A stretch of 64,000 bases of DNA from NCBI RefSeq assembly GCF_006517255.1, contig NZ_CP041185.1, positions 372,001 to 436,000 of the forward strand, read 5' to 3'. The notes beneath the pieces are model-generated. The model made no database searches, was not told the origin of the DNA, and worked only from the letters and a program-made list of their open reading frames with translations. Below, piece by piece: positions 1 to 64,000 of this stretch; position 1 is the stretch's first letter; each line of letters begins with the position of its first letter. The position numbers and the translations under genes are program-made. This stretch comes from Janthinobacterium tructae. GTDB lineage: Bacteria > Pseudomonadota > Gammaproteobacteria > Burkholderiales > Burkholderiaceae_D.

Positions 1-516
1 GCGCAGGCGCACGAATTCCTCGCCCTGGTTCAGGGTCAGCGTTTTCTCGCCCTGCACGCGCAGCAAGCCGTTCGGCAGCACTTCCTGCACGATCACGGTG
101 ATGGCGCCGGACAAGGCATTTTGCTGCGTGCTGGTCGAGTCGCCGGCGAAGTTGCGGTCGGCCGACAGGTCGATGCCCGTCTTCGGCAAGGTCTTGCCGA
201 GGAGGTTGGCCGCCTTCACGCCGACGGACGAGCCCTTGTTGAACGAGGTGCCGGCCTTCTTGCTGGCCTGCGTGGTTTCCTGCAGGGCTACCGTGACGAC
301 GTCGCCGACGCGGAAGGCGCGGCTGTCCGAGATCAGGTCCAGGCCCGCATCGGGATTGAACACGCCGCCGCCCACGCCGCCGCGCGCCACGCTGCGCGGC
401 GCCACGGGCAGCGGCGTATCGGAAAAGCTGGGGGCCACCGGCGCGGCTGGCTGGCTGGCGCAACCGGCCATCAACACCAGCAGCAGGGCCGCCGTGGCTT
501 TCATGGCGACTGTCAT
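1..516 (-). CDS. flgH: Flagellar L-ring lipoprotein FlgH (partial, C-terminus outside window)
   Basis: FlgH forms the outer-membrane L-ring around the flagellar rod. The first 172 codons are present and the frame stays open to the window edge. The N-terminus has a short basic/hydrophobic stretch ending in a lipobox (LLVLMAGC), so the mature protein should start at a lipidated Cys near residue 19. After that come typical FlgH segments: SRAFRVGDVVTV near residue 70 and a long Ser/Thr/Gly-rich part. The ATG at 516 overlaps the flgG stop by one base (TGATG), indicating translational coupling. A second ATG at 504 would also leave an intact lipobox. Last visible gene of the leftward flgB-H operon. 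Confidence 0.93.
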   Translation of the reverse strand, partial: MTVAMKATAALLLVLMAGCASQPAAPVAPSFSDTPLPVAPRSVARGGVGGGVFNPDAGLDLISDSRAFRVGDVVTVALQETTQASKKAGTSFNKGSSVGVKAANLLGKTLPKTGIDLSADRNFAGDSTSTQQNALSGAITVIVQEVLPNGLLRVQGEKTLTLNQGEEFVRLR

Positions 517-1304
517 CAGCGTGCCGCTTGCGCCAGGTATTGCAGCATATTGTCGGCGGCCGACAGCACCTTGGTGTTCATTTCATAGGTGCGCTGGGCC
601 GCGATCATGTCGACCATCTCTTCGACCACCTGCACGTTCGAGCCTTCCAGCGCAAACTGCTTCAGCTTGCCCAGTGCGCCTTCGCCGGGACGGCCTTCCG
701 TCGGCGTGCCGCTCGATGCCGTTTCCTGGAACAGGTTTTCACCGAGTGCCAGCAAGCCCGTCGGATTGATGAAGCTGGAGAGGTTCAGCTGGCCCAGCTG
801 GGTGCCGTTGACATTGCCCGGCACGGTGGCCGTGACCATGCCGTTTTCGCCGATGGTGATCGCCGTGGCATTGTTCGGCACGGTGATCTGCGGCACCAGC
901 GGCAAGCCCTGGGCGTTGACCATCACGCCGTTTTCATTGATGCCCAGCTGGCCAGCGCGCGTGTAGGCCGCTTCGCCGTTCGGGCGCAGTACTTGCAAAA
1001 AGCCGTTGCCGGTGATGGCGACGTCAAATTCGCGGCTGGTCGTTTGCAGGCTGCCGGTGGTAAACACCTTTTGCGTGCCCACCATATGGGTACCGTTACC
1101 CAGCTGTACGCCCGATGGCGAAAGGGTATTGTCGGCGCGCTGCGTGCCTGGCTGCTGCTCGACCTGATAAAACAGGTCTTCGAAGACGACGCGGTCGCGC
1201 TTGAAGCCGACCGTGTTGACGTTGGCCAGGTTATTCGCGATGGCTTGCAGTTTTGCATCTTGCGCCTGCACGCCGGTCTTGCTGATCCACATTGCTGGAT
1301 TCAT
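516..1304 (-). CDS. flgG: Flagellar distal rod protein FlgG
   Basis: FlgG polymerises into the distal rod. The 262-residue length is the family norm. The N-terminus carries the rod/hook signature with ANNLANVNTVGFKRDR around residues 23-38, and the C-terminus carries the matching helix (NVQVVEEMVDMIAAQRTYEMN). The family feature of a 'YQ..QPG' extension after the N-terminal helix is visible at residues 46-54. It sits 42 bp behind flgF with a good ribosome site (AAGGAG) and overlaps flgH by one base. The export signal is intrinsic to the N-terminus and no Sec signal peptide is seen. Confidence 0.97.
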   Translation of the reverse strand: MNPAMWISKTGVQAQDAKLQAIANNLANVNTVGFKRDRVVFEDLFYQVEQQPGTQRADNTLSPSGVQLGNGTHMVGTQKVFTTGSLQTTSREFDVAITGNGFLQVLRPNGEAAYTRAGQLGINENGVMVNAQGLPLVPQITVPNNATAITIGENGMVTATVPGNVNGTQLGQLNLSSFINPTGLLALGENLFQETASSGTPTEGRPGEGALGKLKQFALEGSNVQVVEEMVDMIAAQRTYEMNTKVLSAADNMLQYLAQAAR

Positions 1305-1346
1305 GGTTTGCTCCTTGAATATTTCGTCGCGTTGAGCCCGGTACGC

Positions 1347-2075
1347 TTAGGTAGCGAGCAGGCGGTTGCCCGATTCCGTCATGGAATCGCTGGCCTTGAA
1401 TACTTTCATTTGCATCTCGAAACTGCGGTTCAGGCTCATGGTGGCGACCATTTCCTCGACGGCCGAGACGTTGCTGCCTTCCAGGTGGCGGTCGCGCAGG
1501 CGCACCGTCGGATCGGCTTGCAGGTCTTCGCCGCTGCGCGCCACGATCAGGCCAGCCTCGTTCTTGGTCAGCTCGCCCGCTTCGGCATTGACCAGCTTGA
1601 GCTTGTCGACGGTCTGCATCTGCGCGGTACCCGGCACCTGAATGGAGATCGTGCCATCGGCGCCGATCGACAGGCTGGTGTGCTCGGGAATCGTGATGGG
1701 ACCGCCTTCGCCCAGCACGGGCCGGCCGTTCAGGGTCAGCGCGCCCGTTTCATCGAGGTCCATGGCGCCGGCGCGCGTGTAGGCTTCGCCGTTTTGCCAC
1801 TGTACCGCGAGAAAACCGTTGCCCGTGACGGCCACGTCGAGATCGCGTCCCGTTTCCTTGATGGCGCCCGTGCGCGTGCCGACGGCGCTCGACTGTGTCT
1901 GCGTCATGTGGCGGTCGTCGTAGCCATAGCCGTTTTGCAGCGGCTGTGCAGTGGACACTTCCAGGTTGGCGCGAAAGCCGCCCGTCTCGATATTGGCCAG
2001 GTTGTTGGCGTGTACCTGCTGTGCCCGCAGGGCACGGTCGGCCCCGCTCATGGCGGTATAAATCAGCGCATCCAT
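1347..2075 (-). CDS. flgF: Flagellar proximal rod protein FlgF
   Basis: A rod protein paralogous to FlgG, 242 residues. The start MDALIYTAMSGADRAL followed by ANNLANIETGGFRANLE is the FlgF-type N-terminal helix. The C-terminal helix contains GSNVSAVEEMVATMSLNRSFEMQ. Position between flgE and flgG is the standard order in the hook-basal-body operon. It should be secreted through the flagellar export gate and assemble in the periplasm between FlgC and FlgG. No anomalies in length or motifs. Confidence 0.96.
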   Translation of the reverse strand: MDALIYTAMSGADRALRAQQVHANNLANIETGGFRANLEVSTAQPLQNGYGYDDRHMTQTQSSAVGTRTGAIKETGRDLDVAVTGNGFLAVQWQNGEAYTRAGAMDLDETGALTLNGRPVLGEGGPITIPEHTSLSIGADGTISIQVPGTAQMQTVDKLKLVNAEAGELTKNEAGLIVARSGEDLQADPTVRLRDRHLEGSNVSAVEEMVATMSLNRSFEMQMKVFKASDSMTESGNRLLAT

Positions 2076-2101
2076 TGCTCTTTACCTTTGCGTATCGTGG
2101 A

Positions 2102-3280
2102 TTACAGCGCTTGCATCAGCGATTGCAGCATGGCGTTCTCGGTCGAGATGACCTTCGAGTTCGCCTGGTAATTGCGCTGCGACGTCATCAGACCCACCAG
2201 TTCGGAGGTGATGTCGACGTTCGACTGTTCCAGCGAGCTCGTCACCAGTTTGCCGGCCATGCCGACGCCCGGACGGTCATACATGGCGGTGCCGGACGTG
2301 GTCGAGGCAACCCAGCTGGTATCGTTGACGGCCGTCAAGGCGCCTTCGTCGGGGAAGGTGGCCAGGGCGATCACGCCGATGCTTTGCTTCTGGCCGTTCG
2401 TGTATTTCGCCACGACGGAGCCGTCAGTGGCCAGTTCCACGCCCGTGTAGGTGCCCGAGGCATAGCCGTCGGCGCGGTCGGTCGAGGTGGTCGATTCGCC
2501 GGCGAACTGGGTCGTGCCCGCGTAGTCGATGGCGACCGACATCGGTGCCGCGCCAGGCGGCGTCGGCAGCACCGGCGTGGCTGACGTGCCCGTCACCAGC
2601 TTGCCGGAGGTGTCGAAGGTCATCTTCGTCACCGGCGTTACATCGGCGTTATCGAAGGTGTAATGCACGTCCACGCCCGCCGCCGTCTTGACGAAGTACT
2701 GGCCCAGCGAGTGCTTGGCGCCCAGCGAATCGTAGAGGATCGAGGACTTGCCGCTGTTGTAGCTCAGTTCGTTGGTCTTGTCGAAGGCCACGGCCTTGAT
2801 AGGCCATTCGGACGACATGTTGGCGGCATACGCCAGCTTGGTCGACGCCACGGCGGGAATCTGGCCCGTTGGAATCAGCATGTCGCCCATGGTGCCCAGG
2901 GCGGTGCTGTCCTTGACGGCGGCATAGCCCTGCACCAGGCGGCCGTTCGCATCGATCAGCTTGCCTTCATTGCTGGCCGAAAAGATGCCGACGCGGCTGT
3001 AGCTCATGGTGTTTTGCGCGTCGCGCGAGACGAAGTAGCCGCGGCCGTCAATGGCCGCGTCGAGCGCGCGGCCCGTGTTCAGCACGCCGCCGTTGAGCGA
3101 CATGCTTTGCGTCAGCGAGCCGATTTCCGTGCCCGTGGCGCGCGAACCGGCGTACATGGCCGAAAAGTTGGCGCGGCTGCTCTTGAAGCCGTAGGTGCCG
3201 GCGTTGGCGATATTGTTACTGGTGCTGTTCAACTGTTGGTTGATGGACTGGATGCCGGACAGGGCGATGTCGAAACTCAT
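2102..3280 (-). CDS. flgE: Flagellar hook protein FlgE
   Basis: The hook subunit, 392 residues. It begins MSFDIALSGIQSINQQL with the TSNNIANAGTYGFKSSRANF motif of axial proteins. It ends with the conserved helix (SNVDITSELVGLMTSQRNYQAN, then VISTENAMLQSLMQAL). The central region (about 150-330) is rich in Thr/Ala/Gly and forms the surface domains that vary between species. Length is close to the classical 400-residue hook protein. It follows flgD by 58 bp and precedes flgF by 26 bp in one operon. Confidence 0.96.
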   Translation of the reverse strand: MSFDIALSGIQSINQQLNSTSNNIANAGTYGFKSSRANFSAMYAGSRATGTEIGSLTQSMSLNGGVLNTGRALDAAIDGRGYFVSRDAQNTMSYSRVGIFSASNEGKLIDANGRLVQGYAAVKDSTALGTMGDMLIPTGQIPAVASTKLAYAANMSSEWPIKAVAFDKTNELSYNSGKSSILYDSLGAKHSLGQYFVKTAAGVDVHYTFDNADVTPVTKMTFDTSGKLVTGTSATPVLPTPPGAAPMSVAIDYAGTTQFAGESTTSTDRADGYASGTYTGVELATDGSVVAKYTNGQKQSIGVIALATFPDEGALTAVNDTSWVASTTSGTAMYDRPGVGMAGKLVTSSLEQSNVDITSELVGLMTSQRNYQANSKVISTENAMLQSLMQAL

Positions 3281-3338
3281 GTTGACTTCCTTTAGTGAAG
3301 GACGAGATTAGTGTTCAGGAAACGAAGAGGCGAGCGGA

Positions 3339-3995
3339 TCAGGCCGTCTTACCGTTAAAGCCGGTGATCGCGCCCGGGTTGACTTCGCCCAGGTTCGACA
3401 CGCTCAGAATCATGCTGCCGCCGGACGACAGGCGCACGCTGTTGAGCTTGCCTGCGATGTCGACCGATGGCTTTTCGGTGCCGTTGGTGGTGACTGCCAT
3501 GGTATAGGTGCCGGCAGGCAAGCCCAGCGCGACGGGGTCGATGGTGAAGGGAACGGTACCGGCCGACTTGGCGCCCAGTTCGATCTTGTATTCCTTGTCG
3601 TCAAGGCCTGTCAGGGTCACGGTGGTCTTGGTGGTGCCAGCGGCCAGCGCGATGCTGCCGCTGACTTTGCTTTTGTCGAGCTGCACCGTTTCGCTGTTGA
3701 CCATCACTTCGGAACCCACTTGCGCGCCCAGGGCCAGCACTTGCATCGATTGCAGCACGCTGGCATTGGCGCTGGTCAGCGAGGACAGGTTCTGCATCGC
3801 TTCCGTTTGCGCCTGCTGCGTCAATTGATTGACGAACTGGCTCGGATCGGTGGGCGCGAGCGGATCCTGGTTCTTGATCTGCGCGACCAGCAATTTGGTG
3901 AACATATCCTGGGTGGCACTGCCTTGCGACTTGACGGCATTGCTGCCGTTGTTGCTGGCGCCACTGTTGTTGTTTGTAAAGAGATTGGTTTCCAT
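3339..3995 (-). CDS. flgD: Flagellar hook capping/scaffold protein FlgD
   Basis: FlgD caps the growing hook and guides FlgE assembly. The 218 residues show the family layout. There is a disordered Asn/Ser-rich N-terminus (residues 1-30), then the FlgD signature around residues 30-70 (MFTKLLVAQIKNQDPLAP, followed by DPSQFVNQL). A C-terminal Tudor/FnIII-like half contains GLPAGTYTMAVTTNG. The start codon is separated from the flgC stop by only 3 bp. Secreted by the flagellar type III pathway, so absence of a Sec signal is expected. Confidence 0.95.
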   Translation of the reverse strand: METNLFTNNNSGASNNGSNAVKSQGSATQDMFTKLLVAQIKNQDPLAPTDPSQFVNQLTQQAQTEAMQNLSSLTSANASVLQSMQVLALGAQVGSEVMVNSETVQLDKSKVSGSIALAAGTTKTTVTLTGLDDKEYKIELGAKSAGTVPFTIDPVALGLPAGTYTMAVTTNGTEKPSVDIAGKLNSVRLSSGGSMILSVSNLGEVNPGAITGFNGKTA

Positions 3996-3998
3996 GGA

Positions 3999-4415
3999 TT
4001 ATGCTTCACCTAATTTGAGGAGCGATTGCTGCATCGACTTGATGCGGCCCAGAACTTCGACATTGGTTTCAAACGCGCGCGAAGCCGACATCATGTCGGT
4101 CATCTCGGCGACCTGATTGACGTTGGGGTAGAACACCATGCCATCGGCATTGGCCATCGGGTGGCCCGGTTCATATACCTTGCGCAGCGGCTCATCGCTT
4201 TCCACCACGTCGAGCACTTGAACGCGTCCGCCGGCGCCGCTGGCACCGGAACCATCCATCACGGCGGCAAACACGGGCTTGCGTGCGCGGTAGGTTTCGC
4301 CTTCGGAACCGGCAACGGAATCGGCATTGGCCAGATTGCTGGCGATGGTATTGAGGCGCACGGTCTGCGCCGCCATCGCCGAACCGGCGATCTTGGAAAT
4401 ATCCTGGAAGCTCAT
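3999..4415 (-). CDS. flgC: Flagellar proximal rod protein FlgC
   Basis: A rod subunit, 138 residues, matching the family length (about 135). The N-terminal helix has RLNTIASNLANADSVAG and the C-terminal helix has PNVNQVAEMTDMMSASRAFETNVEV, both diagnostic for FlgC. The loop 'GEGETYRARKPVF' type sequence (here GSEGETYRARKPVF) after the N-terminal helix is typical. It lies 8 bp behind flgB. Confidence 0.96.
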   Translation of the reverse strand: MSFQDISKIAGSAMAAQTVRLNTIASNLANADSVAGSEGETYRARKPVFAAVMDGSGASGAGGRVQVLDVVESDEPLRKVYEPGHPMANADGMVFYPNVNQVAEMTDMMSASRAFETNVEVLGRIKSMQQSLLKLGEA

Positions 4416-4423
4416 GCTGATCC

Positions 4424-4786
4424 TTATTGTCCGGAAATGGCCTTGGACAGACCCTTCAGTTTCATGTTGACGAAAGTCAGGCTGGTCTGGAAGTCGGTGG
4501 CATTTTGCGAGAACGCCGCCTGCTCGACGCCGATTTCGACGGTATTGCCGTCGCGGCTCGGGTGGTAGGGCACGCGGTACAGGGCGCTGGCATCGTCATC
4601 GGTCGACAGCAGGCCAGCTTCGTTATCCTGCAACTGCTGCAGGGCGCTGCCGAAATCCATGTCCATGGCCTGGAAGCCGGGCGTATTTTCATTGGCAATA
4701 TTGGCCGCCAGCACGCGGGTACGGTCGGCGCGTAGCGCGAGTGCATCGGCATGCACGCCCAGCGCATCCTTGAAATTAATCCCCAT
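4424..4786 (-). CDS. flgB: Flagellar proximal rod protein FlgB
   Basis: First gene of the leftward hook-basal-body operon. The 120-residue product has the rod-protein N-terminal motif (VLAANIANENTPGFQAMD at about 25-42) and the C-terminal part AAFSQNATDFQTSLTFVNMKLKGL, as in FlgB. A ribosome site GGAAG precedes the ATG by about 6 bases. The 140-bp gap to the divergent flgA must hold the operon promoter. I could not identify a convincing sigma-54 or sigma-28 site there. Confidence 0.95.
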   Translation of the reverse strand: MGINFKDALGVHADALALRADRTRVLAANIANENTPGFQAMDMDFGSALQQLQDNEAGLLSTDDDASALYRVPYHPSRDGNTVEIGVEQAAFSQNATDFQTSLTFVNMKLKGLSKAISGQ

Positions 4787-4926
4787 GGTCTTCCTTTGTA
4801 TTGAATTCGATCGTGCTTTTTGCGGTTCGGGCTAGAAAATAGGTGGTGCAGAGGTAAAATCCCAGCCTGGTCATGTTGACGCATGGTAAGGTCATGCCGC
4901 TTCAGTATCTTTGATTAAGGTTAGCA

Positions 4927-5688
4927 ATGATTCATTTCAACAGCACTACGATGATCCGAAACAAGGTGCCACGTCCTCATATACTGCTTCCTGGCCTATT
5001 TTTACTGACCAGCCTATATAGTAGTGCAGGTCGCGCAGAATTGCCAGCCGACAATATATTTTCGCGTGTGGAACAGCTGGCGCGAGAGCAATTGGCGCAG
5101 CAGGCAGCCACGGCAGGATTGCTGGAACCGCAGTTCCAGGTGGCCGTGGTGAAAAGCACGCGCCCCGTGCCCGCTTGCGCGGCGCCTGTCACGCTGGAGA
5201 CGGCGGACAGCCGTTCGGCGCAGCGCATGCGCTTTGTGGCAGTGTGTCCTGGAAGCAACGGTTGGCGTTATGAAATGTTGGCGCGCGGTAGCATCACGGC
5301 CCAGGTGGCCGTCACCAGCGCACCCGTCACGGCCAACACGCCGTTGCAGGCGGGCGACATGGCGCTGGCGCGGCGCGACGTGACGATGGTGCCGGACAGT
5401 ATTTCCTCCTTGCCCGGCGCCATCGGCCTGTCGAGCCGGCGCAGCTTGCGTGCCGGCGAAGTGCTGCGCCAGGGGCAGCTGGCCGCACCCATGCTGATCA
5501 AGCGGGGCAGTGCGGTGAATATCGTGGCGCGCAAGGAGCAGGTGGAAGTGAGCATGGCCGGCGAGGCGCTGGATCCGGGCGCGCTGGGCGAGGTGATCCG
5601 CGTGCGCAACGCCACCAGCGGCACGGTGATACGTGCCAGGGTGGTCGATGCGGGCGTGGTGGAACCGGCCGATATTGCCGGCCGTTAA
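4927..5688 (+). CDS. flgA: Flagellar P-ring assembly chaperone FlgA
   Basis: Periplasmic chaperone for P-ring (FlgI) assembly, 253 residues. A basic N-terminus followed by a hydrophobic stretch (ILLPGLFLLTSLYSS, about residues 18-32) and AGRAE forms a Sec signal. The C-terminal half holds the SAF domain: TPLQAGDMALARRDV near 138-152, SLRAGEVLRQGQL near 175-188, then the FlgA ending with VNIVARKEQVEVSMAGEALDPG and IRVRNATSGTVIRARV. It is transcribed away from flgB, as usual. It converges with the glucosaminidase gene, with only 5 bp between the stops and no obvious terminator. Confidence 0.95.
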   Translation: MIHFNSTTMIRNKVPRPHILLPGLFLLTSLYSSAGRAELPADNIFSRVEQLAREQLAQQAATAGLLEPQFQVAVVKSTRPVPACAAPVTLETADSRSAQRMRFVAVCPGSNGWRYEMLARGSITAQVAVTSAPVTANTPLQAGDMALARRDVTMVPDSISSLPGAIGLSSRRSLRAGEVLRQGQLAAPMLIKRGSAVNIVARKEQVEVSMAGEALDPGALGEVIRVRNATSGTVIRARVVDAGVVEPADIAGR

Positions 5689-5693
5689 GGAGG

Positions 5694-6446
5694 TCAGTCT
5701 GCGGCGGCCGTGCGCTGCAAGCGCGTCGCCAGCTGGGTCAGCTTGGTGGCGTAGTCGGGGTCGGTGGCATAGCCGCCGCGTGCCAGGCCTTGTGCAAAGG
5801 CGCCCGCGTTGGCGCCCGTGTTCAGGGCGGCGCGGTAGCGTGGATTGTCGAGCAACACTTGCGCATAGTCGCGGAAGGCGCTGGCCTGGTCCGGATAGCT
5901 GCGGAAACGCTCGGTTTTCTTCAGCGCCGTGCCGCTGCCGGCCGCGTATTCGGTGGTGACATTGCTGGCCACGTCACCCTGCCATTTGCCGCCGGCCTTG
6001 ATGCCGAACAGATTATTCGTGTCCGCGCCCGTGCTCTGGCGCAACGGACGCTGGCCCCAGCCCGATTCCAGCGCGGCGTGGGCGGCGACAATTTCCGGCG
6101 CCACGCCCAGGCGCGCACCCGTTTCTTCCGTCCACGGCTTGATCGAGGCGAGGAACTGCTGCTGCACTTCGCCGATCTCGCCGCCCTGGTTGATGTTGCC
6201 CAGCACATTCACGGGCTGGCTCTGCTCCAGGTAGGCGCGTCCTTGCGGGCTCAGGCTGGTGGCGTTGCCGCCGCCCTGTTCGATGAAGCGGGCCACTTCA
6301 CCCTGCACTTGCCGGAACACGCTGCTGAAGTTGCCGCCGGCGCCGGTGGCGTCGGTGGCGCGCATATTGCTCTGCACGGCGGATGTGGCCGCCGTCGATG
6401 GCGTCGCCGCCATGGCGCGGGGTGTGGTGAAATCAGCCTGGCGCAT
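5694..6446 (-). CDS. Flagellar glucosaminidase, FlgJ C-terminal-like, without rod-binding domain
   Basis: A peptidoglycan hydrolase of the glucosaminidase family (PF01832 type), which would open the wall for the flagellar rod. The enzyme domain spans about residues 95-245. It shows VAAHAALESGWGQ with the presumptive catalytic Glu, NNLFGIKAG, a SYPDQASAFRDYAQVL segment, and the C-terminal YATDPDYATKLTQLA. Standard FlgJ has about 100 residues of rod-binding domain in front. Here the first 90 residues are low-complexity Ala/Thr/Gly/Gln-rich and I do not recognise that domain. No Sec signal is visible, so export through the flagellar gate is inferred. The ATG at 6446 has an AGGAAG ribosome site and overlaps flgN; an ATG at 6464 is also possible. 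Last gene of the long leftward operon. Confidence 0.85.
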   Translation of the reverse strand: MRQADFTTPRAMAATPSTAATSAVQSNMRATDATGAGGNFSSVFRQVQGEVARFIEQGGGNATSLSPQGRAYLEQSQPVNVLGNINQGGEIGEVQQQFLASIKPWTEETGARLGVAPEIVAAHAALESGWGQRPLRQSTGADTNNLFGIKAGGKWQGDVASNVTTEYAAGSGTALKKTERFRSYPDQASAFRDYAQVLLDNPRYRAALNTGANAGAFAQGLARGGYATDPDYATKLTQLATRLQRTAAAD

Positions 6447-6873
6447 ACGTATCTTCCTCGCCATGCAGCACGCGCTGCATGATGCTGTACTGCTCTGTTA
6501 ATAAATCGCTGTTGCGGGCATTCAGGCGCTTGCATTCCAGCACCATCTGCTCCAGCGCGACCCAGTCGGCCTCGGCCTTGCTGCGCGCGTCTTCTTGCAA
6601 CAACGCAAACAATTGCGGCATATCGCCTTGCGGGCCCAGCAGGGCAGTGACCAGGCTCACGCGCTGGCGGCGGCGCGCATCGAGGGGCTCGACGGCGGCG
6701 ATGACCTGGTCGGCCAGTGCCGTCAGCCGGGTGCTCTGGTGCTGCAAGGTGGCCTGGAATTGCTCTTCCAGCAAGGTTTGCAAGGCGGCGTAGCCGACGC
6801 TGTCGTCCGTCATGCCTTGCAGCACGCGGCGCACGGCTTCCTGACGCGTGATGCCCTTGCGCGCTGCGGTCAC
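6433..6873 (-). CDS. flgN: FlgN-like export chaperone for hook-filament junction proteins
   Basis: A small, mainly helical protein of 146 residues with a FlgN-like pattern: ALQTLLEEQFQATLQHQSTRLTALADQV (leucine-rich helix, about 30-57), RRRQRVSLVTALLG (about 67-80), and a terminal helix LECKRLNARNSDLLTEQYSIMQRVL. FlgN binds FlgK and FlgL before export. The GTG start overlaps the flgM stop (GTGA), and flgM-flgN adjacency is the classical arrangement and the main support for the call. Its 3' end overlaps the start of the glucosaminidase gene, so the three genes are translationally linked. Confidence 0.85.
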   Translation of the reverse strand: MTAARKGITRQEAVRRVLQGMTDDSVGYAALQTLLEEQFQATLQHQSTRLTALADQVIAAVEPLDARRRQRVSLVTALLGPQGDMPQLFALLQEDARSKAEADWVALEQMVLECKRLNARNSDLLTEQYSIMQRVLHGEEDTYAPG

Positions 6874-7160
6874 GATTCACCGCCGTGGAAACGCTGGATC
6901 AGGCCTGCCAGTTTTGCTGGATCGAATGGCAATTCGCCCTTGGCCAGCGCATCGCGCAGCATGGCCACGCGCTCGTGGTCGATCTCGGGCATGGCGCGCA
7001 GGGCGGCCATGGCCGGTTGCAGCACGGCCGATTGCAGTTCCGCCCCGGCCGACGAGCCACCCATGGCGCCTGCGGCGCCCGCGTTCTCGGCGATCGCCTC
7101 GGCCGGCGCGATGGCGCTGCTGCGTACGGCAGCACCGGTATTGCCGGAGGAGATTTTCAT
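6870..7160 (-). CDS. flgM: Anti-sigma-28 factor FlgM
   Basis: Small anti-sigma factor that holds FliA inactive until the hook is complete, then leaves through the export gate. 96 residues with the disordered N-terminus (MKISSGNTGAAVRSS) and the C-terminal sigma-binding helices (IDHERVAMLRDALAKGELPFDPAKLAGLI), the typical FlgM pattern of 'I...KV..LR.AI..G.Y.id...iA..li'. I chose the ATG at 7160 because AAGGGA lies six bases upstream and it clears the motB stop. An in-frame ATG at 7187 would overlap motB. Confidence 0.92.
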   Translation of the reverse strand: MKISSGNTGAAVRSSAIAPAEAIAENAGAAGAMGGSSAGAELQSAVLQPAMAALRAMPEIDHERVAMLRDALAKGELPFDPAKLAGLIQRFHGGES

Positions 7161-7176
7161 ACGTTGTCCCTTGCCC

Positions 7177-8181
7177 TTAATTTGCATGCTCATCGCGCTC
7201 CTTCTTTGCAGGCAGGCCCAGTTTGTCGCGCAGGCGCTGCAAGGTTCCCGAGTCCGGTTCACCCACTTGCAGCTCTTCGCCTTGCGCCTTTTGCCCGGCC
7301 ATGCCGAACATGGCGGCGATGCTGTCGGCCTGGCCACGCGTCAATATTAACAGTTCGATGCGGCGGTTGATGCCGGCGCTGGCATTTTTCACGTCCAGCG
7401 GCGCGCGGTCGGCCATGCCCACCACTTGCAGCACGCTTTCCGGATTCATGCTGCCGATCAACAATTGCGCGCGCGCCGACATGGCGCGGTTGGCCGACAG
7501 GGTCCAGTTCGAATAGCCTTCATAACCGTTATTGGCGTATTGCAGCGAGTCGGTGTGGCCGACGATCAGCATCTGGTTGTCCATCTGCGCGAAGACAGGG
7601 CCCATCTGGCGCAGCAGCTTGCGGAAACGATCGGTCGGCACGGCGCTGCCACGCACGAACATGCCTTGCTTGTCCGTGTCGTGCAGCATGACGCGCAAAC
7701 CGTACGGCGTGATCACCGATTGCAGATTGCTCTTCAATCCCGCTTCGTCGCTGAGCTTGTCGAGCGCGCGCGACAGCGACAGCAGGTCTTCCGGCGACTG
7801 GTAGCTGACCTTGGTCTGGTTTTGCGGCGCCGCGCCGTCCTTGCCGTCCTGCGTCTGCTTGCCTTCCGTGCGCGTGTCGCCCGATCCCTTGCGGGGCATG
7901 GGGAAACGCTCGATCAGGCTGCCGCGCGGACCGCCACTCTGTTCCGGCATGACGCCCTGGCCTTCGCCCTGGCGGCTGCTGGCCGACGCGTCCATCATGA
8001 TTTCCTTCATCGCCTGCTGCTCGCGTGCGGCCATCAGCCACAGCACGAGGAAGAGCGACAGCAGGGCCAGGCAAAAGTCGGCGAACGCCACTTTCCAGGC
8101 GCCGCCATGGGCATCGTCGTCATGCTTGCGACCGGCACGCTTGATGATGGCCTGTTCATGTTTCTCATGCGGCTTTAGCAC
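7177..8181 (-). CDS. motB: Flagellar motor stator protein MotB (lateral type, LafU-like)
   Basis: Cell-wall-anchored stator subunit. Residues 1-30 are cytosolic and His/Lys-rich. One membrane helix follows (about 31-50, FADFCLALLSLFLVLWLMAA) and carries the conserved proton-binding Asp (D35 in this numbering). A linker of about 100 residues leads to an OmpA-like peptidoglycan-binding domain with IVGHTDSLQYAN (about 207-218), NWTLSANRAMSARAQLL and NRRIELLI. The GTG start at 8181 has a strong GGGGAGG site and overlaps motA by 17 bp. An upstream ATG at 8238 exists but would give 19 extra residues inside motA. The sequence does not tell reliably whether H+ or Na+ is used. Confidence 0.94.
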   Translation of the reverse strand: MLKPHEKHEQAIIKRAGRKHDDDAHGGAWKVAFADFCLALLSLFLVLWLMAAREQQAMKEIMMDASASSRQGEGQGVMPEQSGGPRGSLIERFPMPRKGSGDTRTEGKQTQDGKDGAAPQNQTKVSYQSPEDLLSLSRALDKLSDEAGLKSNLQSVITPYGLRVMLHDTDKQGMFVRGSAVPTDRFRKLLRQMGPVFAQMDNQMLIVGHTDSLQYANNGYEGYSNWTLSANRAMSARAQLLIGSMNPESVLQVVGMADRAPLDVKNASAGINRRIELLILTRGQADSIAAMFGMAGQKAQGEELQVGEPDSGTLQRLRDKLGLPAKKERDEHAN

Positions 8182-9079
8182 GGCGGCCTCCCCGGCCTTG
8201 GCCCTGCTCTTGTTCGGCGCCGCCACCTTCGAGCGCATTGATCCAGCTTTCCAGCTGGGCGAAGCTTGGCTTGATGTTCAGTTGCACCAGGCGGCGGCCA
8301 GCATCGATGGCCAGCAGGGGCGGCTTGCCCGCCACGTGCGTGACCAGCACCACTTTCACGCATTCCATGGTCGAGCCTTCCTCGCCCACCAGCTGTTTCA
8401 TCATGTTGCACATCGGATCGAGCACGCCGTAGCAAAAGAAGATGCCGATGAAGGTACCGACCATGGCGGCGCCCACTTTTTCCGAAATTTCCGCCGCATC
8501 GGCGCCGTCGGCCACGGAATTCATGGCCATCACGATACCCAGAACGGCCGCCAGAATACCGAAACCGGGCATGGCTTCGGCGATCTTGTGCAGCGACTTC
8601 GACGGTTGCAGCAGTTCGTCGTGGATGGCTTCGAGTTCCTGTTCCAGCACGCCTTCGAGCTCATGCGCGTTGATCTTGCCCATCGCCATCAAGCGGAAGT
8701 TGTCGACGATGAAGGCCAGCAGCTTCGGCTCTTCCAGCACCAGCGGATAGCGCTGGAACAGGGCGCTTTCGCGCGGCGCCTCGACGTGCGCGTCGAGCGC
8801 CTTCAGGCCGCCGGCGGCCGTTTGCAGCAGTTCATACATCAGCAGCAGCAACTGGCGCTGGAATTCCGAGCCTTGCTTCTTGTGCGTGACGATCTTGCGC
8901 ATCTGGTGCAGCATTTCCCCGAGTACATGCTTCGGGTTGCCCAGCACCAGGGCGCCGACGGCGGCGCCGATGATGATGATCAACTCGACCGGTTGCCAGA
9001 TCGCGTGGACGGTGCCGCCCATCAGGGCGAAGCCTCCGAATACACACCCCATCACGATTAAGATACCGATAATTACCAT
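8165..9079 (-). CDS. motA: Flagellar motor stator protein MotA (lateral type, LafT-like)
   Basis: Integral membrane stator subunit, 304 residues. Four hydrophobic segments are visible: residues 1-22, 30-48, about 168-190 (MPGFGILAAVLGIVMAMNSV) and about 201-222 (VGAAMVGTFIGIFFCYGVLDP). A large cytosolic loop lies between the second and third, with the acidic/basic residues that contact FliG, and PGFGILAAVLG is a family signature. The gene lies 69 bp behind fliA. A motA-motB pair next to fliA matches lafS-lafT-lafU of lateral systems. Confidence 0.95.
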   Translation of the reverse strand: MVIIGILIVMGCVFGGFALMGGTVHAIWQPVELIIIIGAAVGALVLGNPKHVLGEMLHQMRKIVTHKKQGSEFQRQLLLLMYELLQTAAGGLKALDAHVEAPRESALFQRYPLVLEEPKLLAFIVDNFRLMAMGKINAHELEGVLEQELEAIHDELLQPSKSLHKIAEAMPGFGILAAVLGIVMAMNSVADGADAAEISEKVGAAMVGTFIGIFFCYGVLDPMCNMMKQLVGEEGSTMECVKVVLVTHVAGKPPLLAIDAGRRLVQLNIKPSFAQLESWINALEGGGAEQEQGQGRGGRRAKAA

Positions 9080-9148
9080 GTCAACTGCCTTTCTGCGTCA
9101 TTGTGCTACATCAATTTGATGGGTCTTGCTGAAACTACTGCTTCACTT

Positions 9149-9892
9149 TTATGTATCTTGCAGCATGGCTTTCATCTTGCCCAGTGCCGTCTTGTTCAGC
9201 TGGCAGACGCGGGCGTCGCTCAGGTCCAGCACGGCGGCAATTTCTTTATAGCTCAGTTCGAATTCGTAGTACATCTGGATCACGCGCTGCTCGCGCTCGT
9301 CGAGCGTACGCAGCGCCTGTTCCAGGCTGCGCCGCACCATCAATTGCTCTTCCGGACTCGGTGCGCTGTCGGCCTGTCCCAGGCTTTCCTGCAGCACTTC
9401 GTCGAAACTGACGATCAACTCGGCGTTTTCCGCCAGCTGGTATTCCTGGAAGGCTTCCGGCGTCAGCTTCAGGGCGGCCATGATTTCCGCTTCCAGCGGT
9501 TCGCGCCCCAGGCGCCGGGTCAGGGCGCGCACGCTGTCGCGCAAGCGATGGCTTTCCTGGCGCACGGCGCGCGGGCGCCAGTCCTGGCGCCGCAGCTCAT
9601 CGAGGATGGCGCCGCGAATGCGCAGGCTCGCATAGCTGCCGAAAGACTGGTCCGGCACGCCGTAGCGGCGCAGCGCCTCCAGCAAACCCATCAGGCCGAT
9701 CTGCTCCATGTCGTCACGGTCGATGGCGCCCGACACCTGCGAATTGAGCTGGCGCACGATGCGTTTCACCAAAGGGGCGTACGCCACCAGATGTTGTTGC
9801 TCTTCAGCAACGCTGAGCACGGCCGCGCAAGCGCTGGCGGCGGCGTATTCGCCGGCGCCATACGCTTCCTGGTATTGCTCTGCATAGGCCAC
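9149..9892 (-). CDS. fliA: Flagellar RNA polymerase sigma-28 factor FliA (LafS-like)
   Basis: Sigma factor for late flagellar genes. Region 2 contains APLVKRIVRQL and the core-binding DMEQIGLMGLLEALRRYG. Region 2.4 is followed by SYASLRIRGAILDELRRQDW, a FliA hallmark. Region 4 has LDEREQRVIQMYYEFELSYKEIAAVLDLSDARVCQLN, the helix-turn-helix for the -35 box. Two in-frame GTG codons are possible (9904 and 9892); the second has GGGAG five bases upstream and is preferred. It lies inside the operon between fliL and motA, and its antagonist FlgM is encoded three genes downstream. Confidence 0.95.
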   Translation of the reverse strand: MAYAEQYQEAYGAGEYAAASACAAVLSVAEEQQHLVAYAPLVKRIVRQLNSQVSGAIDRDDMEQIGLMGLLEALRRYGVPDQSFGSYASLRIRGAILDELRRQDWRPRAVRQESHRLRDSVRALTRRLGREPLEAEIMAALKLTPEAFQEYQLAENAELIVSFDEVLQESLGQADSAPSPEEQLMVRRSLEQALRTLDEREQRVIQMYYEFELSYKEIAAVLDLSDARVCQLNKTALGKMKAMLQDT

Positions 9893-9925
9893 GGGGTCTC
9901 CCACTAGGTCGGCTGGCGTGTTGGC

Positions 9926-10402
9926 TTATTCAATGATCAGCTTGCCGACCATGACTTCAGTGTAGGGTTTTTCCATCTGTTCGCGTTCATAGCTGACATT
10001 GAAGGCCTTGTTGATCTGTTCGGCAAATTGCTCCACCGTCATGGACTGTGCCTTGTCCACCGGAAAGCTCGACAAGGTACTCACGGCGATCGAGCGCATC
10101 AGTGGCAAATGGTCCTTGGTCAGCTTTTCCTTTTCCTCGGTGGTGGCGATCACCAGATCGGCCGACAGATAATGCGTATCGCTGTCGCCGGGGCCGCGGC
10201 GCAGCATCACGATGACCTTGTCCAGGGTGATGAACTTGCGCGCCTTCTTGCCCGTGGCGGGCGGTGGGGGGGCTTTGGCTTCGGCAGCCTCGGCATGGCC
10301 GGCGACCGGCTTGGACAGGTACCACATGGCGCCACCGGCCGCGCCGGCAGCCAGCACGGCCACGGCGATGAAGCCGGCTATCAGTTTCATTTTCGTATTC
10401 AT
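9926..10402 (-). CDS. fliL: Flagellar basal-body-associated protein FliL (LafF-like)
   Basis: Single-pass membrane protein that associates with the stator. 158 residues: a short cytosolic tail, one membrane helix at about 6-29 (LIAGFIAVAVLAAGAAGGAMWYL), an Ala/Pro-rich linker, then the periplasmic FliL domain with ITLDKVIVMLRR and YLSADLVIATTEEKEKLTKDHLPLMRSIAVSTLS. The ATG overlaps the fliK stop by one base (TGATG). Family length is typical. Confidence 0.92.
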   Translation of the reverse strand: MNTKMKLIAGFIAVAVLAAGAAGGAMWYLSKPVAGHAEAAEAKAPPPPATGKKARKFITLDKVIVMLRRGPGDSDTHYLSADLVIATTEEKEKLTKDHLPLMRSIAVSTLSSFPVDKAQSMTVEQFAEQINKAFNVSYEREQMEKPYTEVMVGKLIIE

Positions 10403-11556
10403 CAGGCAGTATCTCGCTCATGCATGGCGTAAGTGGTAGCGGCAGTGCTGCCGTCGGACAGGGCGCGCCCCGGCTCGGCGTCGTCGTTCTGGCGGCCGGG
10501 CTGACGCTGGCCACGTGCATCGCCTTCGGCAAACGCCTGTGCGGCAGGGCTGCGCGGGGTGGCGCTGATATTCACGGCCACGTCGGTGTACTGGCGCTGT
10601 GCCAGGTCGCTGCGCATGTTTTCGCCGATGCCTTGCAACTGGCGCAACACTTCCGAGTTCGACGCCGTGACGTTCACCTGCAGCGCGCCGGCCGTGTGGC
10701 GGATGGAAATTTCAATGCGGCCCAGCATGGGCGGATCGAGGCGGATCGTCGCGTGTTCGCTGTTGCGGCCGATCTGTGTCTGCAGGCGTTCGCCCAGCGC
10801 TTCGCGCAACGGTTCCTGCCATTGCTGGGCAGGGCCGTTGAGTTTGATTGTCTCGGCGCCCGGCGTTGCAGCGGGGCCATTGTTCACGCCGCCTGCCGGG
10901 CCCGGGCTGACGGGCGTGGCAGCACCGCGCTCGCCATCGCGCGTGGCGGCGGGCGCCGCTGCCGCGGGCGTGGCCGTCATGGCCGGCGCCGCATCGAAGC
11001 CGGCGGCTGGCAGCGCGGTTTTGCTGCCGGCCGCAGAGGCTGGTGTTGGCTGGGCTGCCGCCACCGGTTCGCCCAGATCGCGTGCAGGCGCCATCCTGGC
11101 GGTCTGCACATTGAAAGCCAGGCCATCGGGATGCAGGCGGCTGTTCAGGTCCAGGGTCTGCTGTGCATTGCCTTGTTGCGTAGCCGCTACGCCATCGTTT
11201 CCCTTGGCGGCGGCTGCTGCTGCGGCGTCGGCTTGAGGCGCGATGGGGAGCATGGGCGCCATCAGCGGTGGCGTCATGGCGGGCAGGCCCGCGTCCTGCG
11301 TCGTCGCAGCCTGAGTGATGTCGGCAGCTACGTCGGTGGCGGGGGCGCCATCGTCCGTCAGGTCCGCGGCCAGGTCTTGCGCCAGGGCGGCATCGCTGGC
11401 GACCGTTCTTTGCGCTGGCGCGGGCAGGGAGAACAGGAGGTTGCGCGCGGTGCCAGTCTCGGGCGCGCCCTTGCTCACGGACGCGTTAACGCCCGCATCG
11501 GCGCTCCTCGATGGCGTGGTCGCGCTGCTCGTTGTTGTGTTGAAGCTCATTTTCAT
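10402..11556 (-). CDS. fliK: Flagellar hook-length control protein FliK (LafE-like)
   Basis: Secreted ruler that sets hook length and switches export specificity at FlhB. The 384-residue protein has the family layout. A long Ala/Pro/Thr-rich N-terminal part (1-250) is followed by the folded C-terminal domain (about 265-350) with ATIRLDPPMLGRIEISI, LQVNVTASNSEVLRQLQG and MRSDLAQRQYTDVAVNIS. The start overlaps the end of the FliT-like gene (ATGA). A second FliK-like protein is encoded at 26354-27454, so the locus may hold two. Confidence 0.92.
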   Translation of the reverse strand: MKMSFNTTTSSATTPSRSADAGVNASVSKGAPETGTARNLLFSLPAPAQRTVASDAALAQDLAADLTDDGAPATDVAADITQAATTQDAGLPAMTPPLMAPMLPIAPQADAAAAAAAKGNDGVAATQQGNAQQTLDLNSRLHPDGLAFNVQTARMAPARDLGEPVAAAQPTPASAAGSKTALPAAGFDAAPAMTATPAAAAPAATRDGERGAATPVSPGPAGGVNNGPAATPGAETIKLNGPAQQWQEPLREALGERLQTQIGRNSEHATIRLDPPMLGRIEISIRHTAGALQVNVTASNSEVLRQLQGIGENMRSDLAQRQYTDVAVNISATPRSPAAQAFAEGDARGQRQPGRQNDDAEPGRALSDGSTAATTYAMHERDTA

Positions 11557-11861
11557 GCTGGATTCTCATCTTGATACATGGCATTTTCAATCGCATACGC
11601 GACCCAGCCTTCTTGTTTCGAATGGATTTCGCCCAACTGCATGCCCAGCCGATGTTTTTCGTCGGAACATGCCTGGTATGCCTGCGCATGCGCCTTGCGC
11701 AAGGCGAGCAGGGCGGTTTTTTCACGTTCGCTCAATATGCCCAGGCTGGCAAGGTGCTGTGCCAGTTTTCTGTCGAGTAATTCCAGCGCGTCCCAGTTCT
11801 GGCTGGCGCTCGCCGCCAGCACTTCGCGCGTCAGCTGGAGCGACAAGGGAGTGCTATCCAT
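11553..11861 (-). CDS. fliT: FliT-like flagellar chaperone (LafD-like)
   Basis: Small helical protein of 102 residues between fliS and fliK, the place of fliT/lafD, where a chaperone for the cap protein FliD is expected. The sequence has LTREVLAASASQNWDALELLDRKL and LSEREKTALLALRKAHAQAYQAC, amphipathic helices in the FliT style. Sequence conservation in this family is weak, so the name rests largely on position and size. It overlaps both neighbours by a few bases. Confidence 0.72.
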   Translation of the reverse strand: MDSTPLSLQLTREVLAASASQNWDALELLDRKLAQHLASLGILSEREKTALLALRKAHAQAYQACSDEKHRLGMQLGEIHSKQEGWVAYAIENAMYQDENPA

Positions 11862-12240
11862 TCTTGGCCTGGACGCCGAGCCAGCCTTGTTTGATCGTCG
11901 TCAACAGCGTGGTCACCTCGTCGATCAGGGCAGGATCGAGCGTGATGCCGGCCGAATACAGGCGGCCGGTGCAGTACTCGTACAGACGGCCCAGATTGGC
12001 GACGACTTCGCCGCCATTCTCGAAATCGAGCGAGCTCGACAGTCCGTTGATGATTTCCGTACACTTGTTCAGGCTGATGGCCTTTTGTTCATAGCGCTTG
12101 CCGACGATATGTCCGCGCGCGCGCGCCAGTTCTTCCAGCAAGCCGTCGGTGAGCAGCAAGACCAGTTCGACCGGGGTGGCGCGCGACGTCTGCGCATCCA
12201 GGTTGACGGCGTGGTAATTACTGTATGCATCGTGATTCAT
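11854..12240 (-). CDS. fliS: Flagellin export chaperone FliS (LafC-like)
   Basis: Cytosolic chaperone that binds the C-terminus of flagellin. 128 residues with the conserved N-terminus (YSNYHAVNLDAQTSRATPVELVLLLTDGLLEELARARGHI) and the middle CTEIINGLSSSLDFENGGEVVANLGRLYEYC. The C-terminal helix (IDEVTTLLTTIKQGW) also fits. It lies 72 bp behind fliD; that gap holds a strong GC-rich hairpin. Confidence 0.95.
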   Translation of the reverse strand: MNHDAYSNYHAVNLDAQTSRATPVELVLLLTDGLLEELARARGHIVGKRYEQKAISLNKCTEIINGLSSSLDFENGGEVVANLGRLYEYCTGRLYSAGITLDPALIDEVTTLLTTIKQGWLGVQAKNG

Positions 12241-12277
12241 TATTTTTTCTCACTGTAAAAGCTTGGTGCGGCTGGAA

Positions 12278-12311
12278 GGCCGGCGCCGCCGTCATGCAGA
12301 CGGCGCCGGCC
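12278..12311 (-). repeat. Strong GC-rich hairpin between fliD and fliS
   Basis: An 11-bp perfect inverted repeat (12278-12288 with 12301-12311) with a 12-base loop begins directly after the fliD stop codon. On the minus strand it is not followed by a U-run, so it is not a classical intrinsic terminator. It could protect the fliD message or reduce read-through into fliS. A second pairing inside the loop region is also possible. Confidence 0.5.
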
Positions 12312-12312
12312 T

Positions 12313-13728
12313 CTATTTAGTCTTGTCACTGCTGAACAGGGCATCGAACATATCGGTCGTTTGCGCCATGCGTGCCTGCAAGGATTGCAGTTGGGTGAAC
12401 TGTGCCTTGTAGCGGTTGTACATCGCCGTGTAGTCGGCCTCGAACTTGGTCTGGCGTTCACCCAGCGATTTTTGCAGCTTGGCCACCGATGTCTCGCGCT
12501 GCGACAGCTGGCCATTGGTCGAGGTCCAGGTTTCGATGAATTTATCGAGCTTGCCGGCGATGCCGCTAGGCGCGCTGGCGGAATTGTTGCCGATTGCCTT
12601 GTCCAGGCCGCCCGGATTCGTCTTCAGCGCCGCCGTCAGCTTGGTGGCATCGAGGGCCAGCGTGCCGTTGCGCTGAGCGGTGATGCCGAAATTGGCGAGG
12701 GCGCCCGTCGCCGTTTCGCGCAAGGTGCGCACCAGCTGGTCACGCAGCACGCGCACGCCGCTGTCGGACGAAAAGACGCCGGCAGCCTTGGCCGATGCCG
12801 GATCGCCCGGGTCGGTCAAGCCGTCCAGCACGGCCTTGAGCTTGTTGTAGGCAGTAACAAAGCTTTGCGCATTGGTCGTCGTGGCGGACGAATCGAGCGC
12901 CACGGTCAGGGTCATCGGCGCGTCGCCGCTCGCCTGCGCCTTGGTGAAGGTCATCTTCACGCCATCGATGTTGCTGAAGGTATTTGACGATTGCTTGACG
13001 CGGTTGCTGGTGTCGAGCGGATCGGCAGGCTTGCCACCGACCCAGATGACGGCATCCTGGGCAGCGACCAGCTGCTTGGGCGCGACATCGAGCGCATCTT
13101 TCAGCGCGCCCGGGTCCATCGCGCTCGTATCGAGCGACAGCGCGCCTTCCTCGCCGCTGACATTCGACGTCAGCACCAGCTGGGCGATACCGCCGATGGT
13201 GATGACGGACGCCGTCACGCGCGAGTTGTTCTTGGGTTCCGCATTGATGGCGGCGGCGATATCCTTGGCTGACAGGGTCGTGCTGTCGGCATCCGTATTG
13301 GCCTTGCTCAAGTCCACCGTGAAATCGGTATTGTTGGCCAGCTTGATTTTCAGCGTGCCTTTGTCGGCAGCCGGCATGGCCATGGTGCTCAGCCCGCCCA
13401 GCGAAACCTGGTTGTTTGTGGCAACCTTTTCCACGAATAGCGAATACGTGCCGGCGGCAGCCGATTCCGACGCCGTGGCGCTGCCCAGCGCCGTATTGCT
13501 GAAGGTGGCACCTTGCACCAGCATGGTCTTGCCACTCGTCAGGCCCAGCAAGCTGGAGCTGAAGGCGGTCAGGGCCATCTTCAGGTTCACCAAGCCACCC
13601 GAAGTGGCCGTGGCGGCCTTGGTCTGGGCCGTGATGCGCGCCTGCAGATCGGCCGTGTATTTGTCGGTCAATGCCTGGGCCGACGCCGTCGGGTCGTAGG
13701 TATTCGAAGCGGAAGTGGAAAAGGCCAT
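12313..13728 (-). CDS. fliD: Flagellar filament cap protein FliD (LafB-like)
   Basis: The cap (HAP2) under which flagellin subunits fold. 471 residues. The N-terminal FliD domain has ASAQALTDKYTADLQARITAQTKA and the LVNLKMALTAFSSSL segment. The middle is Ala/Thr/Ser-rich, and the C-terminal domain shows SFVTAYNKLKAVLDGL, GVFSSDSGVRVLRDQLVRTL and FGITAQRNGTLALDATKL. The C-terminal coiled coil ends with YTAMYNRYKAQFTQLQSLQARMAQTTDMFDALF. Starts the fliD-S-T-K-L-A-motAB-flgMN run and has a good ribosome site (AGGAG). Confidence 0.95.
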   Translation of the reverse strand: MAFSTSASNTYDPTASAQALTDKYTADLQARITAQTKAATATSGGLVNLKMALTAFSSSLLGLTSGKTMLVQGATFSNTALGSATASESAAAGTYSLFVEKVATNNQVSLGGLSTMAMPAADKGTLKIKLANNTDFTVDLSKANTDADSTTLSAKDIAAAINAEPKNNSRVTASVITIGGIAQLVLTSNVSGEEGALSLDTSAMDPGALKDALDVAPKQLVAAQDAVIWVGGKPADPLDTSNRVKQSSNTFSNIDGVKMTFTKAQASGDAPMTLTVALDSSATTTNAQSFVTAYNKLKAVLDGLTDPGDPASAKAAGVFSSDSGVRVLRDQLVRTLRETATGALANFGITAQRNGTLALDATKLTAALKTNPGGLDKAIGNNSASAPSGIAGKLDKFIETWTSTNGQLSQRETSVAKLQKSLGERQTKFEADYTAMYNRYKAQFTQLQSLQARMAQTTDMFDALFSSDKTK

Positions 13729-13814
13729 GTCAAACTCCTAAAATTAGCATGCAGGATATACCCAATGACAAGGCGACCAAATATTCACTTTTCTGAAATT
13801 ATTTCTGTAAAACA

Positions 13815-14252
13815 TTATTTTACCTGCCCGCGGAACCAGAACTGCGTCGCCAGCTCATCTTGCCGCTTGGCATCGACACGTTGTTGCTCATTCGCAACAT
13901 GTTTTTGTTTTTGCGTCAACACCTGGTCCAGCACCTCGCGTTTTGCCCAGGCCGTATTCAGGGCGCGCTGCGAGACGGCCATGTTGGCCTCGTGCAGGTG
14001 CAAATCGGTACGGTGCTGGTCGGCCATCTGCATGACCGCTTGCTTGAAGTTGCCGCAATTGACCGACAGGGCCAGGGGCAGGGCGCCGCTGGGGCCGCTA
14101 TCCGTGTACAGACCCGTCAGGCGCTCCAGGTTTTTCTGGTAGCGTTCGCGCACGGCCGTCTGCGCCGCCATTTCGCCTTGCAGGCGTTCCACTTCCGTGC
14201 TGCGCAGGCCGACCAGGGTGGTCAGGTTGCGGATGGTATGCGCGTCGCTCAC
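13815..14252 (-). CDS. fliJ: Flagellar export protein FliJ
   Basis: Small coiled-coil stalk protein of the export ATPase, 145 residues, mostly helical with many Arg, Gln and Glu (RNLTTLVGLRSTEVERLQGEMAAQTAVRERYQKNLERL; QRALNTAWAKREVLDQVLTQKQKHVANEQQR). Primary sequence is poorly conserved in FliJ, but its position 8 bp behind fliI and its length make the assignment firm. The 86-bp gap to fliD is AT-rich and may hold a fliD promoter, though I saw no clear consensus. Confidence 0.88.
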   Translation of the reverse strand: MSDAHTIRNLTTLVGLRSTEVERLQGEMAAQTAVRERYQKNLERLTGLYTDSGPSGALPLALSVNCGNFKQAVMQMADQHRTDLHLHEANMAVSQRALNTAWAKREVLDQVLTQKQKHVANEQQRVDAKRQDELATQFWFRGQVK

Positions 14253-14260
14253 ATATGCTC

Positions 14261-15571
14261 CTAGGCCATGATCTGTTCAAGTTGGGCGATGCACGGTCCC
14301 ATTGGCGCCTCTTCCTTGGTGCCCTGGCACAGGAAGGCCTCGATGGGGGTGTGCAACTGTACCGCGCGGTCGGTGATCGGATCGGCGCCCGGCACGTAGG
14401 CGCCCAGCGGGATCAGGTCGCGCACGCGCGCATGGCGCGCCATCGACGCTTTCAGCGCGCGCGCCGCCTGCATGTGCTCGGGCGTGATCACCTGCGCCAT
14501 GCAGCGGCTGATCGAGGCGGCGATGTCGATGGCGGGGTAGTGGCCCCGCTCGGCCAGTTCGCGCGTGAGCACGATGTGGCCGTCGAGAATCGCGCGCGCG
14601 GTGTCGACCACCGGGTCTTGCTGGTCGTCGCCTTCGGCCAGCACCGTGTAGATGGCGCTCATGCTGCCATCCTGGTGGGCGCCGTTGCCGGCGCTCTCCA
14701 CCAGTTGCGGCAAATTGGAAAAGACGGAGGGCGGATAGCCGCGCGTGGCGGGCGGCTCGCCCAGGGCCAGCGCCACTTCGCGCAAGGCCATGGCATAGCG
14801 CGTCAGCGAGTCGACCAGCAGCAGCACGTGCTTGCCCTGGTCGCGGTAATGCGCGGCAATCGAGTGGCACAGCTCAGTGGCCATGATGCGCATCAACGGC
14901 GATTCATCGGCCGGCGCGATCACCAGCACGGCTTTCTTCAAGCCTTCGGCGCCGAGCGACTTTTCGACGAATTCGCGCACTTCGCGGCCCCGTTCGCCGA
15001 TCAGGCCGACGACGACGACATCGGCCACCGTCTGGCGCGTGATCAGGCCCAGCAGCACGCTCTTGCCGACGCCGGAACCGGCCATCAGGCCCACGCGCTG
15101 CCCCTTGCCCAGGGTCAGCATGCTGTTGATCGCCCGCACGCCCACGTCCAGCGGCTCGATGACGGGCTGTTTCTTCAGGGGGTTGATTTTCGGCGGCGTC
15201 ACTTCCAGGATGTGTTCGCCGCCGAGGCGGCCCAGGTCGTCGATCGGTTCGCCCAAGCCGTTTACCATGCGGCCCAGCCACGAGGGGCCGATCTGCAGGC
15301 TGGCCTTGTCAGGCAGGGGCAGCACGCGCGCACCGGTGGTCAGGCCCGTGGCCTTCTTGAAGGGCATCAGGTAGGACAGCTTTTCGCGAAAACCCACGAC
15401 TTGCGCATCGAGCCACTCGCCGCTCACAGTTTCAATTTGACAACGCTGGCCCGTGTGCAGCCGGCAGCCGGCGCTTTCCAGCAGCAGGCCGGAGGCGCCG
15501 ACCAGGCGGCCGGTCGGTGTCGCGACCGGGATATCGCCGATCTCGAAGCTGCGCAGCGTGTCGGCGATCAT
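14261..15571 (-). CDS. fliI: Flagellar export ATPase FliI
   Basis: ATPase of the flagellar type III export apparatus, 436 residues. Walker A is MAGSGVGKSVLLG (about 164-176). The family motif RGREVREFVEK follows, and Walker B is in the VLLLVDSLTRYAMALREVALALGEPP region (about 250-275). RGYPPSVFSNLPQLVESAG is diagnostic for the FliI/YscN class as opposed to F1-ATPase. The start overlaps the fliH stop by four bases (ATGA). Confidence 0.97.
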   Translation of the reverse strand: MIADTLRSFEIGDIPVATPTGRLVGASGLLLESAGCRLHTGQRCQIETVSGEWLDAQVVGFREKLSYLMPFKKATGLTTGARVLPLPDKASLQIGPSWLGRMVNGLGEPIDDLGRLGGEHILEVTPPKINPLKKQPVIEPLDVGVRAINSMLTLGKGQRVGLMAGSGVGKSVLLGLITRQTVADVVVVGLIGERGREVREFVEKSLGAEGLKKAVLVIAPADESPLMRIMATELCHSIAAHYRDQGKHVLLLVDSLTRYAMALREVALALGEPPATRGYPPSVFSNLPQLVESAGNGAHQDGSMSAIYTVLAEGDDQQDPVVDTARAILDGHIVLTRELAERGHYPAIDIAASISRCMAQVITPEHMQAARALKASMARHARVRDLIPLGAYVPGADPITDRAVQLHTPIEAFLCQGTKEEAPMGPCIAQLEQIMA

Positions 15572-16257
15572 GCAGGCGCGCCCTGGTCCGCATGCTCGGC
15601 GGCCAGCGCCAGATGGCTGCTGACCTGTTCCATGCAGGCCGACAGGCGCTGGTGACAGCCAGCGTCGACTTCATTGTCGCCCGCCTTGATGCGGCATTCG
15701 CCCGCGTCGAGGCGCGCGTCGGCGATCAGGTTCCAGCGCTTGGCGCGTTTCGGATCGAGTTCGCTGATGCGTTTGAGTTCTTCCGGATTGAGGAAGACGT
15801 CGATTTCCTCGCGCGTGGGCGGCATCGAGGCCAGGGTCTCGTCGACCAGGGCCAGCAATTGCACCGGCTGCAGCGCCAGTTCCGCGCGGATCACCTGGCG
15901 CGCCACCTTGGCCACCAGGTCGACCACTTCCTTGCGCTGCGCTTCGCGGTAATCGGCGCGCACTTTTTTCAGGTCGCGCAAGATGGCGTCGACGGGGCGC
16001 GCCAGGCGGTCCAGCGCCACCAGGGTTTCATTGCGGCCTTCTTCGCGGCCTTGCACCAAGCCGTCGCTGCGTCCGGTGTCGTAGCCGTCCTGCTGGCCTT
16101 GCACCAGGCCCACTTCGTAGCCATCGCGCTGGCCCTGCTCGAAGCCTTCCGAGACGGACGCCTGCCACTGGCCATCCGTATCCTCGTTGGAGGCACGCTG
16201 GCCGGCGGCGATGAATTGCGACAGGGGCGGGAAACGATACGAGCGGAAGTGTTTCAT
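15568..16257 (-). CDS. fliH: Flagellar export ATPase regulator FliH
   Basis: Cytosolic partner and negative regulator of FliI, 229 residues. Starts MKHFRSYRFPPLSQF, then a Gly-rich repeat region (EGFEQGQRDGYEVGLVQGQQDGYDTGRSDGLVQG, about 37-70), the GxxxG-type repeats characteristic of FliH. The C-terminal domain has VVDLVAKVARQVIRAELALQPVQLLALVDETL. The ATG at 16257 overlaps the fliG stop (ATGA) and is preferred to a longer frame reaching back into fliG. Confidence 0.93.
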   Translation of the reverse strand: MKHFRSYRFPPLSQFIAAGQRASNEDTDGQWQASVSEGFEQGQRDGYEVGLVQGQQDGYDTGRSDGLVQGREEGRNETLVALDRLARPVDAILRDLKKVRADYREAQRKEVVDLVAKVARQVIRAELALQPVQLLALVDETLASMPPTREEIDVFLNPEELKRISELDPKRAKRWNLIADARLDAGECRIKAGDNEVDAGCHQRLSACMEQVSSHLALAAEHADQGAPA

Positions 16258-17297
16258 TCGATCACCGCTTCGGCAAACAATTGCACTTCGATCTCGCCCG
16301 CATCGGCGAGGCCCTTGACGGTGGCCATGATTTCCTGGCGCGTCTGTTCGATACGCGAGAGCGGCACGGGGCCGGAACGGCGCATCATGTCTTCGAAGCT
16401 CTGTGCCTGGCGACGCGGCATGGTTTTCAGTACGGCGTCGCGGATCGCCGGTTCCGCGCCCTTGAGCGCGATAGCCCACTGTTCCATCGGCACGTCTTCC
16501 AGGATGCGCGTGAGCGTGACATCGCTTTGCGTCGACAGGATCAGGAAGTCGTACATGCTCAGTTCGATTTCCGAGACCACGTCCGGGTCGTGCGCGCGCA
16601 GCAGTTCGACCAGCGCGGCGCGGTTGCCCGGCATGCGGTTGAGAATTTCGGCGGCCTGGCGTATGCCTTCGACGCTGGTGCTTTGCGTGTCGAGCGTGCC
16701 CAGGCAGCGGCCTACCAGTTCGTCGAGCTCGACCAGCAGGTCGCGGTCGATCTCGTCCAGGCGCGCCAGGTTCAGCAAGACCAGGTCGCGGCCTTCGACG
16801 GGCAGGGCGTCAAGGATCTGGCCGGCCAGCGCGGGCGGCAAAAAGGCCAGGAACACGGCTTGCATCTGCACGTGCTCGTTGACGATGTATTCGGCCAGCC
16901 ATTTTGGCGAGGCCCACTGCAGGCGCGCCATTTTTGGACGGATGGCGTCGCCATAAATGTTGTTCAGCACGCTATTTGCGATATCGCTGCCCAGCGCCAG
17001 GTCCAGCGAGCGTTTCAGGTAGCTGCGCGAGGCGCCGTGCACGCCGCTCTGCTGGCGGTAGTCGTCGAAGAAGGTCTGCATGGCCGTTTTTACGGATTCG
17101 ACCTTGATGCCGCTCATGCGCGACATCACTTGCGTGACTTCCAGCAATTCTTCACGCGACAGGCAGCGCAGCACGTTGGCTGCCTGTTCCTCGCCTATGC
17201 TCAGCAGCACGATGGCGGCCTGCTCCACGGGATTCAGGCTGGCACTTTCGTACTCGGCGCCGTCGGAGGGATTATTGTTGTTGTTGAGTTCGGCCAT
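16254..17297 (-). CDS. fliG: Flagellar motor switch protein FliG
   Basis: Rotor protein coupling the stator to the C-ring. 347 residues, slightly longer than typical (about 330), with an Asn-rich N-terminal tail. The N-terminal domain begins LNPVEQAAIVLLSIGEEQAANVL. The middle domain has the conserved EHVQMQAVFLAFLPPALAGQIL, and the C-terminal torque domain contains FDFLILSTQSDV-type sequence (here YDFLILSTQSDVTLTRIL) and GPVPLSRIEQTRQEIMATV. The ATG at 17297 overlaps fliF by 26 bp. Confidence 0.96.
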   Translation of the reverse strand: MAELNNNNNPSDGAEYESASLNPVEQAAIVLLSIGEEQAANVLRCLSREELLEVTQVMSRMSGIKVESVKTAMQTFFDDYRQQSGVHGASRSYLKRSLDLALGSDIANSVLNNIYGDAIRPKMARLQWASPKWLAEYIVNEHVQMQAVFLAFLPPALAGQILDALPVEGRDLVLLNLARLDEIDRDLLVELDELVGRCLGTLDTQSTSVEGIRQAAEILNRMPGNRAALVELLRAHDPDVVSEIELSMYDFLILSTQSDVTLTRILEDVPMEQWAIALKGAEPAIRDAVLKTMPRRQAQSFEDMMRRSGPVPLSRIEQTRQEIMATVKGLADAGEIEVQLFAEAVIE

Positions 17298-19020
17298 TTT
17301 TCTGCATCCATTGTTTGACGACTTCGGCGACACGCTCGGGTTCTTTTTCAGCCAGTACTTTCAGGTGATCGACCATCACGTCGACCGCCGAGCCTGGTGG
17401 CGGCAAATCATAGTTTTCCAGCAGCGGCACGACCGGCATGCTGCCAGTGCCGGTCGCTTCGCCTTCGAGCGCCAGCGGGCTGCCATTCACGCCCAGTGCC
17501 GGCGCGCCAGCGGCGGCCACGCCAGGCGTGCCGGCGGCGCTGCCGCCGCCCAGTGCCAGGGCAGGATCGAGCTGTTTCAGTGCCGGCGGCGCCATGCGCG
17601 TGGTCAGCAAACGCATCAGCGGACGCAGGATCAGGAAGTAGCCGAGCACGGCGCCCAGGGCGTACAGCAGCCAGCTGCTGAAATCGACGACGGTATCGCG
17701 CTCTTCCCACCACTGCGCCACGGGCGGCTTGGCAGGGAAGGCCAGCGCAGTCAGGCTCAGGCTGTCGCCGCGCTGGGCGTTGATGCCCAGGCCGCTGTTG
17801 AGCATTTTTTCAATATTGCCCAGTTCAGCAGGGGTCCAGCCGGTTTTCGGATTCGGTGCGGCGGCGCTGTTGAGCACGACGGCCACGCTGAGTTTTTCCA
17901 GGCGGCCACGGCTGCGCTTGATCTGCGTGATGCTGCGGTCATACGCGTACTGGCGCGTGGTGGCGTTCTTGCGCGCAGTGCCGTCGTCGGCCGCTTTCGG
18001 TGCGCCGTTGGCCGGCGCGGCGCCCGCGGCGTCGGCCGGTGCCGGTACGGCGGCCGCTGGTGGACGGTTCGACAGGCTGCCGGGAACGCCGGCCACGGTG
18101 CGGTTGCGTTCCTGCTCTTCGCGCATCGCTTCGCTGGTCACTTTCGGGGCTTCGCCGTACTTTTCCAGCGTTTCGTCCACACGGTCGTTGTTCACGGCGG
18201 CCGTCACGCTGAGCTTGAAGTTGTCTTCGCCGATAACGGGACCGAGCAGGCCCGTGACGTTGCGGCGGATTTCATCCTGGAAGCGCTTCGCGCCTTCATT
18301 GCCAGCGGCCGAGGCGTCGAAGCCGTCCGTCAGGTCGACGTGCGAGGACAGCAGGTTGCCGCCCTGGTCGACCAGGCTCACGCGCGTAGGCGCCAGGCTG
18401 GCGACGCTGCCGGCCACCATGTTGATGACGGCGGCGATCTGTTCCGGCGCCAGGGTGCGGCCCGGTTTCAGCGCCACCACCACGGAGGCCGACGATTTGT
18501 CGCCGTCGCTGGCGACAAACGAGGTCGACTTGGCAATCGACAGATGGACGCGCGCCGAAGCGATCGCGTCCATCGTCATGATGCTTTGCGCCAATTCGCC
18601 TTCCAGGCCGCGGCGGAAGCGCACGTCCTGCACGAATTGCGATACACCCAGCGGGTCATTCTTGTCCATCAGCTCCAGCCCGGCCGGCAGCTGCGCCGTC
18701 ACGCCCTTCGAGGCGAGCAGCATGCGCACCTTGCCCAGCATGGCATCGGGCACCAGCACCTGGCCGCTGTCCGGATGCAAACGGTAGGGGATGTGCTCGG
18801 CGTCCAGCGTGGCCATCATGTCCGTCACGGCCACTTTTTCGCGTGCGCCAAACACCGGCTTGTAGTTGGCCTGGTCGCGCCAGGCATACATGGTCACCAT
18901 GGCGGTGATGCCGATGGCCAGCACGACGATGGGAACCAGGTTTTTCAGCAGGGCGGGCGGAATGGCGGGCTGGGCACCAAGGCGCCAGCGCGCAAATGCG
19001 GACTTCATGGGGGTAATCAC
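17272..19020 (-). CDS. fliF: Flagellar MS-ring protein FliF
   Basis: Inner-membrane ring on which the basal body is built, 582 residues. The first membrane helix is at about 28-46 (LVPIVVLAIGITAMVTMYA) and the second at about 435-455 (SSWLLYALGAVLGYFLIL). Between them are the ring-building motifs: VPDAMLGKVRMLLASKGV, FRRGLEGELAQSI, SARVHLSIAKSTSFV and ASVVVALKPGRTL. The C-terminal tail with DHLKVLAEKEPERVAEVVKQWM is the FliG-binding part. It follows fliE by 48 bp. Confidence 0.96.
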   Translation of the reverse strand: MITPMKSAFARWRLGAQPAIPPALLKNLVPIVVLAIGITAMVTMYAWRDQANYKPVFGAREKVAVTDMMATLDAEHIPYRLHPDSGQVLVPDAMLGKVRMLLASKGVTAQLPAGLELMDKNDPLGVSQFVQDVRFRRGLEGELAQSIMTMDAIASARVHLSIAKSTSFVASDGDKSSASVVVALKPGRTLAPEQIAAVINMVAGSVASLAPTRVSLVDQGGNLLSSHVDLTDGFDASAAGNEGAKRFQDEIRRNVTGLLGPVIGEDNFKLSVTAAVNNDRVDETLEKYGEAPKVTSEAMREEQERNRTVAGVPGSLSNRPPAAAVPAPADAAGAAPANGAPKAADDGTARKNATTRQYAYDRSITQIKRSRGRLEKLSVAVVLNSAAAPNPKTGWTPAELGNIEKMLNSGLGINAQRGDSLSLTALAFPAKPPVAQWWEERDTVVDFSSWLLYALGAVLGYFLILRPLMRLLTTRMAPPALKQLDPALALGGGSAAGTPGVAAAGAPALGVNGSPLALEGEATGTGSMPVVPLLENYDLPPPGSAVDVMVDHLKVLAEKEPERVAEVVKQWMQKNGRTQQQQ

Positions 19021-19068
19021 TTGGGGTAACTTTCGCTGGGAGGCTGGGCGTGGATCAGGGCGTGAAGA

Positions 19069-19407
19069 TTACAGAGGCAATTTGATGAGTTCGTCGACGG
19101 CGCCCATGACCTTGTTGCGCACCTGCATCAACATGGAGAAGGACAGGCTCGCTTCCTGGCTGGCCAGCATGGCGCCGACCATGTCGTCACTCTTGCCGCT
19201 GTCGACGTCGCTCATTTTCTGCGCTGCCATGCGGTCGTCGCCATTCACCTTGCCGATGGCGTCTTTCATGCTTTGCGCGAAGGAGAAGCCGGATTGTTCC
19301 TGCGTGCCGAACTGGGCGGCGGGCGCGATGCTGGCGCCCAGGGCGTGCGCGTCATTGCTCAGTGCTGCCAGATCGGCCTTGATCAGACCTGCGAGTTCGT
19401 TGCTCAT
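19069..19407 (-). CDS. fliE: Flagellar hook-basal body adaptor FliE
   Basis: Connects MS-ring and rod. 112 residues, close to the family length. The C-terminal half (SDDMVGAMLASQEASLSFSMLMQVRNKVMGAVDELIKLPL) is the conserved FliE domain with its Met/Gln-rich packing helix. The ATG at 19407 has GAGGGCAAG in front; a longer frame from 19443 is less likely. First gene of the leftward fliE-F-G-H-I-J operon, divergent from fliM across a 551-bp region. Confidence 0.94.
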   Translation of the reverse strand: MSNELAGLIKADLAALSNDAHALGASIAPAAQFGTQEQSGFSFAQSMKDAIGKVNGDDRMAAQKMSDVDSGKSDDMVGAMLASQEASLSFSMLMQVRNKVMGAVDELIKLPL

Positions 19408-19958
19408 CTTGCCCTCTACTTTCAATATGCGGTGACGTATCAATCAGAATTACTGGTGTTGCCAATCCGGCAGTCGTGCATGTAAATGCCATCCTGCCCG
19501 GCCCGATCCGCAAGGCCCATCAGTTTTATCAGTTGCCACACCATCCGCTCAAGCAGACTCAAACAAACCCAGTAAACCCACGTTGACATGATTTACATGG
19601 CCATGATAACTAATATTTATCTGATAAAAGTTTCTCTTGGTGGCAATAACAAGGACTGAAAACTGCCATAAAAACCGGAATCAGGTAAGCGGAATGGCGC
19701 ACTGCAAATCACTATTTTGTCACTATAAGCTTACCTCGCGGCAACTATAAAGTAAAGAGAGGATTGGCTCAAGGAATATTGATACATGGCAATATTTGGC
19801 TTTTTCATGTATTGTTCAGCACCGTAGTCATCTAGCATGCGATACGATGCGCAATCGTTTGCTTGCGCAGCTGTGGGCAAAGCCAAGATGATGCTGTATT
19901 TAATTTCGGGCGATCCGTATAATTTGTTCTGCCACCGCAATACCGACATGACTACTAC
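19408..19958. promoter_or_regulatory. 551-bp divergent control region between fliE and fliM
   Basis: The longest gene-free stretch in the flagellar locus, noticeably more AT-rich than its neighbours. It must carry the promoters of two large divergent operons. Visible features are a perfect TTGACA at 19583-19588 without a good -10 partner, a 10-bp palindrome CATGGCCATG at 19596-19605, and an inverted repeat at 19848-19869. No -24/-12 site of sigma-54 type with correct 10-base spacing was convincing. I see no credible gene in it. Confidence 0.5.
19848..19869. repeat. Inverted repeat, possible operator upstream of fliM
   Basis: TGCGCAA at 19848-19854 is mirrored by TTGCGCA at 19863-19869 with an 8-base spacer, about 90 bp before fliM. 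The half-site and spacing could suit a dimeric activator, but no factor can be named from the sequence. Confidence 0.3.
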
Positions 19959-20837
19959 ATGACAATCATTACCAAGACAGATCAAACTGCGCGCCATCAA
20001 GTCCTCGATTCCTGTCTGCTTGGACGTCCTGTCCATTTGCTGCATGTATTCGGCGCCCAGCTGCGCGACGACCTGGCCGCGGCCCTGCGCCAGCCGATGA
20101 GCCGTCGCTACTGGGGTAATTTCCAGATTGGCGCGGTGACGTTGTCGCGCGTGGAAAACGAGGACAGCGTGAATCGCTGGCTGAGTTTTTCTACACCAGC
20201 CGGTCAGACGGGCTTTACGCTCGAACGGCAGATACTCTTGAGCGTGCTGAATTATCGTTACGGTAGTGCCGGCGCCAAGGGCGTGCTGCCCGATCCGGCA
20301 CAGGTGCGCGTGACGGCCACCGAGGAGCGCCTCGCTGTGGTGCTGGGACAACAGTTGGTGAACAACTTGTTTACCCGCATCCACAAGAATCTGCAAACCG
20401 TGGGCAAAAGCAGCGACATCGACACCAGTGCCGAGGTCGCCGTGCAGTCGGGCGTGCATCCGGCGCGCGGCAGCTGGATCGTCAGCGTGGCGCTCAGCGA
20501 CGTCGAGGCGGGGCAGAGCGGCCACTTCTGGTTCTCGCTGGACAAGCGCCTGATGGCCGACGTGCTGCGCGGCTTGCTGCCCGAGCGCGCGCAGGCGAAG
20601 AAAGCCTTGCGTGGCAGCGTGCGCCCGCTCGCTTCGCGCCTGCAAGTGACCCTGGAAGGGCGGCTCGTCAGCAAGCAGGTGCAGCTGGGCGCCTTGTTCG
20701 ACCTGCGCGTGGGCGACGTGATACCCGTCAGCCTGAGCCGCACCGACGTCATGCTGGACGATTCCCGTTTATTTACAGCGGCTGTTTCCGAACACAAGGG
20801 CAAGCTCTGTTTAACCTCATTTGAAGATGTCGAATAA
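19959..20837 (+). CDS. fliM: Short FliM-type flagellar switch protein lacking the CheY-binding N-terminus
   Basis: C-ring protein of the FliM/FliN family, 292 residues against about 330 for standard FliM. Recognisable parts are DDLAAALRQPM and RYWGNFQIGAVTLSR in the middle domain, VRVTATEERLAVVLGQQLVNNLF, and the C-terminal SpoA-like domain (LASRLQVTLEGRLVSKQVQLGALFDLRVGDVIPVSL). The conserved N-terminal tail that binds phosphorylated CheY (LSQ.EIDALL) is absent; the protein opens MTIITKTDQTARHQVLDS. First gene of the fliM-N-P-Q-R-flhB-A operon. Coupling to FliN is supported by the overlapping genes. Confidence 0.88.
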   Translation: MTIITKTDQTARHQVLDSCLLGRPVHLLHVFGAQLRDDLAAALRQPMSRRYWGNFQIGAVTLSRVENEDSVNRWLSFSTPAGQTGFTLERQILLSVLNYRYGSAGAKGVLPDPAQVRVTATEERLAVVLGQQLVNNLFTRIHKNLQTVGKSSDIDTSAEVAVQSGVHPARGSWIVSVALSDVEAGQSGHFWFSLDKRLMADVLRGLLPERAQAKKALRGSVRPLASRLQVTLEGRLVSKQVQLGALFDLRVGDVIPVSLSRTDVMLDDSRLFTAAVSEHKGKLCLTSFEDVE

Positions 20838-21204
20838 TATGAATATCACCGATACCAACCAGAGCGAAACCCTGCTGGAAGACCTGGGCGATGACATGAT
20901 CATCGACCAGGGCGACATGTCCGACGTGGCCAGCACCCGCGCGCGGCGCGACATTCCGCAGATGATGCGCAAGATCCCCGTCACCCTGACGCTGGAAGTG
21001 GGTTCGGCCCGCATTTCGCTGGAAGAACTGATGGCCATCGGCCCGGACAGCGTGATTGAACTCGACATGCTGGCCGGCGAACCGCTGGTGATCAAGGTCA
21101 ACGGCACGCCGATCGGCCGTGCCGAAGTGGTGGTGGCCGGCGAGAACTATGGCCTGAAAGTCATTGACCTCGACGGTCTTAATCTCGACCTGATGACAGC
21201 ATGA
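20827..21204 (+). CDS. fliN: Flagellar motor switch protein FliN
   Basis: C-ring subunit built on the SpoA domain. About 125 residues: an acidic disordered first third (LLEDLGDDMIIDQGD), then IPVTLTLEVGSARISLEELMAIGPDSVIELDMLAGEPLVIKVNGTPIGRAEVVVAGENYGLKVI, a textbook FliN fold. The start is uncertain: ATG at 20827 overlaps fliM, and ATG at 20839 follows the fliM stop directly. The stop overlaps the fliP start (ATGA). There is no fliO between fliN and fliP. Confidence 0.94.
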   Translation: MSNNMNITDTNQSETLLEDLGDDMIIDQGDMSDVASTRARRDIPQMMRKIPVTLTLEVGSARISLEELMAIGPDSVIELDMLAGEPLVIKVNGTPIGRAEVVVAGENYGLKVIDLDGLNLDLMTA

Positions 21205-21971
21205 AGCTGGCGGTACCCGGTTTAAGCCGGCGCCGCGGCGCGCTGGCTGCCGCGCTGGCTGTCCCCATTTTGATGCTGTGCTGCAGTGCCGTCGGGGCGC
21301 AGGATTTGTTGTCCGGCGTGGTGCCGGGCGCGAAGACCGACCTGTCGGTGAAGATGCAGATCCTCGTCGTCATGACCCTGCTCGGGCTGTTGCCCGTGAT
21401 GGTCATGATGATGACCAGCTTTACCCGCTTCGTCATCGTGCTGTCCCTGCTGCGCCAAGCCTTGGGCCTGCAGCAGGGTTTGCCCAACCGTATCGTCACC
21501 GGCATCGCCCTGATTCTCACCCTGCTGGTCATGCGCCCCATCGGCGACCAGGTGTGGAAGGACGCGTTCGTGCCCTACGACCGCGACCAGATTGGCATGC
21601 AGGAAGCGCTGAAGATCGCCGAAGTGCCGATTTCGCGCTTCATGCTGGCGCAGACGAGCAAGGCCGCGCTGGCGCAGATCGCGCACCTGGCCGGCGAGCC
21701 GTCGAGCATGCGCCCGCAAGACCACAGTTTCACGGTCAAGCTGGCGGCGTTTGTGTTGTCCGAACTCAAGACGGCGTTCCAGATCGGCTGCATGCTGTTC
21801 ATACCGTTCCTCATCATCGATCTGGTGGTGGCGTCCGTGCTGATGGCGATGGGCATGATGATGCTCTCGCCGCTGGTCATTTCGCTGCCGTTCAAGCTGC
21901 TGCTGTTCGTGCTGGTCGACGGCTGGACCCTGACCGTCAACACCCTCGTTACCAGCATACAGGGCTATTGA
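21201..21971 (+). CDS. fliP: Flagellar export gate protein FliP
   Basis: Core of the flagellar export gate, 256 residues. It has a cleavable signal peptide (ALAAALAVPILMLCCSAVGAQ, about 14-34), as typical FliP does. Then come ILVVMTLLGLLPVMVMMMTSFTRFVIVLSLLRQALGLQQ and the C-terminal signature VLSELKTAFQIGCMLFIPFLIIDLVVASVLMAMGMMMLSP. The gene overlaps fliN by four bases and is followed by fliQ after 3 bp. Confidence 0.97.
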   Translation: MKLAVPGLSRRRGALAAALAVPILMLCCSAVGAQDLLSGVVPGAKTDLSVKMQILVVMTLLGLLPVMVMMMTSFTRFVIVLSLLRQALGLQQGLPNRIVTGIALILTLLVMRPIGDQVWKDAFVPYDRDQIGMQEALKIAEVPISRFMLAQTSKAALAQIAHLAGEPSSMRPQDHSFTVKLAAFVLSELKTAFQIGCMLFIPFLIIDLVVASVLMAMGMMMLSPLVISLPFKLLLFVLVDGWTLTVNTLVTSIQGY

Positions 21972-21974
21972 TCG

Positions 21975-22247
21975 ATGTTTACCCCTGAAGTCGCCGTCGA
22001 CCTGATCATCGAAGCGTTGCATGTCGTCATGCTGCTGGTGGTGATCCTGGTCGTGCCAGGTCTGCTCATGGGCCTGCTGGTCGCGCTGGTGCAGGCGGCC
22101 ACCTCGATCAATGAACAGACCATGAGTTTCCTGCCGCGCCTGCTGGTCACCCTGTTGGCGCTGATCCTGGCCGGACGATGGATGGCCGGTTACCTGATGG
22201 ATTATTGCGTGTCCATTTTTCAGCGCGCGGCCACCCTGGTCGGATAG
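21975..22247 (+). CDS. fliQ: Flagellar export gate protein FliQ
   Basis: Small membrane component of the export gate. Exactly 90 residues with two hydrophobic helices, LHVVMLLVVILVVPGLLMGLLVALVQAATSINEQTMSFLPRL and VTLLALILAGRWMAGYLMDY. The link 'QAATSINEQT..F.P' is the FliQ signature. The order fliP-Q-R is invariant in export loci. Confidence 0.96.
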   Translation: MFTPEVAVDLIIEALHVVMLLVVILVVPGLLMGLLVALVQAATSINEQTMSFLPRLLVTLLALILAGRWMAGYLMDYCVSIFQRAATLVG

Positions 22248-22259
22248 CGCCGCGCGCCC

Positions 22260-23057
22260 ATGGATCAGATTTTCAATCAGGTGCTGCCGTTTGTGCTGGC
22301 CGTATGGTGGCCGTTCTGCCGCATCCTGGCCATGCTCAGCGCCTCGCCCGTAATCGGCGACGGCGTCGTGCCCGTCACCGTGCGCATCCTGCTGTCGCTG
22401 GTGCTGGCGATCCTGATGCTGCCCGTGATGCAGGCCTCGGGCATCTCGCAGGACTTGTTGAAAATCGATCCGTTTTCCCTGTACGCCATCGTCGCCACTC
22501 TGGAGCAGGCCGTCATCGGCTTCGTCCTCGGCCTGGCCTTCCACTTCGCCATGTCGGTGATGTCGGTGCTTGGCTACCTGGTGTCGAGCCAGGTGGGTTT
22601 TTCCATGGCCGTCATGAACGATCCGCTCAACGGCACTTCGTCGGACGTGATCACGGGCCTGCTCACCATCATGTGCATGATCGTGTTTTTTGCCATCGAC
22701 GGCCATCTGGTGCTGACGGGCGTGATCGGCGCCAGTTTCAAGGCCTGGCCCGTGGGGCAGGGCTATGCCCCGCTGCTGCTGCAGACGGTGGCGTATAACG
22801 TGGCGTGGATCTTCGCCGCCGCCATGCTGCTGGCTTTGCCCATCGTCTTTTCCACCATGGTGGTGCAGCTGGGCTTCGGCTTCCTGAACCGCGTGGCGCC
22901 ATCGCTGAACCTGTTTTCGCTGGGCTTTTCCATGATCACCGTGTTCGGCCTGCTGATGCTGGCGCAGATCGTGCGCTTTATTCCCGAGCACTACATCGCC
23001 ATGACGAATCGCGTGCTCGATATGATCGCCGAACAGATGCGGGTGGCCCATGGCTGA
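22260..23057 (+). CDS. fliR: Flagellar export gate protein FliR
   Basis: Multispanning export-gate subunit, 265 residues with about six hydrophobic segments. Signatures include FCRILAMLSASPVIGDGVVPVTVRI (residues about 20-45) and EQAVIGFVLGLAFHFAMSVMSVLGYLVSSQVGFSMA. The late segment has LALPIVFSTMVVQLGFGFLNRVAPSLNLFSLGF. Its end overlaps flhB by eight bases. Confidence 0.96.
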   Translation: MDQIFNQVLPFVLAVWWPFCRILAMLSASPVIGDGVVPVTVRILLSLVLAILMLPVMQASGISQDLLKIDPFSLYAIVATLEQAVIGFVLGLAFHFAMSVMSVLGYLVSSQVGFSMAVMNDPLNGTSSDVITGLLTIMCMIVFFAIDGHLVLTGVIGASFKAWPVGQGYAPLLLQTVAYNVAWIFAAAMLLALPIVFSTMVVQLGFGFLNRVAPSLNLFSLGFSMITVFGLLMLAQIVRFIPEHYIAMTNRVLDMIAEQMRVAHG

Positions 23058-24189
23058 CAATAGCACCGGCGACAAGACCGAAAAGGCGTCACAGCAAAAG
23101 CTGAAGAAGTCGCGCCAGGAAGGGCAGGTGGTGCGTTCGCGCGACCTGTCGACGGCGCTGGGCATCCTGATCAGCATGAAGCTGTTCGTGTTTCTGCTGC
23201 CTTCTTATCTGGATAGCTTCCGTGAGCTGTTCGCCATGGCTTTCATGCCGCTCGACAGCAAGGGCGCGCTCGACAATGCCATGTCGATGGCGTTCACCAC
23301 CTCGGTGGGCTTGCTGATCAAGATGATCGTGCCGCTGTTTTGCGTGCCCCTGTTTGTCGTGCTCGGCTCCTTGATTCCCGGCGGCTGGGTCATCAGCGGC
23401 AAGAACTGGATGCCGAAGATGGAGCGCCTGAGCCCGGCCAAGAATCTGGGCCGCCTGGTGTCGCCCAAGCATGGCTTTGAATTCGGCCTGTCCATCGCCA
23501 AGGCAGGAGTGCTTGGCATGGTGATCGTGCATGTCTGCCGTTCCAGCCTGACGCAGTACGTGGACTTGCAACACCGGCCCCTGCAGCAAGCCATGCTCGA
23601 TGGCTCGGCGCTGATGCTCGACGGCTTGATGTCCCTCATTTCCGTCTTCATCCTGTTTGCCATCATCGACGTGCCGGCGCAGGCGTTCTTTTTTGCCCGC
23701 GGCCAGCGCATGAGCAAGCAGGACGTCAAGGAAGAGCATAAAAGCAGCGAAGGCCGGCCCGAAGTGCGCCAGCGCATCCGCCAGTTGCAGCAGCAGATCG
23801 GCCGGCGCAGCGTGCGCAAGACCGTGCCCGACGCCGACGTGGTGATCGTCAACCCCGAGCATTACGCCGTTGCATTGAAGTATGACCAGGACCGCGCCGA
23901 GGCGCCGTTTGTCGTTGCCAAGGGCGTCGACGAGATGGCGCTGTATATCCGGCAAGTGGCGAAGGAGCACCATATTGAAACGCTGGAGTTGCCGCCGCTG
24001 GCGCGCGCCATCTACAACACCAGCCAGGTGCAGCAGCAGATTCCCGTGCAGCTGTATCAGGCCGTGTCGCAGGTGCTCAACTACATACTGCAACTGAAAG
24101 CATTCCGGTCCGGGCAGCGTGCTGCCCAGCCCGTATTACCCACCGAGATGGCCGTGCCGTCTCATTTGAGCGAGGTAGTCCCTTCATGA
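23050..24189 (+). CDS. flhB: Flagellar export switch protein FlhB with NPEH cleavage site
   Basis: Membrane protein that switches export from hook to filament substrates by self-cleavage. 379 residues: KTEKASQQKLKKSRQEGQVVRSRDL at the N-terminus, four hydrophobic segments to about residue 215, and a basic cytosolic linker. The autocleavage site at about 268-271 reads Asn-Pro-Glu-His instead of the usual Asn-Pro-Thr-His. The Asn, Pro and His are kept, so cleavage is probably retained. The C-terminal domain continues VAKGVDEMALYIRQVAKEHHIETLELPPLARAIY. A tail of about 40 residues extends past the common core. Confidence 0.95.
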   Translation: MADNSTGDKTEKASQQKLKKSRQEGQVVRSRDLSTALGILISMKLFVFLLPSYLDSFRELFAMAFMPLDSKGALDNAMSMAFTTSVGLLIKMIVPLFCVPLFVVLGSLIPGGWVISGKNWMPKMERLSPAKNLGRLVSPKHGFEFGLSIAKAGVLGMVIVHVCRSSLTQYVDLQHRPLQQAMLDGSALMLDGLMSLISVFILFAIIDVPAQAFFFARGQRMSKQDVKEEHKSSEGRPEVRQRIRQLQQQIGRRSVRKTVPDADVVIVNPEHYAVALKYDQDRAEAPFVVAKGVDEMALYIRQVAKEHHIETLELPPLARAIYNTSQVQQQIPVQLYQAVSQVLNYILQLKAFRSGQRAAQPVLPTEMAVPSHLSEVVPS

Positions 24190-26273
24190 ATTTCCTGAAC
24201 CGGTTGGTTGCCGAAATGCGCCGCCACAAGTTCGCCACGCCGCTGTTCCTGCTGGTGATCCTGGCAATGATCATCCTGCCGCTGCCGCCGGTGCTGCTCG
24301 ATATCTTGTTCACTTTCAATATCGTGCTGGCCCTGATCGTTATCCTGGTCAGCGTGTCGGCCAAGCGGCCGCTCGATTTCTCCGTCTTCCCGACGGTGAT
24401 CCTGGCCACCACCATGCTCAGGCTGACCTTGAACGTGGCATCGACGCGCGTGGTGTTGCTGCACGGCCACACGGGCGCGGACGCGGCCGGTAAGGTGATC
24501 GAGGCCTTCGGTAACGTCGTGATCGGTGGTAACTTCGTCGTCGGTATCGTGGTCTTCGTGATCTTGATGATCATCAACTTCGCCGTCGTCACCAAGGGGG
24601 CCGAGCGTATTTCCGAAGTGTCGGCGCGCTTTACCCTCGATGCCTTGCCGGGCAAGCAGATGGCCATCGATGCCGACCTGAACGCCGGCCTGATCAACCA
24701 GGAAAAAGCCCAGCTGCGCCGCAAGGACGTGGCCGCTGAAGCGGATTTCTATGGCGCCATGGACGGCGCGTCGAAGTTCGTGCGCGGCGATGCCGTCGCC
24801 AGTATCCTGATCCTGATCATCAACATGGTCGGCGGCGTGGCCATCGGCTCGCTGATGCACGACCTGTCGTTCGGCGATGCTTTCCGCCAATACGCACTGC
24901 TGACCATCGGTGATGGCCTGGTGGCGCAGATCCCGGCGCTGCTGCTGTCGGCCGCGGCCGCCATCCTGGTGACCCGTATCAGCGATTCGGGCGACTTCGA
25001 ACAGCAAGTGGCGGGCCAAGTGCTGACGTCGCCAACGGTGATCTTCAGCGCGTCCGGCATGATGGTGGCGCTGGCCTTGATCCCGGGCATGCCGTGGTTC
25101 ATGTTCATGACCTTTGCCGGCGTGCTGGCCTTCGTGGCCTGGCGCCTGACCAAGCGCGTGAAGGGGCCTGATACGGCCGGCATGGCGGCCATCGAGGCGG
25201 CCTTGCGCGAGGACAAGCCTGCCGAGATGGAGTGGCAGCAACTGCCTGCCGTGCAACCGCTGATGGTGATGCTCGGCTATAAACTGGTGGGCATGGTGGA
25301 TAAGACACAAGGCGAACCCTTGACCAAGCGCGTCAAGGGCGTGCGCCAGAGCCTGTCCGAAGCGATGGGCTTGCTGCTGCCGAACATCGGCGTGCGCGAC
25401 GACCTGGCCCTGAAGCCGTCGCAGTATGCCATCGTGCTGTCGGGCACCGTGGTGGCGCAGGCGGAAGTGCAGGCCGACCGCCTGATGGCGATCCCGTCGC
25501 CGAACGTGTATGGCCAACTCGATGGCATTCCCGGCATCGAACCGGCCTACGGCATGCCCGTCACCTGGATCGAACCCGGTGAAAAGGCGCATGCGCTGGG
25601 CCTGGGCTACCAGGTCATCGAGGCGCCCAGCGTGATCGCCACGCACTTGTCGAAAATGGTGCGTGAATACTTGCCGGAACTGTTCCGCCACGAAGACGTC
25701 TCGAACATGATGGAGCGCCTGACGGCCTTGTCGCCCAAGCTGGCCGGCGCGCTGGACAAGGCCCTCACGCACACGCAGCTGCTGCGCGTGTTCCGCGTCT
25801 TGCTGGCAGAAAACGTGTCACTGAAGGATATCGTGCCCATCGCCACCACCTTGCTCGACAGTTCGGAAACCACCAAGGATCCGATCCTGCTGGCGGCCGA
25901 AGTGCGCTGCGCGCTGCGGCGCCAGATCGTCAGCGGCCTGTTTGGGCAGAAGATGGAAATGCAGGCGTTTAATCTCGGCGGCGAGCTGGAAAACATGCTG
26001 CTCGGTTCGCTGAACCAGGCGCGCCAGTCGGGCAAGGTGACCCTGGATAATTACCCGATCGACCCGCACCTGCTGTCGCAACTGCAGGTGAACATGCCGG
26101 TGGCGCGCGAGCAGATGAAGCAGCAGGCCACGCCGCCGCTGCTGCTGGTGCTGCCGCAGATCCGTCCGCTGCTGGCCCGCTATGCGCGCCTGTTCGCGCC
26201 GGGCCTGCATGTGTTGTCGTATAACGAAATCCCGGAAAACCGCGAAGTGAGCATCATCGGCACGGTGGGGTAA
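24186..26273 (+). CDS. flhA: Flagellar export gate protein FlhA
   Basis: Largest export-gate protein, 695 residues. The N-terminal half carries eight hydrophobic segments and the FHIPEP signature (RPLDFSVFPTVILATTMLRLTLNVASTRV, about 58-86). Near residue 145 is KGAERISEVSARFTLDALPGKQMAIDADLNAGLI, with conserved Asp residues. The C-terminal cytosolic domain (about 360-695) has PSPNVYGQLDGIPGIEPAYGMP and VIATHLSKMVREYLPELF. It overlaps flhB by four bases and ends in a strong terminator. Confidence 0.97.
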   Translation: MNFLNRLVAEMRRHKFATPLFLLVILAMIILPLPPVLLDILFTFNIVLALIVILVSVSAKRPLDFSVFPTVILATTMLRLTLNVASTRVVLLHGHTGADAAGKVIEAFGNVVIGGNFVVGIVVFVILMIINFAVVTKGAERISEVSARFTLDALPGKQMAIDADLNAGLINQEKAQLRRKDVAAEADFYGAMDGASKFVRGDAVASILILIINMVGGVAIGSLMHDLSFGDAFRQYALLTIGDGLVAQIPALLLSAAAAILVTRISDSGDFEQQVAGQVLTSPTVIFSASGMMVALALIPGMPWFMFMTFAGVLAFVAWRLTKRVKGPDTAGMAAIEAALREDKPAEMEWQQLPAVQPLMVMLGYKLVGMVDKTQGEPLTKRVKGVRQSLSEAMGLLLPNIGVRDDLALKPSQYAIVLSGTVVAQAEVQADRLMAIPSPNVYGQLDGIPGIEPAYGMPVTWIEPGEKAHALGLGYQVIEAPSVIATHLSKMVREYLPELFRHEDVSNMMERLTALSPKLAGALDKALTHTQLLRVFRVLLAENVSLKDIVPIATTLLDSSETTKDPILLAAEVRCALRRQIVSGLFGQKMEMQAFNLGGELENMLLGSLNQARQSGKVTLDNYPIDPHLLSQLQVNMPVAREQMKQQATPPLLLVLPQIRPLLARYARLFAPGLHVLSYNEIPENREVSIIGTVG

Positions 26274-26290
26274 ACGGTGGAATAAACAAA

Positions 26291-26317
26291 AAACGGCGCT
26301 GCGGGCGCCGTTTTTTT
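26291..26317. terminator. Bidirectional intrinsic terminator between flhA and the fliK-like gene
   Basis: Stem of nine base pairs (26291-26299 with 26305-26313), loop TGCGG, flanked by A-run on the left and T-run on the right. It can end the rightward flhA transcript and the leftward transcript of the convergent gene. Confidence 0.9.
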
Positions 26318-26322
26318 ATGCT

Positions 26323-26364
26323 GTATCAATTATGTTGTATCAATCTTGCCGTATCAATCCTGCT
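26323..26364. repeat. Three copies of a 14-bp tandem repeat at the 3' end of the fliK-like gene
   Basis: GTATCAAT occurs at 26323, 26337 and 26351, exactly 14 bp apart, with partly similar bases in between. The third copy contains the stop codon of the leftward gene. Most likely a small local duplication. Confidence 0.6.
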
Positions 26365-27454
26365 CGTCGATGGGCGGCAGCAGCTCGTGCTCCTGACCAT
26401 TGGCCAGCAGCAGCACGGTGCGGCCTTGCGCCGTTTCTTCCTCTTCGCCATAGTCGTAACCGAGCGGCGCCGCCACTTCCTTCGAGGCGATGATGGGCTC
26501 CTCTTCGGCTTCGGCGGCGTGTGCCGCGGGCGCTTCGGGATCGGCCGCCACTTCCGCTTCCGGCTGCGTCAGCAGCAGTGCCACTTCGGCCATGGCGCGG
26601 AACAGGGGCAGCGACAGCGAGGCGGCGCCCGCCTGCATCGGATAGTTGCCGTGCACGCGCTGCGCGTGCAACTGGCGGTTCAGGCGGCAGCGCACCAGGC
26701 GCAAGCCCGCGCGCCGCACGGCGGCGGCAATCTCGGGCAGGGCCAGGCGCAAGTGGCGCAGCGCGGCTTCCTCGTCGGCCGCCAGTTCCAGCAGCACGCC
26801 GTCGCCGGACGGTTCCATCTGGATCACCACCCGGCCGATGCCGGCAATCAGCAGTTCGACGCGCAGCGCCACCTTGCCGCGCCGCCTCGGCGTTGCCTCT
26901 TCGTCTTCGTCGCTGGCCAGCACGCGCAGCAGCAGGCGTTGGCCGCCCCAGCCATACACGGCAAAGCGCCACGCTTCGCTGTCGACCGTCAACGGTGGAC
27001 GGGCACCTTCGCGCAGCAGGGCCGGTTGCTGCTCGGCCATGAACAGATTGCCCGGCACGTGCTGGCCGCGCGCCTGTTCCTGCAGGGCGGCATATTGCTC
27101 GCCATACGTCTTGACCATCACGCGCCACGAGGCGGCCAGCTGCGCCGCGTCGGGCGGCTGCCACACCAGCTGGCGCGTAAAGAATAATTGATTGACCTGC
27201 ATGGCGCTGCTGTCGCGCGGCATGGCGCCGCCCGTACCATCGGCATTCGGTTTGATCAGGGATGCCAGGCTGTCCTGGCCTTTTTGCGCCAACTGCGCGG
27301 GCAGGGTGCCGGCGTCGGGCGCCGGTGCCATGTAGGGGCCGATGGGCACCAGCGGCTGCACCACGCCCGGTGTCATCGGCGTAGCAGGGCTGACGTCGAA
27401 GCGCTGGGTAATCAGGGGCAGGGGATTGCCTGCGGACACACGCTCTATCGCCAT
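26354..27454 (-). CDS. FliK-like protein of unknown role (second hook-length-control-type protein)
   Basis: 366 residues; no confident name. The N-terminal 170 residues are Pro/Ala/Gln-rich with no domain I recognise. Residues about 190-290 (KVALRVELLIAGIGRVVIQMEP, then LLELAADEEAALRHLRLALPEIAAAVRRAGLRLVRCRL) resemble the folded C-terminal domain of FliK and related type III ruler proteins. The tail is strongly acidic (YDYGEEEE, then LLPPIDEQD). I chose the ATG at 27454 because GGGAGGAG precedes it; an ATG at 27493 lies before it. It sits between flhA and the flagellin gene, so a flagellar export role is inferred from domain resemblance and location. Confidence 0.6.
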   Translation of the reverse strand: MAIERVSAGNPLPLITQRFDVSPATPMTPGVVQPLVPIGPYMAPAPDAGTLPAQLAQKGQDSLASLIKPNADGTGGAMPRDSSAMQVNQLFFTRQLVWQPPDAAQLAASWRVMVKTYGEQYAALQEQARGQHVPGNLFMAEQQPALLREGARPPLTVDSEAWRFAVYGWGGQRLLLRVLASDEDEEATPRRRGKVALRVELLIAGIGRVVIQMEPSGDGVLLELAADEEAALRHLRLALPEIAAAVRRAGLRLVRCRLNRQLHAQRVHGNYPMQAGAASLSLPLFRAMAEVALLLTQPEAEVAADPEAPAAHAAEAEEEPIIASKEVAAPLGYDYGEEEETAQGRTVLLLANGQEHELLPPIDEQD

Positions 27455-27488
27455 TGCTGCTCCTCCCGCATGGGATGAATAAAAAAAA

Positions 27489-27510
27489 GCCAACTGCTTG
27501 CGCAGTTGGC
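27489..27510 (-). terminator. Intrinsic terminator of the flagellin gene
   Basis: Perfect 9-bp stem (27489-27497 with 27502-27510), tetraloop, and an A-run at 27478-27488 that reads as a U-run on the minus strand. A second perfect 8-bp inverted repeat at 27520-27540 stands between it and the flagellin stop and may protect the abundant mRNA. Confidence 0.92.
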
Positions 27511-27519
27511 TCTGGTCGG

Positions 27520-27540
27520 CCTGACCTGAGCCAGGTCAGG
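27520..27540. repeat. 8-bp inverted repeat directly behind the flagellin gene
   Basis: CCTGACCT and AGGTCAGG separated by GAGCC. Lies 12 bp after the flagellin stop codon and before the terminator; a stable 3' hairpin of the flagellin message is plausible. Confidence 0.6.
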
Positions 27541-27552
27541 ACGCGCTTACTA

Positions 27553-28728
27553 TTATTGCAGCAGGGACATGACCATCGAGGACATGCTGTTGCTTTGTTT
27601 CAGCATTGCGGTACCAGCTTGCAGCAGCATTTGCGAAGCGGTCATGTTCGAGCTTTCGGTCGCGAAGTCGGTATCCATGATGCGGCCCGTTGCGCCCTGG
27701 GTGTTGGTGCTGACGTTGGCCAGGTTGGTGGCAACGTGGTCCAGACGGTTACCCGCTGCGCCCAGTGCCGAACGCGAGGTACCAACAGCGTCGATCGCCG
27801 CTTGCAGTTTGTCGATGGCTGCCGATGCGCCGCCGACGGCGGTCAGTTCGGTGCCAGGCGTCGATGCTGCCGCGCCGAAGGTGTTGTATTCCGAAGTCGC
27901 GCCTTTGATGGCGGTGTGCATGGAGTCCAGTTGCGACGACAGGTCGAAGCTCATCGATTCGCTGGTCGACGCGCCGATCTGGAAGTCCAGGTTGGCGGCG
28001 AACTTGCCGTCGCCTGTACCTGCAGGGCCGGCGTTGCTTGCCGTTGCCAGTGCTTTGAATGCGGTCGACGCGGCCAATTTGGCTACAGCAACATCGTGGG
28101 CTTTGTCGGCATTGACACTGGCCGTCGATGCATTGGTCAACGCCAGGGCAGTTGCGGTGGTTGGCGTGGCGGTGTAGGCCGCTTGTGCCGAGACCAGCGT
28201 GGCGGCTGCGGCAGCTTTGGCGCCGGTGGTACCGGTGGTGCCAGCGCCGACAGCGGTTGTGTCGTTGGTGACGGCAACGGTCGCGTTGGCAACGTCGGTC
28301 GCGGTGGCCTGTTTCGACATCAGTTTTGCGCCAGCGAACGAGGTGTTGCCCAGAACGTTGCTCAGTTCGTTGGTCAGCGTGTCGAATTCAGCTTGCATTG
28401 CATCACGGTCATCGGCCGTCGACGAACCGTCGGCAGCTTGCGTGGCCAGATCTTTCATGCGGACCAGGATATTGACGGTCTCGCCCAGCGCGCCGTCGGC
28501 GGTCTGGATCATCGAAGTAGCGTTCTGGGTATTGCGCATGGCCATGGCCATACCGCTGGTTTGTGCTTTCAGACGGGTTGCAATTTGCAGGCCGGCAGCG
28601 TCGTCCATTGCCGAGTTGATGCGGTAGCCGGTGGAGAGGCGCGTCATCGAAGTCGACAGCGATTGTTGGGTTTTCGAGATCGACGATTGGGCGGACAGGG
28701 CCGCTGCATTGGTGTGAAGGCTCAGCAT
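27553..28728 (-). CDS. fliC: Flagellin, lateral (LafA) type
   Basis: Filament subunit, 391 residues. The N-terminal D0/D1 region (1-140) starts MLSLHTNAAALSAQSSISKTQ and contains RLSTGYRINSAMDDAAGLQIATRL, closest in memory to LafA-type flagellins. The C-terminal D1/D0 region (about 295-391) has LGAAGNRLDHVATNLANVSTNTQGATGRIMDTDFA and ends SNSMSSMVMSLLQ. The central 140-290 region is extremely rich in Ala, Thr and Ser, offering many possible O-glycosylation sites. The adjacent OGT-like gene makes glycosylation likely. Not fused to the basal-body operons. I found no clear sigma-28 promoter in the 118-bp upstream gap. Confidence 0.95.
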   Translation of the reverse strand: MLSLHTNAAALSAQSSISKTQQSLSTSMTRLSTGYRINSAMDDAAGLQIATRLKAQTSGMAMAMRNTQNATSMIQTADGALGETVNILVRMKDLATQAADGSSTADDRDAMQAEFDTLTNELSNVLGNTSFAGAKLMSKQATATDVANATVAVTNDTTAVGAGTTGTTGAKAAAAATLVSAQAAYTATPTTATALALTNASTASVNADKAHDVAVAKLAASTAFKALATASNAGPAGTGDGKFAANLDFQIGASTSESMSFDLSSQLDSMHTAIKGATSEYNTFGAAASTPGTELTAVGGASAAIDKLQAAIDAVGTSRSALGAAGNRLDHVATNLANVSTNTQGATGRIMDTDFATESSNMTASQMLLQAGTAMLKQSNSMSSMVMSLLQ

Positions 28729-28846
28729 GAAGGTGCTCCAGTTAGGTGGTTACGGTGCGGAGCAGCAGTTTTTGCGCTCTCACAAGTACAAGACGACCAT
28801 TGCCACAAGAAAATTAAATTCTTTTAAGAAATTTTTGAATTTATTT

Positions 28847-31800
28847 TCAAGTTGCTGAAAACCCCCCTGTGCGCGCCAGTTGGTCCGCCGCCAGAAAACA
28901 CGCGCTGGCCTCTTCCTCCAGCCCTTGCAGCTGCAATGCCGCACCCAGTTCGCGCTGCAATTGCGCATCGCCGGGAACCAGCGCCAGCGCCAGGCGGTAA
29001 TGCGCGGTGGCACCCTGCAAGTCACCCATTGCCAGCAGGACCGTAGCCAGATTGGCGTGCGCCAGGGCGTAGCCGGGATCGATCAGGACCGCCTCGCGCA
29101 AGCTTGCCGCCGCGCCGGCCATGTCGCCAGTGGCATGCCTGGCGCTGCCCAGGTTGCCATGCGCCTCGGCAAAGCCGGGCTCCAGTTCGAGCGCACGCAG
29201 GTAGCAGGGGATGGCGGCGGCATGTTGGCCGGCACCTTGCCACGCATTGCCGAGGTTGGCGTGCGCCTGGGCATCTGCCGGCGCCAGTTGCACCACTTTC
29301 CCGAGCGCCCCCAGGGCATCTTTTCCTTGCAGTTGCAGCGCGGTGCCGAGCACGCTCCAGCCGAAAGCCGAGGCTGGATGCTGCGCCACCAGCGCATGCG
29401 CAGCCTGTTCCATCTCCGCATATAATCCGGCATGGAACAACTCGGCGATATGGTTTGCGCTGGCCTCGGGCACAGTGTCGGCTTGTGCTACTGGCGCGCC
29501 TTGGGCGCGCGCCAAGGCCGCCTGCATCGCCGGCGTGTCGAAGCCGCGTCCGATGGCGCTCGCCAGCACTTCGGCGGCCGCTTGCGCCTGCGCTGACTGC
29601 AGCAATCCCTGCGCGTAAGAAAGAATGAATTGCACCTCACCGGGGGCACTCAGCATCGCTGCGCGCAAGTAAGGCAGCGCCTTGTCGGGAAAACCCAGTT
29701 GCGCTGCCAGCAAACCCATGTTGTGATTGGCGATCGCATGGTCTGGCTGGCGATGGATAATGGCCAGGTACAGCGTTTCTGCTTCGACAAAACGGCTGGC
29801 CTGGTGATGTTCGATCGCCAGTACCAGCGCCGTATCGACATTTACCGAATGCAGCGCTTTCATGCTGTTCGCGCGCCGGGCCAGCGAGCTTTGCGCAGGG
29901 TCGGCTTCAAAAGTTGCGGTGGGCAAGCCGGCGCACCAGCGCTGCCATATGCTTCGCAGGGCGTTTTCCAGGCCTGCGGCGATCAGCGCCGGCTGGCCTG
30001 CGGCGGAGTTGTTCAGCCGCGCGCGCATGTCGGTTCGCAACTGGCCGAGTGCGGCAATGTCACTGGCGATAGCGACGCCTTTTTGCATGAAATCGGCCTC
30101 GTCCTGGGCGATGAACTGATCCAGTCCCAGGTGACCCAGAATGGCCGCACCGACCCGGCTCGGCAATGTCTGGCCGACCATGGTCAGCGTCGGCACGCCC
30201 ATCCACAGCGCATGCAAGGTGGTGGTGCCGCCGGTATAAGGCCAGGTGTCGACGCAGACATCCACCAGCCGGTGCATGACGAGATAGTTTTGAATGTCGG
30301 TCACTGCATGAAAACTCAGGCGCTCGGCAGCGATGCCTTCTTCATCGAACCAGCCGCGCAGCATCGCCGTGATTTGCTCGCTGGGCATGCCGGCAACCAG
30401 CATCCTGGCTGTCGGCACGGCGCGCAGCAGGCTTGACCAGCGGGCGACCACGTCACGGCTTATCTTGTTGGCACGGTTGAAACTGCCAAACGTGACATGG
30501 CCGTTGACCAGCGCCGGCGCGGGCGAGATGGCTGGCGCCTCCGGTGAAGGGACATAGGGTGCGCAAGCTGGCAGTAACAGCAACTTTTCGGTAAATTGCT
30601 CATCGAGCAGGCCTGGCGGTGAAAAATGGCGGTCCGTCAGGTAGTAATCCATCGCCAGCATGCCGGTGGTCATCGGGTAGCCCATCCATGTTGCTTGCAA
30701 CGGGGCTGGCTTGCGCGCGAATGTCAGCAGGCGGTTATAGCCGGTGTGGCCGGACAGGTCGATCAGGATGTCGATGCCATCCTGGCCGATCTGCCGTGCC
30801 AGTTGTTCATCTGATAAGGCCTGGACATTGTGCCACCGGCCCACCACGGCGCGCAAATGGGCGGTGATGTGATCGTCCACTTTGTTGTTGCAATAGATGA
30901 ATACTTCCAGTCGTGTCGCGTGCATCAGGTTTTCCAGCACGGGCGTAATGAAATTGGCCATCGCGTGGTTGTTCAGATCAGCCGAAACAATGCCGATGCG
31001 TAAGGTGCGTTCCGGATCAGGCTGGTTTTGGTGGCGCGGCCACAGGGCGCGCAACGGTGCTTCGAATTGCTGGCCGAAACGCTGGTGCTCCTTGAACAGC
31101 GTGTCCGGATGGGTGCTGGCGCTGTGCGTGAGTGCGAACAACATATTGCTGTGCATCTCGTTCCATGCGGGATTGATGCCGATGGCATGGCGGCATGCCG
31201 CAACGGCTTCGTCGATCCGTCCCAATTTGCTCAATGTGGCACTGAGATTGTTGTGCGCCGCATAAAAGTGCGGATCGTACTGGATGGTATTGGAAAAATG
31301 GATCAGTGAATCGTCTAGCTTTTCCAGCAACAACTGGACCGTGCCCAGATTGAAATGGGCGGAGGCGAAATGCGGGTTGATTGCCAGCGCGCGCTGATAT
31401 TCCTGCGTGGCCAGGTCGATTTGTCCTCGCGCCTGCAACACCGAGCCGATATTGTTGTGTGCGTGGGCATGATCAGGTTCGATCGCCTGCATCTGGCGGT
31501 AAGCCGCCATCGCTTCATCGAGTTGGCCCACCGCCTGCAATGCATTGCCCAGTTCGTTAAGGGTCTGCACATCGCATGCATCGAGCAGTAATGCGGCCTG
31601 GTAACTGTCGATGGCTTCGTCGTGACGTCCGCTCTTTGTCTGCAGTTCAGCCAGTTTTTTCCAGGCTGCCGGCGAGGCGGGCGCCAACATGATCGCACGC
31701 CGGTAAGCTGCCTCGGCGTCCGTCAGCTTCTCCATGGCCAGCAGTGCAGTGCCGATGCTGAGGTGGATGGCCGCGTCAGCGGGCAGCGTTGCCTGGACCG

Positions 31801-31909
31801 CCTGGTAGTCGGCCAGCGCCGCATCAATTGCCTGGTCTGCCTGGCGTTTGGTGGCGGAAGTGAGGTGCTGCTGGCGGCGTGTTACGGATGAGGCAAACTT
31901 CGGGCGCAT
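28847..31909 (-). CDS. Large TPR/OGT-like glycosyltransferase with TPR blocks on both sides
   Basis: 1020 residues, next to the flagellin gene. About residues 20-230 form a block of TPR repeats (for example AHNNIGSVLQARGQIDLATQEYQRAL). Residues about 290-640 resemble the catalytic domain of O-GlcNAc transferase/SPINDLY. Visible are LRIGIVSADLNNHAMANF, DILIDLSGHTGYNRL, FGSFNRANKISRDVV with the Lys expected to contact the donor phosphate, and DTWPYTGGTTTLHALWMGVPT. A second TPR block follows to the C-terminus (residues about 670-1010). Such enzymes attach sugars to Ser/Thr; flagellin is the obvious acceptor by location, which is inference. The start is taken as ATG at 31909; a GTG at 31948 is possible. 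Confidence 0.88.
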   Translation of the reverse strand: MRPKFASSVTRRQQHLTSATKRQADQAIDAALADYQAVQATLPADAAIHLSIGTALLAMEKLTDAEAAYRRAIMLAPASPAAWKKLAELQTKSGRHDEAIDSYQAALLLDACDVQTLNELGNALQAVGQLDEAMAAYRQMQAIEPDHAHAHNNIGSVLQARGQIDLATQEYQRALAINPHFASAHFNLGTVQLLLEKLDDSLIHFSNTIQYDPHFYAAHNNLSATLSKLGRIDEAVAACRHAIGINPAWNEMHSNMLFALTHSASTHPDTLFKEHQRFGQQFEAPLRALWPRHQNQPDPERTLRIGIVSADLNNHAMANFITPVLENLMHATRLEVFIYCNNKVDDHITAHLRAVVGRWHNVQALSDEQLARQIGQDGIDILIDLSGHTGYNRLLTFARKPAPLQATWMGYPMTTGMLAMDYYLTDRHFSPPGLLDEQFTEKLLLLPACAPYVPSPEAPAISPAPALVNGHVTFGSFNRANKISRDVVARWSSLLRAVPTARMLVAGMPSEQITAMLRGWFDEEGIAAERLSFHAVTDIQNYLVMHRLVDVCVDTWPYTGGTTTLHALWMGVPTLTMVGQTLPSRVGAAILGHLGLDQFIAQDEADFMQKGVAIASDIAALGQLRTDMRARLNNSAAGQPALIAAGLENALRSIWQRWCAGLPTATFEADPAQSSLARRANSMKALHSVNVDTALVLAIEHHQASRFVEAETLYLAIIHRQPDHAIANHNMGLLAAQLGFPDKALPYLRAAMLSAPGEVQFILSYAQGLLQSAQAQAAAEVLASAIGRGFDTPAMQAALARAQGAPVAQADTVPEASANHIAELFHAGLYAEMEQAAHALVAQHPASAFGWSVLGTALQLQGKDALGALGKVVQLAPADAQAHANLGNAWQGAGQHAAAIPCYLRALELEPGFAEAHGNLGSARHATGDMAGAAASLREAVLIDPGYALAHANLATVLLAMGDLQGATAHYRLALALVPGDAQLQRELGAALQLQGLEEEASACFLAADQLARTGGFSAT

Positions 31910-32274
31910 AGTGGATTCAGTTGGAAGAAGGATAGGAGCTGTCGGCACTGATTGTAATGGATTAGTGTGCGCTAAAGAAACGCGCTACTGCGATTTCTGA
32001 TAGCTGGCCTCTGATAAAAGGCGGTATGGCAAGGCATGTCGCTGGTTTGCATGTCGTTATGCACGAGCGCCAATTGCCGCGTATTGTCGCACAGCGGATG
32101 CACACAGCAAAAACAAGCTGAAAAATCCATTCGGGCGGCGGAGACGCCGCCACATGGTGGCTGGAGTGCCCATCATGAAGAATGTCTGGCGCGACAGGGC
32201 AGGGGCATTCGGACAGGCGAGAGGCAGGCGCCTGCCTTCGCACAGTCTGGCCTGCTGGATGCGTTTCAAGCGGT
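31910..32274. other. Intergenic region of 365 bp between two glycan-island genes
   Basis: Separates the first OGT-like gene from the leftward methyltransferase operon. It contains a 7-bp GC-rich hairpin (32134-32140 with 32145-32151) followed on the minus strand by a T-run after eight bases. That could be a weak terminator for the operon ending at 32275. The remainder probably holds the promoter of the OGT-like gene. No coding signal seen. Confidence 0.45.
32134..32151 (-). terminator. Possible weak terminator behind the glycan operon
   Basis: GGCGGCG/CGCCGCC stem with a four-base loop; on the minus strand TTTTT follows only after about eight other bases. It lies 124 bp behind the last gene of the operon. 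Confidence 0.4.
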
Positions 32275-33375
32275 TCAGCGCAACTGCAGGAAGAGGGCGG
32301 TACCCATCACAAATGCCGAGCCGATCCTTTGTTGCTGTTGCGCCAGGAACTCATCGCCGGCACGCTGCGGCCCGTCGCCATACGGCCAGACATAATCATC
32401 AATGATGATCCAGCCGCCGGCCACCACATGCTTCTCCCAGGCGGCGATATCGGCCTGGGCTGCCTCGTAGGCATGGTTGCCGTCAATGTGTAGCAGTGCA
32501 ATACTGCCGGCATAGTTGGTGGTGCCGAAGGACGGGCTATGCACGGCTGCCGTCTGGCGGTACTGCTGTTCCGCCGCGACCGAGGGCAGGCGCAGATAGT
32601 TGATATCGTTGGCGCTGTATGGCAGCAGGTTCATCTCGAACACGCGCAGCGCTTCATCGTAATCGTAATGGTGGATGCAGTTGTCGACCAGGCCGCCAGT
32701 GTCGTTCTGCACCACGTAGTCACTTTGCCAGGGGTCGATGCACAAAGTGTGGCCGATGTCATGCAGGCGTGCCAGGCGTGCCAGCACAAACGCCGACTTG
32801 CCCCATGCGCTGCCGATTTCCACCACGTCGCCGCGCACGCTGTGGCGGGCAATTTCGTAGAGGGCGCTGATTTTCTCGTCATCGCACATGCCTGGAATCA
32901 CATTGGCATGGCGGAAAAGGGTGGCCAGTTGCAGTTCCGGCAAAGCCGGCTTTGTGTCGACCACCGAGGCGATCGGCAGTGGCGTAGCCAGGGTCTTGCG
33001 GGCATGCGCCATGGCAGAGCGGTAGCCGCTCATTTCATCATGTACCGGTGAAGCGTTGACCAGGGGAATGGTCGGTTGCAGGTCCTTGAGTACCTCATTC
33101 AGATAGCTCCAGACGACCGGATTTGGGGTATAAATGCCGCCAATGCCACGCTGCGCGATCAGCAGTTGCAAGGCCTCCAGGAAACCCGGATCATTTACAT
33201 ACGGCAGGAAGGCCCATTCCGGATAGGCCGGCTTGCTGACATCGTAAGCGAGCGACGAGGCGCCGATCACGCTTTGTCCATCGCGCTTGCAGCGCTCCAG
33301 ATAGTCGAGCGAGCGAGGCATGCCTGCAGGAAAAATCAAGATCGGTTTGTTGAGGGCCGTGGGCGAGGCATGCAT
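32275..33375 (-). CDS. Class I methyltransferase fused to a pre-ATP-grasp-like domain
   Basis: 366 residues. The C-terminal part (about 175-366) is a SAM-dependent methyltransferase of the Methyltransf_24/TylF style: GDVVEIGSAWGKSAFVLARLA (motif I), HTLCIDPWQSDY, LLHIDGNHAYEAAQADIAAW and GGWIIIDDYVWPYGDGP. The first about 110 residues (KPILIFPAGMPRSLDYLERC, then DGQSVIGASSL and IGGIYTPNPVVWSYLNEVL) look like the nucleotide-binding pre-domain of ATP-grasp enzymes but no ATP-grasp follows. A sugar or acyl-sugar O-methylation role is inferred from the operon. The ATG at 33375 is preferred; the frame extends further back without similarity. Last gene of the operon. Confidence 0.75.
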   Translation of the reverse strand: MHASPTALNKPILIFPAGMPRSLDYLERCKRDGQSVIGASSLAYDVSKPAYPEWAFLPYVNDPGFLEALQLLIAQRGIGGIYTPNPVVWSYLNEVLKDLQPTIPLVNASPVHDEMSGYRSAMAHARKTLATPLPIASVVDTKPALPELQLATLFRHANVIPGMCDDEKISALYEIARHSVRGDVVEIGSAWGKSAFVLARLARLHDIGHTLCIDPWQSDYVVQNDTGGLVDNCIHHYDYDEALRVFEMNLLPYSANDINYLRLPSVAAEQQYRQTAAVHSPSFGTTNYAGSIALLHIDGNHAYEAAQADIAAWEKHVVAGGWIIIDDYVWPYGDGPQRAGDEFLAQQQQRIGSAFVMGTALFLQLR

Positions 33376-33424
33376 GGAGATTCCTTGTTGGGTAAATCGG
33401 ACGTTACTGAAGGGCGCGGTCAGC

Positions 33425-34423
33425 CTAGGTGCGCGGCGGCAAGGCCGAGGCGCTCTCCTGTTGCCGCTTGATGGCGGCGATGTCGCGCAGCAGGGCGCGC
33501 ATGCCGCGCGATGCCGGCGGCAGGTCGTGCTCAATCTGGCCGCGCAGCGCTTTCAGCTGGTAGAACGGTACCGCCGGGTACATATGATGTTCGATGTGGT
33601 AATTCATCTGCCAGTACAAAAAAGCCAGGAAAGGGTGCAGCAGGACCGTGCGGCTGTTCAGGCGGAAATCGTCGACATCGGGCTGCATGCCGAAGTGCTG
33701 CGCCAGCGCCAGGGTCTTGTTGAGCCAGTCCGCGATAAAGGTGGCGAATGTGACAAGCAATAATAGCGGCCAGTGGCCACTGGCAACAAAGGCGGCGGCC
33801 ATGGCAAGATGGCCGAACAGGATGATGCGGGCAAACCGGATGACGGCACGGCGCGATGCCTGGTCCGGGAACAGTTGGGCACCCCACTGGCCGCGAATGA
33901 TGCCCAGGCTGTTTTCCACCACGATCTTGATGGCCCGGTAGCAGGCCGGCAAGTCGAACGACAGCGCCCAGAACCATTCCCTGTAGCGCAGCGTCTGCGG
34001 CAAGCGGACTTCACCGTCCTGGCCGCTGAGCACGGTTTTCTGGTGATGGCGGATATGGCTGGCCCGGAAATACACATAGTTATTCCAGGTCAGGAACGCG
34101 AACAAGGCCAGGAAGACATCGTTGTACACACGCGTCTTGAAGACAGTGCGGTGTACCAGTTCATGCCCTGCCCCAGCCCAGCCCAGGAAGGAAAAAAAGC
34201 TGCCATGAAGGAAGAGTGCTGCCAGGGCCAAGCCATGATGGCCGTTCAGGAAGGCACAGTACGCCAGCGTTCCGGTGCCGCAGAGCAGCAGCAGATGGCT
34301 GGCGACATGCAATGCACCCTGCATGTCGCTGCGTCGCATCAAGGCCGACAGTTCGGTGCCTGTCAGCTTGCTGCGGTACCAATTGACACGGGTTGGTGGC
34401 TTTGCACCGATTTTTTCTGTCAT
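33425..34423 (-). CDS. Membrane fatty-acid desaturase family protein
   Basis: 332 residues with several hydrophobic segments and the three His boxes of membrane di-iron desaturases/hydroxylases: HELVH at 87-91, HIRHH at 123-127 and HIEHH at 276-280. An additional His (AQHF, residue 243) fits the family. It would introduce a double bond or hydroxyl in a lipid-linked or carrier-linked acyl chain. Substrate unknown; the neighbouring ACP and adenylate-forming enzyme suggest an acyl group destined for the sugar. Start ATG 34423 lies one base past the upstream stop. Confidence 0.85.
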   Translation of the reverse strand: MTEKIGAKPPTRVNWYRSKLTGTELSALMRRSDMQGALHVASHLLLLCGTGTLAYCAFLNGHHGLALAALFLHGSFFSFLGWAGAGHELVHRTVFKTRVYNDVFLALFAFLTWNNYVYFRASHIRHHQKTVLSGQDGEVRLPQTLRYREWFWALSFDLPACYRAIKIVVENSLGIIRGQWGAQLFPDQASRRAVIRFARIILFGHLAMAAAFVASGHWPLLLLVTFATFIADWLNKTLALAQHFGMQPDVDDFRLNSRTVLLHPFLAFLYWQMNYHIEHHMYPAVPFYQLKALRGQIEHDLPPASRGMRALLRDIAAIKRQQESASALPPRT

Positions 34424-34424
34424 G

Positions 34425-35165
34425 TTATTGTGTGAGCAGGTGCTTGAAGTTGCCATTCAGTATAAAGGCCAGCATGGTATTTTCAACATGGATCACGGCC
34501 CGGTCGCCACTGAAATCATCGACAAAGCGGGTCACGTCGCCATGGATCTTCGAGCGGTAGTCGTGCCACAGGATAACGGAGTCAGGCTTGGCCATGGCCA
34601 GTGCGTTGGCGGTATCGATCGTCACCGTCTCGTAATCATGGCCGCCATCGATGAAGATGAAATCGAATTGACCGCTCAATTGCTGCGCTTGCGGATCGAG
34701 CTTGCGGCTGTCCAGGTGCAGGCGGGTAATTGCGGACTGGACGTCGGCTGGCGCGCGGTCGATGTAGAACGCGCCTTTTTCCGCAAACTGGCGGCGCAGG
34801 TAATTGTCGTTTTCCGTGTCATTTTGCAGGATCAGGGCGGCCGTGTCGCCGCTGACGGCGGTCAGGTCGATCTCGGCAGGCGGCAGGTCCAGCGTGGTGA
34901 CATGGGCGCCGGGCGGCGCGTTGCTCGCCAGTAAAACCGAGGTGGCGCCCATGTAGGTGCCGAATTCAAAAAAAGCCTGCGCCCCGGTCAGCTTCGCAAG
35001 GCTGACCAGGATCGAGCTTTCCAGCAGCGTCATGCCGCCGATGGCGCTGCTGGGGATGCTGACGCTGAACATGATGTTTGCGTCGGGAAAGGTCGTTTCA
35101 ACCTTCTGGAAAAGAACTTTGGGGCGTATCGCGCTGACCTGGGGGGCGCTGGTGGTGGTAGGCAT
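34425..35165 (-). CDS. Class I SAM-dependent methyltransferase
   Basis: 246 residues, Methyltransf_24 type: FFEFGTYMGATSVLLASNAPPGAHVTTLDLPP (motif I with the Gly loop, and the acidic residue binding the adenosine ribose), FDFIFIDGGHDYETVTIDTANAL, and SVILWHDYRSKIHGDVTRFVDDF. The family includes O-methyltransferases acting on sugars. It lies one base before the desaturase and 17 bp behind the FkbM gene in one operon. Target unknown. Confidence 0.82.
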   Translation of the reverse strand: MPTTTSAPQVSAIRPKVLFQKVETTFPDANIMFSVSIPSSAIGGMTLLESSILVSLAKLTGAQAFFEFGTYMGATSVLLASNAPPGAHVTTLDLPPAEIDLTAVSGDTAALILQNDTENDNYLRRQFAEKGAFYIDRAPADVQSAITRLHLDSRKLDPQAQQLSGQFDFIFIDGGHDYETVTIDTANALAMAKPDSVILWHDYRSKIHGDVTRFVDDFSGDRAVIHVENTMLAFILNGNFKHLLTQ

Positions 35166-35182
35166 GATGGATCCTGTTATTG

Positions 35183-36304
35183 TTAAGCTGCTGATTCCGC
35201 GGTGGTTTGAGCGGTATTGCGGCGTGGCACGAAGTACATGATCGTTTCCGACCAGCCCTGCGTGTAATGGCGCAAATACAGGTCGTAGTCCTGGCGGATG
35301 CTGGCGATATAGTCGGGAATGCGATGGAAATCGGCGGCGCTATGGTAGACGGAAATGGCCAGCTTGGGATGCTCGTCGCGGATATGGCGCTGCGAGCCGG
35401 CCAGGGCCTGCATTTCCCAGCCCTCCAGGTCCATCTTGATGAAACTGACTGCCTGCGTGATGGCCAGGTCGAGGGTGGTTACCTCGATACTGCTGGAGCC
35501 GGCCGCACTGACTGCGCTGGCCGAACCTGCATCCGGATTGAACCACAAGGTACCGGCCTGGTCGGAAATGCCTTGTTCGATGAAGCTGATGCCGTGCCGC
35601 TGCGCCAGGCGCGTTTTTGCGTCCTGCATGTTCTTCGCTGACGGTTCGAATAGGAACACGGCCCGGTAGTCGGGATAGCGTTCGCAGAACAGCTCGGTCG
35701 TATCGCCGTCGAATCCGCCGGCGTCGACAAACACTTCGCCCGACAAGCACAGGAAGTCCTCGAAATACTGCTCCGAGAATCGCACCTCGTAGCTTGCCAT
35801 GTGGCGCGGATCGGCAGTGAGCCGGTATTGCACCACATGGTCGAAGACCGCCCTTGACTCCTCATCGGCAAATTGGGCGCGCAAGTGGTCCCAGCGGGGA
35901 CGGTTGGCGGCGACATCGGCACGCATTTGCGCGACGAAGGCGGGTACCGGCACCAGGTCGGGACGCGCTGCCAGCAGGTCGGCATAGCTGAGCCTAGCCT
36001 TCACCGGCTGCTGCGCCAGCTTGCGGGCGGCCGCAACCGGTGCAATCGACATGGCGCAATTGACCACCATGGCATCGGACGGGAGTTGCTGCATGGCGAT
36101 GACCGGCTTGCCATGCCATTGCGTGCCACTGGCGCCGTCGTCGACGATGCCGTCAATCGGGATGTCCAGCGTCGACAGCAGGGCCAGCGCATGTTCATTG
36201 CGTCCCAGCAGGAAGCGCGGCGCGCTCACCAGGGCCGATAGAAACGCCTGTGCCTGTTCTTTCGCGACGGCGTGCCGCGTGATCGGTATTGCTGTAGCTG
36301 ACAT
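35183..36304 (-). CDS. FkbM-family methyltransferase with N-terminal extension
   Basis: 373 residues. The C-terminal 210 residues are FkbM-like: GEVFVDAGGFDGDTTELFCERYP (motif I), YRAVFLFEPSAKNMQDAKTRL, ISFIEQGISDQAGTLWFN, SIEVTTLDLAITQAVSFIKMDLEGWEMQALAGS and the LAISVYHSAADFHRIP end. The first 130 residues contain APRFLLGRNEHALALLSTLDIPIDGIVDDGASG, a Rossmann-like segment often found in front of FkbM domains in sugar clusters. FkbM enzymes O-methylate sugars; that role fits this operon. Confidence 0.85.
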   Translation of the reverse strand: MSATAIPITRHAVAKEQAQAFLSALVSAPRFLLGRNEHALALLSTLDIPIDGIVDDGASGTQWHGKPVIAMQQLPSDAMVVNCAMSIAPVAAARKLAQQPVKARLSYADLLAARPDLVPVPAFVAQMRADVAANRPRWDHLRAQFADEESRAVFDHVVQYRLTADPRHMASYEVRFSEQYFEDFLCLSGEVFVDAGGFDGDTTELFCERYPDYRAVFLFEPSAKNMQDAKTRLAQRHGISFIEQGISDQAGTLWFNPDAGSASAVSAAGSSSIEVTTLDLAITQAVSFIKMDLEGWEMQALAGSQRHIRDEHPKLAISVYHSAADFHRIPDYIASIRQDYDLYLRHYTQGWSETIMYFVPRRNTAQTTAESAA

Positions 36305-36343
36305 GGTTAATCTCCGTGCATGGGATGCTCGATGTGCATCTCT

Positions 36344-36586
36344 TCAGGCGGTTTTGTTGTCGATCAGGGCAAGCAAGCCCCGCACCGAGCGGAATTGTTG
36401 CGACTCGATATCATCGTCGTCCAGGGTGATATCGAAGCGCGCTTCCAGTTCCAGGATGAACTTGATGATGGCCATCGAGTCGATGATACCGGCGGCAAGG
36501 AAGTCGTCGTCGTCGGTGAAATCAGCAGGCAACGGTGATTTCCTGGCCAGCAGGGTGAGGATGAATGCACGGATATCGTCTTGCAT
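36344..36586 (-). CDS. Acyl carrier protein
   Basis: 80 residues, acidic, helical. The phosphopantetheine site is Asp-Ser-Met at 36-38 (GIIDSMAIIKFILELE), preceded by DDDDFLAAG. The context (adenylate-forming enzyme, N-acyltransferase, desaturase) suggests a dedicated carrier for an acyl group, not the ACP of fatty-acid synthesis. It is the shortest gene in the operon. Confidence 0.9.
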   Translation of the reverse strand: MQDDIRAFILTLLARKSPLPADFTDDDDFLAAGIIDSMAIIKFILELEARFDITLDDDDIESQQFRSVRGLLALIDNKTA

Positions 36587-36607
36587 GGTGTTGCTTTCTT
36601 TGTGGGT

Positions 36608-37759
36608 TCAGGCCTGGATGGTTTCCCAGCGGCGGCTTTGCGAGGATGCGACCATGGCTTCCAGGAAATGCATGCCTTCCAGGGCCAGTTCCGCACTGTA
36701 CACAGCGCCGCCCTGCCATGGCAGGCCTTGTTGAAATTGCCTTACTCCAACGGCTATATCGCCGTACAAATTGGCGAAGGCTTCGATGAAACCCGCCGGG
36801 TGGCCGGCCTTGAAGCGGTTGTAGCGCAGGGCGTTGGTGACTTCGACCTGGCCTGCCCGGTCGATGATCTCGCGTCGGCCGTCGACATGCGACAGGGTCA
36901 GTTCCTCAGGTTGTGCCTGATACCACTCGGCAGCAGCCAAGTCGCCATAGATGCGGATGCGCAAGCCGTTGCGATGGCCCAGCGCCGACTTGCTGAACCA
37001 GAATTGGCCTTGAATGTTGCCGCTGTACTGGCACAGGCAGCCCGCGTTGTCGACCACCCCGGCGAACCAGCCATAGTGATTCTGGTCCGATACCAGTTCC
37101 AGCGGCTTTTCGCCTGTCAGGTAGGCTACCATCTGGTGCAGGTGGACGCCGAGATCCAGATGCAAGGTCGGGATGGCGCCATCGGCCAGTCGCCACGCCT
37201 GCGGTGTCGGCTTGTTGCCCCTGGCGTCGACGCGGACAAAGCCTTCCTGCGGCATTTCGGCCTGGAAGTGCAGGATCTTGCCCAGTTTTCCATCGCGGAT
37301 CTTGCGCTCGAGTTCGCGCAACATCGGATAGCCAGCATAGTTATACGTCACTGCCAGGAAGGCCTGGTGTGCGTCGCGTACGGCGATGATCTGGCGCGCC
37401 TGCTCACTGCTGACGGCAAGCGATTTTTCGCAGATGACGGCGATGCCGGCACGCATGCAGGCCAGTACGCTGTCGACATGTGACGGGGTCGGGGTCAGGA
37501 TCACGACAGCATCGATGTTGCCCTTTTCGCTGGCCAGCAATGCTTGCCAGGTGTCGTAGATGCGTTCCGGATGGACGCCGTACACCTGTCCGCTTTCCTG
37601 GTTGGACTCGGCATGGCGGCTGAAGCAGCCAGCCACCAGCGTCCACAGCCCATCCATGGCGCTCGACACAAAATGTGAATAGCCAACGGCGGAACTGCGC
37701 GAGCCGCCGATAAACGCCAGCCGCAGCGGTGCCAGGGGCACTGTGTTTGTATTTTCCAT
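36608..37759 (-). CDS. Gfo/Idh/MocA-family sugar oxidoreductase
   Basis: 383 residues. The N-terminal Rossmann domain has LRLAFIGGSRSSAVGYSH as the dinucleotide loop, IDAVVILTPTPSHVDSVLACMRAGIAVICEKS (the usual EKP motif reads Glu-Lys-Ser here), and VTYNYAGYPMLREL. The C-terminal domain has HLDLGVHLHQM and INRF-like AGHPAGFIEAFANLY. In sugar clusters this family oxidises a hydroxyl of a nucleotide sugar to a ketone for the partner aminotransferase. Four bp behind the ligase gene. Confidence 0.85.
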   Translation of the reverse strand: MENTNTVPLAPLRLAFIGGSRSSAVGYSHFVSSAMDGLWTLVAGCFSRHAESNQESGQVYGVHPERIYDTWQALLASEKGNIDAVVILTPTPSHVDSVLACMRAGIAVICEKSLAVSSEQARQIIAVRDAHQAFLAVTYNYAGYPMLRELERKIRDGKLGKILHFQAEMPQEGFVRVDARGNKPTPQAWRLADGAIPTLHLDLGVHLHQMVAYLTGEKPLELVSDQNHYGWFAGVVDNAGCLCQYSGNIQGQFWFSKSALGHRNGLRIRIYGDLAAAEWYQAQPEELTLSHVDGRREIIDRAGQVEVTNALRYNRFKAGHPAGFIEAFANLYGDIAVGVRQFQQGLPWQGGAVYSAELALEGMHFLEAMVASSQSRRWETIQA

Positions 37760-37762
37760 GTT

Positions 37763-39316
37763 CTATTCCCGCTCCGGGGAGCTTGCGTATGTCTGGACAA
37801 GTTGAAATTTCATCAGTTTGCCCATGCTGTTTTTCGGTAGCTGCTCAACAACAAAAAAGCGCCGCGGCTGCTGGAAGTCCGCCAGCGCATGGGCGCAGTG
37901 AAAGCGCAGCTGGCGCAGGTCGAAGCTGGCGGGATCGCTGGCGACCAGGGCCACGGCCACCACTTCGCCCAGCCTGGCGTCGGGAAAGGCAAAGGCGGCG
38001 CTTTCCGTGACGGAACCGTGCGAGCCGATCGCTGCCTCGATGTCCGCAGGATAAATATTGATGCCGCCGCTAATGATGACGTCTTTTTTTCGTCCCAGAA
38101 AGTACAGATAGCCGTCTTCGTCCAGCTTGCCGATATCGCCGGTACGGAAATATTCGCCACACATCGCCGCGCGGGTCAATTCGGGCAGTTGAAAGTAGCC
38201 GCCAAACAACATGGTGGTCTTGCAGACGATTTCGCCAGCCTGGCCGGACGGCAATTGCTCATCGTTTTCACCCAGGATGCGCAGTTCGACCCCGGGCGCA
38301 GGTCGGCCCACCGATTGCAGTTTGGTGCGCGCCGCATTGCCATCGAGATTGGTGGCGATAGCGATTTCCGAGGCGCCATAGCATTCATGGAAATCGCAGG
38401 AAAAGCGCGCCAGCAGATCGATTTTTACAGCGTTTTCCAGCAGGGCCGACGATGACACCAGGCAGCGCAAGCTGCTGACGTCGTGTTCGTCCTGCGCCAT
38501 GTGGGCGGCAATCTGCTTGAGTTGTGACGAGACCGCAATCGTGAAGCTGACCTGTTGCGCCTGCACGCAGCGTAACCAGGCCTGGGCCGAGAAATGGGGC
38601 ATCAGCACGGCGCTGCCGCCGGTCAGCAGTGGCAGCAGTACCAGGCGCTCGGCCAGGGAGTGATACAGCGGCGTGGCGGCCAGGGTGCGATCCTGCGCCG
38701 TGATGCCGTAAAGCTGTACCGCCGCGCGTAGACGGTTGAGTTTGGTGCGCTGGGTCAGCACGATGGGCTTGGGGCTACCCGTCGAGCCGGAGGTCATGGT
38801 CAGGATCAGGGCGTCATCTGCCCGGCCCGCGTACAAAGGCCGTGCATCGGCCGGCGCCGCCTGCAGCAGCTGCTCCAGCGTGATGGTGCCGGCGCCGGCG
38901 GCATCGATGCTGAGCCAACACCCATGCACAGCGTCGCTGCCTGGCTCTGCGCGCAGGGCCGCCAGTTGTGGTGACGTTGACACCAGGTGCCTGGCCTGCG
39001 CTGCCTGCAAGGAGTGCAGGGCGACCGCCGGCGGCAAGGCCGGACTGAGCGGTACCAGCCCGGCGCCAAGGTCGGCGGCCACCAGTATCAGGGCAACAAA
39101 TTCCACATTGTTGGGCAAGATGACGCCGATCTGGTCGCCGCGTCGCACGCCGTTGGCCGCCAGCGCGTTCGACCAGCGCGCCACCAGTTGCGCCAGCGTC
39201 GCGTAACTGATTTCCCGGCCTTCGCAGGCAAGCGCGATTTTTTCCGGCGTGGCTGCGGCGTGGGCAAAGAAAATACCGCTGATGCTCTCCGGTACTGACT
39301 CTCGAGGCTGCATCAT
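37763..39316 (-). CDS. Adenylate-forming acyl ligase (AMP-binding family)
   Basis: 517 residues of the ANL superfamily. The P-loop-like motif TMTSGSTGSPKP (about 172-183), ECYGASEIAIATN, FRTGDIGKLDEDGYLYFLGRKKDVI and the C-terminal catalytic Lys in PKNSMGKLMKF are all in order. It activates a carboxylic acid as acyl-AMP and passes it to CoA or, here more likely, to the ACP encoded two genes downstream. The acid cannot be predicted from the sequence. The ATG overlaps the stop of the NeuD-like gene (ATGA). Confidence 0.88.
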   Translation of the reverse strand: MMQPRESVPESISGIFFAHAAATPEKIALACEGREISYATLAQLVARWSNALAANGVRRGDQIGVILPNNVEFVALILVAADLGAGLVPLSPALPPAVALHSLQAAQARHLVSTSPQLAALRAEPGSDAVHGCWLSIDAAGAGTITLEQLLQAAPADARPLYAGRADDALILTMTSGSTGSPKPIVLTQRTKLNRLRAAVQLYGITAQDRTLAATPLYHSLAERLVLLPLLTGGSAVLMPHFSAQAWLRCVQAQQVSFTIAVSSQLKQIAAHMAQDEHDVSSLRCLVSSSALLENAVKIDLLARFSCDFHECYGASEIAIATNLDGNAARTKLQSVGRPAPGVELRILGENDEQLPSGQAGEIVCKTTMLFGGYFQLPELTRAAMCGEYFRTGDIGKLDEDGYLYFLGRKKDVIISGGINIYPADIEAAIGSHGSVTESAAFAFPDARLGEVVAVALVASDPASFDLRQLRFHCAHALADFQQPRRFFVVEQLPKNSMGKLMKFQLVQTYASSPERE

Positions 39317-39993
39317 TCCTGTCCCGCCATGCCGGAAAATTTAAGGAAGGAACTGCTTTTCAGGCGGAACAGCTGGCCCGCTTCGGACAGGTAGACCTGG
39401 TCGTCGAGGGTGTCCCGGTTGATCAAGGTATTGGCGGCAATGAAATTGCGCGCACCCAGCCGCAAGCCGTGCGCGGTCGAGGAGTTGACGCCGAAAAAGC
39501 AGGCGTCACCAATGCTGCAGCCACCTGCGATAGCGATGCCGGCGTTGATCCAGTTGTAGGCGCCGATCACGCAATCGTGGCCGAGATTGACGTTGCTCGA
39601 AATAAAAGTGCCACGTCCGATGCGGCAGCCGGGATGGATAGACACATGGTCCAGGATGATGCAGCCGTCCTCGATCAGCACGTCATCGTGACGCAGCACG
39701 GAGGCGTGCACAAAACTGGCCAGGTGGTAGCCTTTTTCCTCGGCTTCGCGGTGCTTGCGCGCCCGTAAGGCATTCATTTCCAGGAATCCCACCGCGATCA
39801 GCATATCGTGCTCATCGGGTGGCAGCTGCAGCGCAACCTGGCTGAATGGCAGCAATGGCAAGCCCAGGAAGCTGGTCGTGGCGTCGTCGATACAGGCATC
39901 GTCGACTGTGAAGGCGACAATGTCCATGCTGTGGCGTGCGTAGGAATATAACAGTCTGGCAATGGCGCCATTGCCGTAAATAATGGTTTTCAT
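39313..39993 (-). CDS. Sugar N-/O-acyltransferase, NeuD/PglD type
   Basis: 226 residues. The N-terminal Rossmann-like part starts MKTIIYGNGAIARLLYSYA and the rest is a left-handed parallel beta-helix of hexapeptide repeats (IEDGCIILDHVSIHPGCRIGRGTFISSNVNLGHDCVIG). His139 in NLGHDC corresponds to the catalytic base of PglD. Typically acylates an amino sugar made by the neighbouring DegT enzyme. The donor here may be acyl-ACP or acyl-CoA because a ligase and ACP are encoded next to it. The ATG at 39993 overlaps the aminotransferase stop. Confidence 0.86.
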   Translation of the reverse strand: MKTIIYGNGAIARLLYSYARHSMDIVAFTVDDACIDDATTSFLGLPLLPFSQVALQLPPDEHDMLIAVGFLEMNALRARKHREAEEKGYHLASFVHASVLRHDDVLIEDGCIILDHVSIHPGCRIGRGTFISSNVNLGHDCVIGAYNWINAGIAIAGGCSIGDACFFGVNSSTAHGLRLGARNFIAANTLINRDTLDDQVYLSEAGQLFRLKSSSFLKFSGMAGQE

Positions 39994-41132
39994 GATGGCT
40001 TGGTCATGCAACTTGCCAGGCGAATGACGTCGACTACGCGATCTTGCTGCTCCGCCTGCAGCTCGGGATAGATCGGCAGACAGATGACCTGGCTGGCCAC
40101 TTCACCAGCCAACGGCAGATTCGCGCGGGCTGCCGAGGGCATGTTGCGGTACATTGGAAAATCGCTGATCAGGGGATAAAAGTAACGGCGTGCAATGATG
40201 CCGGCCTGGCGCAAGGTGTCGAACAGGGCATCGCGCGACAGGGCGTAGCCCGGCTGCACCAGAATCGGGAAGTACGAGTGGTTGGCGCTCGTCTCGGGCG
40301 CATCGGGCGGGCAATAAATGCCGGCGATGCCTGCCAGCTGTTCGCGATAGCGGCGTGCAACCTTGCTGCGTTCGCGCAGCGCGGTGTCGATGTTTTTCAA
40401 CTGCAGCAGCCCGAACGCGGCGCTGACCTCGTTCATCTTGCCGTTGATGCCGGCCGCGACCACCGTCACTTCATCGATAAAGCCGAAGTTTTTCAGATGG
40501 TCGATATGGCGCTTCATCTTGGCGTCGCTGCAGACGATGGCGCCGCCTTCGAAGGTATTGAATACTTTGGTCGCGTGAAAGCTCAGTACCGACAGGTCGC
40601 CATGCGTGAGCAGGCTGTTGCCCTGGTAGTTGACGCCGAATGCATGGGCCGCGTCATAGATCACTTTCAATCCATAATTGGATGCAATTTCATCGATCGC
40701 AGCGACGTCGCATGGCCTGCCGTAGCAGTGCACGGGCATGATGGCGGTGGTCTGTGGCGTGATCGCCGCTTCGATTTTCCTGGGGTCGATATTGAAGGTG
40801 CCTGGTTCAATATCGACAAATACGGGCTTGATGCCATTCCATAGCAGGGAGTGCGCAGTGGCGACGAAGGAATATGGCGTGGTGATCACTTCTCCCGTGA
40901 TACGCAGCGACTGCAAGGCGGTCATCAGCGCCAGGGTACCGTTGGAAAACAGCGAAATGTATTTCACACCCAGATAATCGGCCAGCGCCTGCTCCAGCTG
41001 GCGATGGAAAGGCCCGCCGTTGGTGAGAATCTTGTTATTCCAGATCTGCTCCAGGTAAGGAATAAATTCCTCCAGGGGCGGCAGCGTGGGCTGTGTAATG
41101 TAGACAGGCGTATTTTTATCTTCTTGGGTCAT
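39990..41132 (-). CDS. DegT/DnrJ/EryC1/StrS-family sugar aminotransferase
   Basis: 380 residues, PLP-dependent. Signatures are LFSNGTLALMTALQSL (cofactor phosphate site), TTPYSFVATAHSLLWNGIKPVFVDIEP, YDAAHAFG with Asp160, and the PLP Lys189 in SFHATKVFNTFEGGAIV. It converts a keto sugar nucleotide into the amino sugar. The trio of aminotransferase, hexapeptide acyltransferase and Gfo-type oxidoreductase occurs in pathways such as WbpB/WbpE/WbpD, which make 3-acetamido sugars. A 4-amino product of VioA/VioB type is equally possible. Confidence 0.92.
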   Translation of the reverse strand: MTQEDKNTPVYITQPTLPPLEEFIPYLEQIWNNKILTNGGPFHRQLEQALADYLGVKYISLFSNGTLALMTALQSLRITGEVITTPYSFVATAHSLLWNGIKPVFVDIEPGTFNIDPRKIEAAITPQTTAIMPVHCYGRPCDVAAIDEIASNYGLKVIYDAAHAFGVNYQGNSLLTHGDLSVLSFHATKVFNTFEGGAIVCSDAKMKRHIDHLKNFGFIDEVTVVAAGINGKMNEVSAAFGLLQLKNIDTALRERSKVARRYREQLAGIAGIYCPPDAPETSANHSYFPILVQPGYALSRDALFDTLRQAGIIARRYFYPLISDFPMYRNMPSAARANLPLAGEVASQVICLPIYPELQAEQQDRVVDVIRLASCMTKPS

Positions 41133-43807
41133 GGTTGACCTTCCTCTTGCGGTTCCCCAACAATACCGCTACTTGTCGCTTCAAAACTAGCCGGCATCAC
41201 TCCCGCACACCAGCGTTGCCACATATGACGCAGGGCGACTTCCAGCCCCTGGGCAATCTCGTCCGGCCGCCCGCTGGCCGCGTTGCGCATCCGTTCGCGC
41301 ATTTCCTTGCGCATGCCGGCAAGCCGGCCGGGATCGCTGGCGTGCGCCACTCCTTTGGCGAGGAAATCTTCTTCTCCGTAGGCGATGAAATCCTGTAATC
41401 CCGCATGCGACAGGATGGCGGCACTGACGTAGCCTGGCAAGGTGGAACCCACCATGGTCAGGGTGGGCACGCCCATCCATAAGGCGTGAAAGCCGGTGGT
41501 GCCGCTGGTGTACGGGTAGGTGTCGAGGCAGAGGTCGACCTGACTGTGCAATGCCAGGTAGTCGTGCATATTGGTGTAGCCATGAAACGTCAGCCGCCCG
41601 GCGTCGATGCCCTCGTGGGCAAACCACGAACGCAGCTTGTCGCTGGCCTGCTTGTTGGGCATCGCTGCGAGCAGCATTTTTGCCTCTGGCACCATACGCA
41701 ACAATGCGGACCAGCGGGCGATGACTTCGCGGCTCAATTTGCCCGCCCGGTTAAAACTGCCAAAAGTGATGTAGCCATTTTCGCTCGCCGGTGCCGGGCT
41801 GACCTCCGGCGCTTCGGGATATGGCAGAAAAGGCGCGGTAGCAGGCAAGCGCACCAGCTTCTCGGTGAACTGGTCGTCAAGTTCGCCGGGCGGTGAAAAA
41901 TAGCGATCCGTCAGAAAATAATCCATCGCCTGCAAACCTGTCGTCCCTGGGTAACCGATCCAGGTAAGTTGCAACGGTGCCGGCTTGCGCGCGAAAGTGG
42001 GCAGGCGATTGAAGCCGGTATGGCCCGACAGGTCGATCAGGATGTCGATCGCGTCACTGGTGACCAGCTGCGCCAGTTCCGCATGGCTCAGTTTTTCAAC
42101 CTGGCGCCAGACCGCGAACAGGCCGTGCAGGTGCCGGCTGACATGGTCATCGTGAAAGCTGTTGGCGTAGGCCACGATTTCCACTTGCCGGGATTGGCTC
42201 AAGTATTCGAGAATGGGCGTGATGAAATGGGCTACCGCATGGTTATACAAGTCGGCGGAAACGAAGCCGATACGCAGGCGGCGCTCGGGATCGCGCGTGT
42301 TGCCGTGCTGCGGCCAGGAGGCGCGCAACGGCGCCTCGAAATGCTCGGCATAGCGGACATGTTCCGCAAACAGGGATGCAGCATCGAGATCCTGGCTATG
42401 CGTCAGGTAGAACAGCAGGTTGCTGTGCAATTCATCCCAGTCCGGATTGATCTTCAGTGCCTTGCGGCAATGCACGATGGCTTGGTCGATACGGCCCAGG
42501 CGGTTCAATGCTGCACTGATATTGACATACGCCCGGCGGTGATGCGGATCGAGTTTGACCACGGTTTCAAAACTGTTGACGGCTTCGCTCAGGCGGCCCA
42601 TCTCCATCAGGCAAGTGCCCAGGTTGACATGCGCGGCGGTCGATTTTGGCCCCAGCTTCACGGCGCGGCGGCAGCTTTCCAGCGCGGCTTCCCGCTGTCC
42701 CATATCGTTCAGGGCGGCGGCGATATTGCTGTGGGTGACAGGATTGTCCGGTGCCAGCAGGGCCACTTGCCGGAACGACGCCAGCGCCGCCTCCAGTTGG
42801 CCGTCTTCCTGCAGGGCCATGCCGAGGTTGTTGAGGGCGTCGATATTATCGGGTTCCAACAGTAGCACCGCCTGGTAGATGGCGATGGCTGGCTCCTTGC
42901 GCCGGGTTTCACGCAACAGGTCGGCGTAATGCAGCATGGGTGCGGCGAGCGAGGCGTCGAGCGCGATCGATTGCCGGTACGCGCTCTCGGCATCGGCCGT
43001 TGCGCCGAGCGCATGCAAACTGCGCCCCAGGCCATGGTAGTGTGCCGCGTTTGCCGTCGGCAACGCCGTGGCGCTGCGATAGCTGGCCGCCGCCTGCGCA
43101 TTGCGATCCAGCCGGAACAGCACATTGCCCATGCCGCCATGCGCCATGGCGTTTTCAGGATCTATCTCCAGCGCTGCTGCATAACTTTGCAGTGCCGCAT
43201 CCGGCCGGTTCAGGGCGACGTGCACGTCGCCGAGCTTGCGATGAATGTCGGCTGCGCCCGGTTCCAGTGTCAGCGCCTGGCGATAGCTCGACTGCGCCGA
43301 CTGAAATTGTTGCTGCGCCACCAAGACATCGCCCTTGCCACGATGCGCCATGGCCAGTGCGGGATCGATCTCCAGCGCGCCGCCATAGCATTCCGCGGCT
43401 TCCTTCAGATGCCCTTGCGCTTGCAGCACGTCGCCCAGGCGGCTGAGCGCTTCGGCAAAGGCTGGCGCCAGTTCCAGGGCGCGCATGAAATACGGCATGG
43501 CCAGGTCGGGATGGCCGCCATCCATATGGGCATTGCCCAGGTGCAGATGGGCTTCGGCGTCGTCGGGTGCCAGTTCCACCGTCTTCTGCAGGGCTGGCAA
43601 GGCGTCCTTGCCCTGCAGCCGCAAGGCCATGCCCAGCACGCTCCAGGCCAGCGCCGATACGGGGTAGGCGTCCACCATGGCGCGTGTCGCCTCCTCCATT
43701 TGGACCTGCTCACCGCTTTCATACAGGCGCACGATGTGATCGATTTCCTGTTGACTCGGCTGTTGAACGTCGCTCGGCGGCGATGTTGCGGGATCGGTAG
43801 CGTGCAT
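41129..43807 (-). CDS. TPR/O-GlcNAc-transferase-like glycosyltransferase
   Basis: 892 residues, first gene of the leftward glycan operon. About twelve TPR repeats fill residues 20-470 (for example AHLHLGNAHMDGGHPDLAMPYFMRALEL). The catalytic domain occupies about 500-870: LRIGFVSADLYNHAVAHFITP, DILIDLSGHTGFNRL, FGSFNRAGKLSREVIARW with the donor-binding Lys, and CLDTYPYTSGTTGFHALWMGVPTLTMVG. Unlike the paralogue at 28847-31909 there is no C-terminal TPR block. The overlap with the aminotransferase start (ATGA) links it to sugar synthesis. Probable transferase of the sugar made by the operon. Confidence 0.9.
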   Translation of the reverse strand: MHATDPATSPPSDVQQPSQQEIDHIVRLYESGEQVQMEEATRAMVDAYPVSALAWSVLGMALRLQGKDALPALQKTVELAPDDAEAHLHLGNAHMDGGHPDLAMPYFMRALELAPAFAEALSRLGDVLQAQGHLKEAAECYGGALEIDPALAMAHRGKGDVLVAQQQFQSAQSSYRQALTLEPGAADIHRKLGDVHVALNRPDAALQSYAAALEIDPENAMAHGGMGNVLFRLDRNAQAAASYRSATALPTANAAHYHGLGRSLHALGATADAESAYRQSIALDASLAAPMLHYADLLRETRRKEPAIAIYQAVLLLEPDNIDALNNLGMALQEDGQLEAALASFRQVALLAPDNPVTHSNIAAALNDMGQREAALESCRRAVKLGPKSTAAHVNLGTCLMEMGRLSEAVNSFETVVKLDPHHRRAYVNISAALNRLGRIDQAIVHCRKALKINPDWDELHSNLLFYLTHSQDLDAASLFAEHVRYAEHFEAPLRASWPQHGNTRDPERRLRIGFVSADLYNHAVAHFITPILEYLSQSRQVEIVAYANSFHDDHVSRHLHGLFAVWRQVEKLSHAELAQLVTSDAIDILIDLSGHTGFNRLPTFARKPAPLQLTWIGYPGTTGLQAMDYFLTDRYFSPPGELDDQFTEKLVRLPATAPFLPYPEAPEVSPAPASENGYITFGSFNRAGKLSREVIARWSALLRMVPEAKMLLAAMPNKQASDKLRSWFAHEGIDAGRLTFHGYTNMHDYLALHSQVDLCLDTYPYTSGTTGFHALWMGVPTLTMVGSTLPGYVSAAILSHAGLQDFIAYGEEDFLAKGVAHASDPGRLAGMRKEMRERMRNAASGRPDEIAQGLEVALRHMWQRWCAGVMPASFEATSSGIVGEPQEEGQP

Positions 43808-43895
43808 GAGAGGAGGGGAGAGTGTATGCCACCTTCAATTGTAACGGTTGGCAGTGCTTTATAGAAACATCTTCTTCAGAAAGTTCAGTTTGAAA

Positions 43896-43933
43896 AAAAT
43901 GGCGTGGACATCTTGCGACGCCCACGCCATTTT
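43896..43933. terminator. Intrinsic terminator behind ETF-QO
   Basis: Stem ATGGCGTGG/CCACGCCAT extended by A-T pairs (43896-43907 with 43922-43933), a 14-base loop, and A-run/T-run flanks. It lies 29 bp after the leftward ETF-QO stop codon. Confidence 0.85.
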
Positions 43934-43961
43934 ACATAGCAGCTTGCCAGGAATCAGCAGT

Positions 43962-45638
43962 TTACATATTCGGATAATTCGGTCCGCCGCCGCCTTCCGG
44001 CGTCACCCACACGATGTTCTGCGTCGGGTCCTTGATGTCGCAGGTCTTGCAGTGCACGCAGTTCTGCGCATTGATCTGCAGGCGCTCGGCGCCGTCCTCA
44101 TTCTTCACGAACTCGTACACGCCGGCAGGACAGTAACGCGCTTCCGGCCCCGCATACATGGCCAGGTTGACGTCGACGGGCACACTGGCGTTCTTCAACG
44201 TCAGGTGGATCGGCTGGTCTTCCGCGTGGTTGGTGTTCGAGATGAAGACGGACGACATCTTGTCGAAGGTCAGCTTGCCATCGGGTTTCGGATACGCGAT
44301 CTTTTTCGACTGGGCCGCCGGTTTCAGGCATTCGTGGTCGCCATGCGTGTGGTGCAGGGTCCATGGCGCCTTGCCGCGGAAGAGCATCTGGTCGACGGCC
44401 GTCATCAAGCTGCCCAGGTACAGGCCTTTCGACAGCCAAGGCTTGACGTTGCGCGCCACGTGCAGCTCTTCATGCAGCCAGGATTGTTCAAACGCGACAG
44501 GGTAGCTGGCCAGTTCGTCGTGCTGGCGCTGTTCGCCCAGCGCGCCGAAGGCCGCGTCCGCCGCCAGCATGCCGCTCTTGATGGCGGCGTGGCTGCCCTT
44601 GATGCGGCTCATGTTCAAAAAGCCCGCATCGCAGCCGATCAGCGCGCCGCCGGCGAACACGAGCTTTGGCAGCGATTGCAGGCCGCCGGCCGTGATCGCG
44701 CGCGCGCCGTACGAGATGCGCTTGCCGCCTTCGAAGAACTTGCGGATTTCCGGATGCGTTTTATAACGCTGGAATTCCTCGTATGGCGACAGGTACGGGT
44801 TTTCGTAGTTCAGGCCCACCACATAACCGACCATGACCTGGTTGTTTTCCAGGTGGTACAGGAAGGAGCCGCCATAGGTCTTCGCGTCCAGCGGCCAGCC
44901 GGTGGAGTGGATCACCAGGCCCGGCTGGTGCAGGGCAGGGTCGATTTCCCACAATTCCTTGATGCCGATGCCGTACGATTGCGGATCCTTGCCGGCGTTG
45001 AGGTCGTATTTGGCCATCAATTGCTTGCCCAGGTGGCCGCGCGCGCCTTCGGCGAACAAGGTGTACTTGGCGTGCAATTCCATGCCCAGCTGGAAGTCGG
45101 GACCCGGTTCTCCATCGCGCTTGACACCCATATTGCCGGTTGCCACGCCTTTCACGGAGCCGTCGTCGTTGTAGAGGATTTCCGCGGCAGGGAAACCGGG
45201 GAAGATTTCCACGCCCAGGTTCTCCGCCTGCTGGCCCATCCAGCGCACCACATTGCCCAGCGAGACGATGTAGTTGCCATGGTTTTCAAAGCAGGCCGGC
45301 ACGGCGAAGTTCGGCGTTTTATACGCTTTGGTTTCCGTCAGGAACAGGATGCGGTCTTCCGTCACCGCCGTGTTCAGGGGCGCGCCCAGTTCTTTCCAGT
45401 TCGGTATCAGTTCGCTCAGCGCTTTCGGGTCCATGATGGCGCCGGACAGGATATGCGCGCCCAGTTCGCCGCCTTTTTCCAGCACGCAGACGGACACTTC
45501 CTGGTTTTTTTCAGCGGCCAGCTGTTTCAGGCGGATGGCCGCCGCCAAGCCTGCGGGGCCGCCGCCGACGATCACCACGTCATACTCCATGGTCTCGCGC
45601 GGTCCGTACTGTTCAACTAAGTTATTAGGCTGTGTCAT
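43962..45638 (-). CDS. etfD: Electron-transferring flavoprotein-ubiquinone oxidoreductase
   Basis: Inner-membrane flavoprotein that passes electrons from ETF (fatty-acid and amino-acid oxidation) to ubiquinone. 558 residues. The FAD site is VVIVGGGPAGLAAAIRLKQLA (about 21-41). The C-terminal 4Fe-4S ferredoxin-like part has the Cys pattern in YCPAGVYEF and NCVHCKTCDIKDPTQNIVWVTPEGGGGP. Mid-protein motifs (GHLGKQLMAKYDL, GLQSLPKLVFAGGALIGCDAGFLN) match ETF-QO/FixC. Lone gene between a terminator and a 251-bp divergent promoter region. Confidence 0.97.
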   Translation of the reverse strand: MTQPNNLVEQYGPRETMEYDVVIVGGGPAGLAAAIRLKQLAAEKNQEVSVCVLEKGGELGAHILSGAIMDPKALSELIPNWKELGAPLNTAVTEDRILFLTETKAYKTPNFAVPACFENHGNYIVSLGNVVRWMGQQAENLGVEIFPGFPAAEILYNDDGSVKGVATGNMGVKRDGEPGPDFQLGMELHAKYTLFAEGARGHLGKQLMAKYDLNAGKDPQSYGIGIKELWEIDPALHQPGLVIHSTGWPLDAKTYGGSFLYHLENNQVMVGYVVGLNYENPYLSPYEEFQRYKTHPEIRKFFEGGKRISYGARAITAGGLQSLPKLVFAGGALIGCDAGFLNMSRIKGSHAAIKSGMLAADAAFGALGEQRQHDELASYPVAFEQSWLHEELHVARNVKPWLSKGLYLGSLMTAVDQMLFRGKAPWTLHHTHGDHECLKPAAQSKKIAYPKPDGKLTFDKMSSVFISNTNHAEDQPIHLTLKNASVPVDVNLAMYAGPEARYCPAGVYEFVKNEDGAERLQINAQNCVHCKTCDIKDPTQNIVWVTPEGGGGPNYPNM

Positions 45639-45889
45639 GGTCTCGATTGTTAGTCACTAAATGGGTGGGTGAGGAATCTTCGGATAAATTTAAGCACGAG
45701 TGTGCTTGTTTTTGGCGAGGATTGCAACTTTGGCGCCATTTTGCGTGACATTGCCCCTCGCCGCAATCTAAATCCAGCCATTTTGTGTAATGATGGCGTT
45801 TACCTTTGCTCAAGTGTGACGCGGGGTATTTTGCCCCTGTGCCAGTGGCACGGTGTAAAGTGTTGTCTAAAATAAAACAGGAGTAGCTC

Positions 45890-46666
45890 GTGGGCATAGA
45901 AGTCAATTTCGAGGGCAAGATTGCCCTGATTACCGGCGCATCGAGCGGCCTCGGCGCGCGCTTTGCGAAAGTGCTGGCCCAGGCCGGCGCACAGGTCGTG
46001 CTGGCGTCGCGCCGCACCGAACGCCTGAAGGAATTGCGCGCCGAAATCGAAGCCGATGGCGGCGCCGCGCACGTGGTGTCGCTCGATGTGACCGACTTCG
46101 CCAGCATCAAGTCGGCCATCGCGCATGCGGAAACGGAAGCGGGCCCCATCGATATTCTCGTCAACAATTCCGGTGTCTCCACCACGCAACGCCTGGTCGA
46201 CGTCACGCCCGAAGATTACTCGTTCGTGATGGACACCAACCTGCGCGGCTCGTTCTTCGTGGCCCAGCAGACGGCCAAGCGCATGATCGCGCGCGCCAAG
46301 GGCGACCCGAAGAAACAGCACCGCATCATCAATATCGCCTCGATGGCGGGCTTGCAAGTGTTGCCGCAGATCGGCGTGTATTGCATGAGCAAGGCGGGCA
46401 TGGTGCACATGACGCGCGCCATGGCCGTGGAGTGGGGCAAGTATGGCATCAACACCAACGCCATCTGCCCCGGCTATATCTCCACCGAGATCAATGAAGA
46501 TTATTTCGCCACCGAGCAGGGCAAGAAGCTGATCGAGATGCTGCCGAACAAGCGTCCGGGCAAGCCGGAAGATCTGGACGGGCTGCTGCTGCTGCTGGCG
46601 GGCGAAGATTCGCACTTTATCAACGGCGCGATCATTTCCGCAGACGGTGGAATGAGCACGTTTTAA
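45890..46666 (+). CDS. Short-chain dehydrogenase/reductase
   Basis: 258 residues, classical SDR. The NAD(P) motif is TGASSGLGARFAKVLAQAGA (about 15-34), then NNSGVS (NNAG-type motif), the active-site Ser in INIASMAG, and YCMSKAGMV with Tyr/Lys. The GTG start has AGGAG eight bases upstream. Divergent from ETF-QO. An oxidoreductase of fatty-acid or ketone metabolism is plausible, but the substrate cannot be assigned. Confidence 0.9.
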   Translation: MGIEVNFEGKIALITGASSGLGARFAKVLAQAGAQVVLASRRTERLKELRAEIEADGGAAHVVSLDVTDFASIKSAIAHAETEAGPIDILVNNSGVSTTQRLVDVTPEDYSFVMDTNLRGSFFVAQQTAKRMIARAKGDPKKQHRIINIASMAGLQVLPQIGVYCMSKAGMVHMTRAMAVEWGKYGINTNAICPGYISTEINEDYFATEQGKKLIEMLPNKRPGKPEDLDGLLLLLAGEDSHFINGAIISADGGMSTF

Positions 46667-46696
46667 GCACCGCGCTGAAACCGGCAGCTGCGGTCC

Positions 46697-47263
46697 CTAG
46701 CGCTGCAGCTGCAGTCCCACCAGCTTGTGCACCAGCTCGGATGAGGTCGCGGCGGCGAATTTGCGCATCAGCTTGGCGCGGTGCATTTCCACCGTGCGCG
46801 GGCTGAGGTCGATCTGGCGGGCGATGACCTTGCTGGTCTTGCCTTCCACCAGCAGGGCGGCGATTTCGCGCTCGCGCGGGGTCAACTGGGCCGTCACGGG
46901 GCGTTTCTCGCTGACATCCTCAAACGTCCAGATGCCCGCTCCCAGTGGCTGGCCCGGCAGCATGGCGTGGCCCGTCACATGGCACCAGAACAATTCACCA
47001 TTACTGCGGCGCATGATGCGCTCGTCCGAATAGCGGCCCTTGGTGTTCATGATGGGGATGATGCGGTCACCCGTGCGCAGGAATTCGTCGTGCGTGGGGT
47101 AGAGTACTTCGAAGGACTGGTCGTCGAGCTGGGCGCGTGCATAGCCGAACATGGATGCCAGCGCCTCGTTGCAGCTGCGCATGATGCGGTTTTCCGACAT
47201 GCACATGCCCACGGGCGCGTGCAGGAAGATACTTTCATAATCGATGGCTGACGCGGCGTTCAT
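46697..47263 (-). CDS. PAS-LuxR-type transcriptional regulator
   Basis: 188 residues. A single PAS domain spans about 10-120 (APVGMCMSENRIMRSCNEALASMFGYARAQL, then YSDERIMRRSNGELFWCHVTG), followed by a LuxR/FixJ helix-turn-helix at about 125-185 (LTPREREIAALLVEGKTSKVIARQIDLSPRTVEMHRAKL). It has no receiver domain, so it is not a standard response regulator; PAS sensing could be direct. Divergent from scoAB, making it a candidate regulator of that operon. Similar stand-alone PAS-LuxR proteins occur next to metabolic genes in Betaproteobacteria. Confidence 0.86.
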   Translation of the reverse strand: MNAASAIDYESIFLHAPVGMCMSENRIMRSCNEALASMFGYARAQLDDQSFEVLYPTHDEFLRTGDRIIPIMNTKGRYSDERIMRRSNGELFWCHVTGHAMLPGQPLGAGIWTFEDVSEKRPVTAQLTPREREIAALLVEGKTSKVIARQIDLSPRTVEMHRAKLMRKFAAATSSELVHKLVGLQLQR

Positions 47264-47362
47264 CTGATACGTATCACTCTCACAGGGGGATTGCCGGCAC
47301 GGCGCCGGTAGTTCTACGGTATTGTACTTTCCACTCGCGTATTTTATGCTGAGTCGCTGCCT

Positions 47363-47375
47363 GAGTCATGGACTC
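47363..47375. promoter_or_regulatory. Small palindrome in the regulator/scoA intergenic region
   Basis: GAGTC-ATG-GACTC, with an extra direct copy of GAGTC at 47351. It lies 36 bp before scoA and could be an operator for the divergent PAS-LuxR protein. Confidence 0.3.
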
Positions 47376-47410
47376 AAGACCAAAGCTTAACAAAAGATAG
47401 AGGGACACCC

Positions 47411-48112
47411 ATGAATAAAGTTTATCCTGACGCCGCCTCTGCGCTGGCCGGTATCGTCCAAGATGGCCAGACCATCGCCGTCGGCGGCTTCGGCCTGTGC
47501 GGCATTCCCGAAGCCCTGATCGGCGCCTTGCGCGATTCGGGCGTGACGGGCCTGACGGCCATTTCCAACAACGCCGGCGTGGACGGCTTCGGCCTGGGTC
47601 AGCTCTTGACCACGCGCCAGATCAAGAAAATGATCGCCTCCTACGTGGGCGAAAACAAGGAATTCGCGCGCCAGTACCTGGCCGGCGAACTGGAACTGGA
47701 ATTCACGCCGCAAGGCACCCTGGCCGAGAAACTGCGCGCCGGCGGCGCCGGCATTCCGGCCTTCTTCACCAAGACGGGCGTGGGCACCATCGTTGCCGAC
47801 GGCAAGGAACTGCGCGAGTTCGACGGCGAACAATACGTGATGGAACGCAGCCTCGTGGCTGACGTATCGTTGGTGAAAGCCTACATGGCCGACCGCGCCG
47901 GCAATTTGGTTTACCGCAAGACGGCGCGCAATTTCAACCCGAACGTGGCCATGGCGGGCAAGATCACCATCGTCGAAGTGGAAAAACTGGTCGAAGTGGG
48001 CGAGATCGACCCGGACCAGGTGCACACCCCCAGCATCTTCGTGCACCGCATCGTGGTCAACGCGAACCCGGAAAAACGCATCGAGCAGCGCACCGTGCGC
48101 TCTGAAGCATAA
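47411..48112 (+). CDS. scoA: 3-oxoacid CoA-transferase subunit A
   Basis: Succinyl-CoA:3-ketoacid CoA-transferase subunit A, 233 residues, for acetoacetate use. Motifs are [21 protein letters not shown] (about 22-42) and [16 protein letters not shown], then [29 protein letters not shown] and [24 protein letters not shown], all typical of the alpha subunit. A good ribosome site (AGAGGG) precedes the ATG. Paired with scoB 20 bp downstream. Confidence 0.95.
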
Positions 48113-48132
48113 AAAAGAATACGGAGATTATC

Positions 48133-48783
48133 ATGGCTTGGACACGTGACGAAATGGCCGCGCGCGCGGCAAAGGAATTGCAGGATGGCTTTTATGTGAA
48201 CCTGGGCATCGGCTTGCCGACCCTGGTGGCGAACTATGTGCCGGACAATATGGAAGTGTTTTTGCAGTCGGAAAATGGCTTGTTGGGTATCGGCCCGTTC
48301 CCCACCGACGCGGAAGTCGATGCCGACCTGATCAACGCCGGCAAGCAGACGGTGACGGCCTTGCCCGGCGCTGCCTACTTCAGCTCGGCTGACTCGTTTG
48401 GCATGATCCGCGGCGGCAAGATCAACCTGGCCATCCTGGGCGCCATGCAAGTATCGGAAAAGGGCGACCTGGCGAACTGGATGATTCCAGGCAAGATGGT
48501 CAAGGGCATGGGCGGCGCGATGGACCTCGTCGCCGGCGTCAAGCGCGTCGTCGTGCTGATGGAGCACGTGGCCACGGCCAAGGATGGCACGACGTCGCAT
48601 AAATTGCTGAAACAGTGCGACTTGCCGCTGACGGGCGTGGGCGTGGTGGACGTCATCATCAGCGACCTGGGTGTCATCGACGTGACGGAAAACGGCCTGA
48701 AGCTGGTGGAATTGGCGCCGGGCGTGACCAAGGAGCAAGTGCAGGCGGCCACGGGTGCAGAGCTGGATGTTTCCGCCGTGTAA
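48133..48783 (+). CDS. scoB: 3-oxoacid CoA-transferase subunit B
   Basis: Beta subunit, 216 residues. It carries the catalytic Glu in [14 protein letters not shown] (about 52-65), the N-terminal [19 protein letters not shown], and [36 protein letters not shown]. With ScoA it forms the complete enzyme that activates acetoacetate with CoA from succinyl-CoA. A strong terminator follows. Confidence 0.96.
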
Positions 48784-48816
48784 GCGGAACATAAGCGGAT
48801 TGTCGTATTGAAGCAG

Positions 48817-48844
48817 GGCGGACAGCGATGTCCGCCTTTTTTTT
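48817..48844 (+). terminator. Intrinsic terminator of scoAB
   Basis: Perfect 8-bp stem (48817-48824 with 48829-48836), tetraloop GCGA and eight T residues. The final bases touch the stop of the convergent doxX gene. Confidence 0.93.
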
Positions 48845-49253
48845 ATGCGCCCGCCTTGCCGCGCAAGCCGTCCAGGCTGCAGGCGCCGGCGCCCGCAGCG
48901 GCGAAGTACAGGAAGGTGAAGCAGTACATCACGGCCATTTCGCCGCCGTTCAGGATAGGCAGGAAACCGTTTGGCGCGTGCGCCATGAAATAGGCGGCCG
49001 CCATCTGGCCCGACAGGATGAAGGCGACGGGGCGCGTGAACAGGCCCACCAGCAGCAAGCTGCCGCCGACCAGCTCGATGACGCCGGCCGCGCCCATCAC
49101 GGACAGCAGTTGCAAGCCATCGAACATGGCCACATGCGGCGCGCCGAACAGTTTTGCGGTGCCGTGCTGCAGGAAGAGGAAACCGAGGATGATGCGAAGC
49201 AGGCCCAGCAAGCGTGGGGACCAGGTGGCGTAGAGGGCGGGCGAGAGGGACAT
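48843..49253 (-). CDS. DoxX-family membrane protein
   Basis: 136 residues with four hydrophobic segments (LLGLLRIILGFLFLQHGTAKLFG at the start, VMGAAGVIELVGGSLLLVGLF, VAFILSGQMAAAYFMAHAP, MAVMYCFTFLYFAAAGAGACS). This matches the DoxX family, whose members act in membrane redox or quinone-linked reactions, but the substrate is unknown. The ATG at 49253 is chosen for its GGAG site; an upstream ATG at 49265 is poorer. Converges with scoB. Confidence 0.86.
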   Translation of the reverse strand: MSLSPALYATWSPRLLGLLRIILGFLFLQHGTAKLFGAPHVAMFDGLQLLSVMGAAGVIELVGGSLLLVGLFTRPVAFILSGQMAAAYFMAHAPNGFLPILNGGEMAVMYCFTFLYFAAAGAGACSLDGLRGKAGA

Positions 49254-49437
49254 GGCGTACTCCATTCAAAAAGTGGATGGTTCGGTGTCAGGCTTGCATT
49301 AGCGCAATGTCATTATGCGGGAGCCTGGCGGCGAACAGGTGACAGCACTGTAATGGTTTTTTATTCATTGATCATCATGATAAATATTGATGCATGATTT
49401 ACTACTGGTTAATGATGCGGTAAAACTTGCGCGTAAT

Positions 49438-49472
49438 GAAAAAAGCCCCGCGGATCGCTCCGCGGGGCTTTT
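49438..49472 (-). terminator. Intrinsic terminator behind dctA
   Basis: Perfect 10-bp stem (49445-49454 with 49459-49468), tetraloop TCGC, A-run on the left (U-run for the minus strand) and T-run on the right. Serves the leftward dctA gene. Confidence 0.9.
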
Positions 49473-49488
49473 CCAGTGAATGAGGCGC

Positions 49489-50790
49489 TTACTTGACGAT
49501 ATTCACGGCCGGTGCGACGTAGGCGTCGTCGGTCGGGTGGGTGGGATGGGCCAGCTCGCTGTGCAGCTTGTCCATGTCCAGTTCTTTTTCCCATTTCGAC
49601 ACGACGATGGTGGCCACGCCGTTACCGACGAAGTTGGTCAGCGCGCGGCATTCGCTCATGAAGCGGTCGATGCCCAGGATCAGCGCCATGCCGGCCACGG
49701 GAATCGTCGGCACTACGGCCAGGGTGGCGGCCAGGGTGATGAAGCCGGCGCCCGTGATACCGGACGCACCTTTCGAGGTCAGCATCGCCACGCCCAGGAT
49801 GGTCAGTTCCTGCCAGATGGTCAGTTCCGTGTTGGTCGCTTGTGCCACGAACAGAGCTGCCATGGTCATGTAGATGTTGGTGCCGTCCAGGTTGAACGAG
49901 TAGCCGGTAGGCACGACCAGGCCGACCACCGGTTTCGAGCAGCCCAGGCGCTCGAGTTTTTTCATCAGGGCCGGCAAGGCCGATTCCGACGAGCTCGTGC
50001 CCAGCACGATCAGCAGTTCTTCCTTGATGTACAGCAAGAAGCGGCCGATGGAGAAGCCCGTGTACCTGGCGATCAGGCCCAGCACGACGAAGACGAACAG
50101 GAAGCAGGTCAGGTAGAACGAACCCATCAGTTTAGCCAGCGGGATCAGCGAAGCCAGGCCGTATTTGCCGATGGTGAAGGCCATCGCACCGAACGCGCCG
50201 ACGGGAGCGACTTTCATGATGATGTTGACCATGCCGAAGATGGCATGCGACAGCTCGTCGATCAGCTTGGTGACCGGACGGCCGCGCTCGCCCAGCAGGG
50301 ACAGCGAGAAGCCGAACAGGATGGCGATCAGCAGCACTTGCAGGATGTCGCCCTTGGCGAAGGCGTCGACGAAGGTCTTCGGGATGATGTTCATCAGGAA
50401 GTCCACCGTCGTCAAGCCTTCAGCGTGCGTGTATTGCGCGATCGACTTGGCGTCCAGGTGGGCGGGATCGGCGTTGAAACCGGCGCCCGGTTTGAGAATA
50501 TTGGCAACCAGCAAGCCGATGGCCAGCGCGAAGGTGGAGACCACTTCGAAGTACAGCAGCGCCTTGCCGCCGACTCTGCCGATCTTCTTGACGTCCTGCA
50601 TGCCGGCGATGCCGGAGACCACGGTACAGAAGATCACCGGGGCGATGATCATCTTGATCAGTTTGATAAAGCCGTCGCCCAGCGGTTTCATGTCGACGGC
50701 GTTCGATGGGTAGAACACCCCCAGCAGCACGCCTGCCACGATGGCGAACAGCACCTGGACATACAGGATTTTATAGAATGGTTTTTTCAC
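49489..50790 (-). CDS. dctA: C4-dicarboxylate/H+ symporter DctA
   Basis: Inner-membrane carrier for succinate, fumarate and malate, 433 residues, DAACS/GltP family. About eight hydrophobic segments plus two re-entrant loops; signatures [20 protein letters not shown] (about 52-71), [15 protein letters not shown] (about 270-284) and [22 protein letters not shown]. The GTG at 50790 has AGAGGAG and begins the expected sequence ([17 protein letters not shown]); the frame extends 20 residues upstream without similarity. Confidence 0.95.
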
Positions 50791-51052
50791 GAGTGGTCTC
50801 CTCTTGCGGGTTGATGCTGCGATCATCCGCCCATTGCCGGGCCGGCTCAATTGTGGATAACCGCAGATATGCAGTTTCGCTATATCGGGTATTGCGCCAT
50901 GGCGAAGGTGCCAGTGCTGTGCTGCGGCGCAGCATTTCAGCCGTGCGCTTGGAGCATTGCCCGCGCTGCGCTACACTGCCGTAGCGTCGCGCGCGGGACA
51001 CCCCTTGGCAGGCAGAAAGCGGTGCTCTTTTTATATCAAATAAGGAATTGGC

Positions 51053-51934
51053 ATGATCGAAGCGAGCATCAAATCCGTCCAGTGCATCTCCCCCGCAGGC
51101 TTGCATACCATGTCGTACAAGGAGTGGGGGGCGCCCGACAATCCGAACGTGCTCGTCTGCGCCCATGGCGTGACGCGCGTGGCGGACGACTTCGACAACC
51201 TGGCACGCGCCATGGCCAGCGATTACCGCGTCATCTGCCCCGACGTGGTCGGGCGCGGGCGCTCGGGCTGGCTGGCCAATCCGCAGTTCTACCGCGTACC
51301 GCAATATGTGAGCGACATGGTGACCCTGCTGGCGCGCGTGCTGGCCAATGGCGAGCGCCAGACGGTGGACTGGTTCGGCACCTCGATGGGCGGCTTGATC
51401 GGCCTGGGCCTGGCCTCGTTGCCGGACAGCCCGATCAGCAAACTTGTGCTGAACGATATCGGCCCGACCCTGGCGCCGGAAGCCTTGCAGCGCATTGGCG
51501 ACTACATCGGCCAGGACTTGCGTTTCGAAACCTTTGAGCAGGGCGCCAGGTTTGTGCGCGACGTGTCCGCCAGCTTCGGCCCGCACACGGACGCGGAATG
51601 GCATAAACTGGCGGTGGATGTGTTGCGTCAGGATAAGGATGGCCATTGGCGCCGCCACTATGATATGGGTCTGGCCATGCCGTTCCGTTCGGCCACGCCG
51701 GAATCGGCGGCCAGCGACGAAGCCATGCTGTGGGCCGCGTATGATGCCGTGCGCTGCCCCACCTTGCTGGTGCGCGGGTCGGAGTCCGATTTGCTGTCGC
51801 ACGCGACGGCGCAGATCATGCTGGGCCGCGGCCCGAAGGCGCAGCTGGTGGAAATCGCCGGCGTGGGCCATGCGCCCACCTTCGTGCACGACGACCAGAT
51901 CGCCATCGCGCGCAAGTTTTTGCTGGGCAAGTAA
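51053..51934 (+). CDS. Alpha/beta-fold hydrolase
   Basis: 293 residues. The nucleophile Ser is in WFGTSMGGLIG (about 102-112), the oxyanion region is VCAHGVTRVADDF, the probable acid is in RGSESDLLSH, and the catalytic His is in GVGHAPTFVHDDQ. Could be an esterase or an MhpC-like hydrolase, with no substrate evident. It starts the run hydrolase-ridA-relA; gaps of 46 and 32 bp permit one transcript. Confidence 0.87.
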   Translation: MIEASIKSVQCISPAGLHTMSYKEWGAPDNPNVLVCAHGVTRVADDFDNLARAMASDYRVICPDVVGRGRSGWLANPQFYRVPQYVSDMVTLLARVLANGERQTVDWFGTSMGGLIGLGLASLPDSPISKLVLNDIGPTLAPEALQRIGDYIGQDLRFETFEQGARFVRDVSASFGPHTDAEWHKLAVDVLRQDKDGHWRRHYDMGLAMPFRSATPESAASDEAMLWAAYDAVRCPTLLVRGSESDLLSHATAQIMLGRGPKAQLVEIAGVGHAPTFVHDDQIAIARKFLLGK

Positions 51935-51980
51935 TAATCAGTAACGCTGTACAGATTTTGAAACAACCGAAAGAAGAAGC

Positions 51981-52331
51981 ATGGAAATTACACGACTGCA
52001 CGTAGGCAAACGCCTCTCCGAAGTAGCCATACACAACAACACCATCTACCTGGCTGGCCAGATCGCCGAAGACACCACACAAGATATCGTCGGCCAGACG
52101 CGCGAAGTGCTCGGCCATGTCGACCGTTTGCTGGCGGAAGCGGGCAGCGACAAGACCTGCATCCTGTCGTGCCAGATATACATTGCCGACATGAAAGACT
52201 TCGATGGCATGAATGAAGTATGGGATGACTGGGTCGCGTCAAGCCACACCCCGCCGCGCGCCACCGTCGAGGCGAAGCTGGCCAATCCGGCATGCCTGGT
52301 TGAAATCGTCATCATCGCTGCAGAGCGCTAG
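51981..52331 (+). CDS. RidA/YjgF-family protein
   Basis: 116 residues of the RidA (YjgF/YER057c/UK114) fold: HNNTIYLAGQIAEDT near the start, REVLGHVDRLLAEAGSDKTCILSCQIYIADMKDF in the middle and PPRATVEAKLANPACLVEIVIIAA at the end. The Arg and Glu that bind the imine/enamine carboxylate in active RidA are present. Probable enamine/imine deaminase or a related subfamily. It lies 32 bp in front of relA. Confidence 0.9.
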   Translation: MEITRLHVGKRLSEVAIHNNTIYLAGQIAEDTTQDIVGQTREVLGHVDRLLAEAGSDKTCILSCQIYIADMKDFDGMNEVWDDWVASSHTPPRATVEAKLANPACLVEIVIIAAER

Positions 52332-52363
52332 GTTATTCAGTTATTTAGTTTATAAGGCATTAC

Positions 52364-54616
52364 ATGGTTTCCATCTCGGCCCCGAATAGCGTCACCTCGG
52401 AACAACTGGTAGAGGGCTTGAGTGCGCCGGACAGCGCGCGCGTGCTGGACGCGTTCGCGTATGCCACCGAAGCGTATGGCGACAAGCAGACCTTTGCCGG
52501 CCGTTCAGCGCTGGAATTCGCCATCGGCGTGGCCACTACCTTGGCTTTCCTGCGCAGCGATGCGGAAACGCGCATTGCCGGCCTGATGTTCGAGCTGACC
52601 CTGCTGGAGCCGGATACGGCGGCCGATATCGAGCCGCGCTTCGGCAAGCAGGTGTGCGACCTGGCGACAGGCGTGCGCCAGCTGATCCGTTTGCGCGCGC
52701 TGACCCAGGCGCAGCACGGCAGCGCTGCCGGTCGCGGCAAGAATGCGGCGCAGCAAGCCGTGGCCCAGGTGGAAACCTTGCGCAAGATGCTGCTGGCGAT
52801 GGCTTCCGACATGCGTGTCGTGCTGGTGCGCCTGGCCGCTTGCGTGACGACCTTGCGTTACTTTGCCGAACTAAAACTGTTCAACGAAATGACGCGCGAA
52901 TACGGCAAGGAAACGCTGGATTTGTACGCGCCGCTGGCCAACCGCCTCGGCATCTGGCAGCTGAAGTGGGAACTGGAAGACTTGTCGTTCCGCTTCATCG
53001 AACCGGAAGCGTATAAACGCATCGCCAAGATGCTGGAAGAAAAGCGCATGATGCGCGAGGGCTTTGTTTCCTCGGCGATTCTGCGCCTGCAGACGGAACT
53101 GGCTGCGGCCGGTATTCAGGCCGAAGTATTTGGCCGCCCGAAACACATTTACAGCATCTGGAACAAGATGCGCGGCAAGGAACTCGATTTCACGGCCCTG
53201 TACGATGTGCGCGCCTTCCGCGTCATCGTTTCCGACGTGAAAACCTGCTACACGGTACTGGGCGTGGTCCACAATATCTGGACCCCCATCCCGAAAGAAT
53301 TCGACGATTACATTTCGCGGCCGAAACCGAACGGGTATCAGTCGCTGCACACGGTGGTGACGGCCGAGGATGGCCGCCCGCTGGAAGTGCAAATCCGCAC
53401 GAATGAAATGCACAGCTTTGCCGAATACGGCGTGGCTGCGCACTGGCGCTACAAGGAAGAGGGCGGCTCGAACTTTGCCGGCCAGAAATACGACGAAAAG
53501 ATCGCCTGGCTGCGCCAGTTGCTGGCGTGGAAGACGGAAGTGGCCGACGCTGTCGTGGGCCAGGAAGAAATCCAGCGCGAATGGGTGGAAAAGCTCAAAT
53601 CGGCCACCCTGGACGACCGCATCTTCGTCATGACGCCGCAGGCGCGGGTGCTGGAATTGCCCGTGGGCGCCACGCCCGTCGATTTTGCCTATCACCTGCA
53701 CACGGACGTGGGTCACCGCTGCCGCGGCGCCAAGGTCGACGGCATCATGGTGCCCCTGAATACGCAATTAAAGAATGGCCAGACCTGCGAAATCATCACA
53801 GCCAAGGGTGCGCCGGGTACGGCCGGTCCATCGCGCGACTGGCTGGGCGCCGGCTATGCCGTCAGCACGCGCACGCGCTCGAAGATCCGCGCCTGGTTCC
53901 ACGCCATCGACATGCAGGAAACCCTGGCCCACGGCCGCGCGCTGGTGGAAAAATCCTTGCAGCGCGAAGGCAAGACGGCCGTCAATCTGGAAGCGCTGGC
54001 GCAAAAGCTGGGCTTTGCCAAAGTCGATGAGTTGTTCCTGTCGGTGGGCAAGGATGAATTCAGCCTGCGCCACGTGGAGCAGGCGCTGCACGACAATGGC
54101 GAAGTGGTGGTGCCGGAAGACGCCGTGCTGGTGGGAAAAAGCCGCGCTTCCAGCGTGGAGCAGGGCGCCAAGTCCGGCGTGCTGGTGGTGGGCACCGAGG
54201 GCTTGATGACGGTGCTGGCCAAGTGCTGCAAACCGGCGCCGCCGGACAGCATCGTCGGCTTCGTCACGCGCGGCAAGGGCGTGTCGATACACCGCGCCAC
54301 CTGCAAGAATTTCGAGGAAATGCGCGCCAAGGCGCCCGAGCGCGTGATCTTCACGGAGTGGGGCAGCACGGGCGGCCACGATACCGTGTACCCGGTCGAC
54401 ATCTTTATTTTGGCCGGCGACCGCCAGGGCTTGCTGCGCGACATCTCCGAAATCTTTTCGCGAGAGAAAATCAACGTCATCGGCGTCAACACCCAAAGCG
54501 CCAAGGGCCAGGCCCGCATGACCTTTACGGCCGAGATCAGCTCGACGGCGCAGCTGTTGAAGGCGCTGAATGTGATTAAAGATGTCAGTGGCGTGTTAGA
54601 GGCGCGGCGTAGCTGA
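52364..54616 (+). CDS. relA: GTP pyrophosphokinase RelA (hydrolase domain degenerate)
   Basis: Stringent-response alarmone synthetase, 750 residues. The N-terminal HD region has lost its HD pair: LMFELTLLEPDT stands where SpoT has LLHDVVEDT. This indicates a synthetase-only RelA. The synthetase domain (about 210-400) has GRPKHIYSIWNKMRGKEL, LYDVRAFRVIV and PKPNGYQSLHTVV. Then come a TGS domain (VMTPQARVLELPVGATPVDFAYHLHTDVGHRC) and a C-terminal ACT domain (VDIFILAGDRQGLLRDISEIFSREKINVIGVNTQSA). Ends at a 120-bp inverted-repeat element. Confidence 0.95.
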   Translation: MVSISAPNSVTSEQLVEGLSAPDSARVLDAFAYATEAYGDKQTFAGRSALEFAIGVATTLAFLRSDAETRIAGLMFELTLLEPDTAADIEPRFGKQVCDLATGVRQLIRLRALTQAQHGSAAGRGKNAAQQAVAQVETLRKMLLAMASDMRVVLVRLAACVTTLRYFAELKLFNEMTREYGKETLDLYAPLANRLGIWQLKWELEDLSFRFIEPEAYKRIAKMLEEKRMMREGFVSSAILRLQTELAAAGIQAEVFGRPKHIYSIWNKMRGKELDFTALYDVRAFRVIVSDVKTCYTVLGVVHNIWTPIPKEFDDYISRPKPNGYQSLHTVVTAEDGRPLEVQIRTNEMHSFAEYGVAAHWRYKEEGGSNFAGQKYDEKIAWLRQLLAWKTEVADAVVGQEEIQREWVEKLKSATLDDRIFVMTPQARVLELPVGATPVDFAYHLHTDVGHRCRGAKVDGIMVPLNTQLKNGQTCEIITAKGAPGTAGPSRDWLGAGYAVSTRTRSKIRAWFHAIDMQETLAHGRALVEKSLQREGKTAVNLEALAQKLGFAKVDELFLSVGKDEFSLRHVEQALHDNGEVVVPEDAVLVGKSRASSVEQGAKSGVLVVGTEGLMTVLAKCCKPAPPDSIVGFVTRGKGVSIHRATCKNFEEMRAKAPERVIFTEWGSTGGHDTVYPVDIFILAGDRQGLLRDISEIFSREKINVIGVNTQSAKGQARMTFTAEISSTAQLLKALNVIKDVSGVLEARRS

Positions 54617-54734
54617 CGCCTGACCAAACCTACTGCGCGTCGGTACAGGCGGCCTGCGATGCTCACCGTACTAGAGTACGGTTGCGCTTCTCGACCACCT
54701 CTACCTTCCGCTCGCTACGGTTTTGTCAGGCGTT
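54615..54734. repeat. 120-bp element with terminal inverted repeats
   Basis: The 16-bp left end (54615-54630) and right end (54719-54734) are inverted copies matching at 14 of 16 positions by eye. Inside lies a perfect 7-bp hairpin ACCGTAC-TAGA-GTACGGT (54665-54682). The left end starts within the relA stop codon. The form suggests a small mobile or REP-like palindromic element; no other copy is visible in the window. Confidence 0.55.
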
Positions 54735-54756
54735 GGGATGCTTGTTGAACCTGGTG

Positions 54757-55707
54757 TTAATGCGTCTTGTCACTCGCATGCAAGCCCGCCATCGCCGCCG
54801 TCTCCGGCTGCAAAGTAATATGATCGATGCCATGCTTGGCCAACAGCATCTTCTTGATCGCGCGCAAGACCTTTGGCCAATGGTCGAGGTGTTCGATTTC
54901 CACGTGGCCGATCAGGGCCGGCTGGCCCGGCGACATGTCCCACACATGCAGATCATGCACGGCAATCACGCCGTCCACTTGCTCCACGTCCGTGCCCACG
55001 GCGATGTAGTCGATGTGCATGGGTACGCCTTCCATCAGGAAGTGATACGACTCGCGCAGCACGCCGAAGGTCGATTTTAAAATCAGCAGCGACACCAGCA
55101 CGGACAGCAGCGGGTCGATCTGCATCCAGCCCGTAAAGTAAATCACGGCGCCGGCGATGATGGCGGCAACCGAACCGAGCAAATCGCCCATCACGTGCAC
55201 GAGGGCGGCGCGCGTGTTGACGCTTTGCTTGTCTTTCGACAATACCCACGCCACCACCACGTTGATCGCCAGACCGATGAAGGCGACGACGAAGACCATG
55301 CCGCCCTTCACCGGTTGCGGGGCGGAAAAGCGCAGCGCGGCTTCATAGCAGATCCAGCCCACCACGCACAGCATGGCCAGGCCGTTGACGAAGGCGGCCA
55401 GCGCCTCGGCGCGGCCGAAGCCGAACGAGTGGCGCGGCGACGGCGGGCGGCGCGCGATGATCTGCGCCAGCAAGGCCAGACCCAGCGCTGCCGCGTCCGT
55501 GACCATGTGTCCCGCGTCGGAAATCAGGGCCAGCGAATTGGACAGGAAGCCGGCGATGACCTCGATGCCGGCAAATGACAGGGTCAGCCCCAGCGCCCAC
55601 GCGAGGATGCTCTGGCTGCGCCCCTCGAACGAGTGGGTGTGCTGGGCGTCGCCCTTCAGGTGGGCGTGCAAATGGGTGGCGTCGTGTTCGGTGTGCGTCG
55701 GCGGCAT
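54757..55707 (-). CDS. Cation diffusion facilitator (CzcD/ZitB-like metal exporter)
   Basis: 316 residues. The N-terminus is His-rich (MPPTHTEHDATHLHAHLKGDAQHTH). Six hydrophobic segments contain the metal-binding pairs: ISDAGHMVTDAAAL in helix 2 and ALVHVMGDLLGSVAA in helix 5. This is the HxxxD set expected for Zn2+ export, with a cytosolic C-terminal domain including VIAVHDLHVWDMSPGQPALIGHVEI. Zn, Co or Cd transport is inferred. It converges with relA across the 120-bp element. Confidence 0.92.
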   Translation of the reverse strand: MPPTHTEHDATHLHAHLKGDAQHTHSFEGRSQSILAWALGLTLSFAGIEVIAGFLSNSLALISDAGHMVTDAAALGLALLAQIIARRPPSPRHSFGFGRAEALAAFVNGLAMLCVVGWICYEAALRFSAPQPVKGGMVFVVAFIGLAINVVVAWVLSKDKQSVNTRAALVHVMGDLLGSVAAIIAGAVIYFTGWMQIDPLLSVLVSLLILKSTFGVLRESYHFLMEGVPMHIDYIAVGTDVEQVDGVIAVHDLHVWDMSPGQPALIGHVEIEHLDHWPKVLRAIKKMLLAKHGIDHITLQPETAAMAGLHASDKTH

Positions 55708-55773
55708 GGAATGCTTTGTGGAATGAGGTTGCCGTCAGTGTAATTGAAAAGCAACAACATAGTCGGCACGTAA

Positions 55774-55808
55774 AAAAACCTGCAGGCTTGATGGCGCTGC
55801 AGGTTTTT
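55774..55808. terminator. Terminator behind the pirin gene
   Basis: Stem ACCTGCAG/CTGCAGGT (55778-55785 with 55797-55804), loop of 11 bases, A-run on the left and T-run on the right. It lies 17 bp after the leftward pirin stop. Confidence 0.85.
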
Positions 55809-55824
55809 CCTTAAGCAAACATTT

Positions 55825-56700
55825 TTACTGTGCCGCCGTCTCGCCAAACTTGCCTTCACGGAAGTCCTGCACGGCCTGGAACACTTCCGCCTGGGTATTC
55901 ATGACAAACGGACCGTACTGCGCGATCGGCTCGTTCAAGGGCTGGCCGGCGACGAGAATCACGCGGCCGCCTTGCGCCGCTTCGATACGTACGCCGTCGC
56001 TGCCCGGCGTGTTGGCGAAGATCGCCATGCGCAGGGCGGGCACGGCCTTGCCGTCCACCTGCACTTCGCCACGGAAAGTGTAGAGGAAAGCGTTATGGCC
56101 TGGCGGCAATGGCTGCTCGAAGCTGCTGCCGGCCGGCAAGTCGATGTCGAGATACAGCGGTTCCGTCAGCTCGCGCTGCACGGCGCCCGTCACACCATGG
56201 CTGGCGCCGGCGATCACTTGCACGGCCACGCCGTCGTCCGTCGTGTAGCGGGGGATTTCGGCGCTGGTGAAATCGCGGTACCACGGCGTGCGCATCTTGT
56301 CGCGCGCGGGCAGGTTCAGCCATAGCTGAAAACCTTCCATCACGCCTTCTTCCTGTTCCGGCATTTCCGAGTGGATCACGCCGCTGCCGGCCGTCATCCA
56401 TTGCACGCCGCCCGAAGTCAGCAAGCCTTCGTGGCCCGCACTGTCCTTGTGGCGCATGCGGCCCGTGATCATGTACGAGACCGTTTCAAAACCCCGGTGC
56501 GGATGCTCGGGAAAGCCGGCGATATAGTCGTTCGGCTTGTCGCTGGCAAAATTGTCGAGCATCAAAAACGGGTCGAGGCGGCGCTGCAGCTGCTGCGTCA
56601 GCACGCGGTTGATCTTCACGCCGGCGCCATCCATGACGGCCTGGCCGGCGATCACGCGCTCGACGCCGCGTGGCTTGTTGACGGTGGTGGTATCGCTCAT
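55825..56700 (-). CDS. Pirin-family cupin protein
   Basis: 291 residues with a bicupin pirin fold. The N-terminal metal site shows FPEHPHRGFETVSYMITGRMRHKDSAGHEG with the conserved His residues. GVQWMTAGSGVIHSEMPEQ follows, then the pirin C-terminal domain. Some pirins have quercetin dioxygenase activity, but the physiological role is usually unknown. It lies 67 bp behind azoR in the same direction, so the two may share a transcript. Confidence 0.93.
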   Translation of the reverse strand: MSDTTTVNKPRGVERVIAGQAVMDGAGVKINRVLTQQLQRRLDPFLMLDNFASDKPNDYIAGFPEHPHRGFETVSYMITGRMRHKDSAGHEGLLTSGGVQWMTAGSGVIHSEMPEQEEGVMEGFQLWLNLPARDKMRTPWYRDFTSAEIPRYTTDDGVAVQVIAGASHGVTGAVQRELTEPLYLDIDLPAGSSFEQPLPPGHNAFLYTFRGEVQVDGKAVPALRMAIFANTPGSDGVRIEAAQGGRVILVAGQPLNEPIAQYGPFVMNTQAEVFQAVQDFREGKFGETAAQ

Positions 56701-56767
56701 TGTGTTCTCCGGTTGGGAAGAACGGCGCTCGTGCGCCGCCCCGGTTTGATGCCCATCAATCTTTGAC

Positions 56768-57367
56768 TTACACCAGGATCGCGTTGATTTCGGCGTCCGC
56801 TTGCGCCTGCGCCTTGGCCACGGCTTCCGGGCCCATGCCCATGCCTTCCGAATACACGTATTGCACGTCCGTCAGGCCCAGGAAACCGAACATGGTGTTC
56901 AGGTAAGGCACCTGGCTATCGTTGGCGCTATCGCGGTGCAAGCCGCCGCGGGACAGGCCCACGTAGACTTTCTTGCCGGTCAGGAGGCCCACGGGGCCGT
57001 TTTCCGTGTACTTGAAGGTGACGTTGGCGCGGGCAATCGCGTCGAACCAGCTTTTCAGTTGCACGGTGATGCCAAAGTTGTACATCGGTGCGCCGATGAC
57101 GATCACGTCCGCTGCTTGCACTTGCGCAATCAGGGCGTCGTCCAGGGCGATGCGGGCCGCTTGCTCCGGCGTGCGCTTGTCGGCCGGAGTGAACAGCGCT
57201 TGCAGGGTTGGCTCGTCGAGCACGGGGTGCGGTGCGGCAGCCAGGTCGCGGCGCGCCAAGGCGGCGCCGGGGTTGGCGGCTTGCACGCGGGCAACGATGG
57301 CGTCAGCCAAACGGGTCGAGGCGGAACCGGTGCTGCGGGCGCTGGAATTGATTTGCAGGATGTTCAT
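56768..57367 (-). CDS. azoR: FMN-dependent NADH-azoreductase
   Basis: 199 residues, flavodoxin-like fold of the AzoR family. It begins with a phosphate-binding motif ([21 protein letters not shown], about 4-24) and has [31 protein letters not shown] (about 90-120) and [15 protein letters not shown]. Reduces quinones and azo compounds with NADH. Divergent from a LysR regulator, a common arrangement for this family. Confidence 0.94.
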
Positions 57368-57479
57368 CTTGTTTCTCCGTGTGAGGTGTCTTGCGATGGA
57401 TGAACTATAGCAATTCCAAAATTGATGCGGAAGCCGTTAAAATGGATAACATTAATCCACTCATGCAACAATCAAAAAT

Positions 57480-58385
57480 ATGGATATCGATCCCGGAGAT
57501 TTGCTGCTGTTCGCGCGCGTCGTCGAGTGCGGCAGTTTTTCGCGTGCCGCCGAGCGCGTGGACTTGCCTAAGTCGACCCTGTCGCGCCGTATCTCGCTGC
57601 TGGAAGCGAAATTGGGCGAACGGCTGCTGCTGCGCACCACGCGCAAGCTGGCGCTGACGGAATTTGGCGCCAGCCTGCTCGAACATGCGCGCAAGGTGGT
57701 CGAGGAAACGGAAGCGGCCGGCGCGCTGGCTCAGCACCGCCAGGCGGGTCCCAGCGGCTTGCTGCGCATTTCCATGCCGGCCGACTTCGGCGACGCGCTG
57801 ATGCGCCAGGTGCTGGCCGAGTTCGTGCGCCGCTACCCGGCCATTTCGCTGGAGCTGGACTTGTCGGCGCGCCGCGTGGATTTGCTGGAAGAAAATTTTG
57901 ACCTGGCCATCCGCATGGGCAACCTGCCCGACGATGCCAGCCTGGCCGCGCGCCGCGTTGCCTTCAGCACCCTGGCCCTGTATGCCTCGCCGCAATACAC
58001 GAGCGTGCACGGCTTGCCTGAGCATCCCGACGATTTATACGGCCATGATTTGCTCAGCTTGCCGCGCGCCGTGCATGGCCTCGTGCACTGGACTTTGATC
58101 CGTGGCAAGACGACGTGGGAGCGCGATTTACCCGTGCGCCTGCTGGCCAATTCGCCGGAATTGCTGGTGCGCATGGCCTGCACGGGCGTGGGCATCGCGG
58201 CCAGCACGGACCGCTTTGCCAAGGCCTATGTGGAGACGGGGGAATTGGTGCGCGTGTTGCCGGAGTGGAGTTTCCCGCTGGTCACGGGCTGGGCTGTGTT
58301 TCCCGGCCGGCGGCTGATGCCGGCCAAGACGCGCGCATTCCTGGACTTGATGGAGGAAATGTACCGCACGGACGCGCCCGTGTAG
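57480..58385 (+). CDS. LysR-family transcriptional regulator
   Basis: 301 residues. The N-terminal winged helix (LLLFARVVECGSFSRAAERVDLPKSTLSRRISLLEAKLGERLL, about 8-50) and the effector-binding half (PADFGDALMRQVLAEFVRRYPAISLELDLSARRVDLLEENFDLAIRMG) are classical. Divergent from azoR with 112 bp between starts, so it is probably its regulator. It ends 17 bp before the convergent psd gene. Confidence 0.93.
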   Translation: MDIDPGDLLLFARVVECGSFSRAAERVDLPKSTLSRRISLLEAKLGERLLLRTTRKLALTEFGASLLEHARKVVEETEAAGALAQHRQAGPSGLLRISMPADFGDALMRQVLAEFVRRYPAISLELDLSARRVDLLEENFDLAIRMGNLPDDASLAARRVAFSTLALYASPQYTSVHGLPEHPDDLYGHDLLSLPRAVHGLVHWTLIRGKTTWERDLPVRLLANSPELLVRMACTGVGIAASTDRFAKAYVETGELVRVLPEWSFPLVTGWAVFPGRRLMPAKTRAFLDLMEEMYRTDAPV

Positions 58386-58402
58386 GCGCCCATTCCGCTC
58401 GC

Positions 58403-59251
58403 TTACTTGGGTGCGTTGCCCATGACTTCGCCCAGCTGCACGGGGCCGGCTGGTTGCCAGTTTGCATTGAATTGCACGGTGTCTTTCGGGAACAGCATGA
58501 CGACGGTGGAACCGAGCAGGAAGCGGCCCAGCTCTTCGCCCTGTTTCAGCACCACATTGTCGTTCGCATAGCTCCAGTCGCGCACCTGGCCCGTGCGGGG
58601 CGGGTTGACGACGCCGTGCCAGACGGTGGCCATGCTGCCGACGATGGTTGCGCCGACCAGGGTCATGACGAAGGGGCCGTTGGCCGTGTCGAACACGCAG
58701 ACGACGCGCTCGTTGCGGGCGAACAGGCCGGGAATGCCGCGCGCCGTCGTGGGGTTGACGGAGAATAATTCACCAGGGACATAAATCATGCGCGTCAAGC
58801 GGCCATCGCACGGCATGTGGATGCGGTGGTAGTCGCGCGGGCTCAGGTACAGATTGGCGAAGCTGCCGTGTTCGAACTGGGCCGCCAGGGCCGCATCGCC
58901 GCCCACCAGGGCCGTGGTGCTGAAGTTGTGGCCCTTGGCCTGGAAGATCTGGTCCTTGTCGATGCTGCCGAACTGGCTGATGCGGCCATCGACGGGGCAG
59001 ACGTAGTCGGCCTGCGCCAGCGGACGGGCATCGGGGCGCAGCGCGCGCGTGAAAAAGTCGTTGAAGCTCGTGTAGTGCGTGATGTCCGGGTCCAGCGCCT
59101 CATCCATGTTGACGTTGTAGCGGCCGACGAACCAGCGGATCAAACGCGTGGTCATGGCGCCGCCTTTGGCGCCAGCGATGCGGCCGGCAAAATTGGTCAA
59201 CGCTCCTTTTGGAAGCAGATATTGAGGCAAAACGGCAAGACGGTCAGACAC
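58403..59251 (-). CDS. psd: Phosphatidylserine decarboxylase
   Basis: 282 residues. It makes phosphatidylethanolamine using a pyruvoyl group made by self-cleavage at the LGST motif, here FLLGSTVVMLF near the C-terminus. Other conserved segments are TSFNDFFTRALRPDARP, VCPVDGRISQFGSID, FANLYLSPRDYHRIHMPCDG and GLFARNERVVCVFDT. The GTG start at 59251 yields the expected N-terminus (MSDRLAVLPQYLLPKGALT); the frame runs further upstream without similarity. Confidence 0.95.
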   Translation of the reverse strand: MSDRLAVLPQYLLPKGALTNFAGRIAGAKGGAMTTRLIRWFVGRYNVNMDEALDPDITHYTSFNDFFTRALRPDARPLAQADYVCPVDGRISQFGSIDKDQIFQAKGHNFSTTALVGGDAALAAQFEHGSFANLYLSPRDYHRIHMPCDGRLTRMIYVPGELFSVNPTTARGIPGLFARNERVVCVFDTANGPFVMTLVGATIVGSMATVWHGVVNPPRTGQVRDWSYANDNVVLKQGEELGRFLLGSTVVMLFPKDTVQFNANWQPAGPVQLGEVMGNAPK

Positions 59252-59491
59252 GATGGGAAGCCTTTGACGGGGGGATGGGAACAATGGTGAAAACGCATTA
59301 TAGCGGCGATGTGGCGCGCAATGATATGCGCCGTATGCAAGGGTGCGTATCACAGCCTGCCGCCGAATTTAATTTGCTATAGGAAATATTTTCAGGAAAC
59401 TGTGCCAGTCGGAAAAAATTGCAGCACAATATAGCGGCCTGTTTTTTAGCATTTAGCCATTTTTATTCAGCCAACTTTTTTTAGCCAGGTC

Positions 59492-61708
59492 ATGATGCCA
59501 CGCCGTTGCCTCCGTCTTACCGTCCTTTGTTCCGCCGTTTTACTTGCCTTGAATGCCCAGGCCCAGCAATCCGAAACGCTCGCCACCGATAACGCCGCCG
59601 CGCCGCTGAAGGCTGAAAAGCCAGCTGCGCCCGCCATGCAGAGCGTCGAAGTCAAGGGCAGCGGCTATGATCCGCGCCGCGACGATACGGCCAGCAAGAT
59701 GGTCGTCGGCAGCGAGGAAATCCTCAAGTATGGCGACACGAATGTCACCGACGTGCTCAAGCGCTTGCCCGGCATTACCGTGTCCGGCGCGGCCGGGCGC
59801 TCGGGCGGTGAAATCCGCATGCGCGGCCTGGGCAGCGGCTATACGCAGATATTGCTCAACGGCGAACGGGCGCCGGCCGGCTTCTCGCTCGACACCCTGT
59901 CGCCCGACGTGATCGAGCGCATCGAGATTTTGCACGCGGCCAGCGCCGAATACAGCACGCAATCGATCGCCGGCACCATCAACGTGGTGCTGAAAAAGGC
60001 CGTCAAAACAGCGCAGCGCGAGCTCAAGCTGGGTGTACAGGGCAGCGACGTGAGTTTCTCGCCCAGCGTCAATCTGCAATTGTCCGACCGAGACGGCAAT
60101 TTCTCGTATTCGATGGCCGGCTCGCTGTTCCGCTACGATTACCACTACGACAATCCCGGACTGGAACTGGGCTATGCACCTGACGGCCGGCAAAACCTGC
60201 TGCGCCGCACGAATGGCACCGGCGATGGCCGTCCGGAGGGCATCAATCTGTCGCCGCGCCTGAACTGGGTGCTGGCCGGCGGCGACAATCTGACGGCGCA
60301 ATTCTTCTTCAATGGCGGGCGCTCGAATCATCGCAATATCAGCCGCGCGCAAACAGAGCAGGGCTTGCGCCCCGACTACGACACGAATACGGGCAGCTCG
60401 AGCAACCACAACGCTTTCGGCCGCAGCGACCTGACGTGGATGCACAAGCTGGCTGGCGGCGCCAGGCTGGAACTGAAAATCGGCGCTTCGGCCGCCCGCA
60501 ATACGTCCGACAGCCTGCAGCAGGGCTTTATCGACGGCAGCGGCCTGGCGCTCGAGCGCCAGGTGGGCGTGAAGGCGACGGAAAACGGCGTCAGTTCCAC
60601 CGGCAAGTATTCCACGCCCTTGCTGCCGGGCCATGCCCTGTCCATGGGCTGGGATGGCGCGCACACGCAGCGCGACGAAACGCGCCGCCAGCGCGAAGCG
60701 GCCCTGGGCGCGCGCCCGCCCGTCAACAGCGACGAGGGTTTCGACGCCACCATCAAGCGCCTGGCCCTGTTTGTGCAGGATGACTGGGAAATCACGCCGC
60801 GCTGGTCCATGTATGCGGGCGTGCGCTGGGAAGGCATCGATACGCGCAGCGCGGGCGATACCTACGACGAAGTGAATCAGCGCACCAGTGTGTGGAGTCC
60901 GTTGCTGCAAACCCTGTGGAAGTTACCCGATACCAAGGGTGACCAGGTGCGCCTGGCCTTGACGCGCACCTACAAGGCGCAGCCTACGGCGAGCCTGATT
61001 CCGCGCCGCAATACCTCGACCAATAATAGCCAGACGGACCCCGATCGCGAAGGCAATCCGTATCTGAAACCGGAGCTGGCGCTGGGCATCGATGCTTCGT
61101 ACGAACATTACTGGGCCGAGGGCGCCTTGCTCAGCGCGCGCGCCTCGGCCCGCCGCATCGACGGCTATACGCGCCAGGGCTTGCTGTTCATCAATGACCG
61201 TTGGGTATCGACGCCCGTCAACGATGGCCGTGCGAATACGCAGACACTGGAGCTGGAAGCGAAGTTTCCGCTGCGCGCCGTATTGTCCGCGCCCGTGCCG
61301 GCCATCGACTTGCGCGCCAGCGTCAGCCGCAACTGGTCGCAAGTGGAGCAGGTACCGGGGCCAAACAACCGGCTCGACCAGCAAACCCCCGTCAGCGGCA
61401 ACTTCGGTCTCGACTACAAGACGCCCGATGGCGTGCTGACCACGGGTGGCAGCTTCAATTTCCGCAATGGCGGCCCGGTGCGCATCACCGAGCGCCAGAG
61501 CGCCTATACGTCGCCGCGGCGCGACCTCGATATTTATGCGCTGTGGAAATTCGATGCGAAGAACCAGCTGCGCCTGGCCGTGTCGAACTTGCTGGCGCAA
61601 GACTTCGAAAGCGACACCATCTACACGGATGCCAGCGGCACGATAGCCCGCAACAGCATTTCGCCGAGTTCGCCGCAGGCGCGCGCGACCCTGGAAATGA
61701 AGTTTTGA
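59492..61708 (+). CDS. TonB-dependent outer-membrane receptor
   Basis: 738 residues. Sec signal MMPRRCLRLTVLCSAVLLALNAQA, a plug domain (DVLKRLPGITVSGAAGRSGGEIRMRGLGSG, then ILLNGERAPAGFSLDTLSPDVIERIEILHAASAEYSTQSIAGTINVVL) and a long beta-barrel. It ends in Phe (ARATLEMKF) as outer-membrane proteins do. The substrate cannot be read from the sequence, and no iron-uptake partner is adjacent. The AT-rich upstream region (59380-59480) could hold its promoter. Confidence 0.93.
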   Translation: MMPRRCLRLTVLCSAVLLALNAQAQQSETLATDNAAAPLKAEKPAAPAMQSVEVKGSGYDPRRDDTASKMVVGSEEILKYGDTNVTDVLKRLPGITVSGAAGRSGGEIRMRGLGSGYTQILLNGERAPAGFSLDTLSPDVIERIEILHAASAEYSTQSIAGTINVVLKKAVKTAQRELKLGVQGSDVSFSPSVNLQLSDRDGNFSYSMAGSLFRYDYHYDNPGLELGYAPDGRQNLLRRTNGTGDGRPEGINLSPRLNWVLAGGDNLTAQFFFNGGRSNHRNISRAQTEQGLRPDYDTNTGSSSNHNAFGRSDLTWMHKLAGGARLELKIGASAARNTSDSLQQGFIDGSGLALERQVGVKATENGVSSTGKYSTPLLPGHALSMGWDGAHTQRDETRRQREAALGARPPVNSDEGFDATIKRLALFVQDDWEITPRWSMYAGVRWEGIDTRSAGDTYDEVNQRTSVWSPLLQTLWKLPDTKGDQVRLALTRTYKAQPTASLIPRRNTSTNNSQTDPDREGNPYLKPELALGIDASYEHYWAEGALLSARASARRIDGYTRQGLLFINDRWVSTPVNDGRANTQTLELEAKFPLRAVLSAPVPAIDLRASVSRNWSQVEQVPGPNNRLDQQTPVSGNFGLDYKTPDGVLTTGGSFNFRNGGPVRITERQSAYTSPRRDLDIYALWKFDAKNQLRLAVSNLLAQDFESDTIYTDASGTIARNSISPSSPQARATLEMKF

Positions 61709-61754
61709 CGCGTTTGTTTTAACGGTGAAACCCCGGCCGGCATCCCCGCTGGCC

Positions 61755-61760
61755 TATAAT
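61755..61760 (+). promoter_or_regulatory. Probable -10 element of the rhlE promoter
   Basis: A perfect TATAAT 65 bp before the helicase start, in an otherwise GC-rich region; the -35 region is not consensus. Confidence 0.4.
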
Positions 61761-61825
61761 CTCGGCAATTGCGCGCACGGCCCGTCCGTGCGCGTCACCT
61801 TTTACTTTGCCAAGATTGCTTCCCC

Positions 61826-63064
61826 ATGATGTTTTCCTCCCTCGGCCTGATCGATCCCCTGGTCCGCAAACTCGATGAGCTCGGCTATGCCAAGCCCACG
61901 CCCGTGCAGGCGCAAGCGATTCCTGCCGTGCTGGCCGGCCGTGACCTGATGGCCGCCGCCCAGACGGGCACGGGCAAGACGGCCGGCTTTGCCGTGCCGC
62001 TGCTGCAGCGTTTGGCCCTGGAAGGCGTGGTGGCGCCGCAGTGCGTGCGCGTGCTGGTGCTGGTGCCCACGCGCGAACTGGCCGAGCAAGTCTATGCCAG
62101 TTTCCGCAGCTATGGCGGCAACCTGCCGCTGCGCAGTTTTGTCGCCTACGGCGGCGTGCCCATCGAGCCGCAGATCAGCAAATTGCGCAAGGGCCTGGAC
62201 GTACTGGTGGCCACGCCGGGCCGCTTGCTGGACTTGCAGACGCAGGGCGCCGTCAAGTTCGAGCAAGTGCAAACCCTGGTGCTGGACGAGGCGGACCGCA
62301 TGCTGGACCTGGGCTTCGAGCGCGAGCTTGATATATTGCTGATGACGATGCCCAAGCAACGCCAGACCCTGTTGTTCTCGGCCACCTTCTCGGACGCCAT
62401 CCGCGCCATGGCGAAAACCATGCTGAAGGACCCCGTCTCGGTGGAAGTGAGCGCGCGCAACAGCACGGTCAAGGCCGTGAAACAGTCGGTCATCGTGTGC
62501 GACAAAAAACGCAAGCCGGAACTGTTTCTGCACTTGCTGAAGAAAAAGCGCTGGGGCCAGGTATTGGTCTTCGTCAAGACGCGCAAGGGCGTCGAGCTGC
62601 TGGTGAATACCTTGCTGGAGCAGGGCGTGCGCGCCGATTCGATCCACGGCGACAAGACGCAGCCGAACCGCCTGCGTGCGCTGGCCCGTTTCAAATCTGC
62701 CGAGGTGCAGGTGCTGGTGGCCACCGACGTGGCCGCCCGTGGCCTGGACATCGAGCAATTGCCCGTCGTCGTCAATTTCGACTTGCCGACGGTCGCCGAA
62801 GACTATATCCACCGCATCGGCCGCACGGGCCGCGCGGGCGCTTCGGGTGTAGCGATCTCGCTCGTCTGTGCCGACGAGGTGGAATTGCTGTCGGCCGTGG
62901 AAGCGCTGACGCGGCAAACCCTCAAACGCAACGAGGAGCCCGGTTTCGAGGCCGAGCACCGCGTGCCGGGCACGTCCGCCGGCGGCACCATCGAGAAGAA
63001 GGCCGTCAAGGTGCTGGCGCCGAAGGCGGCCGAGCGGGCCAAGAAAAGGCGCTTTTACAAGTAA
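61826..63064 (+). CDS. rhlE: DEAD-box RNA helicase, RhlE-like
   Basis: 412 residues with the full motif set: Q motif PTPVQAQAIP, motif I AQTGTGKT, Ia PTRELAEQ, Ib TPGRLLDLQ, motif II VLDEADRML, III FSATFS, V ATDVAARGLDI and VI HRIGRTGRAGA. The C-terminus is short and basic (KKRRFYK), as in RhlE-type helicases. ATG 61826 is chosen at the start of the conserved helicase fold; an adjacent ATG is at 61829. Role in RNA remodelling or ribosome assembly inferred from the family. Confidence 0.93.
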   Translation: MMFSSLGLIDPLVRKLDELGYAKPTPVQAQAIPAVLAGRDLMAAAQTGTGKTAGFAVPLLQRLALEGVVAPQCVRVLVLVPTRELAEQVYASFRSYGGNLPLRSFVAYGGVPIEPQISKLRKGLDVLVATPGRLLDLQTQGAVKFEQVQTLVLDEADRMLDLGFERELDILLMTMPKQRQTLLFSATFSDAIRAMAKTMLKDPVSVEVSARNSTVKAVKQSVIVCDKKRKPELFLHLLKKKRWGQVLVFVKTRKGVELLVNTLLEQGVRADSIHGDKTQPNRLRALARFKSAEVQVLVATDVAARGLDIEQLPVVVNFDLPTVAEDYIHRIGRTGRAGASGVAISLVCADEVELLSAVEALTRQTLKRNEEPGFEAEHRVPGTSAGGTIEKKAVKVLAPKAAERAKKRRFYK

Positions 63065-63130
63065 TCGGCGCAGTCAGGCTGACTAGGCAAGCGCGCAGCA
63101 CGGATATGCCATTCGTGCCATCATGCGCCT

Positions 63131-63748
63131 ATGACCTCGATACCTTTGTTCCCGCTCAATACGGTGCTGTATCCCGATGGCTATCTGCCCCTGCAGATCT
63201 TCGAGGTACGCTACCTGGACATGATACGCAAGTGCATCATGGGCGAGCAGCCGTTCGGCGTGGTGCAGCTGCTGGACGGCGCGGAAGTGCGCAAGCCGGG
63301 CCAGCAGGAAACGCTGGCCCCCGTGGGCACGCTGGCGCGCGTCATCGACTGGGCCGCGCCCTTGTCGGGCTTGCTGCAAATCAAATGCATGGGTATGCAG
63401 CGCTTTCACATCGTGTCCAGCGAGCAGCTCAAGCACGGCTTGTGGATGGCGCAGGTCGAAACCTTGCCGCCCGATAAGACCATTCCCATTCCGCAAGAGC
63501 AGCAGAACGTCGCCGACGCGCTCGGCGCGCTGATCCGCACCTTGCAGGAGCAAAAGATCCCGCCCGAGCAAATGCCCCTGCAGCCTCCTTTCCGCCTCGA
63601 CGAGTGCGGCTGGGTGGCGAACCGCTGGTGCGAGCTGCTGTCCCTGAGCGCCATGCAAAAGCAATTGCTGCTGAGCCAGGATAATCCCGTGCTGCGCCTG
63701 GAACTGGTGCAGGACATGCTGACGGAAAATGGCCTGCTCGAAGAGTAA
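63131..63748 (+). CDS. LON peptidase substrate-binding-domain protein
   Basis: 205 residues consisting of the N-terminal substrate domain of Lon only: SIPLFPLNTVLYPDGYLPLQIFEVRYLDMI at the start, EQPFGVVQL and LQIKCMGMQRFHIVS in the middle. No ATPase or protease domain follows. Function unknown; such stand-alone proteins are common in Betaproteobacteria. It lies 66 bp behind rhlE in the same direction. Confidence 0.9.
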   Translation: MTSIPLFPLNTVLYPDGYLPLQIFEVRYLDMIRKCIMGEQPFGVVQLLDGAEVRKPGQQETLAPVGTLARVIDWAAPLSGLLQIKCMGMQRFHIVSSEQLKHGLWMAQVETLPPDKTIPIPQEQQNVADALGALIRTLQEQKIPPEQMPLQPPFRLDECGWVANRWCELLSLSAMQKQLLLSQDNPVLRLELVQDMLTENGLLEE

Positions 63749-63890
63749 ATCAGCTGAAGCCGCATGTTTTCTCACGCTTGCGTTGTGCAATTGCAATCAC
63801 TATTGAGAAATACTTTACGCTTTGCCCCCGCTGGCATAAGATAGTGCCCCTGGGCAAGATTGCCTCGGGCAACATTCAAGAGCACACGAC

Positions 63891-64000
63891 ATGGCAAAAG
63901 TAAGCGCGGAACAGATCAATGCGGCAATGGAAGCGATGGCGGGCGCAGACCAGGCCATCACGGTGCGCGCCTTGCGCGAACGGCTGGGTAACGGCGCCTG
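63891..64000 (+). CDS. KfrA_N-like DNA-binding protein (partial, N-terminus only)
   Basis: 36 codons are visible: MAKVSAEQINAAMEAMAG, then ITVRALRERLGNGA at the window edge. This fits the start of the KfrA N-terminal DNA-binding domain (replication-region type). The stop and the coiled coil usual for the family lie outside. No clear Shine-Dalgarno; ATG taken at 63891. Confidence 0.65.
   Translation, partial: MAKVSAEQINAAMEAMAGADQAITVRALRERLGNGA

What the first reader, a model, noticed from the sequence alone, without database searches (positions are those of the whole stretch)
28847..43807. Glycan island with its own acyl carrier system beside the flagellin gene
Nine tightly packed minus-strand genes (32275-41132) lie between two OGT-like enzymes, next to fliC. 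They include DegT aminotransferase, NeuD/PglD acyltransferase, AMP-forming ligase, ACP, Gfo oxidoreductase, three methyltransferases and a desaturase. Several starts overlap stops by four bases, indicating one operon from 43807 to 32275. The set could make an N-acyl, O-methyl amino sugar whose acyl group is loaded on a dedicated ACP. Known flagellin islands (Pseudomonas viosamine and PAK types) share part of this set, but I do not recall the combination with a desaturase and paired OGT/TPR enzymes.
Basis: partly seen in the sequence, partly recalled or inferred. Interest (0 to 1): 0.78.

Follow-up and report, generated by a model that had tools for sequence, protein, structure and literature searches.

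The report
Swappable gene island for flagellin sugars
Beside a flagellin gene of a Janthinobacterium sits a set of genes that probably builds an unusual decorated sugar and attaches it to the flagellum; it is one interchangeable version of a known kind of island, with some new arrangements of parts.

Summary
The genome is a Janthinobacterium; no other GT41 gene was found in it. It looks like a flagellin glycosylation island. A GT41 gene lies at this site in 33 of 40 genus genomes; the sugar cassette inside varies, and this one was seen in 4 of 40. In 7 of 40 a ketoacyl-synthase/reductase cassette, like the P. syringae viosamine island, sits there instead. The core DegT-NeuD-ligase-GFO-ACP recurs in six lineages outside the genus: a GT41 gene is close by in five (the sixth contig is too short), flagellar filament genes in three; Herminiimonas has all nine genes beside fliC. 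Likely product: an N-acylated, O-methylated 4-amino-4,6-dideoxyhexose on flagellin. Islands with ACP, ligase, GT41, FkbM, NeuD and DegT genes are published, so this is a new variant. New here: the desaturase-like gene, an apparent swap of ATP-grasp for ligase-ACP-acyltransferase, and a TPR-GT41-TPR enzyme seen only beside long flagellins (7 of 7). All chemistry is inferred.

The parts
27553..28728 (-). fliC, flagellin of 391 aa ('long' type: a 192-residue Ala/Thr-rich middle with 47 Ser/Thr)
   Evidence: Pfam Flagellin_N 135 bits, Flagellin_C 77 bits; composition
28847..31948 (-). OGT2: TPR-GT41-TPR protein, 1033 aa (GT core about 311-685, C-terminal TPR tail of 348 aa); probable second flagellin glycosyltransferase
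   Evidence: Pfam PF13844 and TPR families on both sides; core borders and NH / FNxxxK motifs
32275..33375 (-). MT24a: Methyltransf_24 protein with an extra N-terminal domain of about 190 aa, 366 aa; start corrected from 33534
   Evidence: PF13578 66.5 bits; start and ribosome site
33425..34456 (-). DES: membrane FA_desaturase/hydroxylase-like di-iron enzyme; histidine boxes HELVH, HIRHH, HIEHH
   Evidence: PF00487 106.5 bits; histidine boxes
34425..35165 (-). MT24b: Methyltransf_24 O-methyltransferase-like, 246 aa
   Evidence: PF13578 58 bits
35183..36304 (-). FkbM-family methyltransferase with an extra N-terminal domain
   Evidence: TIGR01444 63.8 bits over the cut-off 37.7
36344..36586 (-). 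ACP: stand-alone acyl/peptidyl carrier protein, 80 aa, DSM motif with Ser37 as the probable phosphopantetheine site
   Evidence: PF00550 37.9 bits; nearest solved chain is a peptidyl carrier protein, 2my5; motif
36608..37759 (-). GFO: Gfo/Idh/MocA oxidoreductase, 383 aa
   Evidence: PF01408, PF22725; 67-71% identical in L086, L087 and G1287
37763..39316 (-). LIG: AMP-forming acyl ligase, 517 aa; near FadD13, feruloyl- and malonyl/oxalyl-CoA ligases
   Evidence: PF00501 228 bits; solved relatives
39313..40011 (-). NeuD/PglD/VioB-type left-handed beta-helix sugar N-acyltransferase; the likely ATG start overlaps the DegT stop
   Evidence: TIGR03570 137 bits, below its cut-off 160.8; PerB and PglD are the nearest solved chains
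39990..41132 (-). DegT sugar aminotransferase, DesI-like (C-4 amination of dTDP-4-keto-6-deoxyglucose, inferred)
   Evidence: PF01041 353 bits; DesI model is the best NCBIfam hit, 316 bits, below its cut-off 650; best solved hit 2po3 (that this chain is DesI is recalled)
41129..43807 (-). OGT1: TPR-GT41 protein, 892 aa, probable flagellin glycosyltransferase, first gene of the run
   Evidence: PF13844 154 bits; SPINDLY is the nearest solved natural full-length protein
43962..45638 (-). ETF-ubiquinone oxidoreductase: conserved far border of the variable site, not part of the system
   Evidence: PF05187, PF21162; present in 40 of 40 genus genomes

Best explanation
This is the flagellin glycosylation island of a Janthinobacterium. 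DegT aminates a nucleotide-linked 4-keto-6-deoxyhexose, most likely dTDP-4-keto-6-deoxyglucose made by RmlB enzymes encoded elsewhere, giving a viosamine-like (Qui4N) sugar. LIG activates a small carboxylic acid and loads it on the dedicated ACP; the NeuD-type enzyme moves the acyl group to the 4-amino group. GFO and FkbM probably make or finish the acid, because the same pair occurs elsewhere with an ATP-grasp enzyme in place of LIG-ACP-NeuD. The two Methyltransf_24 proteins O-methylate, and the di-iron membrane enzyme hydroxylates or desaturates, the acyl group or the sugar. OGT1 and OGT2 transfer the finished sugar to Ser/Thr of flagellin in the cytoplasm; OGT2, with TPRs on both sides, would serve the long flagellin's extra Thr/Ala-rich domain. 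The cassette is an exchangeable donor module. Shown: gene content, order, conservation, exchange at the site and flagellar linkage. Inferred: every chemical step, the donor, the acyl group and the acceptor sites.
For: Families of all genes. GT41 matches in the genome only here, two genes. Three RmlB-type genes over the cut-off elsewhere. Same site in the genus: GT41 in 33 of 40 genomes, interior variable. The core recurs outside the genus at 38-73% identity (same order; DegT moved in G1313), with a Pfam-confirmed GT41 gene close by in 5 of 6 lineages and filament genes adjacent in 3 of 6. Herminiimonas has all nine genes beside fliC-fliD-fliS. Alternative cassette at the same site with KAS III, ketoreductase, hexapeptide acyltransferase, an ACP-sized protein and a Rieske oxygenase, which parallels the P. 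syringae viosamine island proved by mass spectrometry (PMC3927599, text parts 1-2 of 5). OGT2 architecture only beside long flagellins, 7 of 7. Mosaic identity at the site: 97.6% with G024 over the cassette but only partial matches in fliC; 95.5% with G019 through fliC, then 73% from OGT2 onwards.
Against: No glycan data for any of these flagellins. The core also occurs away from flagellar genes (G430 about 47 kb off; G1254 beside polysaccharide genes), and island-type GFO occurs in three genomes without a flagellin match, two of them with FkbM (G119, G891) and one without (G1073). So the cassette is a general sugar-decorating module, and its target here rests on location and GT41. NeuD and DegT lie below the NCBIfam cut-offs of their nearest models. 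There is no sequence clue to the acid. The long flagellin also occurs without OGT2 in 4 genomes, and the TPR-GT41-TPR proteins do not form one branch in the GT-core tree.
Confidence: 0.77

Rival explanations
1. The cassette makes a sugar for LPS or another surface polysaccharide and only happens to lie beside fliC.
For: GFO-FkbM-DegT parts sit among sugar-nucleotide and glycosyltransferase-like genes (by eye) in genomes without a flagellin match (G119, G891); G1254 carries the core near polysaccharide-type genes (by eye); O-antigens often carry N-acyl Qui4N (recalled).
Against: No Wzx/Wzy, membrane glycosyltransferase or priming transferase among the proteins scanned in 28847-43807. The only transferases are TPR-GT41 enzymes, and the core is beside filament genes in four placements: Janthinobacterium, Herminiimonas, G1287 and L087.
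Confidence: 0.12
2. One of the two OGT-like proteins is not a transferase of the decorated sugar: for example, OGT2 adds O-GlcNAc or fucose first and OGT1 adds the decorated sugar, or one enzyme acts on other proteins.
For: OGT1-type GT cores form one branch that excludes both OGT2-type branches; SPINDLY, the nearest solved natural full-length relative of OGT1, uses GDP-fucose (solved hit, donor recalled).
Against: Both lie at the flagellin site and the OGT2 architecture tracks the long flagellin (7 of 7), which suggests that its acceptor is that flagellin.
Confidence: 0.3
3. LIG-ACP-DES is a small lipid or secondary-metabolite pathway (unsaturated fatty acyl product) unrelated to sugars.
For: DES relatives are named fatty acid desaturases in public data and LIG is nearest to fatty-acyl-type ligases; the ACP resembles peptidyl carrier proteins.
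Against: In the seven lineages seen (Janthinobacterium and six others) LIG and ACP come with DegT, NeuD and GFO; no DES match was found in four of them (G1287, G1254, G430, L087), and GT41 is the constant neighbour.
Confidence: 0.05

Closest known systems
Flagellin glycosylation islands (FGIs) of Enterobacteriaceae (PMC4875605; passages and section 9 read)
   Same: Variable inserts at the flagellin locus with GT41, DegT, NeuD, FkbM and other methyltransferases, ACPs, CoA ligases and FabG
   Different: No desaturase is mentioned there (0 occurrences); no ATP-grasp/ligase-ACP exchange in the parts read; many of its GT41 proteins carry methyltransferase domains, as does the one of G761 here, while OGT1 and OGT2 do not
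Viosamine island of Pseudomonas syringae pv. tabaci 6605 and PAK glycosylation island (PMC3927599; parts 1-2 of 5 read)
   Same: Aminotransferase, hexapeptide N-acyltransferase, dedicated ACP and O-methyltransferase making dTDP-N-acyl-O-methyl-viosamine for flagellin
   Different: There the acyl chain is built by KAS III and reduced by a ketoreductase; here an AMP-forming ligase and GFO stand in their place. A desaturase-like enzyme and TPR-GT41 transferases are added; in P. syringae the sugar caps a rhamnose chain
Aeromonas polar flagellin island group II (PMC7874193; passages read)
   Same: ACP plus AMP-dependent synthetase in a flagellin island
   Different: Has 3-oxoacyl-ACP reductase, LuxE and LuxC; desaturase, Rieske and FkbM have 0 occurrences; DegT, NeuD and GFO were not looked for there
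FlmG of Caulobacter crescentus (PMC7591256; passages read)
   Same: Soluble flagellin O-glycosyltransferase with an N-terminal TPR domain that binds flagellin and a C-terminal GT-B domain; a Caulobacter genome is a GT41 control hit
   Different: FlmG uses pseudaminic acid and has 596 aa; OGT2 has TPRs on both sides of the GT core and the presumed donor is an acylated amino-dideoxyhexose
SPINDLY / OGT (GT41)
   Same: Family and NH / FNxxxK motifs (role of the motifs recalled)
   Different: Donor GDP-fucose or UDP-GlcNAc and nucleocytoplasmic targets (recalled)

Membership tests
Flagellin glycosylation island | Insert at the flagellin locus | tested here: met
   Between ETF-QO and fliC; same site in the genus
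Flagellin glycosylation island | Glycosyltransferase plus sugar biosynthesis genes | tested here: met
   Two GT41, DegT, NeuD, methyltransferases
Flagellin glycosylation island | Content varies between close relatives at a fixed site | tested here: met
   This cassette in 4 of 40, KAS III cassette in 7 of 40, other contents in others; a few of the 40 stretches are cut short by contig ends
Flagellin glycosylation island | Flagellin carries the glycan | not testable with these tools
   Needs mass spectrometry
P. syringae-type viosamine island | VioA-type aminotransferase, VioB-type hexapeptide transferase, ACP, methyltransferase | tested here: met
   Family level only
P. syringae-type viosamine island | VioS (KAS III) and VioR (ketoreductase) acyl-building pair | tested here: not met
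   Absent among the proteins scanned between 28847 and 43807; present at the same site in relatives with the other cassette (L062 copies scanned)
P. syringae-type viosamine island | VioT-type transferase capping a rhamnose chain | tested here: inconclusive
   Transferases are GT41; the VioT sequence was not compared
GT41 (OGT/SPINDLY) family | PF13844 over the cut-off with TPR repeats | tested here: met
   166 and 154 bits against a cut-off of 25
GT41 (OGT/SPINDLY) family | Catalytic His/Lys motifs (motif assignment recalled) | tested here: met
   NH and FNRxxK in both window proteins; over the 40 GT cores compared my NH pattern was found in 33, FNxxxK in 40
FlmG class | TPR N-terminal domain plus GT domain, encoded with flagellar genes | tested here: met
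   OGT1 fits; OGT2 has a further C-terminal TPR block
FlmG class | Nonulosonic (pseudaminic) acid as donor | not tested
   No pse/neu synthase among the island proteins scanned; the rest of the genome was not searched for one

The most novel reading that the evidence does not exclude
The flagellin of this lineage carries a new amino sugar whose acyl group is a hydroxy acid finished by a GFO/FkbM pair, carried on its own ACP, oxidised by a membrane di-iron enzyme and methylated up to three times. Acid-making and amide-forming parts are exchangeable across bacteria (ATP-grasp, ligase-ACP-NeuD, or KAS III-ACP-ketoreductase with a Rieske oxygenase). A TPR-GT41-TPR enzyme goes together with an enlarged, Thr/Ala-rich flagellin domain as its dedicated acceptor.
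Probability: 0.33. Interest if true: 0.6.

Novelty: new variant of a known kind. Interest (0 to 1): 0.45.

Why it matters
It gives a natural series in one genus: one site, one border gene, one flagellin locus, and several interchangeable sugar-donor cassettes combined with two types of flagellin and of GT41 enzymes. That makes two open questions testable by simple swaps: how GT41 flagellin glycosyltransferases choose donor and acceptor, and what the FkbM/GFO pair and the iron oxygenases do in flagellin sugars. If the ligase-ACP-acyltransferase set replaces ATP-grasp enzymes, it also helps annotate LPS and flagellin loci of other bacteria.

Tried and rejected
Chance or artefact: rejected, because the nine genes recur in the same order in a MAG at 61-69% identity and eight of them in order in Herminiimonas.

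Fatty-acid/lipid operon: rejected as main reading; see rivals.

A second paired-GT41 island in Herminiimonas: I first read its second OGT-like gene as GT41. Pfam shows only TPR repeats in its 372 aa, so it was dropped.

Amino-acid-loading (PCP/A-domain) system: the ACP is nearest to a peptidyl carrier protein, but the ligase is nearest to acyl-CoA-type ligases and its PLYHSLAER stretch looks acyl-type (judged by eye from recalled motifs).

MT24a N-terminal domain as a remnant of the ATP-grasp enzyme: no significant similarity.

Promoter and terminator scans: promoter-like sites as many as in shuffles, terminator-like sites 19 against 15.8. A strict sigma-28 pattern gave no hit in the window.

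Desaturase against solved structures: no match up to E 0.1, so its substrate could not be narrowed.

Literature: searches gave no paper that I could recognise as being on Janthinobacterium flagellin glycosylation or on a desaturase in a flagellin island. The two papers and the two were seen in the listing only. The Burkholderia cenocepacia system (Hanuszkiewicz 2014) could not be read; PMC5987112 and PMC3958885 were seen in passages only. No structure prediction was run.
Full report
What is there. The window is bases 372001-436000 of a single 6.31-Mb contig. Reading the minus strand from 43807: OGT1 (TPR-GT41), DegT aminotransferase, NeuD-type acyltransferase, AMP-forming ligase (LIG), Gfo/Idh/MocA oxidoreductase (GFO), acyl carrier protein (ACP), FkbM methyltransferase, Methyltransf_24 (MT24b), FA_desaturase-like protein (DES), Methyltransf_24 (MT24a), then after 326 nt OGT2 (TPR-GT41-TPR) and after 118 nt fliC. 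The far border is ETF-QO. The start of MT24a should be 33375, NeuD probably starts inside the DegT stop, and four-base overlaps occur at three junctions.

Genome context. A genome-wide search finds GT41 matches only at this island, in the two genes OGT1 and OGT2. Three RmlB-type dTDP-glucose dehydratase genes over the cut-off lie elsewhere, at about 3.18, 3.67 and 3.69 Mb, so dTDP-4-keto-6-deoxyglucose can be supplied. Four Flagellin_N matches exist: this fliC, one flagellin of a second flagellar locus (beside FliD and FliS), and two that I take by eye to be FlgL-type hook proteins. No GT41 match lies at the second locus.

Same site in the genus. ETF-QO was found in 40 of 40 genus genomes, own included. 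I read the stretch next to it in the 39 others, up to 20 kb each; six or more stretches are cut short by contig ends, four of them (L055, L061, L083, L084) at 1.6-8.2 kb. GT41 genes occur in 32 of 39 relatives plus the window, 33 of 40. The nine-gene cassette is present in G024, G008 and G013 besides the window: 4 of 40. G024 keeps OGT1 but has no OGT2 gene; MT24a looks damaged in two of these copies (about 300 bases missing in G024; a frame change in G008, which could be an assembly error). Another cassette, marked by KAS III-like genes (two in six of the seven loci) and a ketoreductase, is present in 7 of 40 (L052, L054, L062, L066, L067, L069, L079). Six of the seven have the Rieske oxygenase, six a called hexapeptide protein of cluster c18 (the seventh, L054, has one of cluster c15), and five a called 72-74 aa protein that is ACP-sized but has no Pfam match. 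Only the L062 copies were scanned with Pfam; the others are placed by BLAST clusters. Further sites hold hexapeptide or GNAT acetyltransferases, WbqC-like, ATP-grasp, methyltransferase or epimerase genes. Nucleotide identity is mosaic: against G024 97.6% over 33215-44585 but only partial matches in fliC and OGT2; against G019 95.5% through fliC up to 28847 and 73% from OGT2 onwards. So the interior is exchanged independently of its borders.

Two GT41 types and two flagellin types. In a tree of 40 GT cores (38 from relatives, two from the window) OGT1-type cores form one branch of eight. The seven proteins with a tail of 266-348 aa behind the GT core (window OGT2, L047, L053, L058, L060, L069, L076) fall in two branches, one of them sister to OGT1; all fifteen together form one supported branch. 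So this architecture either arose twice or was lost in OGT1. TPR repeats in the tail were checked by Pfam in three of the seven. All seven genomes have a single flagellin of 380-391 aa in the stretch read. Of the 28 other genomes with a scorable flagellin, 24 have only short ones (283-295 aa) and 4 have one of 366-387 aa (L046, L049, L077, L080). For two of the short ones, L073 and L079, the length comes from the ORF calls, because the pattern cut or missed them. Five genomes could not be scored (L055, L061, L082-L084). Fisher's exact test gives 4.9e-5, without correction for shared ancestry, so it is suggestive only. The sugar cassette does not follow the flagellin type: this cassette sits with long (window, L049, L053) and short (L075) flagellins, the KAS III cassette likewise (L069 long, others short).

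Outside the genus. A scan of genome contigs with LIG gave three loci: L085 (J. lividum), L086 and L087 (two proteobacterial MAGs). L086 has the nine genes in the same order at 61-69% identity; its DegT is cut by the contig end and its flanks are not held. L087 has fliD-fliS-(others)-GT41-DegT-NeuD-LIG-GFO-ACP-methyltransferase-FkbM. A LIG profile over 392 family genomes hit 7 at E 1e-140: the four Janthinobacterium plus G1254, G1287 and G1313. It has GT41-NeuD-LIG-GFO-ACP-FkbM-MT24b-DES-MT24a-DegT-(372-aa TPR-only protein)-fliC-fliD-fliS; G1287 has GT41-DegT-NeuD-LIG-GFO-ACP-x-MT24a, pointing away from fliC-fliD-fliS; G1254 has GT41 and the core with polysaccharide-type genes nearby and no flagellin match in the 40 kb read. 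G430, found with a GFO profile, has GT41 and the core about 47 kb from a flagellin match. So for the LIG core outside the genus a GT41 gene (Pfam-confirmed in G1287, G1313, G1254, G430 and L087) is close by in 5 of 6 lineages (L086 cannot be read) and filament genes in 3 of 6. Identities of the core proteins to the window range from 38% to 73%.

The GFO enzyme is more widespread than the cassette. A GFO profile was run on 399 order, 398 phylum and 369 class genomes, own included in each, each an even draw from a larger group with only a few candidates scored per genome. At the set thresholds 9 of 399, 48 of 398 and 4 of 369 genomes had a match. I kept the matches above 400 bits: apart from the window ten genomes, G092, G430, G394, G119, G761, G522, G819, G891, G1073 and G1036. 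I dropped the weaker ones (under 265 bits); two of them, G347 and G145, were read and show no other island gene within 20 kb. In 7 of 10 an ATP-grasp relative lies next to GFO or one gene away (G092, G1036, G119, G522, G394, G761, G891), FkbM being the other frequent neighbour; two of the seven were checked against Pfam (G092, G891). G430 has LIG-ACP-NeuD instead, G819 a 39% LIG-like gene beside GFO, G1073 neither nearby. No ATP-grasp relative was found in the window, L086, L087 or G430, nor in G1287, G1313 or G1254. The simplest reading is that GFO-FkbM make or modify an acid, and that either an ATP-grasp enzyme or LIG-ACP-NeuD joins it to the amino sugar. G761 and G819 have these genes among flagellar genes, and G394 lies some 9 kb from what look by eye like flg genes. 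G119, G891 and G1073 have no flagellin match at all, so the chemistry is not flagellum-specific.

Mechanism. DegT is nearest to DesI among NCBIfam models, below the cut-off, and to 2po3 among solved chains (DesI, recalled); DesI makes dTDP-4-amino-4,6-dideoxyglucose (recalled). NeuD is nearest to PerB and PglD. LIG is nearest to FadD13 and feruloyl- and malonyl/oxalyl-CoA ligases. DES keeps three histidine boxes, so an iron-oxygen reaction is likely; whether hydroxylation or desaturation, and on what, is open. The KAS III cassette also brings an iron oxygenase (Rieske) in 6 of 7, which suggests that oxidation of the acyl group or sugar is a shared theme. The nearest proved pathway is the P. 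syringae modified viosamine, where aminotransferase, acyltransferase, ketoreductase and transferase mutants lose the sugar and the methyltransferase mutant loses 14 Da (PMC3927599).

What is known. Flagellin islands with GT41, DegT, NeuD, FkbM, ACP and CoA ligase genes are published for Enterobacteriaceae (PMC4875605), ACP plus AMP-dependent synthetase for Aeromonas (PMC7874193), and a TPR-GT flagellin transferase is proved in Caulobacter (PMC7591256). I therefore file this as a new variant of a known kind. New as far as my searches go: the desaturase-like gene as a conserved member (Janthinobacterium, Herminiimonas, MAG L086), the ATP-grasp versus ligase-ACP-NeuD exchange, and the TPR-GT41-TPR enzyme tied to long flagellins. 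All chemistry is inference until flagellin is measured. On checking, the odds of the novel case were lowered from 0.35 to 0.33, because the TPR-GT41-TPR proteins are not one branch and Herminiimonas has one GT41, not two.

Noticed in passing
L049 (G024) and L085/L075 (G008), MT24a: The last methyltransferase of the cassette looks broken in two of the four Janthinobacterium copies (a stretch of about 300 bases missing in one, a frame change in the other), so it may be dispensable.
   Followed up: partly
window 26354-27493, minus strand: A 379-aa protein between fliC and flhA with no Pfam match, found in 34 of the 39 genus stretches (cluster c3); its C-terminal part looks FliK-like by eye.
   Followed up: no
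L062:5301-10055 and similar loci: A KAS III/ketoreductase/hexapeptide flagellin cassette of the viosamine type that includes a Rieske oxygenase, which is not among the seven genes listed for the P. syringae island.
   Followed up: partly
L050, L056, L070 and other short-flagellin loci: Many Janthinobacterium genomes carry two to five short flagellin genes at this site, while genomes with the TPR-GT41-TPR enzyme show one long one.
   Followed up: partly
L123, L128, L129, L132, L134, L153, L157 (G092, G394, G119, G761, G522, G891, G1036): A recurring neighbourhood of an ATP-grasp enzyme and GFO, in six of the seven also FkbM, in flagellar, polysaccharide and other surroundings of diverse proteobacteria, probably an acid-making and amide-forming module.
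   Followed up: partly
L132:2971-6318 (G761): A GT41 protein fused to a methyltransferase domain close to fliC, fliD and fliS, like the methyltransferase-GT41 fusions described for Enterobacteriaceae.
   Followed up: no
L171:7707-8822 (G1313, Herminiimonas): A 372-aa TPR-only protein between DegT and fliC that resembles the TPR half of the GT41 enzymes and ends where their GT domain would begin.
   Followed up: partly
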